34,631 nt of DNA from Thiotrichaceae bacterium (GTDB lineage: Bacteria; Pseudomonadota; Gammaproteobacteria; Thiotrichales; Thiotrichaceae), in assembly GCA_026988095.1 (NCBI GenBank), contig JALSLX010000144.1:1-34631 (forward strand), read 5' to 3'. The position numbers and the translations under genes were made by a program. The notes below the pieces were generated by a model, which had not been told where the DNA came from, searched no databases, and saw nothing but the letters and a program-made list of their open reading frames with translations. This document shows positions 1-34,631 of the stretch, one piece after another. The first letter of the stretch is position 1; each line of letters begins with the position of its first letter.

Positions 1-150
1 CCCCCCCTCTTTTTCGACGTTTTGTATGTAAATTACGGTCTTCCCAGCATGTTTTTAGCGAAAACCTCGTGGATTACAGAGAAATACCCATAAAATATGC
101 CTTAAAATGATGTTTTAAAAATACAAAACGTCGAAAAAGAGGGGGGGTGG
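1..150. repeat. C-tract palindromic repeat family 1, copy A (full, long 93-nt spacer; left end cut by window edge)
   Basis: Left arm 1-27 CCCCCCCTCTTTTTCGACGTTTTGTAT is the exact reverse complement of 121-147; right arm continues GTGG to 150. Confidence 0.9.
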
Positions 151-287
151 CAAATAAAATAAGCAATATTGAGGAGTTTTAATCTCTAAAACCAAGCTTT
201 CTTTATCTTATGAGCCTTGCTGTGCTTCGACTTCATCCTGTAACCGTGTTTTAATACCTGACTTTAAAAAACTACTCTTTTTAAACC

Positions 288-1088
288 ATGAACAATCAAG
301 AACTTTTAAATTATCTCCCTAAAAATGACTTATTAAAAGACCGTGTAATCCTTGTTACAGGTGCAGGTTCGGGGATTGGGCGTGCAATCTCGTTGGCGTA
401 CGCACGTTTTGGTGCAACCGTGGTTTTATTGGGTAAAACGCTTAAAGAATTAGAATATGTTTATGATGAGATTGAAAAGGCGGGCTATCCTGAGCCAGCA
501 ATCTACCCCTTAAATATGGAAGGCGCGACGGCAAAAGATTATCAAGATATGGCAAATACCTTTGCTGATAAATTAGGTGGGCTGGATGGCATTGCGCTGA
601 ATGCGGGTTGGTTTCCTGCGTTTATGCCGTTTAAAGAATACGATGTTGAAACGTGGTCTAAGACGTTGAGCGTAAACTTGCACGCTAATTTTTTGATCAC
701 GCAAACGTGTTTGCCTTTGCTTGAAGAATCAAAAGACCCTGCCATTATCTTCTCGGCACACGATTCGCTTAAAGCCTACAACGGCGCGTTTGGGATTGCT
801 AAAGCAGGCACACAGGCGATGATGGATATTTTGGCAGATGAGTATGATTTAGAAAATAATTTCATTCGCATCAATAGCATCGACACAGGGCCACTGCGCA
901 CACAAATGCGTAAAATGAATTATCCAGGTGAAGATATGGATACCCTGGCTTTGCCAGAATCTATCGTTGGTCCTTATTTATATTTTATGGGGGCAGATGC
1001 AGGTACGGATGCACAAACCAGTACAGCCAATAAAATAAAATTTGAGAAATTGTCGGCGGAGACTAAATGGGCTGGTGAGGCGAACTAG
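288..1088 (+). CDS. Short-chain dehydrogenase/reductase, YciK-like
   Basis: TGAGSGIG Rossmann motif, LNAGW motif, ADEYDLENNFIRINSIDTGPLRTQMR resembles YciK. Tyr of the YxxxK motif appears as Phe (GAFGIAK). Confidence 0.85.
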   Translation: MNNQELLNYLPKNDLLKDRVILVTGAGSGIGRAISLAYARFGATVVLLGKTLKELEYVYDEIEKAGYPEPAIYPLNMEGATAKDYQDMANTFADKLGGLDGIALNAGWFPAFMPFKEYDVETWSKTLSVNLHANFLITQTCLPLLEESKDPAIIFSAHDSLKAYNGAFGIAKAGTQAMMDILADEYDLENNFIRINSIDTGPLRTQMRKMNYPGEDMDTLALPESIVGPYLYFMGADAGTDAQTSTANKIKFEKLSAETKWAGEAN

Positions 1089-1090
1089 TT

Positions 1091-1795
1091 TTGTTATTAA
1101 AACAAACTCTTTTCACTATAATGTTAGCACTCTTATATGCTGTGCCTGTTATAGGAGATGAGAGAGTCGAGATTGAAAAATTGCCACCAGCAGGCGAGGG
1201 AATTGTTTTTCCTCATCATCTTTTAATGAAAGTTTCGGATAGAACTAATTTTTTTGAATACGATAATGAAAGCGAAGAACGCATTTTAAATTTTAATCAT
1301 TTAATCACAAAGGGTTTAAAAAGCATTCCCAATATTTTTTATGATCGTATTCCCACGATCACAATTTTAAAAACTGAAACGGTGTATTTCAAAAGCCAGA
1401 TAAAGAATGAATATTATTTTAGTCGTAAATGGATTGATAAGAATCATATTATATCGATCAGGGAATTTGAAAAAACAGGTTCAGAATCAGAATTAAGCAC
1501 TTATCTTGGCCCTTTATCAAAAATACCTACTGTATCCCACGGGCTTGCTACCTTTGATTTGAAATTTGAAGGGAGCGTGATGAGCTTTAAAAGTTATGTG
1601 AAAAAGAAGTTTTTTTCTTTAAGAAAACAATATTGGGCGTATTTAGATGTGTATTTGCCCCCTAAAAAAGTGGCAGATCAATTTAGAATGTTGATTCTTG
1701 TAGTGAGCGAACCGAACAATTTCTTAAAAGACAACGGCACTTATTTTCTAATACCGATTACTAAAGATGACAGAAAAAGATATTCTATTCAATAA
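1091..1795 (+). CDS. Exported hypothetical protein (TTG start; alternative ATG at 1121)
   Basis: ORF with N-terminal hydrophobic signal-like segment MLLKQTLFTIMLALLYAVPVIGDE; 3' end overlaps cmoA start by 29 nt. Confidence 0.6.
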   Translation: MLLKQTLFTIMLALLYAVPVIGDERVEIEKLPPAGEGIVFPHHLLMKVSDRTNFFEYDNESEERILNFNHLITKGLKSIPNIFYDRIPTITILKTETVYFKSQIKNEYYFSRKWIDKNHIISIREFEKTGSESELSTYLGPLSKIPTVSHGLATFDLKFEGSVMSFKSYVKKKFFSLRKQYWAYLDVYLPPKKVADQFRMLILVVSEPNNFLKDNGTYFLIPITKDDRKRYSIQ

Positions 1796-2501
1796 CCCTC
1801 AGCAGGTAGTCGATTTCGCGTTTGATGATGCGGTAGCGGATGTATTTCCTGACATGATTAGGCGTTCAGTGCCAGGTTATGAAACGGTGATTTCTTTGCT
1901 GGGCGTGCTTGCCGAGCAATACGCTCAGCCAAATACCAAGGTTTATGATTTGGGTTGTTCGTTGGGTGTGGCAACTTTATCGATGCATCGACAAACACGA
2001 ACGCTAGGCTTAAAACATATTTGTGTTGATAACTCAGAAGCGATGGTGAAGCGTTGCACATCAAGATTAAAACGACATATGCCTGATGCTGATTTAACCG
2101 TGCTTTGCGACAATATAGAAGATATTGAAATCAATAATGCATCGTTGGTGGTGGTAAATTTCACCTTGCAGTTTTTGGCTCCAGAAAGTCGTTTATCCTT
2201 GCTTAAAAATATATACAACGGTTTGTTGCCTAATGGGGCTTTGGTGTTGTCAGAAAAGTTAATCTTTGAAGATGATGCAGAAAACCAATCACAGATTAAG
2301 TGGCATCATGCTTTTAAAAGTGCCAACGGCTATAGTGATTTAGAGATTAGCCAAAAACGTGTGGCGATTGAAAATGTGATGATTCCTGATAGCGTAGAAA
2401 CACACCAGCTGCGGGTACAGCAAGCAGGTTTTAAAGAGTCGTATCAATGGTTTCAAGCGTTTAATTTTGCATCGCTAATTGCCATTAAAAGTAGCACTTA
2501 A
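1767..2501 (+). CDS. cmoA: Carboxy-S-adenosyl-L-methionine synthase CmoA
   Basis: DILFNNPQQVVDFAFDDAVADVFPDMIRRSVPGYE and VYDLGCSLG motifs; followed directly by cmoB. Confidence 0.95.
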   Translation: MTEKDILFNNPQQVVDFAFDDAVADVFPDMIRRSVPGYETVISLLGVLAEQYAQPNTKVYDLGCSLGVATLSMHRQTRTLGLKHICVDNSEAMVKRCTSRLKRHMPDADLTVLCDNIEDIEINNASLVVVNFTLQFLAPESRLSLLKNIYNGLLPNGALVLSEKLIFEDDAENQSQIKWHHAFKSANGYSDLEISQKRVAIENVMIPDSVETHQLRVQQAGFKESYQWFQAFNFASLIAIKSST

Positions 2502-2516
2502 TAAGTAAAATAAAAC

Positions 2517-3518
2517 ATGATTTTTGATTTTAATCCTTTGTACAAAGATTTAATTGCCAATGATTTTGCGGAGTGGCAAGAAACTTTGCCTGCACAGCTT
2601 GCAGAAACGCTAGAAAAAAGACCGCATGGCAAAACTGAAGAATGGCGAGATATATTATCAGCACTGCCAGAAGTCACCCCATCCCAAGTTGATATGTCAG
2701 CTGATAAATTACAAGTTGGTTTGGCTGATGATTGTCATGATGAAAATAAAACTCAGCTAAAAAATACACTCAAAAGATTACACCCGTGGCGCAAAGGTCC
2801 TTATGAATTGTTTGGTATCCATATTGATACAGAATGGCATTCTGATTGGAAGTGGCAACGTATTCAGCCGCATATTAGCCCACTAAAAAATCGCTCTGTA
2901 TTAGATGTTGGTTGTGGTAATGGCTATCATATGTGGCGCATGTTGGGTGAGGGCGCACGCTTGGTTATTGGTGCTGATCCAAGTCAATTTTTCATGGTGC
3001 AATTTGCCGCGATTAAAAAATATGTAAGCGCCTTAAATGGCGAGCAACCTATCCATATATTGCCGTTCAAAGGTGAAGAATTACCCGCATTCACGCACGA
3101 ATATAAAGGCAAGGGCTTTGATACGGTTTTTTCAATGGGTGTTTTATATCATCGCTTATCACCGATTGATCATTTAAAAGAGCTACGTAGCTTTATTCGA
3201 AAAGACGGTGAACTGGTTTTAGAAACATTAGTGATTGAGGGGGATGATTCGAACGTGCTTATTCCTGAAGATCGTTATGCAAAAATGCGCAATGTTTGGT
3301 TTATTCCCACTCCTGATTTATTGGTGCGAATGCTGGAACGAGCAGGTTTTAAAAATATTCGTGTGGTTGATACTAATCAGACAAGTACTGAAGAGCAACG
3401 TAGTACAAAGTGGATGGAGTTTGAATCGCTTGAGAATTTTCTTGACCCTGATGATCATAATAAAACTATTGAGGGTTATCCTGCGCCAAAACGTGCGGTG
3501 GTTATTGCAATTGCTTGA
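2517..3518 (+). CDS. cmoB: tRNA U34 carboxymethyltransferase CmoB
   Basis: RKGPYELFGIHIDTEWHSDWKWQR, VLDVGCGNGYHMWRMLGEGA, GVLYHRLSPIDHL motifs; adjacent to cmoA. Confidence 0.95.
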   Translation: MIFDFNPLYKDLIANDFAEWQETLPAQLAETLEKRPHGKTEEWRDILSALPEVTPSQVDMSADKLQVGLADDCHDENKTQLKNTLKRLHPWRKGPYELFGIHIDTEWHSDWKWQRIQPHISPLKNRSVLDVGCGNGYHMWRMLGEGARLVIGADPSQFFMVQFAAIKKYVSALNGEQPIHILPFKGEELPAFTHEYKGKGFDTVFSMGVLYHRLSPIDHLKELRSFIRKDGELVLETLVIEGDDSNVLIPEDRYAKMRNVWFIPTPDLLVRMLERAGFKNIRVVDTNQTSTEEQRSTKWMEFESLENFLDPDDHNKTIEGYPAPKRAVVIAIA

Positions 3519-3525
3519 TTTTTTT

Positions 3526-3668
3526 CCACGGAAGTACAAGAAAAGTTATTTTCTCTTCTTTCAAAAGAGATCGTTGATACAATAAAAGTTGGATACTTAG
3601 ATGGTTTATCCGTTTACTAGAGAACTCTTTTTTCTTTTCCGTGTCTTTCCGTGTGCTTCCGTGGCAAA
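3526..3668. repeat. Palindromic repeat family 2, copy 1 (CCACGGAAG... / ...CTTCCGTGG)
   Basis: CCACGGAAGTACAAGAAAAG at 3526 is inverted relative to CTTTTTTCTTTTCCGTGTCTTTCCGTGTGCTTCCGTGG ending 3664; same motif at 20549-20703. Confidence 0.75.
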
Positions 3669-3715
3669 AAATGTTAATGTTTGAAGTCCCCAAACCCAGA
3701 TCATATAGAGATTCC

Positions 3716-4492
3716 ATGACCAAGATTATTGCTATTGCCAATCAAAAAGGCGGTGTTGGTAAAACCACCACCAGCGTTAATCTAGCGACCTCTCTGGCAG
3801 TTATTAAACGTAAAGTATTAATAATAGATATGGACCCGCAAGGTAACGCCACAACGGGCGTTGGTTTAGATAAACATAATATGCCTGTGTTTTTAAGTGA
3901 TGTCTTATTGGGAGATGCTCAAGTTGAAGCAGCACTACAGCAAGTTCCCAATACGAATATAGAAGCTTTAGCCGGTGGGCCTGACCTCACTATCGCCGAA
4001 TTTCAAATGATGAAAATGGATGATCGTGAGTATTGTCTACGCAATGTGCTTAGCGGTATTAAAGATCGCTACGAGTATATTATTATCGACTGCCCACCAT
4101 CATTAAATATGCTGACCGTTAACGCTTTAGTGGCGGCAAGTGGTGTGTTGATCCCGATGCAGTGTGAATATTATGCGCTTGAGGGTTTATCGGCTCTGGT
4201 CGGCTCTATTGATACTATTCGTAAAAATGCAAACCCAAGTTTGGAGATTACAGGTGTTTTACGTACCATGTATGACCCACGCAATAACTTATCGCGTGAT
4301 GTTTCAAAGCAGCTTACAAAATATTACGAAGATAAGCTCTACAATACTTCAATCCCCCGAAATATACGTTTAGCTGAGGCACCAAGCCACGGTTTACCTG
4401 CACTGATGTATGATAAGCGTTCTAGCGGGGCGCTGGCATATTTGGCATTAGCGGCAGAAATGATAAGAAAAGAATCTCAAAAAGCGGCATAA
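3716..4492 (+). CDS. parA: Chromosome partitioning protein ParA (Soj)
   Basis: MTKIIAIANQKGGVGKTTTSVNLA (deviant Walker A), DMDPQGNATTG, IIDCPPSLNMLTVNAL. ATG at 3716 preferred over the ORF-track start at 3641, which lies inside repeat family 2. Confidence 0.95.
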   Translation: MTKIIAIANQKGGVGKTTTSVNLATSLAVIKRKVLIIDMDPQGNATTGVGLDKHNMPVFLSDVLLGDAQVEAALQQVPNTNIEALAGGPDLTIAEFQMMKMDDREYCLRNVLSGIKDRYEYIIIDCPPSLNMLTVNALVAASGVLIPMQCEYYALEGLSALVGSIDTIRKNANPSLEITGVLRTMYDPRNNLSRDVSKQLTKYYEDKLYNTSIPRNIRLAEAPSHGLPALMYDKRSSGALAYLALAAEMIRKESQKAA

Positions 4493-4502
4493 GGACAAAA
4501 AA

Positions 4503-5357
4503 ATGGTAAAGAAACCTGGATTAGGTCGTGGTTTGGACATGTTGTTAAGTTCAACAAACCGAGAAACCAACAAAGATACCGAACTAAAAAATCTACCCGT
4601 CGAAAAAATTAGCAAAGGTGAATATCAACCACGCTTGAGTATTGATCCCGATGCTTTACAAGAGTTGGCAGAATCAATTAAAGCACAGGGAGTTGTGCAA
4701 CCTGTTGTTGTGCGTCGTTTAGACACTGGGAGCTATGAGCTGATTGCAGGTGAGCGTCGTTGGCGAGCATCACAAATTGCAGGGCTACACACCATCCCCG
4801 CGATAGTACGTGATATTCCTGATCAAGCGGCAGCAGCAATGTCGTTGATTGAAAACATCCAACGCGAAGATCTAAATGCGCTAGAAGAAGCTATCGCCAT
4901 GAATCGCCTGATTAGTGATTTTGGGCTAACGCATCAACAAACGGCAGAATCAGTAGGGCGCTCGCGTACTGCAGTGAGTAACCTTTTACGGCTTTTAGAT
5001 CTAGAAGATGCCACAAAAGAGCTATTAGATACACGCAATATTGATATGGGGCACGCACGTGCTTTATTGGCATTAAGCGGTTCCTTACAAGTTGAAACTG
5101 CCAATAAAGTAGCTAAAGCTCAAATGTCAGTGCGTGAGACGGAGAAGCTAGTTAAAAGACTTCTATCATCTGACGACACGACGAAAAATAAAACACCTAT
5201 TAAGAAAGCCCTAGAAGTACAAAAGCTAGAAGAATCTTTATCACAAACACTCGGTGCTAATGTAAATATTCAATACAATACTAAGGGCAAGGGAAAGTTA
5301 GTCGTTGAGTATAATAATCTTGATGAACTAGATGGCATTTTAGATCATATAAAATAA
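4503..5357 (+). CDS. parB: Chromosome partitioning protein ParB
   Basis: KKPGLGRGLDMLL, GEYQPR, YELIAGERRWRAS, NIQREDLNALEEA motifs; 10 nt downstream of parA. Confidence 0.95.
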   Translation: MVKKPGLGRGLDMLLSSTNRETNKDTELKNLPVEKISKGEYQPRLSIDPDALQELAESIKAQGVVQPVVVRRLDTGSYELIAGERRWRASQIAGLHTIPAIVRDIPDQAAAAMSLIENIQREDLNALEEAIAMNRLISDFGLTHQQTAESVGRSRTAVSNLLRLLDLEDATKELLDTRNIDMGHARALLALSGSLQVETANKVAKAQMSVRETEKLVKRLLSSDDTTKNKTPIKKALEVQKLEESLSQTLGANVNIQYNTKGKGKLVVEYNNLDELDGILDHIK

Positions 5358-5372
5358 GTGGATTATTGAATA

Positions 5373-5831
5373 ATGGATGCAGAAATACGTTTTTTTATGA
5401 CCACCGGCGATGAGGTTAAATTCCTTGAGTTTGCTAGTAAACATATAGATACAATAGAAAAGGACAGTAGCAACAACAGTAACTCCTTAAAGCAACGCTT
5501 TATCATTGATGAATGTGAGCTTCTGTATACACCCACACAACTAGAAGATAACACAATGTATTCTGGTGTTTTAGAGATAAGAATACTGGCAGAAGATACT
5601 TGTAAAGGTCAACTTAGAGCCACAAGTATCTATAAAAAGCTAAGAAACTGGATAAAGAAAAAATACTGGAGTCGCTTAGCTTTCATCAATAAAAATAAAA
5701 AAGATAGGCTCATGCCATCGCGTATCCATTGGCTAGGACCTGAGGCTAAAAAATGGAAAGAAGAGGATTCTAAAAAGCATTTGTTAAAACTATCAAAAAC
5801 AAGTTGGATGGAATTTGATATTGGCTTTTGA
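5373..5831 (+). CDS. Hypothetical protein
   Basis: 152-aa ORF directly after parB; no family recognised. Confidence 0.5.
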   Translation: MDAEIRFFMTTGDEVKFLEFASKHIDTIEKDSSNNSNSLKQRFIIDECELLYTPTQLEDNTMYSGVLEIRILAEDTCKGQLRATSIYKKLRNWIKKKYWSRLAFINKNKKDRLMPSRIHWLGPEAKKWKEEDSKKHLLKLSKTSWMEFDIGF

Positions 5832-6071
5832 TTTTAGTAATGGCGAGCTACCCAATTGAGCACAAGAGAATGACTATATCGCCTCACTTCATGAAGAATA
5901 ACGACAAATTGTTTACGCTATAAGCTCTAATTGACTTAATTAAACTCTCTGGAGCGCTTCATAAAGGCTGATTTGAAATTGAAGCAGGTGAAAATATACG
6001 CTTAGCATAAGACATAATGCCAAAAAAACTTAAAAACAACCTAAATTAGATAAATATTGCTTAATTTCTAT

Positions 6072-6081
6072 GACCACCCCC
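6072..6081. repeat. Target-site duplication (left) of IS remnant: GACCACCCCC
   Basis: Identical 10-mer at 6965-6974 flanks the element. Confidence 0.75.
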
Positions 6082-6964
6082 AATGCCGTTGATTTAAGCT
6101 CCAAGTACCTGTTTCTCCGTTATTTGTTATATCCTTTACGGTTCTTTTGTCTCTTGCAGCGAACCTTTTTACGTTCAAAACTGCGACCAGGTTTAACAAT
6201 GGTTAGGTCATTGGCAATAAGCTTCAAATGTAAGTAGATTTCGTCAAGACGTAATTGTTGATTTAAAAAATCAACAATTATGCTTTTAAACTGGCTGATT
6301 GCAGCGGTAAAATTAATGATGTAATCAAAACTCCGTGACTTTACCTTTTTGTTGATTAAGGGCTTACTGGCAAAGCACTCGAGTGCAATAAGTTTCTGAA
6401 TCAAGACACTCGCATGAACATCTTGCTTGATACTGTGAACGGTTCTACCGCTAAAATATTCACAGAGTTCAGGTATATCAGGCAACGTAAAGTCACTACC
6501 AGCAACAGCTAAAATACGATATCCATGCCAGCTTGAGCGTAAGGATTGTAGTACATGAGCTTGAAAGAAATGAACGGTGTCTTGGAGCAACTGAATAAAA
6601 GCAGTCTCTTTTAGTTTGGCTCTCGCTCTTGTAAACGCACTGGATGAGAGTAACTGCTTACGAGAGGATGATGGTGCTTTTTTACGGAAATAGTCGCTGA
6701 GTTCAGCTTTAATAGAGCGACGGTTTTGATTGAGGAAAATTTCAATCAAGATGGGGGAAGTTAACTGATTTTTCCGTGTAAAATCGGCACTTGAAACACG
6801 GTATTTGCTGATAAAGTCAGTGCTATTATAGGCGTCGCTTATAAGGACATGAGTATTATTAAATGAAGTTTGAATAATTCATTGTTACATTTTTCTCTTT
6901 TCAGTTCACATGGGAAAGATGATAATATGAAAATCAATAACTTAAGGCTTAAATCAATGGCATT
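6082..6964 (-). mobile_element. Internally deleted IS4-family insertion element (883 bp)
   Basis: Terminal inverted repeats AATGCCGTTGATTTAAGCTCCAAGT (6082-6106) and ACTTAAGGCTTAAATCAATGGCATT (6940-6964) match at 21/25; 10-bp direct flanking repeat; encodes a truncated transposase. Confidence 0.85.
6120..6749 (-). pseudogene. IS4-family transposase with internal in-frame deletion (N- and C-terminal parts fused)
   Basis: LAVAGSDFTLPDIPELCEYF (first catalytic Asp region) is joined directly to FSGRTVHSIKQDVHASVLIQKL, a C-terminal motif; region with the remaining DDE residues is absent. PGRSFERKKVRCKRQ tail typical of IS4-type transposases. Confidence 0.8.
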
Positions 6965-7000
6965 GACCACCCCCCCCTTTTTTCGACGATTTGTATGTAT
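6965..7000 (+). repeat. C-tract repeat family 1, copy B (solo left arm; contains right TSD of the IS)
   Basis: GACCACCCCCCCCTTTTTTCGACGATTTGTATGTAT; no matching right arm downstream before the 7031 CDS. Confidence 0.85.
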
Positions 7001-7030
7001 AAATAGCTTTTTATCTTGGGCTGTTAAGCT

Positions 7031-7828
7031 ATGAACCTATATGAAGAGGCTTATAAATGCTTAATGGAGTCCAATATTTCAAAAAAAAGAATCGGTGTCG
7101 ATAGGCTCTATGAACATTGGCAAAGAAAGGCACTAAATCGTGACGATTTTAATCTTGAAAAAATAGAAATCCCGGGTAGACCTGAAAAACCAGAGCTTAT
7201 CCCACCCGCACAATTAAAAAGGCGCAAGCTAGGCTCTGAATTAGGTCGTGCAACACTGATTCATGCTATTGCGCACATTGAGTTTAATGCAATAAACCTA
7301 GCTTTGGATGCAGTTTACCGCTTTCGTGATATGCCTGATGATTATTATGCTGATTGGCTCAAAGTTGCCTCTGAAGAGGCCTATCACTTCTCATTGCTGA
7401 ATGAACGCTTAGAAAACATGGGTTATCACTACGGAGATTTTCCTGCTCACAATGGATTGTGGGAAATGGTCCTAAAAACAGGTCATGATGTCATGATACG
7501 AATGGCATTAGTGCCACGTGTGCTTGAGGCGAGAGGTTTAGATGTAACTCCAGGCATGATGGAGCGCCTAGCAACCGCTGGCGATAGTGAGACAGTGGAT
7601 ATTCTAAAAATAATACTACGAGATGAAATAGGGCATGTAGCTATAGGCTCTTATTGGTTTAAATATTGTTGTAAATTGCGTGATTTAAACCCTGAAGAAA
7701 CATTTAGAAACTTATTAAATGAATTCATGGGTGGGACTTTACGTGGACCTTTTTATATGGAAGGTAGATTGCAGGCAGGTTTTACGCAAAAGGAAATGGA
7801 TGATTTGGTTGCTATGATGCCAACTTAG
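7031..7828 (+). CDS. DUF455 family (ferritin-like) protein
   Basis: IPGRPEKPELIPP, HIEFNAINLALDAVYRFRDMPDDYYADWLKVASEEAYHFSLL, ILRDEIGHVAIGSYWF: ExxH-type di-iron-like motifs characteristic of DUF455. Confidence 0.85.
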   Translation: MNLYEEAYKCLMESNISKKRIGVDRLYEHWQRKALNRDDFNLEKIEIPGRPEKPELIPPAQLKRRKLGSELGRATLIHAIAHIEFNAINLALDAVYRFRDMPDDYYADWLKVASEEAYHFSLLNERLENMGYHYGDFPAHNGLWEMVLKTGHDVMIRMALVPRVLEARGLDVTPGMMERLATAGDSETVDILKIILRDEIGHVAIGSYWFKYCCKLRDLNPEETFRNLLNEFMGGTLRGPFYMEGRLQAGFTQKEMDDLVAMMPT

Positions 7829-7964
7829 TAAGGTCTAGTTTAGCCCCCATTCATCGAAAAAACTAAGCCTGCAATAAATCCAGAAGAAAAAAGACTCATA
7901 ATAAGGTAGAATACGGACAGCTTGTTTTTGGGGAACGAGCAAAAAACATCAGAGAATAAATAGT

Positions 7965-9656
7965 ATGCGACCTGTAAGAGTCATTCTGAATGCTAAATCA
8001 CCACTTATCAATACACCTGCTTGGCTAGCTTTGCAGGATCATTTTAAGCGTGTAAAAAATACCCATATGGTTGATCTTTTTGATGAAGATCCCCAACGTT
8101 TTGATCGATATTCAATTGAATTCAACGATATGCTGTTGGATTATTCCAAAAACCGTATTACAGATGAAACTCTAAAACTCTTATTTGACCTTGCAAAACA
8201 GGCAGGTGTTGAAGAGTGGCGTGACCGTATGTTCAGCGGTGACAAAATTAATAATACCGAAGGGCGTGCCGTTCTTCATACCGCTTTACGAAACAGGTCC
8301 GGTAAACCTATTTTCGTTGATGATGAAAATGTTATGCCTCAAGTTGAGGCAGAGCTAGAAAAAATGCGAGTTTTCTCTCGAAAAGTTCGTAGTGGTCAGT
8401 GGATTGGATATGCGGGGTTACCTATTACTAATGTTGTAAATATTGGAATTGGTGGTTCAGATCTTGGCCCTAATATGGTCTGTCGTGCCCTAGCACCGTA
8501 TGCTCATAACAATATTCGTGTGCATTTTGTTTCTAATGTAGATGGTGCTCATATTGATCATATGTTGAATTACTTACGCCCTGAGACTACGCTCTTTATA
8601 GTAGCGTCAAAGACATTCACCACCCAAGAAACACTTACCAATGCTAACACTGCTAAGCAGTGGTTTTTGGAGGGTGCAGGGCGTGTTACAGAAGATGATA
8701 TTGCAAAACACTTTGTGGCAGTTTCAACAAATGAAACCGCTGTAAAAGAATTTGGTATAGATCCTGAAAATATGTTCCGATTTTGGGATTGGGTTGGAGG
8801 TCGTTACTCCCTGTGGTCATCAGTAGGTTTGGCCAGTGTTATTTATGTAGGAATGGATAATTTTATTGAAATGCTCGAAGGTGCTCATGAAATGGATAAT
8901 CATTTCCAAACAGCTCCTTTAGAAAAAAATATGCCTGTTATTCTTGCTATGCTAGGTATTTGGTATGGTAATTTTTTCAATGCTGAATCAAGCGCAGTAT
9001 TACCTTATGACCATAGTTTACGGATGTTGCCAGCATATCTTGAACAAGCAGATATGGAAAGTAATGGCAAATCAGTTGATAGAGAAGGGCGGCAAGCAAC
9101 CTACTCGACAGGGAAGATTATCTGGGGTGCAGAGGGAATTAATGGGCAACATGCGTTCTATCAGCTATTACATCAAGGTACACGTCTGATTCCTACAGAT
9201 TTTATAGCCTCTGTTCAATCAAACTCAGAGCATCAAAATCATAGTGATATTCTGGCCTCTAATTTTCTTGCTCAGACAGAGGCCTTAATGAAAGGACGTG
9301 ATATTGAAGAAACACGTCAGCAATTGAAAGACGCTGGGATAGAACTACATAAAGCAGAAAAAAGAGTACCCCATATGATTTTTGAAGGTAATCAACCTAG
9401 TAATTCAATTGTTATTAAAAAACTTACTCCGCGTGCTTTAGGTTCTCTACTAGCAATGTACGAACATAAAATTTTTGTACAAGGTATTGTTTGGAATCTT
9501 AATTCTTATGATCAATGGGGGGTGGAACTTGGTAAAAAACTGACTAATAATATTTTGGAAGAGTTGGAATCAGGTAAAGACTTTCATGAACACGATAGCT
9601 CTACTAAAGGTTTATTAGATTGGTTTCGAAAGAGTTGTTTAAAAGAAGAAGACTAG
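7965..9656 (+). CDS. pgi: Glucose-6-phosphate isomerase
   Basis: [74 protein letters not shown]. Confidence 0.98.
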
Positions 9657-9689
9657 TCTCTACTTCTTGTTAATAGCAACCTTTTAAAT

Positions 9690-10865
9690 CTACCAAGTTA
9701 TTCTACTTAAAAGCCCATTTTTACCGATACTGTAAACGCTCTTACCATTAACTTCTGGCTCAACAGAGTAGCCAGCAGGGTCGCCTTGATTTCGTGCAAC
9801 AAATTTTCCAGTGATTTTATTCACCCAATGAATATTACCTTTCTTATCCCCAATAACGAGTAAGGATTCTCCAGCAAGTGCGGGAAGAGTCGGCTCATAG
9901 CGTTGTAAGTCATCCATCTTCCAAACTGGTTGCCCATTTTCTGGTCTAATTCTCCAGACATTTCCCTTGTCATCACTGGAATATAGACCCGTTGAATTTA
10001 CATTTATACCCGTAGACGTTGAGAATGTATTTGACCAAGCAGTTGCACCTTTAGCTAAATCAATCGCATTCATTTTTCCATGTAGAGCAGCCCCAAATAA
10101 TGCTGTTCCGATTGACATAATCTTTCCATCTACATCAATGATACGATCAAGCTCAGTTGTTCCCCGTGCCTCTGCTAAAATTATTTCCCATGCTTTTTTA
10201 CCATTTTTTAATTGATAAGCAGCAACTTTTCCATTGTCAAAACCTGTGACAACAAGGGAGCCAACTATTATTGGAACACTCGCACCATGGAGCGATAAAG
10301 CAGGGGTACTTTGAGATTGTAGCCAAACAAGTTCACCAGTGCTGGATGATAAGCCATGTAACTTACCATCTATAGTTCGAAAAACAACACGGCCGTTATT
10401 ACTTGGAGAAATAGAAAGAATTTCACTACTTAAACGTTCGATCCACAAGACTTTACCCGTTTTAGCATTAAGTGCTATAGCATTGCCATTACTTGTACCA
10501 ATAAATATCTGTTTGCTATTATTTGTATTATTAGAACCATTAACACCAGCACTAATGACTTCACCTATGTTTGTTTTCCATTGAGATTTACCATCAGTTT
10601 TACGCCATGCACTTGCTGATTGATAGCCAGCTACATAAATAGTAGCAGAGTCAATATAGGGGTGAATTTTGTTTTCCCCCATGATACTCCCTGTTTTTAC
10701 TTCCCATACCTTTTTCGTTGTAACGCTAGTTTTAAATTCCTTTAAAGGCTTTAAGGGAATAGGACGTGATGTTTTTGAACCAAGGAATTGACCACATCCG
10801 CTTAGTAAAACAGTGGTTATGGCCGAGGTAGCAAGTAGCGTAATGACTAATCTGTGTTTTGCCAC
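9690..10865 (-). CDS. bamB: Outer membrane protein assembly factor BamB (YfgL), lipoprotein
   Basis: Lipobox LLSGCG, repeated PQQ-like beta-propeller motifs (ALNAKTGKVLWIE), gene order yfgM-bamB. Confidence 0.92.
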   Translation of the reverse strand: MAKHRLVITLLATSAITTVLLSGCGQFLGSKTSRPIPLKPLKEFKTSVTTKKVWEVKTGSIMGENKIHPYIDSATIYVAGYQSASAWRKTDGKSQWKTNIGEVISAGVNGSNNTNNSKQIFIGTSNGNAIALNAKTGKVLWIERLSSEILSISPSNNGRVVFRTIDGKLHGLSSSTGELVWLQSQSTPALSLHGASVPIIVGSLVVTGFDNGKVAAYQLKNGKKAWEIILAEARGTTELDRIIDVDGKIMSIGTALFGAALHGKMNAIDLAKGATAWSNTFSTSTGINVNSTGLYSSDDKGNVWRIRPENGQPVWKMDDLQRYEPTLPALAGESLLVIGDKKGNIHWVNKITGKFVARNQGDPAGYSVEPEVNGKSVYSIGKNGLLSRITW

Positions 10866-10868
10866 GAA

Positions 10869-11507
10869 TTATGCTCCTGATTTTTTCTGGTTGCTTAAAT
10901 CATCACGTTTCATTTGAAGAATTTCAATATCTTTGCCACTAGAGCTTAAAATGGCACGATCGTAGGCATCACGAGCTTTACTAAATTCTTTTTTTGCATA
11001 ATATAAGTCACCCATTAACTCTGTAACAAGTGAAGAATAAGCAGCTGGCATTTTTTCTGCAAGAATAGTCTGTGCTTGATCTAGCTTATCAGCATTAACA
11101 AGGGTACGGGCAAGACGAATCTTTGCAACAAATGCGATATTATCTTGTGAGCTTTTACTTGCAATTTTTAGCTGAGCGATACAATCATCTATTTTACCTG
11201 CTTCACAATTTGTTTTTGCAGTTGATAATGCAGCCAGAGAAGCATAGGGAGTGCTTCCATATTCATTATTAAGCTGTTTAAGTGCTTCTGATACTTTATC
11301 TGGATTAGCACTGTTTTTACTGATTTTTGAATATATTTTAGATGCACCTTCAGACTGATCTAGTTTGTATTGTTGCCATTGTTGATAACCGAACATTCCA
11401 CCGATAGTGAGTGCTACTCCAGCGATAACCGAGGTGCCATTTTCTTTCCACCAGGCTTTGAGTTCTTCTGCTTTTTCGTCATCACTTTTTAAATCATAAT
11501 CTGCCAT
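10869..11507 (-). CDS. yfgM: YfgM-family tetratricopeptide protein (SecYEG ancillary)
   Basis: DDEKAEELKAWWKENGTSVIAGVALTIGGMFGYQQWQQYK; located between hisS and bamB. Confidence 0.92.
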   Translation of the reverse strand: MADYDLKSDDEKAEELKAWWKENGTSVIAGVALTIGGMFGYQQWQQYKLDQSEGASKIYSKISKNSANPDKVSEALKQLNNEYGSTPYASLAALSTAKTNCEAGKIDDCIAQLKIASKSSQDNIAFVAKIRLARTLVNADKLDQAQTILAEKMPAAYSSLVTELMGDLYYAKKEFSKARDAYDRAILSSSGKDIEILQMKRDDLSNQKKSGA

Positions 11508-11544
11508 CGTATTTCCTTAAATAAAGCTTTTTAATTAGGGCTTA

Positions 11545-12819
11545 CTATAACAAATTAGTCTTGATAAATTCATCAAGATTTTCTTGTGATAGTGTTTGTT
11601 GATCGAGTTCTTTGTTTCGTAAAGGTTTTACTGTAATCGTGCTTTCTTTGACTTCATTTTCACCTAAGATAAATGCATAGTCAGCACCTGAGTTATCAGC
11701 GCGTTTTAATTGCGATTTAAAGCTACCAGAACCCCCGTTTACTAATAAACGTAATTGTGGGTGTGTATCGCGTAGCATTTCTGCTAAGGCGAGTCCTGCT
11801 ATATCAGCACCTTCTCCAGCCAACACTAAATAAATATGTGGCTGATAGTTTGATTGATCAAGTTTTTGTTCTTCAACCAGTAGCTGTAAACGATCAAGGC
11901 CAATACCAAAGCCGCAAGCAGAAGTTTCTCTACCACCGAGTTGTTTGACTAGACCATCATAGCGACCACCTGCACAGATAGTTCCTTGCGCACCTAACTC
12001 ATCAGTAATCCATTCAAATACTGTACGGTTGTAATAGTCGATACCACGTACTAAACGTGAATTGACTTGATACTCAATCCCCATTATGTCCAAACGTGTT
12101 TTAAGACCTTCAAAATGTATTTTAGATTCATCATCTAAATAATCTAATAGGTCTGGGGCTTTTGAGACTAAGTCTGCCATTTTAGGGTTTTTAGTATCAA
12201 GAATTCGTAAAGGATTCTTGTTTAGGCGGCGCTTAGAGTCTTCATCTAATTGATCTTCATTTTTACTAAAATATTCAATTAGAATTTCACGGTATGCTTG
12301 ACGTGCTTCATTGCTTCCAAGAGAATTTATTTCTAAACGTACTTTTTTAAAACCGAGTTTTTTCCAGAATCGAGCAGCAATAGCAATAATTTCAGCATCA
12401 ATATCGGGTCCATCAATACCATATGTTTCGATGCCTGCTTGGTAAAATCCTCGGTAACGTCCTTTTTGGGGGCGTTCATGCCTAAACATTGGTCCAATAT
12501 ACCAAATACGTTGTTGCTGATTATGAAATAAACCGTGTTGCATCCCAGCGCGAACACAACCTGCAGTACCTTCTGGTCGAAGCGTTAGGCTATCGCCATT
12601 ACGATCCTCAAAGGTATACATCTCCTTTTCGACAATATCGGTGGCATCACCAATCGAACGTTTAAAAAGTTCGGTTGATTCAATAATGGGGGTTCTTAAC
12701 TCTTTATAGCCGTAGCTATTAAAAAGTTCACGGGCGATGTTTTCAATAAACTGCCAAGAAGATGATTGTTCGGGAAGTATGTCGCGCATACCACGAACAG
12801 ATTGGAGGTTTTTTGCCAT
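11545..12819 (-). CDS. hisS: Histidyl-tRNA synthetase
   Basis: [56 protein letters not shown] class II motifs. Confidence 0.98.
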
Positions 12820-12857
12820 GATTGTATTTTGGTTCTAAGAGATAATGTAGTAGGTGT

Positions 12858-13871
12858 TTATTCTAACGTAAAATTAGCAACGCTTCCTTTTATATAACCA
12901 CTAATATCAATGGGTTTTCCATCTACAAATAGTGATAGTCCATGGGCATTTCCCACTCTGAATGTTAAAGGTTTTTTGAGAGTTAATTCTTTTTCTTGTC
13001 CTGTCGTATTTTGTCCTTCGAAAACGGTTTTCTTTTTCCCATCTTTGATTCGCATCCATACTTCTTTATTGAAAATTAATTTAACTTTGATTGATCCATC
13101 TGTTGAAGCAGGGATTAGCGCTTCACTCTTAACTTCTTCACCAACTTTAATAGTATCGATTGATTCATTTGATTTTTTACTTGAGCCACCTACATTTTTA
13201 TTGGAATCATTTGAGTTGATATTTTCGGTTTTAGTAATATCATTATTGGAAGGTAGAGTTGCTTTCTCAGTTGTGTTCGGAATTACTTCAGTTATATTTT
13301 TAGGAAGGATTATTTCTGCGGGTTTAGGCAGGGGAGTAGGAACAGGCATCGTACCCGTTAATAAAGGATTATCAGTAGCACCTATCGATTGAGTTGTTGT
13401 TTGATTTGAGAAACTCTCCCATGTTTTTTGTACCCATTGATTCACCACAGGAATCATTGATAAAGCCGTTAAGCTCCCTAATAAAACAGCAAGTAATAAG
13501 AGTTGCATTAAAACGGGAGATAGACGTTTTTTACTTTGGTGAGAATGAATTTTAGCTGATGATTTAAAGTGATAGTTCAAATCGCTAGGGTCAGCACCAC
13601 GTAAAGATTCATAACAAGCAATGATTTCATCGGCTTCTATTTCTGCAAGCTTTGCATAATTACGGAGATAGCCTCGAATATAGGGAGGTTCTGGTAAAGA
13701 TTTGAAATCTTCATTTTCAAGTTTTATTAATATATCTTCTGCTAAGCACATTGCTTCAGCAGTTTGTGCAGTTGAATACCCTACACTTTCTCTTGATTTT
13801 TTTAGTAGTTTTCCTAAGTCACCATCTTGTGTGGATGGAATTGTTTCTGTATTTGTTTTTTTCTTTGCCAT
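12858..13871 (-). CDS. rodZ: Cytoskeleton protein RodZ
   Basis: N-terminal HTH (LLKKSRESVGYSTAQTAEAMCLAEDILIKLE...YIRGYLRNYAKLAEIEADEII), single TM segment, DUF4115-like C-terminus; synteny. Confidence 0.9.
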   Translation of the reverse strand: MAKKKTNTETIPSTQDGDLGKLLKKSRESVGYSTAQTAEAMCLAEDILIKLENEDFKSLPEPPYIRGYLRNYAKLAEIEADEIIACYESLRGADPSDLNYHFKSSAKIHSHQSKKRLSPVLMQLLLLAVLLGSLTALSMIPVVNQWVQKTWESFSNQTTTQSIGATDNPLLTGTMPVPTPLPKPAEIILPKNITEVIPNTTEKATLPSNNDITKTENINSNDSNKNVGGSSKKSNESIDTIKVGEEVKSEALIPASTDGSIKVKLIFNKEVWMRIKDGKKKTVFEGQNTTGQEKELTLKKPLTFRVGNAHGLSLFVDGKPIDISGYIKGSVANFTLE

Positions 13872-13936
13872 TATATGATTTTTTGCTCGTTATCTTTTAA
13901 ATGTACGCTAAGGAAGCCCTGAATGACCAGGTTGAA

Positions 13937-13977
13937 ATCTGGATAAATCCAGTAGAATACTACTAGGTTATCCAGAT
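13937..13977. promoter_or_regulatory. Nested stem-loop in the pilF/pilW-rodZ intergenic region
   Basis: ATCTGGATAA (13937-13946) pairs with TTATCCAGAT (13968-13977); inner AGTAG-AATA-CTACT (13951-13964). Confidence 0.6.
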
Positions 13978-13997
13978 ATTTCTTAATAATATTATTA

Positions 13998-14606
13998 TTA
14001 CTGGGTTACATTTTTATATCTCATCATGAACACCTGTGATTTTTCTCTATTACCTTGATCACTATATAGTTTTGCAAGCTCAAGTAGTGCAGAAGGGAAG
14101 GAAATTTTCTTTTCTAGTGCAAAAAGGAAATACTTTTCTGCTTGAGCATCGTTAGTTTTACTGGCTTTTCGCAAACAAATGCCTGCATTAGTGTAGGCGA
14201 ACTCCGGTGTGCTATAGAGAGGGTTCTTAACTGCATTAAGAAACTGAGTTACAGCGGCTTGAGGTCTGCCTGTTTTACATAAAAAAGAACCATAGTTATT
14301 ACTAAGTTCAGGATCTTTGGGCGTAATTCTAATGGCTTTTTGAAAGTGAGAATCAGCCTGATCATTAAGGCCTAAACGCTGCTGCAATAGCGCGAAATAA
14401 TGATTAGTTTGCGCAGAGTTTGGGTTTTGCGCTAAAGCCTTTCTAAGTTTTTCATTAGCAAGTTTTAATCGCCCCTGTTGCAGATATCGTACCCCAAGTT
14501 CTGAATTATATTCTGATGCTTGATTCTCCTTTACACCACCTGTACAGGCATTGAGTGATACAAGCAAAAATACCGCACTTAAGTGCATATATATTTTTTT
14601 GTTCAT
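13998..14606 (-). CDS. pilW: Type IV pilus biogenesis/stability protein PilW (PilF), TPR lipoprotein
   Basis: Lipobox SLNACTG, TPR repeats, NNYGSFLCKTGRPQAAVTQFLNAVKNPLYSTPEFAYTNAGIC; between rlmN and rodZ. Confidence 0.9.
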   Translation of the reverse strand: MNKKIYMHLSAVFLLVSLNACTGGVKENQASEYNSELGVRYLQQGRLKLANEKLRKALAQNPNSAQTNHYFALLQQRLGLNDQADSHFQKAIRITPKDPELSNNYGSFLCKTGRPQAAVTQFLNAVKNPLYSTPEFAYTNAGICLRKASKTNDAQAEKYFLFALEKKISFPSALLELAKLYSDQGNREKSQVFMMRYKNVTQ

Positions 14607-14663
14607 TGAATAACCCCTTTCTATTCAATTAGATAACCATTATTAATAATGGTATATGTGAGC

Positions 14664-15770
14664 CTACTGCGTAGTAGATTCTATGCGCGCAAAGTGAATA
14701 TCTCTGCGGCTTTTGTCATTAATGTCTCCTGCTAATTGCCCGCAAGCTGCATCAATATCCTCGCCCCGTGTTTTTCTTGTCATTACCACTAAACCTGCAT
14801 CTATCAATATATCGGCAAAGCGACGGATTCGATTATTTGAAGATCGAGTGTAACGCGTTTCTGGAAACGGGTTAAATGGTATCAAATTCACCTTCACAGG
14901 TACATCCTTTAATAAGACCGCTAATTCACGTGCATTTTCATCCGAATCATTCACATTGTGCAACATAACATATTCGATGGTGATACGTTCTCGAGCAGCT
15001 TTACCATCCATAAATTTAATGCAGGACTCGAGTAATTTCTCGATTGGATATTTACGATTAACAGGAACGAGCTGATCCCTCAAAGCATTGTTGGGAGCGT
15101 GTAAAGAGATAGCAAGACTAACTTCTATCTCGTCACGTAATCGATCTAGCGCAGGGACAACGCCAGAAGTACTCAATGTAACGCGGCGTTTACTCAAGCC
15201 ATAAGCATTATCATCAAGCATTAAAGTCATCGCATCGATAACATTATTATAGTTTAGAAGCGGCTCCCCCATGCCCATCATAACCACATTACTGATAACA
15301 CGGTCAGTTTCAGGGTCTGGCTGAAGAATATTCTTTGCTAACCAAACTTGACCAATAATTTCGCCAACTGTTAAGTTGCGATTAAATCCTTGGCGTGCGG
15401 TAGAGCAAAAGGTGCAATCCAGTGCACAACCCACTTGAGATGAGACGCATAAAGTGCCACGACCATCCTCAGGAATGAAAACTGTTTCGATACAGTTTCC
15501 ATCTTCAAGGCGCAGTAGCCACTTGCGTGTACCATCTGTTGATTCATCATCGATAGCAATTTCAAGAGATTTTATTTCAGATATTTCTGCAAGTTCAGCA
15601 CGTAACGCCTTGCTTACATTAGTCATATCATCAAAGCTACTCACGCCATGTTGATGAATCCACTTAATAATCTGTGTGGCACGAAAAGGCTTTTCTCCCC
15701 GATCGAGGAAAAAAGCCTTTAACTTGTCTGAAGTAAAATCCAGAAGGTTTATTTTTTTATCTTGTGCCAT
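14664..15770 (-). CDS. rlmN: 23S rRNA/tRNA adenine-C2 methyltransferase RlmN
   Basis: [19 protein letters not shown] radical-SAM motif, [27 protein letters not shown]. Confidence 0.98.
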
Positions 15771-15887
15771 TTATAACTTATCTCGTTATTCCCAAGTCAA
15801 TTGAGTGGAATAGGGAGGAATATTCTAACACGAGATACCCGCATAGTCTTTCCTAAGATACGGGGGGAGAATTAAGCGTAGAGTCGC

Positions 15888-16319
15888 TTATCGCGTACGC
15901 GGGCAGATTTCATCTTCACTAAAGAAGTAGTCCATTTCAATTTTAGCGTTCTCAACGCTATCAGAACCATGAACAGCATTTTCATCAATGCTCTGGGCAA
16001 AATCAGCACGGATAGTACCCGCATCTGCTTCAGCAGGGTTGGTAGCTCCCATAAGGTCACGATGAGTTGCAACGGCATTTTCACCTTCTAAAAGTTGAAT
16101 CATCACTGGGCCTGAAGTCATAAATTCAACTAAATCGCCAAAGAAAGGACGCTCACTGTGTACAGCGTAAAAACCTTCAGCATCTGTCTTAGAAAGGTGT
16201 TTCATTTTTGCGGCGATGATTTTTAATCCGCCTTTTTCAAAACGAGAGTAAATCTCACCGATTACGTTTTTGCCGATAGCGTCAGGTTTGATGATAGAGA
16301 TAGTGCGTTCGATTGCCAT
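15888..16319 (-). CDS. ndk: Nucleoside diphosphate kinase
   Basis: [49 protein letters not shown]. Confidence 0.98.
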
Positions 16320-16466
16320 GTTCTTGTATTCCGTGTTTATTAATTATATAAAGTAAAGACCCCCAAATTTGCAGGTCAAAAAGCGGTGTGCATTGTACTG
16401 CTGTATTCTATTTCAGTAAACAGTGATATTCTTAATAATCGATATAAGTTTAATAAGAGAAAGTAT

Positions 16467-16772
16467 ATGAGTGAAGTAGATAAAAACAAACAATTTAGAC
16501 AGTTTGCAGATACCTTTATAGATGTCGCTAACAATCATATAGAAGGTTCAGACAGTAGTTTCGTTAGTTCTTCTATGCTATACGGAACATCAAGGTTTTG
16601 CTCGTTTGTTGTAGCATCAGGGTGCGATAGTGCGGAGCATTTGGAAGCAAATAGGGAAGAAGCTATTCGTTTTTACACCGAAGAATTTAAAAGAATGCTT
16701 TCGGAAAACTTAGATGAGTATAAAAATACTTATAAAGAGCCGCCTCGATATGAACATCTGATAAAAAAGTAG
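16467..16772 (+). CDS. DUF3144 family protein
   Basis: FADTFIDVANNHI...VSSSMLYGTSRFCSFVVAS...EEAIRFYTEEFKRMLSENLDEY; ATG 16467 preferred to the upstream ORF-track start at 16386. Confidence 0.75.
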   Translation: MSEVDKNKQFRQFADTFIDVANNHIEGSDSSFVSSSMLYGTSRFCSFVVASGCDSAEHLEANREEAIRFYTEEFKRMLSENLDEYKNTYKEPPRYEHLIKK

Positions 16773-16793
16773 TTTTCTTGCAATTTATAATGA

Positions 16794-16863
16794 CCACCTC
16801 CCCCCTTTTTCGATGATTTGTATGTAAAACCACGTACAAATCATCGAAAAAGGGGGGAGGTGG
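16794..16863. repeat. C-tract palindromic repeat family 1, copy C (full, 29-bp perfect arms, 12-nt loop)
   Basis: CCACCTCCCCCCTTTTTCGATGATTTGTA (16794-16822) exactly inverted at 16835-16863. Confidence 0.95.
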
Positions 16864-16933
16864 CATACGATTAAAATACCGATTATCTTAATTATATTAA
16901 TGTAAGGACAATGATGTTGTTAAAGTTGTATGT

Positions 16934-17854
16934 ATGACTAAAATTAATATTTCTACATCTCTAATTATTCTTTGTGGCTTACTAACACTTAATGCTTGTG
17001 GTGGCAGCTCATCTAAATTAACAACAAAAGATTTGGTTCCTCCTGTGCTTACATTAAAGGGTAGTAACCCTCTCTTGATAGATTTAAATCAGCCATTTAC
17101 AGATAGTGGTGCTACAGCTATTGATAATATAGATGGTGATATTTCGAACAACATTACACAAGTAAATAACATTGATATAGCTAAAGCTGCCTGTTATTCG
17201 CAAAGCTATTCGGTGAAAGATGCCGCGGGTAATAAATCAGATCTTAAACGTACGGTATTGGTTGGTAGTGATGCACAACGCCATGCACCAAATGCATCAC
17301 CCTTAGCTGTAGAAGATTCTATTGGTACAGATTTTACAAAAACGGTTACTATTTCACCGTTAGCCAATGATTCAGACAGTGATTGTGATACCTTAACGAT
17401 TAGCTCTATCACACAGCCAACCAATGGCATTGCTATACTTAACAAAAACAATACTGTTAGTTTTAACCCGCAAAAAATGGTTGGTAGCTTTTATTTTACC
17501 TATACCGTAACAGATTCCCATGGTGGAGAGTCTATCGCGGGGATATCAATTGCAAGTCACAATCCTAAAGATGGGAATAATGGTTGGCCAGAAGCAAAAT
17601 CTGATACTGTTTCTACCAAGCAAGGACAAAGTATATTTATTGATGTTGTTGCAAATGACATAGAGTCAGATGGTGACAATCTGATTGTGCAAAAAATTGA
17701 TGATCCAAAACATGGAACAACAAAACTTGCGAGTAATGGCATTATTTACACACCAATAGCTGGGTTTATTGGTACGGATTCATTTTTCTACGGCGTACAT
17801 GATGGTTATGGACATACAGATTCGGCTGAAGTGATCATTACAGTAACGCCGTAG
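16934..17854 (+). CDS. Lipoprotein with DUF5011-like and two Ig/cadherin-like repeats
   Basis: Lipobox LTLNACGG; GATAIDNIDGDIS...YSVKDAAGNKSDLKRTVLV; two repeats with ANDSDSDCDTLTI...GIAIL...FTYTVTDSHGG and ANDIESDGDNLIV...FFYGVHDGYGH. Confidence 0.8.
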   Translation: MTKINISTSLIILCGLLTLNACGGSSSKLTTKDLVPPVLTLKGSNPLLIDLNQPFTDSGATAIDNIDGDISNNITQVNNIDIAKAACYSQSYSVKDAAGNKSDLKRTVLVGSDAQRHAPNASPLAVEDSIGTDFTKTVTISPLANDSDSDCDTLTISSITQPTNGIAILNKNNTVSFNPQKMVGSFYFTYTVTDSHGGESIAGISIASHNPKDGNNGWPEAKSDTVSTKQGQSIFIDVVANDIESDGDNLIVQKIDDPKHGTTKLASNGIIYTPIAGFIGTDSFFYGVHDGYGHTDSAEVIITVTP

Positions 17855-18027
17855 TATTAATTATTATTATTGTTCCCAAGGCTTAGCTAGATTATCTCTT
17901 TATCAAGAGAAGGCTCAGGGTAAGTGCCCCCCATTTATTCGAATACGCTCACTTTTAAGGAAATTTTGATTAAGCCGACAGAATTTTTAAACTAAAACTA
18001 ATTAGACTAGATCAGGATCATTTTTAA

Positions 18028-18104
18028 TATACCACCTCCCCCTTTTTTTGATGATTTGTATGCGAAATCATGTACAAATCATCGAAAAACAGGGGGGTGG
18101 TATA
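18028..18104. repeat. C-tract palindromic repeat family 1, copy D (full, imperfect arms, 12-nt loop)
   Basis: Left CCACCTCCCCCTTTTTTTGATGATTTGTA (18032-18060), right TACAAATCATCGAAAAACAGGGGGGTGG (18073-18100), flanked by TATA on both sides. Confidence 0.9.
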
Positions 18105-18154
18105 AAAAGAAGAGTTAAGTTTGTCGGTATTTTCCCTAAATTCTAGTTTTAGAG

Positions 18155-18523
18155 CTATGGTTCTTCTTCTGCTATTTTCATCGAAGCCTTTTCGATAGCT
18201 TCAATAATCTTTTTTGAATGGGCGAGTGTCTGTAATTCACAATGGAACTGCCCATCTTTATATAAAAACAAAGTGGGTAGATGAAATACATTAAATTCGT
18301 TGACTAGGGCCGCTGCTTTATCCGCTTTTATTTCAAAAACATGAAACTCTGCAAAATGATCTTTAATAATTTTTCCTTCACGGGTAAATAAATCCCGTAG
18401 ATGATGGCAAGATGCGCAATGTGGTCCTGTAAAAAAGACTAAAACAAGCCCTGATAAATCAGCAATGGTTTGATGGAAGTTGAATTCATCCAGCTCTGGT
18501 GGAGTATTGTTATTTTGATTCAT
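18155..18523 (-). CDS. Thioredoxin-like protein
   Basis: LVLVFFTGPHCASCHHLRDLF (CxxC) and FNVFHLPTLFLYKDGQ (cis-Pro); ATG at 18523 preferred to the 18553 start overlapping the upstream gene. Confidence 0.8.
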   Translation of the reverse strand: MNQNNNTPPELDEFNFHQTIADLSGLVLVFFTGPHCASCHHLRDLFTREGKIIKDHFAEFHVFEIKADKAAALVNEFNVFHLPTLFLYKDGQFHCELQTLAHSKKIIEAIEKASMKIAEEEP

Positions 18524-18533
18524 ATATTGATGC

Positions 18534-19715
18534 TCATACAAACTGCCCGGCACACCAACCTGATGCCCATGCCCATTGAAAATTAAATCCGCCTAAGTGT
18601 CCTGTTACATCAACGCCTTCGCCAATAAAATATAAGTCTTCTACCTTTTTTGATTCCATGGTTTTTGATGATAGTTCGTTGGTGTCTACGCCACCGCGTG
18701 AGACTTCGGCAGTTCGTAAACCCTCCGTGCCGTTAGGAGTCAATTGCCAGTTATTGAGTTGTTCTGCAATGTTTATAATTTCTTGCGGATTGTACTGTTG
18801 CATGGGTTTGTTGCTGAAAAGACGCTCGCATAATTTACCTGCTAATCGTTTTGATAGTTTGTAAGAGAGTATCGTTTTGAGTTCTGCAAGAGGGTGTTTT
18901 TCACGTTGTTCTATCAGCCATGCTTCAATGTTGTTATCAGGGAAGAGATTTATGCTAATGCTTTCACCTTCTTTCCAATAAGATGAAGCTTGTAAAACCG
19001 CTGGGCCGCTTATTCCTCGATGGGTAAATAAAATGGCTTCTTTAAAGGTTGTGCCGTCTTTGGTGGTTATCGAAACATCTGTCGAAATACCTGATAAGTC
19101 TTTGAAAAAGTTGTCTAGTTCATCCTGAGAGAAAGTAAAAGGAACAAGCGCAGGTACAAAGGGCAGGGTATTAATAGAGAATTTCTTAGCAGCACCTAAA
19201 GCAAAATCAGTAGCCCCCATTGCAGGGATTGATGGGCCACCAGTAGCAATGACTAATGATGTGCAAGCATAGTCGCCCGCCGTTGTTGATACGCCAAATG
19301 CCTTATCTTTTGTAATGTCTTTTATAGTGCAACGCAACTCAATTTTCACATTAACAGAATGGCATTCATCAACCAGCAATTCCACTACAGCCTTTGCTTT
19401 TTGATCACAAAATAACTGCCCGAGTGATTTTTCCTCCCAGCTTAGCCCGTGTGATTCCATTAGGGCGATAAAATCCCACTGTGTATAGCGTGACAGGGCT
19501 GATTTACAAAAGTGCGGGTTCTCAGAGAGAAAGTTATCAGGCTCAGTATAAAGGTTGGTGAAGTTACATCGGCCTCCACCTGAGATAAGAATTTTTTTAC
19601 CTACCTTATCAGCCTTATCTAAAATCAAAACCTTGCGCCCGCGTTTGCCTGCTTCAATGCCACACATCAGTCCAGCAGCACCTGCGCCAATAATTATTAC
19701 GTCAACTCTTTTCAT
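18534..19715 (-). CDS. NAD(P)/FAD-dependent oxidoreductase, HI0933/YhiN family
   Basis: VIIGAGAAGLMCGIEAGKRGRKVLILDKADKVGKKILISGGGRCNFTN; C-terminal GEGVDVTGHLGGFNFQWAWASGWCAG. Confidence 0.93.
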   Translation of the reverse strand: MKRVDVIIIGAGAAGLMCGIEAGKRGRKVLILDKADKVGKKILISGGGRCNFTNLYTEPDNFLSENPHFCKSALSRYTQWDFIALMESHGLSWEEKSLGQLFCDQKAKAVVELLVDECHSVNVKIELRCTIKDITKDKAFGVSTTAGDYACTSLVIATGGPSIPAMGATDFALGAAKKFSINTLPFVPALVPFTFSQDELDNFFKDLSGISTDVSITTKDGTTFKEAILFTHRGISGPAVLQASSYWKEGESISINLFPDNNIEAWLIEQREKHPLAELKTILSYKLSKRLAGKLCERLFSNKPMQQYNPQEIINIAEQLNNWQLTPNGTEGLRTAEVSRGGVDTNELSSKTMESKKVEDLYFIGEGVDVTGHLGGFNFQWAWASGWCAGQFV

Positions 19716-19762
19716 TGTTGCTATTATACGGTTATTGAAAAAACTAAAAGCGAAAGTTTTGT

Positions 19763-20536
19763 ATGTTTAGCAGAATAAAAGAAGATATCTCCTGTGTATT
19801 TGACCGTGACCCTGCGGCGCGTAATACCTTTGAAGTTCTCACCACTTATCCCGGTGTACACGCGATCATAATGCATCGCTTTAGTCATGCACTTTCGAAG
19901 AAGGGCTTTAAATGGCTGGCACGCGTGCTTTCTAACGTGGCTAGATTGTTTACGGGGATTGAGATTCACCCTAGCGCTGTCATAGGGCGACGCTTTTTTA
20001 TTGATCACGGTATGGGTATCGTGATCGGTGAAACAGCGGAGATTGGTGATGATTGTTCTTTGTATCATGGTGTGACATTAGGCGGTACATCATGGAGTCC
20101 CGGAAAACGTCACCCAACATTAGGTAATAATGTCGTGGTAGGTGCAGGGGCAAAAATACTCGGGCCAATTATGATTAACGATGGCGCACGTGTGGGCTCA
20201 AATGCAGTAGTGGTCAAAGAAGTGCCAGCTGATACCACGGTAGTAGGTGTGCCAGCGCGTGAGGTTATAAAGTCAGATATTACACAGGAAAATCGCGATA
20301 AGATTGCCGAGAAGATGGGATTTGATGCCTACGGCGCAACGCAAGATATGACAGACCCTGTCGCAAAAACCGTTAATCGTATGCTAGATCATATCCATAA
20401 GATGGATGAGCGCATGAATAAAATGTGCAAACAAATGCAACATTTAGGTGGGGAATTTGACTTTGAGCCTTTGCCAGAATTAAAGAATGCAGAATTGTCA
20501 GAGTGTAACCCTGAGAGTCAGAAAGAGAAGACTTAA
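19763..20536 (+). CDS. cysE: Serine O-acetyltransferase
   Basis: [51 protein letters not shown] left-handed beta-helix motifs. Confidence 0.95.
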
Positions 20537-20543
20537 AAGACTT

Positions 20544-20707
20544 TTTTGCCACGGAAGCACACGGAAAAAAAGAACTAAACTAAATCGTCATTCTGGCGGA
20601 TGCCAGAATCTATGTTCAACCGAGAGTCAGTTGTTTGAGATAGATACTGGCATCCGCCAGTATGACAATCTCGTGTTGATTCTCTTTTTCGTGTTTTCCG
20701 TGGCAAA
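20544..20707. repeat. Palindromic repeat family 2, copy 2, enclosing a nested REP-like inverted doublet
   Basis: Outer arms CCACGGAAGCACACGGAAAAAAAG (20549-20572) / CTTTTTCGTGTTTTCCGTGG (20684-20703); inner GTCATTCTGGCGGATGCCAGAATC (20587-20610) versus GATACTGGCATCCGCCAGTATGAC (20643-20666), each itself a hairpin. Confidence 0.85.
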
Positions 20708-20743
20708 AATACTTCTAATATAGATCACACACAAACTGTAGTA

Positions 20744-20768
20744 ATACTTGACTGTCTTACTCGGGTAT
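20744..20768 (+). promoter_or_regulatory. IscR type-1-like binding site overlapping the iscR promoter
   Basis: ATACTTGACTGTCTTACTCGGGTAT agrees with my recalled type-1 consensus ATASYYGACTRWWWYAGTCRRSTAT at all but two positions; overlaps the -35 TTGACT (20748-20753), 17-bp spacer, -10 TAGTAT (20771-20776). Confidence 0.8.
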
Positions 20769-20821
20769 TCTAGTATCCCGCTTAATCGACAACCCCATCG
20801 AATACTGATCGAGCAACCAAT

Positions 20822-21301
20822 ATGAAATTAACCACAAAAGGACGTTATGCCGTTACAGCTATGCTGGACTTGGCTTTGCACGATGGCAATGGCCCTGTTT
20901 CATTAGTTGAAATTTCAGAACGTCAAGATATTTCACTTTCATACCTTGAGCAACTTTTTTCTAAATTAAGACGCAAAGAATTAGTAAAAAGCATGCGTGG
21001 GCCAGGTGGCGGATACAGCCTAAGCCGAGGCCCAGAAGCCATTGCTATTTCAAATATTATCATGGCAGTGGATGAAAACATTGATGTAACCAATTGTGGT
21101 AGCGCTGTTGGTGGTTGTGAAAAAGATAAACGTTGTTTAACCCATAATTTATGGATGGATTTAAGCAACCGTATCCAATCATTTCTTGATGATATTTCAT
21201 TGCAAGACATGATGGATAAAAAGGATGTGTTAGAAGTTGCAACACGTCAAAACAAAATTAATGTAGACAGCTTGAACAGTTTGTCTGACGCGACAAACTA
21301 G
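20822..21301 (+). CDS. iscR: Fe-S cluster assembly transcriptional regulator IscR
   Basis: [32 protein letters not shown]; Cys-containing [21 protein letters not shown]; start of isc operon. Confidence 0.97.
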
Positions 21302-21320
21302 TTAAAAATAGGATTTTAAA

Positions 21321-22544
21321 ATGAGTAATATAATAACCCCAATATACATGGACTACTCAGCCACAACCCCAACAGACCAACGCGTTGCGGATAAAATGGC
21401 TCAGTACCTAACAGTCGATACGGCTTTTGGTAACCCTGCATCTAGCAGTCATACCTTTGGTTGGGATGCGGATGATGCGGTTAAACAAGCACGCCAAGAC
21501 GTTGCTGATTTAATTAATGCGGATTCTCGCGAGATCGTTTGGACCAGTGGCGCAACCGAATCTGATAACCTTGCGATTAAAGGTGCAGCGCACTTTAATA
21601 CCCGTAAAGGAAAACACATCATCACCATGAAGACAGAGCATAAGGCTGTTCTTGATACTTGTCGCCAGCTAGAGCGCGAAGGTTTTGAAGTGACTTATCT
21701 TGATCCTAAAGATGATGGGTTGTTAGATATTCAAGTTTTAAAAGATGCCATTCGTGAAGACACAACGGTTGTATCAATCATGCACGTGAATAACGAGATT
21801 GGTGTTATTCAAGATATCGCAGCGATTGGCGAGCTTTGTCGTGAGAATAAAATTGTATTTCATGTGGATGCGGCGCAAAGCGCAGGTAAAGTACCTATCG
21901 ATTTAGGTGAACTTAAAGTTGATCTTATGAGTTTCTCAGCTCACAAAATTTACGGTCCAAAAGGTATTGGCGCGTTGTATGTTCGTCGTAAACCACGTAT
22001 CCGTATCGAAGCACAAATGCACGGTGGTGGACATGAGCGTGGTATGCGTTCAGGCACATTGGCAACACACCAAATTGTTGGTATGGGCGAAGCATTCAAA
22101 ATTGCAAAAGCAGAAATGGCAACAGAAAATGATCGTTTGCTCATGATGCGTAATCATCTTTATGATGGTTTTAAAGATATGGAAGAAGTCTACGTAAACG
22201 GTGACTTAGAGCAACGTATTGCAGGAAACTTAAACATTAGTTTTAACTATGTTGAAGGTGAGAGTTTAATGATGTCACTTAAAGGCATCGCGGTATCCTC
22301 AGGTTCAGCGTGTACTAGTGCATCGCTAGAGCCAAGTTATGTATTGCGCGCACTTGGGCGTAACGATGAATTAGCACACAGCTCATTACGCTTCACGATT
22401 GGTCGTTTTACAACCATGGAAGAAGTAGACTACGCAATAGAACAAACACGTGCAGCAGTAGAAAAATTACGCGATCTTTCTCCACTCTGGGATATGTTTA
22501 AAGACGGCATAGACTTAGATTCGGTAGAATGGGCCGCACATTAA
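21321..22544 (+). CDS. iscS: Cysteine desulfurase IscS
   Basis: [57 protein letters not shown]. Confidence 0.98.
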
Positions 22545-22631
22545 TATTAAAGTATTAATTATATAAAACTAGCTAGCTAGTAAGTAATAAACTAACGAAT
22601 TAACAGCCTCAAAGGCTAGAAGGGTAAAATC

Positions 22632-23009
22632 ATGGCATATTCAGAAAAAGTAATCGATCATTACGAAAATCCACGTAACGTAGGTGCAATGGATAAAGAT
22701 GCAACAGACGTAGGAACAGGCATGGTAGGCGCTCCAGCGTGTGGCGATGTAATGAAACTACAAATTAAAGTAGGTTCTGACGGCATCATCGAAGATGCAA
22801 AGTTTAAAACTTATGGTTGTGGTTCTGCAATTGCATCATCATCACTTTTAACAGAGTGGGTAAAAGGTAAATCTCTTGATGAAGTTAAAGCAATTAAAAA
22901 CACTGATATTGCAGACGAGTTAGAGCTTCCTCCTGTTAAGGTTCATTGTTCTGTTTTGGCAGAAGATGCAATCAAAGCAGCTATAGAAGATTTTCAGTCT
23001 AAACAATAA
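22632..23009 (+). CDS. iscU: Fe-S cluster scaffold IscU
   Basis: MAYSEKVIDHYENPRNVG, GAPACGDVMKLQI, KTYGCGSAIASSS, LPPVKVHCSVLAEDAI. Confidence 0.98.
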   Translation: MAYSEKVIDHYENPRNVGAMDKDATDVGTGMVGAPACGDVMKLQIKVGSDGIIEDAKFKTYGCGSAIASSSLLTEWVKGKSLDEVKAIKNTDIADELELPPVKVHCSVLAEDAIKAAIEDFQSKQ

Positions 23010-23043
23010 ATAGTAATTTAGTTGTGGTTTAAGGTAAGTTGAT

Positions 23044-23367
23044 ATGGCAATTACATTTACAGATGCAGCAGCAGACCGCGTTAGCGCTTTTTTGGCAGAC
23101 CGTGGAAAAGGCGTAGGTTTACGCTTAGGTACAAAAACCTATGGTTGTTCGGGTATGGCTTATGTGGTTGAATTTGCAGATGAAATAGAAGATACAGATA
23201 CTGTATTTGAAGATCACGGTATCAAAATCATCATCGACCCTAAAAGCCTTGTCTACCTTGATGGTACAGAAATGGATTACACCAAAGAAGGCTTAAACGA
23301 AGGCTTTAAATTTAAGAATCCTAACGAATCTGATTCGTGTGGTTGTGGTGAGAGCTTTACTGTTTAA
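23044..23367 (+). CDS. iscA: Fe-S assembly protein IscA
   Basis: [36 protein letters not shown]. Confidence 0.97.
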
Positions 23368-23402
23368 TTCAGTTTTTCAAGTGTAAATAAGCGTATTATG
23401 AA

Positions 23403-23434
23403 GACCACCCCCCCTGTTTTTCGCTGTTTTGTAT
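23403..23434 (+). repeat. C-tract repeat family 1, copy E (solo left arm) between iscA and hscB
   Basis: GACCACCCCCCCTGTTTTTCGCTGTTTTGTAT; no inverted partner before hscB at 23459. Confidence 0.85.
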
Positions 23435-23458
23435 TCCCAAATGTTGGATAAATCCTAG

Positions 23459-23998
23459 ATGCTTGATTTTAAACAAAGCTATTTTGAGTTGTTCGGCTTG
23501 CCAGAAAAGTTTGATATAGACTTCACAAAACTGAATGAGAAATTTCGAGAGCTTCAAGCAAAATATCACCCCGACCGTTTTGTAAATGGTAGTGATAATG
23601 AGCGCTTAGTCGCAGTACAAACCACCGGCTTAATTAACGAAGCAAATGAAACACTTAAATCATCCCGATTACGTGCACGTTATCTTTTAACGTTAAAAGG
23701 CGTTGATTTCGATGATGAAATCGACACGACCAGCGATGGTGCTTTTCTAATGCATCAAATGGAAATTCGCGAAGCACTTGAAGAAGTAAGCAATGAACAA
23801 GATCCACTGGCAAGAATTGATGATATAGCTCAAGAAATTAGCGGCGAAGCGGATGCACTCAAAGACGATTTTGTAGAGCAGCTAGAATTGGGAAACTTAG
23901 ATGCTGCTAAAGAAGCCGTGTTAAAAATGAAGTTTTTTGAGCGCTTATGTCAAGAATCAAAGTCTATTACTGAAAAACTTGAAGACGAATTGTTTTAA
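23459..23998 (+). CDS. hscB: Co-chaperone HscB
   Basis: YFELFGLPEKFDID, YHPDRFVNGSDNER (J-domain HPD); preceding hscA. Confidence 0.96.
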   Translation: MLDFKQSYFELFGLPEKFDIDFTKLNEKFRELQAKYHPDRFVNGSDNERLVAVQTTGLINEANETLKSSRLRARYLLTLKGVDFDDEIDTTSDGAFLMHQMEIREALEEVSNEQDPLARIDDIAQEISGEADALKDDFVEQLELGNLDAAKEAVLKMKFFERLCQESKSITEKLEDELF

Positions 23999-24016
23999 GT
24001 TTCGTAGAATATATAA

Positions 24017-25885
24017 ATGGCATTATTTCAAATATCAGAACCTGGTCAATCAGCACCTCTCGGTGAGCAAGAGAAGTTTCTCGCCGCAGGCATTGATTTG
24101 GGCACAACAAATTCACTCGTAGCAACCGTACGTGATAGTGGTACAGCAGAGACTGTGGCAGACGAGCAGGGTAATTCACTTTTGCCCTCCGTCGTGCGCT
24201 ATTTTGAGGATGGTACGACAGAAATTGGCACTACTGCCATAAACGCTCAGCTCGATAATATTGGAAACACAATATCATCAGCAAAGCGTTTGCTTGGTCG
24301 TGCAGTAGAAGACATTAAAACACTCGGTGGCTCATTGCCGTATAAGTTTGCCAATAATGATTCGAGTGTTCCACAAATGGTAACAGTTGCAGGCAATGTA
24401 ACGGCAATCGAGGTTTCGGCAGAAATTCTTAAAACACTAAAAAATCGTGTTGAAGATGAATTGGATGGCCCCTTAAAAGGCGTTGTAATTACCGTCCCAG
24501 CTTATTTTGATGATGCCCAGCGTCAAGCAACCAAAGATGCAGCAAGATTGGCAGATTTAAACGTATTTCGTTTGCTTAATGAGCCAACAGCGGCGGCAGT
24601 TGCTTATGGTTTAGATCATAAAGAAGAATTGGATGAAAGGATCATTGCCGTCTACGACTTAGGGGGTGGAACCTTTGATATTTCTATTCTCAAATTAAAC
24701 AAAGGCGTCTTTGAAGTCATGGCAACGGGTGGTGATTCGGCACTGGGTGGCGATGATTTTGATCATGCGATTGCAGAATGGATGCTGCAAGAATCTGGCA
24801 GTGATTTACATCACCATGCGATCAGTGAAGCGCGACGAGTAAAAGAAGCCTTAAGTGATAGTGAGGAGGTCAACGTAGAGTTGGCAGATTGGCAAGGCAC
24901 GATTACACGAGCACAATTTGATGAAATGGTCGCGCCATTAGTGAAAAAAACACTCTTAGCGTGTCGTCGTGCATTGCGAGATGCTGATCTAAGTAAAGAA
25001 CAAGTGCACGATGTAGTGATGGTGGGTGGCTCAACCCGTATGCCCATTATTCGTCAGAGCGTCGGTGAGTTTTTCAATAAACCACCATTGGTTGATATTG
25101 ATCCAGACAAGGTAGTCGCCATAGGTGCTGCATTACAAGCGGATGTTTTAGCAGGTAATAAGCCCGACGAAGAAATGCTATTGCTGGATGTGATTCCATT
25201 ATCATTAGGCCTTGAAACCTACGGTGGGTTGGTCGAAAAAGTGATTGCTCGTAATACCACGATTCCTATCACGCGCGCTCAAGAATTCACAACCTTTAAA
25301 GATGATCAAACCGCGATGACGGTGCACATATTACAAGGTGAGCGTGAAACAGTTGAAGAGAATCGCTCATTGGCAAAGTTTGCCTTAAAAGGTATTCCGC
25401 CCATGGTGGCAGGTGCAGCACGAATAAAAGTAACTTTTCAGGTGGATGCTGATGGCTTGCTTAATGTGGAAGCCGAAGAAGAAACAACCGGTGCAAAATC
25501 AAATATTGAAGTGAAACCATCCTATGGTTTAAGTGATAACGAAATCGAAGGCATGATTAAAGATTCGATGGATAATGCTCAAGCTGATATGGAAGCACGT
25601 CGTTTACGCGAACAAAAAGTAGAAGCTGATAGAACCTTAGAAGCCCTAGATTCAGCGATGAAGTCAGATGCAGACACAATGCTCAATGATGATGAAATCA
25701 AAATATTGTTAGAAGCGCGTGAAAACTTACAAAACATCAAAGATAACAGCGAAGATTCTGCCGAAGTTAAATCGGCCATAAAAAACATGGAAAAAGTAGC
25801 TGAATTTTACGTCGCACGCCGAATGGACGACAATGTGAAAACAGCTATGCAAGGTCAGAGTGTTTCTGATTTTGCCGATAGATAA
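24017..25885 (+). CDS. hscA: Fe-S protein assembly chaperone HscA
   Basis: [44 protein letters not shown] Hsp70 motifs; isc operon. Confidence 0.98.
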
Positions 25886-25900
25886 AAGAGATTAAACGTT

Positions 25901-26239
25901 ATGCCGAAGATTATATTTTTACCCCACGAAGAACTTTGCCCAGATGGTGCGATGTTTGAAGCCGAAACGGGGATGACACTGTGTGATGCAGGCTTAGCCA
26001 ATCATATCGATATCGAACATGCCTGTGAAAAGTCGTGTGCCTGTACAACTTGTCACATTTATGTACGTGAAGGCTTTGATTCGCTAGAAGAAGCAACAGA
26101 CCTAGAAGAAGATTACTTGGATAAAGCGTGGGGCGTTGACCCCGACTCACGTCTGAGTTGTCAGGCAAAAGTGGGTACGGAAGATTTAGTGTTAGAAATG
26201 CCGAAGTACACGATCAATATGGTCTCAGAAAACCATTAG
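25901..26239 (+). CDS. fdx: [2Fe-2S] ferredoxin, ISC type
   Basis: ACEKSCACTTCHIYVREGFDSLEEATDLEEDYLDKAWGVDPDSRLSCQAKVG. Confidence 0.97.
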   Translation: MPKIIFLPHEELCPDGAMFEAETGMTLCDAGLANHIDIEHACEKSCACTTCHIYVREGFDSLEEATDLEEDYLDKAWGVDPDSRLSCQAKVGTEDLVLEMPKYTINMVSENH

Positions 26240-26246
26240 CCATTCC

Positions 26247-26368
26247 TGAGCAATGCACTTTTGCCCGTCTGCGGCGTTGCTTTGCGACTTCCGCTACTCA
26301 TGTACTCATCGTACACTCCGTTGCGGCTTCTCAAGCGCCTTGCATACGAACAAAATCACATTACTCAG
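26247..26368. repeat. Palindromic intergenic repeat (family 3) between fdx and iscX
   Basis: TGAGCAATGCACTTTTGCCCGTCTGC at 26247 is imperfectly inverted relative to GCATACGAACAAAATCACATTACTCA ending 26367; inner GCGACTTCCGC / GTTGCGGCTTC region also inverted. Confidence 0.75.
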
Positions 26369-26399
26369 AAACGACTAAAAATTAGTTAAGGATTTTACA

Positions 26400-26600
26400 A
26401 TGAAATACAAATGGACAGACACCCTAGACCTAGCCATCGAGCTAGATGAAGCACATCCTGATGTTGATCCGCAGTATGTGCGTTTCACTGACTTGCATTC
26501 TTGGGTATGCGCGCTTGAAAGCTTTGAAGATGACCCTGAAAAATCAAATGAGAAAATATTAGAATCAATTCAAATGAACTGGATTGAAGAAAAAGACTAG
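26400..26600 (+). CDS. iscX: Fe-S assembly protein IscX
   Basis: KWTDTLDLAIELDEAHPDVDPQYVRFTDLHSWV...IQMNWIEEKD. Confidence 0.96.
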   Translation: MKYKWTDTLDLAIELDEAHPDVDPQYVRFTDLHSWVCALESFEDDPEKSNEKILESIQMNWIEEKD

Positions 26601-26639
26601 AAAAAGAGACACTGTGGTTGGGTATGGTGGGCTAAGAAA

Positions 26640-26825
26640 ATGCTTCACAAAATAAAAATATTATTCATTCGCTTGGTGACGGTATGCATCGTCTTTTATG
26701 TGTTATGGGTGGTCGTTAATAAAGTCTCCCCAGCAATTAATCCGCCAAAAACCAGTCAGAAATCTATTGAGCGTGATTATCGTGGGGCAATTCAGATTGA
26801 TATGAAGCAGGAAACATTTAAGTAA
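26640..26825 (+). CDS. Small single-TM hypothetical protein
   Basis: 61-aa ORF with hydrophobic segment IRLVTVCIVFYVLWVVVN, immediately after iscX. Confidence 0.45.
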   Translation: MLHKIKILFIRLVTVCIVFYVLWVVVNKVSPAINPPKTSQKSIERDYRGAIQIDMKQETFK

Positions 26826-26836
26826 GATATATCCAT

Positions 26837-27388
26837 TCAGCTATAAAATATTATATTATGAAATTCTACTGGAATCGACTCGCTCATATTTCGATAGCCA
26901 TGTGGCTGGTCAGCAGAAAATCGTAAAACCTCTCTTTTTGATAACTTTTTCCACTCTCCTTTGAGTTTAACTTCTAGCTCCCCAGATATAACCAAAACAT
27001 GCTCAAAAACGCCTTTATCATGCGCTTCAGATAGATGAGTTTGCAATGGCTCTAGCTTGATTGTAAACATTTCAAATCCGAAGCGTGGATCAAATGGGAA
27101 AAGAATTTTTGCTTTTAGATCATGTTTCTGTGTATTGAATTCTTTCGCTTTTTTCTGCACATTTTCATCGCTATCTTCTACTAATAAACCATCTACAAAT
27201 AGTGATAAGGGTTTATGAAATCCCGTTGCAATCTTCCAAAGTGTTGAAATTGTTGGGCTAGATTCATTACGCTCAATTTGACCTAACATGGCTTTACTAA
27301 CGCCTGTTTCTTCTGCAGCTTTGCTTAAACTCCAGCCAGCCGTATTACGAATTTTTTTTAACTGATGCCCAATTTCATATTTGATCAT
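26837..27388 (-). CDS. XRE-family transcriptional regulator with C-terminal cupin domain (YdcN/SutR-like)
   Basis: HTH LKKIRNTAGWSLSKAAEETGVSKAMLGQIERNESSPTISTLWKIA; cupin-like EHVLVISGELEVKLKGEWKKLSKREVLRFSADQPHGYRN; divergent from benE. ATG at 27388 preferred to the 27433 start. Confidence 0.88.
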   Translation of the reverse strand: MIKYEIGHQLKKIRNTAGWSLSKAAEETGVSKAMLGQIERNESSPTISTLWKIATGFHKPLSLFVDGLLVEDSDENVQKKAKEFNTQKHDLKAKILFPFDPRFGFEMFTIKLEPLQTHLSEAHDKGVFEHVLVISGELEVKLKGEWKKLSKREVLRFSADQPHGYRNMSESIPVEFHNIIFYS

Positions 27389-27413
27389 AAGTTTACCGAG
27401 GTTTAAATAAGTC

Positions 27414-27465
27414 TTGTGCAGTATAGCGTACAATATTATGATGTTTGAGCGTTATAACGCACAAA
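27414..27465 (+). promoter_or_regulatory. Putative benE promoter with palindromic operator
   Basis: -35 TTGTGC (27414-27419), 17-bp spacer, -10 TATGAT (27437-27442), followed by TTTGAGCGTTATAACGCACAAA (27444-27465; perfect GCGTTATAACGC core). Confidence 0.6.
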
Positions 27466-27484
27466 CCATTAAAGAGTAATTTTT

Positions 27485-28639
27485 ATGAAAATATTAAAGC
27501 TTAGTCATATTAGCTCAGGTTTTATAGCAGTCTTAATCGGTTACAGTAGTTCTGTTGCAATAATTTTTCAGGCTGCAACTGCCGCAGGGGCAGGGCAAGA
27601 GGTAATTAATTCTTGGCTACTAGCATTGGGTTTGGGGATGGGTTTATCCAGTATCGGTCTTTCTTTATATTTCAAATCTCCTATATTAACAGCGTGGTCA
27701 ACACCTGGTGCTGCAATGTTAGCTACAGCATTAGTTAATGTTCCAATGAGTGAAGCTGTTGGTGCATTCTTGTTAAGTGGGTTATTGATTACATTGAGCG
27801 GGTTAAGCGGAAGCTTTGAACGTTTAAGTAAGATTATCCCTCCTGCAATTGCTGCAGCAATGCTGGCTGGTGTGTTGCTTCCCTTTTGTTTAGAAATATT
27901 TACGAATTTACAGCAGGAGTTTGTACTGGTTGCATCGATGTGTGTTGCCTACTTAATAGGAAAACGATATTTTTCGATTTATGCAATTCCTCTAGTGTTA
28001 CTGGTTGGCGTGTTGCTCTCATGGAAATTAGGATTATTTGAATCGGAAACAATTGATTTAAGACTAGAGAATTTTGTTTATACAGACCCTAGTTTTTCTA
28101 TCACTTCATTGATTAGTATTGCTATTCCACTATTCATAGTCACAATGACATCACAGAATATGCCTGGAATCGCTGTCATGAAAACAGCCGGTTTTAAACC
28201 TCCCTTATCTCCTATCATTACGACCACTGGAATAACTACAATTTTGCTTGCGCCGTTTGGAGGGTTCGCGTTTAACCTAGCTGCAATTACAGCAGCCATC
28301 TGTATGGAAGAGGATGCTGATAAAAACCGTAAGACACGTTACTTGGCCGCAGTGAGTGCAGGGATATTCTATCTATTGGCCGCACTTTTTGGAGCAACAA
28401 TTGTTGCATTGTTTTCAATCAGCCCTAAAGCTTTAGTATTGTCTTTAGCTGGACTCGCGTTGTTAGGTACATTGGGTAATTGTTTATCTCAGTCTTTAGA
28501 GAAGCCTCAACACCGGGAAGCAGCTTTAATTACGTTTCTTGTTGCTAGTTCGGGGGTGGTTTTTTTAGGAATAGGGGCAGCATTTTGGGGATTAGTTTCT
28601 GGATTGTTTGTTCAGCTAGTAATGAATAGGCGTTGCTAA
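27485..28639 (+). CDS. BenE family benzoate/H+ symporter-like transporter (YdcO-like)
   Basis: Multi-TM protein with TAWSTPGAAMLATAL, TMTSQNMPGIAVMKTAGFKPP, APFGGFAFNLAAITAAICM motifs. Confidence 0.9.
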   Translation: MKILKLSHISSGFIAVLIGYSSSVAIIFQAATAAGAGQEVINSWLLALGLGMGLSSIGLSLYFKSPILTAWSTPGAAMLATALVNVPMSEAVGAFLLSGLLITLSGLSGSFERLSKIIPPAIAAAMLAGVLLPFCLEIFTNLQQEFVLVASMCVAYLIGKRYFSIYAIPLVLLVGVLLSWKLGLFESETIDLRLENFVYTDPSFSITSLISIAIPLFIVTMTSQNMPGIAVMKTAGFKPPLSPIITTTGITTILLAPFGGFAFNLAAITAAICMEEDADKNRKTRYLAAVSAGIFYLLAALFGATIVALFSISPKALVLSLAGLALLGTLGNCLSQSLEKPQHREAALITFLVASSGVVFLGIGAAFWGLVSGLFVQLVMNRRC

Positions 28640-28650
28640 TATTATAGATA

Positions 28651-28675
28651 TGTAAAATGTCGAAAAATAGGGGAA
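28651..28675 (-). repeat. Degenerate C-tract repeat family 1, copy F (solo right arm)
   Basis: TGTAAAATGTCGAAAAATAGGGGAA resembles the right-arm consensus TACAAAACGTCGAAAAA(G/C)AGGGGGG. Confidence 0.55.
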
Positions 28676-28738
28676 GCAGCTGTTATTTGTTCAAACTATG
28701 TAGCTAAGCTTGATTTAAGGGGCTGGAAGTATCATCTC

Positions 28739-30157
28739 TTATTTAAGAATAAGCATGTTTTTGGAACGGTCAAACTCTAAAATACACTCTTCTAAATTAC
28801 TAAAATCCATTGAATACATGTAATGCGTTCCATTAATTTCGAAGTATCTGGTTAATTCATATTTAATCCTATAAATAATATATCCACTGTCATCAGCTTC
28901 GACTAAGGAATTCACAGGCGTTTTCCATTCTTCAAGACGCTTTTTAATATTAAATTTCGCGCTTGGTTTTTTTAGTATATTGAAAGTTCCGTTAGCTTTA
29001 TCAGAATCACGAACATATTCTCTATAGTTGCTATCTTGTATCTGATATTGAAGCAGATCTTTATCTTGGTTGTCGAAGGTTAGACTATCACTCAACGTCA
29101 TTGAATATATACCCGGGCTTTTCTTTTTTAAGAATTTATAATGACTAGGTAAAGTAAAACTCAAGTTATTATCAATTGTCACTACTTGATCGTTCAGGGT
29201 ATTACGAGGTGTTCTTGTTCTTATGGATTCTATTTCAGCAGTCCAATGTTCGTTAAACTTTTCATTTGCGAGTAGTTTCTCATCTGTTATCGACAGCTCA
29301 CTGAGCTTCCCTTCCAATGACTCTTTGAACTTCAGTTTTTTCTTTAATTCATTAATAGAACTTTCATGAAAATCTAAGCCTTTTCTCGGATGCTTATACT
29401 CTTGACCATCTGTAGTCGTTATCTTTATTACGGTCACTTTAACATCTAAATCTAAACCGGATAGGTCAGTTATTGGATAGGATGCTTTTTTCAGCTTTGC
29501 TGTTAACTCTCTGCTTAAGTCCATTAAATAGGCTAAAGAATGCCTATGAATATAATAATCATCGCTACTCACTATTGTGCCTTTACCGTTATAAGAAGTA
29601 ACCTGCTTCTTTTGGGTAATTGAATTAACCTCAACTTTAAAATGAGTTTTACCCACTAGATCGGTATTTCCAGTATTAGTAAGAGTAATTTGAAGTTTTG
29701 GGCTATCCTTTGAACCTTCTGCATGGATAACCATAATATCGCTTATTTTTATTATTTTTAGCTTGTCTATTAGTTTAGAAGCCTCTATTTTTTCTTTTTG
29801 TAATTGTGCTATTTCATCTTTTAATTGCTCTACCTCTGTTTCATTCTCATTTTTTAAATAACCTTCCGCAATTTGGATAACATCACTGTAGTTCTTATTA
29901 TCCATTGTCTCGAGTAGTATTTGATTAATAGATTTCTTGTTACTTTTTTTTCTGTCCTGCCACTTTTCTTGCATGGCCCTCATCGCTAAAACTCTCATTG
30001 CTTTTTCTAGATCATTTTTTTCAGATTCATTTAATTTACGGATTATTAAGTCTTTTGAGATTTTGAATGCCTCTTCTGATGATCCTGAGAATGTGTCACC
30101 ACAGCCTGATAAGAAAAATACCAAAGATAAAGTGATGGTGGTTATTAAGAATTTCAT
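28739..30157 (-). CDS. Lipoprotein of unknown function, coiled-coil containing
   Basis: Lipobox VFFLSGCGD; EVEQLKDEIAQLQKEKIEASKLIDKLK coiled-coil; no confident family. Confidence 0.65.
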   Translation of the reverse strand: MKFLITTITLSLVFFLSGCGDTFSGSSEEAFKISKDLIIRKLNESEKNDLEKAMRVLAMRAMQEKWQDRKKSNKKSINQILLETMDNKNYSDVIQIAEGYLKNENETEVEQLKDEIAQLQKEKIEASKLIDKLKIIKISDIMVIHAEGSKDSPKLQITLTNTGNTDLVGKTHFKVEVNSITQKKQVTSYNGKGTIVSSDDYYIHRHSLAYLMDLSRELTAKLKKASYPITDLSGLDLDVKVTVIKITTTDGQEYKHPRKGLDFHESSINELKKKLKFKESLEGKLSELSITDEKLLANEKFNEHWTAEIESIRTRTPRNTLNDQVVTIDNNLSFTLPSHYKFLKKKSPGIYSMTLSDSLTFDNQDKDLLQYQIQDSNYREYVRDSDKANGTFNILKKPSAKFNIKKRLEEWKTPVNSLVEADDSGYIIYRIKYELTRYFEINGTHYMYSMDFSNLEECILEFDRSKNMLILK

Positions 30158-30170
30158 TTTCTTTCCTGAT

Positions 30171-30647
30171 TTAGTGTTTCAATTTCAGTTTAAACCCTTC
30201 ATGTGATGCGCTAAACCCTAATTTCTCATAAAACCTAATGGCATCGGGGCGTTTTTTATCTGAAGTTAATTGAATTATGGCGCAGTTTTTCTCTTTAGCA
30301 CGGTTTATTGCCCATTGAAAAAACTCTGTGCCTAAACCTAAACCTCGATAATCTTTATGGATACGCACACCTTCAACCAAGCATCTCCATGAACCGATAT
30401 GTGTGAGGTATGGGATGAACGTTAGTTGTAGCATACCTACGATAATAGGTTTAGTTTGATCTTGTTCCACTACAATCAGTTCATTATTTGGATCTATTGT
30501 TATCTGTTCAAAGCTTTGTCGATAGGCCATATTTAATGGGCTACTAGTATATTCTCTTTGTTGCCCGAGTTCATCGTCTGCGAGTAGGTTTACAAGTAGT
30601 TTAAGGTCAGCTACTTTTGCTTTGCGGAATGATAATTTCAATGGCAA
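30171..30647 (-). CDS. GNAT family N-acetyltransferase
   Basis: CLVEGVRIHKDYRGLGLGTEFFQWAINRAKEKNCAIIQLTSDKKRPDAIRFYEKLGF. Confidence 0.9.
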   Translation of the reverse strand: MPLKLSFRKAKVADLKLLVNLLADDELGQQREYTSSPLNMAYRQSFEQITIDPNNELIVVEQDQTKPIIVGMLQLTFIPYLTHIGSWRCLVEGVRIHKDYRGLGLGTEFFQWAINRAKEKNCAIIQLTSDKKRPDAIRFYEKLGFSASHEGFKLKLKH

Positions 30648-30675
30648 CCTTCTGTTCTTTTTCGTTCAATACAGT

Positions 30676-31605
30676 TTATTTTAGGATGAATTTCACAACA
30701 GCTTCAACCACTTTTTTATTCATCAAAATCTTACGATGTCCAAAGCCAGAGGTAATCATTGTTTGAGCATGGGGTGTTGCATCGTGCAACAGTTTACCTT
30801 GCTCATAAGGGACTTCATGGTCTTTTTCATCGTGGATTAAAAGTAGATCTCCCTTAACACTCTTTATAGTTTGTAAGGGCGAAATATCATCCCAAGTCCA
30901 TGAGATGCCGTAAGTATCTGTAAATTTTTCACGAGCAACGTGCCTCATGGCATCAAGTGTGGATTTTCTCAACTCAAAAACTTCGCCGAATAAATTAGTA
31001 ATCCAAATAACACTGGGAAATGAAGAAACTAAAATCACTTTTTTAGCATTCACATTTAATCTATCAATCCCCAAAAGTACTGTGCCTGTACCAAAAGAGT
31101 GTCCAATAATGGCTTCAAAGGGTTCATCTTCTTGATTTTTTTTATGGCTGTTTACTGCTTTATAAACCTCAGAAATCACTAAAGCAACATCCATCATATT
31201 TGTACGTTTTCCCTCAGAATCTCCATGTCCAGGCACATCAAAGCCAACTACTCGATAGCCAGCATCAACCAAAGGTTTGATAAAAGCATGAAACTGCGTA
31301 CAACGCCCGCCCCAACCGTGAGAAAGTAACACAATAGGTGCATCATCTTCACCCCATGAACGTACTGATATTTTGCGGTCTCGTACAGTGATAAAGGTAA
31401 GCTTTGAAGATTCGCGTAGTGCTTGTTCTTTACGAGGCGTTTTAAAACGCGTTGGCGTCATAAACAATCGCAAGGCAAGTTTGCCAGCTAACTTGGGTGA
31501 AATAACGCCCAAAACCTTAAACAGAAAAGTAGTACTGAAGAAGAATAAGCGCATTGAGAAAGGCATACGGTGGTTTTTGAACGGGTGATCAGATTTTTTA
31601 GTCAT
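30676..31605 (-). CDS. Alpha/beta hydrolase
   Basis: VLLSHGWGGRCTQFHAFIKPL oxyanion region, IGHSFGTGTVLLG nucleophile elbow (GHSFG), HDEKDHEVPYEQG, GHRKI. Confidence 0.88.
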   Translation of the reverse strand: MTKKSDHPFKNHRMPFSMRLFFFSTTFLFKVLGVISPKLAGKLALRLFMTPTRFKTPRKEQALRESSKLTFITVRDRKISVRSWGEDDAPIVLLSHGWGGRCTQFHAFIKPLVDAGYRVVGFDVPGHGDSEGKRTNMMDVALVISEVYKAVNSHKKNQEDEPFEAIIGHSFGTGTVLLGIDRLNVNAKKVILVSSFPSVIWITNLFGEVFELRKSTLDAMRHVAREKFTDTYGISWTWDDISPLQTIKSVKGDLLLIHDEKDHEVPYEQGKLLHDATPHAQTMITSGFGHRKILMNKKVVEAVVKFILK

Positions 31606-31683
31606 GATAGAAATCAGCAGGTATTGGACACATATACTAGTCTAATTCTATTCATGTTCATGAACATATTTTAATTATTTACA

Positions 31684-31753
31684 TCCATCCCCCCCTTTTT
31701 TCGACGTTTTGTATTAGTTAGTTTACAAATCGTCGAAAAAAAGGGGGGTGGGG
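31684..31753. repeat. C-tract palindromic repeat family 1, copy G (full, 10-nt loop)
   Basis: CCATCCCCCCCTTTTTTCGACGTTTTGTA (31685-31113 region start to 31113) opposite TACAAATCGTCGAAAAAAAGGGGGGTGGGG (31124-31153 region): read from the sequence as left arm 31685-31713 and right arm 31724-31753. Confidence 0.9.
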
Positions 31754-31781
31754 TATAAATATTGAGTTAAAATGATTAACT

Positions 31782-32195
31782 ATGTTAGTGATTTCCAATA
31801 ATGTATCCATTCCTGATGATGAAATAGAGCTAATTGCTATTCGTGCACAAGGTGCGGGTGGGCAAAACGTAAATAAAGTTTCATCTGCGATACATTTACG
31901 CTTTGATATTAATGCTTCATCGTTGCCAGCGTATTACAAAGAGCGATTATTAAACCTCAAAGATAAACGCATCACCAAAGAAGGTGTTTTGATTTTAAAA
32001 GCACAAGTGTTTCGTACCCAAGAGAAGAATAGGGCAGATGCACTGGCGCGTTTACAAGCACTTATCAAAACGGTATCGACTGTTCAAAAAGCTAGACGCC
32101 CAACTCGTCCAACAAAAGGCTCTAAATTAAGGCGTTTAGACAATAAAAAGAAAAGGAGCCAAACTAAAGTTTTACGCGGTAAAATATCAGACTAG
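31782..32195 (+). CDS. arfB: Alternative ribosome-rescue factor / peptidyl-tRNA hydrolase ArfB
   Basis: [22 protein letters not shown] (GGQ motif) with a basic C-terminal tail [18 protein letters not shown]. Confidence 0.93.
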
Positions 32196-32206
32196 CAAAA
32201 GGCGAA

Positions 32207-32722
32207 TTAATCTGCCATTTCAAGTTCTTCAGCAATCGCGGCAATACCAGCCTTAGCACAATTTTCATCAGTAACACCAGATGGTGCACCGCTTACCCCT
32301 ACAGCACCATAAATTACGCCACCTACATTTATCACTACCCCACCTGCAGACATCAGTACACCTTCAAAATTCCCAACAGCCGAATTTTGGCGTGATTCCA
32401 TACTTGATGTATCGGCAGTAAAATTAATTGATGTGTACGCTTTAGCTTTACTAATTCCAATAGAAACGGGTGGAGCCAATGTGTCGCGTACTACGGCTTG
32501 TATAATCCCATTTTTATCAACGACCGTTGCCGTTGCCTGATAACCTTGTTTACGACATTCAAGCATGGCTGCTTTGGCAACAATGAGTGCTGATTCTGCT
32601 GATAAACGAACCACTGAGATTGATAACGCTTCTTCATCCGTATAAGCAGGTGAGCTAATAAACATAAAGGCACACACTGTGGTGATAATGGCTACTTTTC
32701 TTTTTAATAAAAATATTTTCAT
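32207..32722 (-). CDS. GlcG/HbpS family heme-binding-like protein, exported
   Basis: Signal peptide; MLECRKQGYQATATVVDKNGIIQAVVRDTLAPP...SKAKAYTSINF...GGVVI...VGGVIYGAVGVSGAPSGVTDENCAKAGI. Confidence 0.88.
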   Translation of the reverse strand: MKIFLLKRKVAIITTVCAFMFISSPAYTDEEALSISVVRLSAESALIVAKAAMLECRKQGYQATATVVDKNGIIQAVVRDTLAPPVSIGISKAKAYTSINFTADTSSMESRQNSAVGNFEGVLMSAGGVVINVGGVIYGAVGVSGAPSGVTDENCAKAGIAAIAEELEMAD

Positions 32723-32862
32723 TGTTATTTATCCTTTGGAAGTTCATTGATAAATGATTCTATTGTCAGACTCGTGCAAAATGCACTGAGAATAAGTTAT
32801 CATCTATTTCCCTTATTGTCCTTACTAATTTTTTTTAGTCTCTCCTATAAAGAATAAATACT

Positions 32863-34631
32863 ATGAAGCACACTGAAGCAAAAACCATTTACCTGAAAGA
32901 TTACCAACAACCCGCCTTTTGGATTGATACTGTCGATTTAGTTTTTGATTTAGAAGATGATCATGCAATGGTTACGGCTTCGGTTGACTATAAGCGCAAT
33001 GATGACTCTACTGAGAAAGACATAGAATTATTTGGCACTGAGCTAGAGCTAGAACGTATTGCCATTAATGGCTATGAATTAGATAATGATGATTATCAAC
33101 TCACTGATACGGGAATGATTTTATCGAATTTGGCAGATGAATTTACGCTAGTAATCACCACCAAAATTTATCCCCAAAAGAACACTTCGCTTGAAGGCTT
33201 ATACCAATCTAGTGGTAACTTTTGTACACAATGTGAAGCGCAGGGTTTTCGTAAAATCACTTACTTTTTAGATCGCCCAGATGTGATGGGTAAATTCACC
33301 ACCACGATTCGTGCAGATAAAAAGACAATTCCTGTTCTACTTTCTAACGGTAATTTGATTGATTCAGGTGATCTTGAAAACGGCAGACACTTTGCCAAAT
33401 GGCAAGACCCATTCAAAAAACCCGCTTATTTATTCGCGCTAGTCGCAGGTGATTTAGAGCACGTAACTGATAGCTACACCACCGCATCAGGCAAAGATGT
33501 AAAGCTAGAAATATATACCGAAGCTCACAATATTGATAAGTGTGACCACGCGATGCAATCGCTAAAACGCGCCATGCAGTGGGATGAAGAACGCTTCGGG
33601 CTAGAATACGATTTAGATATTTACATGATCGTTGCGGTTGATGATTTTAATATGGGCGCGATGGAAAATAAGGGCTTGAATGTCTTTAACTCCAAACTCG
33701 TATTTGCCAGCCCAGAAACAGCAACCGACAGCGATTATATCAATATCGAAGCCGTTATCGGACATGAATACTTTCATAATTGGACGGGTAATCGCGTTAC
33801 CTGTCGTGATTGGTTTCAGCTCAGTTTAAAAGAAGGCTTAACCGTATTTAGAGATCAAGAATTCACCTCTGATTTACACTCACGTCCCGTAAAGCGTATT
33901 GAAGACGTGCGTATGCTGCGCACCCACCAATTCACCGAAGATGCCAGCCCAATGGCGCACCCGATTCGCCCCGCATCGTTTATGGAAATCAACAATTTTT
34001 ACACCATGACAGTTTACGAAAAAGGCGCAGAAGTGGTGCGCTTGTATAACACCTTGCTAGGGCAAGACGGCTTCCGTAAAGGTATGGATTTATACTTTGA
34101 GCGCCATGATGGGCAAGCAGTCACCACCGAAGATTTTTTAAGCGCTATGGCAGATGCAAACGGTGTCGATTTAAGTCAAATGGAAAGCTGGTATAACCAA
34201 GCAGGTACGCCTGTTGTCGATGTAACAATGGAATATGATGCCGATGCAAAAACCTGCACCTTGCACTTTAAGCAAACTTATCCAAGTACGCCAGAAGCAC
34301 AAAGTGAAGATAAGCAGGCGTATCTCATCCCCATGAAGTTTGCATTGCTCGATAGCGATGGAAAAGAGCTGGTGAGCGATACCATTCAGCTAACCGAAAT
34401 GACACAAAGCGCAACGTTTGACAATATTGAAAGCACGCCATTACCATCATTATTAAGAGATTTTTCAGCACCCGTAAAACTTAATTATGACTACAGCATA
34501 GAAGATAATATCTTCTTAATGGCAAATGATAATGATGACTTTAATCGCTGGGAAGCCAGCCAGCGTTTAGCTAAAAGCCTCATGCTTGATATGCTAGACA
34601 AACACGCAAAAGGTGATGCCTACGGCGTAGC
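32863..34631 (+). CDS. pepN: Aminopeptidase N, 5' part (runs off window end)
   Basis: Open frame from ATG 32863 (not in ORF track because no stop): MKHTEAKTIYLKDYQQPAFWIDTVDLVFDL...DFNMGAMENKGLNVFN...VIGHEYFHNWTGNRVTCRDWFQLSLKEGLTVFRDQEF (GAMEN and HExxH motifs). Confidence 0.97.
   Translation, partial: MKHTEAKTIYLKDYQQPAFWIDTVDLVFDLEDDHAMVTASVDYKRNDDSTEKDIELFGTELELERIAINGYELDNDDYQLTDTGMILSNLADEFTLVITTKIYPQKNTSLEGLYQSSGNFCTQCEAQGFRKITYFLDRPDVMGKFTTTIRADKKTIPVLLSNGNLIDSGDLENGRHFAKWQDPFKKPAYLFALVAGDLEHVTDSYTTASGKDVKLEIYTEAHNIDKCDHAMQSLKRAMQWDEERFGLEYDLDIYMIVAVDDFNMGAMENKGLNVFNSKLVFASPETATDSDYINIEAVIGHEYFHNWTGNRVTCRDWFQLSLKEGLTVFRDQEFTSDLHSRPVKRIEDVRMLRTHQFTEDASPMAHPIRPASFMEINNFYTMTVYEKGAEVVRLYNTLLGQDGFRKGMDLYFERHDGQAVTTEDFLSAMADANGVDLSQMESWYNQAGTPVVDVTMEYDADAKTCTLHFKQTYPSTPEAQSEDKQAYLIPMKFALLDSDGKELVSDTIQLTEMTQSATFDNIESTPLPSLLRDFSAPVKLNYDYSIEDNIFLMANDNDDFNRWEASQRLAKSLMLDMLDKHAKGDAYGV

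Follow-up and report, generated by a model that had tools for sequence, protein, structure and literature searches.

Species-specific spellings of an evenly spaced, putative C-tract DNA signal kept at fixed gene positions across most members of one Thiotrichaceae genus

DNA uptake signals of the DUS type are thought to originate mainly via substitution. In the literature cited here, uptake signals are described only from the Neisseriaceae (DUS) and the Pasteurellaceae (USS) (PMC3630211, PMC7811141, PMC12616744, PMC1939737). DUS dialects are mutually exclusive, and both inverted pairs and DUS within genes are known (PMC3630211); USS are flanked by A/T tracts (PMC7811141), and for uptake signals even spacing and a share of 35-65% of DUS/USS copies in genes have been reported (PMC1939737). 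Here, we analyzed a stretch of 34,631 nucleotides from a Thiotrichaceae bacterium (contig JALSLX010000144.1, the window), in which an earlier note had claimed seven copies of a dispersed intergenic repeat. A repeat search and a position-weight scan, the latter with 0 matches at 10 bits in the reversed genome, confirmed six of them, i.e., four tail-to-tail inverted repeats and two single arms, with arm scores of 39-55 bits, and all six lay between genes, as claimed; the seventh scored at background level and was dropped (Table 1). One of the arms reported as plain solo is a genuine arm, but an IS-like element has been inserted into it, and 8 bp of target sequence, ACCACCCC, are duplicated on its two sides (6073-6080 and 6966-6973); the ORF of this element (6120-6749, minus strand) had no Pfam match. 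A recurrent arm-side flank, TTAATTCAACGGCATTG, was rejected as part of the family, and corresponds to the end of an IS/MITE inserting into arms.

Table 1. Positions of the arms and associated features in the window.
Feature	Position	Strand	Details
Tail-to-tail arm pair	1..150		core-to-core spacer 95 nt; 46.4 and 54.9 bits; very start of contig
IS-like element, 885 bp, inserted into arm	6081..6965		terminal repeats CAATGCCGTTGAWTTAAG
Arm, right part of IS-interrupted arm	6966..6995	+	upstream of DUF455 gene; 52.6 bits
Tail-to-tail arm pair	16794..16863		core spacer 12 nt; repeat search and position-weight scan
Tail-to-tail arm pair	18032..18101		core spacer 12 nt; repeat search and position-weight scan
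Solo arm in iscA-hscB spacer	23405..23433	+	position-weight scan; same place and orientation in 7 other species
Claimed arm, not a family member	28651..28675	-	4 bits, at background level
Tail-to-tail arm pair	31685..31752		core spacer 10 nt; repeat search and position-weight scan

The repeat unit is a single, non-palindromic arm of ~30 bp, with the form CCACCCCCCC-TN-TTTTTCGATGATTTGTA, and not the palindrome; inspection of the arm consensus revealed neither an internal dyad nor a GTAG/CGTC tag, and it forms no hairpin by itself. The arm unit is not an RNA, and an Rfam scan of the window found no matching family, in line with the initial impression that no named family was recognizable. The family extended well beyond the window, and was dispersed and mostly intergenic as anticipated: 351 arm cores were found in the 2.26-Mb source genome, G000, by pattern search with up to 3 mismatches, and the reversed control pattern gave 0. 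The search of the whole genome and its relatives thus returned hundreds of copies, and these matched no named repeat. Arm statistics came from 74% of G000, where 327 arms were counted, and relatives were sampled by short loci. The arms formed 222 elements: 117 stood alone, 83 elements were tail-to-tail pairs, and 22 were head-to-head pairs. The density of the family was 0.15-0.26 per kb. Same-strand pairs less than 700 bp apart were never seen among the 327 arms, and the position-weight scan found decayed copies to be very rare. Inside called ORFs we found 18 solo arms, about 8% of the elements; genes with such copies encode RecB/RecD-like proteins, PolB, RsmD-like and APH-like proteins. Inverted pairs preferred convergent gene ends and avoided divergent regions, and tail-to-tail pairs make long hairpins, as expected if the arms terminated transcription in both directions through RNA hairpins. 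This explanation is highly improbable, and the earlier note was right to set it aside, because solo arms, 117 of the 327, favored neither strand with respect to genes (++27/--29); moreover, arms lie midway in conserved genes, no U-tract follows them, and the helical phasing described below would be meaningless for RNA.

To compare spellings, we used 12 genomes of the same genus, G000 and its congeners G001 to G011. Eight congeners also carried the C-tract core, spelled in other ways that largely exclude one another; the genus has at least four spellings, and copies by pattern ranged from 25 to 755 per arm-bearing genome. With at most one mismatch, the pattern CCAYCCCCCCNNTTTTT was found 358 times in G000, 755 in G002, and 733 in G010, and the pattern ACACCCCCCNACTTTTT 747 times in G011, 668 in G004, 472 in G007, 326 in G009, 109 in G008, and 25 in G003; the latter pattern occurred merely 0-5 times in G000, G002, G010, G001, G005, and G006. 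Reversed control patterns gave 0-3 matches per genus genome, and in 37 genomes from other genera the arm pattern counts were at background. Three congeners were without the family: G006, plus G001 and G005 once contamination was set aside. The copies in the latter two were rejected as remnants of the G000 dialect, being probably misbinned, because the contigs that carry them (for every G005 copy tested and for at least two of those in G001) share 92-100% identity with G000 or a near relative, compared with about 77-79% identity for the true core genes of both genomes. Matches labelled Methylomonas and Hyphomicrobiales are probably misbinned contigs as well: L044 shared 93% identity with contig C158 of G000, and L043 matched G000 over 249 bp only, which cover the arm and the IS/MITE flank beside it.

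Arm positions persisted across species although their spelling differed, and this positional conservation rests on three sites studied in depth. All 8 of the arm-bearing species tested (G000, G002, G003, G004, G007, G008, G010, and G011) had an arm in the iscA-hscB spacer, always in one orientation, on the sense strand. An arm also lay upstream of the DUF455 gene in the same eight species, with the exceptions that the G007 arm was degenerate, the G010 arm lay at a distance of 217 bp, and the G000 arm was on the opposite strand. Finally, mnmH held an arm at the same codons in five species (G000, G004, G007, G009, and G011), where the loop before the arm has diverged, yet AAAAGTGGGGGG(G)TG, or in G000 its counterpart, was kept.

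These sites bear on the proposal of a REP/MITE-type mobile family made in the earlier note, that is, a REPIN/BIME- or MITE-like element mobilized by a transposase acting in trans. Like REP/BIME/REPIN elements with RAYT, the arms occur singly and as inverted pairs whose spacers vary in length, lie between genes, and number in the hundreds (PMC3733652, PMC3116915). Also in its favor, ten pairs contain a conserved cassette of 85-144 nt, two pairs (C28:21710 and 22730) share an identical 22-nt spacer within unrelated flanks, and arms of one pair share their haplotype above chance (34/83 vs. 7.9%). Against it, orthologous sites bear different spellings, the single arm is not a hairpin, decayed copies are very few, and a masked-flank search of G000 revealed no empty paralogous site. 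The spacers of nearly all G000 pairs were unrelated, the cassette class of about ten being the exception, and outside this class the hallmarks of MITEs (fixed internal sequence, target duplications, and empty sites) were lacking. The suggested search for a RAYT/TnpA-REP gene detected just two pieces of Y1 transposase in G000, both truncated, and no intact RAYT; Y1 was absent from G004, G007, G009, and G011 despite their hundreds of arms, G001 had three Y1 and no family, and there was no correlation within the genus. The Y1 piece on contig C139 lies ~100 bp from an arm, which was taken as coincidence. Mobility is therefore improbable, and explanations by transposition, RAYT, or terminators are all disfavored; of the 'recent or maintained amplification' first suggested, maintenance was upheld and recent amplification was not.

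The elements were also regularly arranged. Gaps between G000 elements averaged 6.8 kb with a CV of 0.47, against 0.86 ± 0.07 in 500 simulations of random intergenic placement, and only 5.6% of the gaps were under 2 kb, compared with 26.7% in the simulations. Pair spacers were helically phased, with a best period of 10.5 bp: tail-to-tail modes were 12, 22, 33-34, and 54 (R = 0.84, n = 75), and head-to-head modes 39, 50, 60, and 81 (R = 0.87, n = 21). Around solo arms, those inside genes included, the A+T content oscillated with a period of ~10.5 bp, with R = 0.69 in the outer flank and R = 0.55 in the tail flank against 0.10 by chance (n = 110), and this phasing reached 70 bp or more from the arm, stronger and longer on one side. 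Such data would suit arms that serve as chromosomal wrapping sites for DNA gyrase or for a nucleoid or chromosome-structuring protein, which every ~7 kb would relieve supercoils or anchor loops, with paired arms on the same DNA face. In E. coli, the gyrase motif extends over 130 bp, and GC content is periodic on either flank (PMC6379681); gyrase acting downstream of transcription fits the gene-end preference of the pairs. We consider this explanation plausible but below even odds: for so conserved an enzyme as gyrase, hundreds of mutually exclusive spellings among congeners are unexpected, its motif is symmetrical whereas arm phasing, present on both sides, is stronger and longer on one, phasing was weak in the other dialects (pooled R = 0.19 vs. 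chance 0.12, in small samples), and some congeners have no arm sites. Less likely than not, in our view, the arms are landmark sites of a new class that bend DNA at regular intervals over the whole chromosome, neither classical uptake signals nor gyrase sites, whose putative sequence-specific reader would have changed specificity several times in the genus while the sites stayed put.

The reading we prefer, with a probability of about 0.45, is that the arm may be a genus-wide chromosomal signal sequence that acts as DNA uptake signals do. The type IV pilus/competence machinery would have a surface DNA receptor with a preference for DNA bearing the arm spelling of its own species, and biased uptake followed by recombination would maintain hundreds of arms across the chromosome. 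We infer that a protein reads the arm and that this reader would be the competence receptor, and likewise that DNA bending at the arm matters and that drive maintains the arms. G000 encodes type IV pilins, a GspH-type pilin, a PilB-like ATPase, and a ComM-like protein; a GspH/FimT-like minor pilin is encoded at C80:14494-15084. ComEC was present in 11 of the 12 genomes and was uninformative as a marker; since arm-less genomes have it too, it does not track the family. If the arm is an uptake signal, this genus would add a third lineage, unrelated to the other two, in which no fewer than four spellings occupy the same sites, and hence an independent test of the origin of such signals and of specificity change at hundreds of sites together. 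Should the reader be a wrapping protein, the arms would instead be a regularly spaced system of chromosome-organizing sites, and under both readings the 10.5-bp phasing and the dialects yield concrete, testable predictions.

When compared with known systems, gyrase sites and BIME-2 share with the arms a base composition that varies with a period of ~10.5 bp over ~130 bp about a center, and location at 3' ends (PMC6379681), whereas the arm has a highly specific 30-bp center with dialects, asymmetrical flanks, and periodicity that weakens in other dialects. From REP/BIME/REPIN, the family is set apart by the lack of an arm hairpin and of an intact RAYT, and by orthologous sites with altered spelling. 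With DUS it shares copy numbers in the hundreds, dialects that take each other's place from species to species, occurrence both within and between genes, and intergenic inverted pairs (PMC3630211); however, DUS have up to about 13 nt, no A/T flanks, about 2000 copies per genome, and lie far oftener in genes. The large coding-sequence share expected of DUS/USS is not seen in G000. In the APH-like gene, the arm falls at an insertion of 22 residues, unlike the mainly substitutional origin presumed for DUS. With USS it shares a G-rich core beside A/T tracts, even spacing, and dialects (PMC7811141, PMC12616744, PMC1939737), and a short resemblance, AAAGTG-G-run-T-tract: the ACAC-dialect strand AAAAAGTGGGGGGGTGTC-TTTTT is similar to the extended Hin-USS AAAGTGCGGTCAATTTT (PMC12616744), a likeness short enough that it may be coincidence. 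In the arm, a C7/G7 tract replaces GCGGT, A/T phasing is two-sided, and the bacterial family is another. Length, mostly intergenic placement, and phased flanks, as well as density, thus depart from DUS/USS, while the vertical retention of sites, the dialects, the regularity of the gaps, the copies within genes, and the inverted pairs appear to fit DUS/USS best. Collectively, most members of one genus carry a short C-tract DNA signal in hundreds of evenly spaced copies of species-specific spelling, and its arms, which appear to stay at fixed gene positions instead of hopping like transposons, most resemble the tags by which some bacteria recognize and import their own DNA.

Arm cores were searched in the window's own genome (G000), a single MAG of 2.26 Mb, 167 contigs and 92% completeness. 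At ≤3 mismatches, 351 cores were found and the reversed pattern gave 0, so the family is more than the few copies of the window. Six of the seven window copies claimed by the earlier note were present as described; that at 28651 was dropped, with 4 bits on a weight-matrix scale where true arms mostly exceed 40 bits and the reversed genome yields nothing at 10 bits. For arm statistics, 1.67 Mb (74% of the genome) was assembled, and it contained 327 arms with the consensus C-C-A-C-C7 / T-N / TTTTT-CG-AT-G-A-TTTGTA. The repeat unit is the single arm; 117 were solo, 166 lay in tail-to-tail pairs and 44 in head-to-head pairs, and in most pairs the spacer sequences were unrelated from pair to pair. 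No same-strand neighbours less than 700 bp apart were found among these 327 arms. About 10 pairs enclosed a conserved cassette of 85-144 nt with several hairpins (CGCCTAGGCGTTAAACGGCAAGC...GGTTGAAGCATCG), fragments of which also adjoined arms in two relatives, G004 and G001. Arms are also the target of an IS/MITE family (terminal repeat CAATGCCGTTGAATTAAGC) that inserts into their C-tract; most of the 17 ends found adjoined the C/G tract of an arm.

Coordinates of arms and associated repeats (C, contigs of G000; L, loci from relatives or public records)
Feature	Location	Remarks
Arm, iscA-hscB spacer	window 23405	sense strand
Arm upstream of DUF455	window 6966	interrupted by IS-like element
IS-like element, CAATGCCGTTGAATTAAGC family	window 6081-6965	ACCACCCC duplicated on both sides; ORF without Pfam match
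Further CAATGCCGTTGAATTAAGC copies	C65:14598-14793; C113:28355-28550; others	
Cassette pairs	C16:661; C102:2395; C19:17425; C69:3888 and 15954; C58:4930; C113:40565; C25:15167; C118:5649; C35:19524	
Cassette, further loci	L226; L254; L256	beyond the G000 contig list
Second palindromic repeat TTTTTTGCCACGGAAGCACACGGAAA	window 3518-3672 and 20542-20705	exact inverted copies 17 kb apart; copy at 20542 encloses another 62-nt inverted repeat with GTCATTCTGGCGGATGCCAGAAT
Dispersed repeat, ~140 bp	C13:8891-9028 and >20 other places in G000	copies 85-92% identical
Solo arm, G000 spelling	L285:162-182	on viral contig IMGVR_UViG_3300028417_000001 (38.7 kb), which carries one solo arm

The exact G000 spelling was almost restricted to that genome. 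With looser core patterns, differently spelled members of the family were found across the genus, the relatives being sampled by pattern searches and some sixty short loci. The spelling CCATCCCCCC-TN-TTTTTTATATATTT had 755 copies in G002 and 733 in G010; GACACCCCCCNACTTTTTGATGATTT had 668 in G004, 326 in G009 and 747 in G011; GTACACCCCCCNACTTTTTT had 472 in G007; and a TCACCCCCCTACTTNTA-like form was counted 109 times in G008 and 25 times in G003 with a pattern not designed for them. In G002, many arms (L198, L265, pattern hits) had a same-strand neighbour at a distance of 100-180 bp, and arms also had a minisatellite-like CTGTCCTCTGTCC repeat nearby; both may reflect insertions into arms with duplication. 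The core-pattern search gave only background level in other genera, no family in G006, and a dozen or fewer copies each in G001 and G005. Most of the copies tested in the latter two were on contigs that matched G000 or a close relative at 92-100% identity, whereas their core genes were ~77-79% identical to G000, and for this reason they are probably binning contamination. Some MAGs include foreign contigs, and those matching G000 at 92-100% were C44 and C121 of G001, C6, C16 and C24 of G005, and L044; L043 matched at 89% over 249 bp only, at an arm and IS/MITE flank. Such G000-like contigs in public MAGs labelled as other bacteria or species suggest misbinning. The family name Thiotrichaceae is tentative, since contigs such as L046, a G005 contig published as 'Thiotrichaceae bacterium' and 98% identical to contig C11 of G000, can be misbinned. 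By HscB identity G005 and G001 were nearest to G000, and by MnmH identity G007 was nearer than G001. As G005 and G001 lack the family and are closest by HscB, the simplest history from these comparisons would be that the ancestor of the genus had it and that it was lost later.

Arm positions were kept despite changed spelling. A sense-strand arm stood in the iscA-hscB spacer of each of the eight arm-bearing species tested; G001, G005 and G006 had none there. The same eight species carried the arm upstream of DUF455, degenerate in G007, 217 bp off in G010 and on the opposite strand in G000. Within mnmH, an in-frame arm stood at the identical codon position in five species, each with its own spelling, after a loop of otherwise diverged sequence; this loop was short in arm-less species, and short and without arm in G003 and G008, where the family is present. 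These three sites were picked from G000 arms and thus measure retention, not a genome-wide rate; the reversed-pattern control gave ~0.04 chance matches per 260-bp stretch. Two more G000 sites were matched in G010 and G004, and two relative arm sites had no counterpart. The REP/MITE-type mobility proposed by the earlier note is disfavoured by these data, because independent insertions in eight species would not strike the same spacers, each in its own spelling, and no RAYT tracking the family across genomes was found. An ancestral insertion whose motif was kept while its surroundings diverged would instead imply a motif selected or driven.

Placement in G000 was analyzed against 1523 genes from an ORF caller of our own. 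Of the convergent gaps 18% held a tail-to-tail pair, against 9% of the co-directional gaps and 6% of the divergent gaps; head-to-head pairs followed the same trend, and no strand preference of solo arms relative to these genes was found. Eighteen solo arms lay within called ORFs, several in frame in conserved genes (MnmH-like, RsmD-like, RecD-like, RecB-like, PolB, 5-oxoprolinase-like, APH-like, PhnH and FGGY kinase, several of these names being taken from a motif and the best-matching family). The elements follow one another at regular distances: over 124 gaps the mean was 6.8 kb, the mode 5-7 kb and the CV 0.47, with no gap >16 kb. Intergenic positions drawn at random from these contigs gave a CV of 0.86 ± 0.07, and a value as low as the one observed arose in 0 of 500 simulations.

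Spacer lengths clustered at 10-13, 20-23, 33-34 and 54 in tail-to-tail pairs, and at 37-40, 48-51, 60 and 81 in head-to-head pairs. The Rayleigh R at 10.5 bp was 0.84 (n = 75) and 0.87 (n = 21), respectively, and the best period was 10.5-10.55 (scan 4 to 20, lengths under 100); long tail-to-tail spacers of 103-144, including the cassette class, fell outside this rule. The A+T content flanking solo arms oscillated with the same ~10.5-bp period to about -70 and +60. Phase coherence was 0.69 for the C-tract flank, where the periodic power was twice that of random intergenic DNA, and 0.55 for the opposite flank, against 0.10 by chance. In-gene arms were phased too. We read this wave as curved or bent DNA round the arm, and one and the same rule may underlie the helical phasing of pairs. 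In line with the earlier note, which found the family less like a terminator than like a REP/MITE-type element, a terminator is improbable: solo arms, arms inside genes and phased copies do not suit a role in ending transcripts.

Two readings remain. That the arm is a site wrapped by gyrase or a nucleoid protein is the less likely one: gyrase is needed at convergent gene ends, and the wave resembles the gyrase motif, which spans 130 bp (PMC6379681), but it is asymmetrical and, in small samples, weak in other dialects, and this reading does not easily explain why there are dialects or why some lineages lost the arm. We favour a DNA uptake signal, at a probability of about 45%. A new copy close to an existing one would gain little from biased uptake, which could create even spacing. 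The arm shares several traits with the DUS/USS known from Neisseriaceae and Pasteurellaceae: dialects, a regular distribution, pairs in inverted orientation, copies at permissive codons of genes, and lineages that have lost the signal (PMC3630211, PMC7811141, PMC12616744, PMC1939737).
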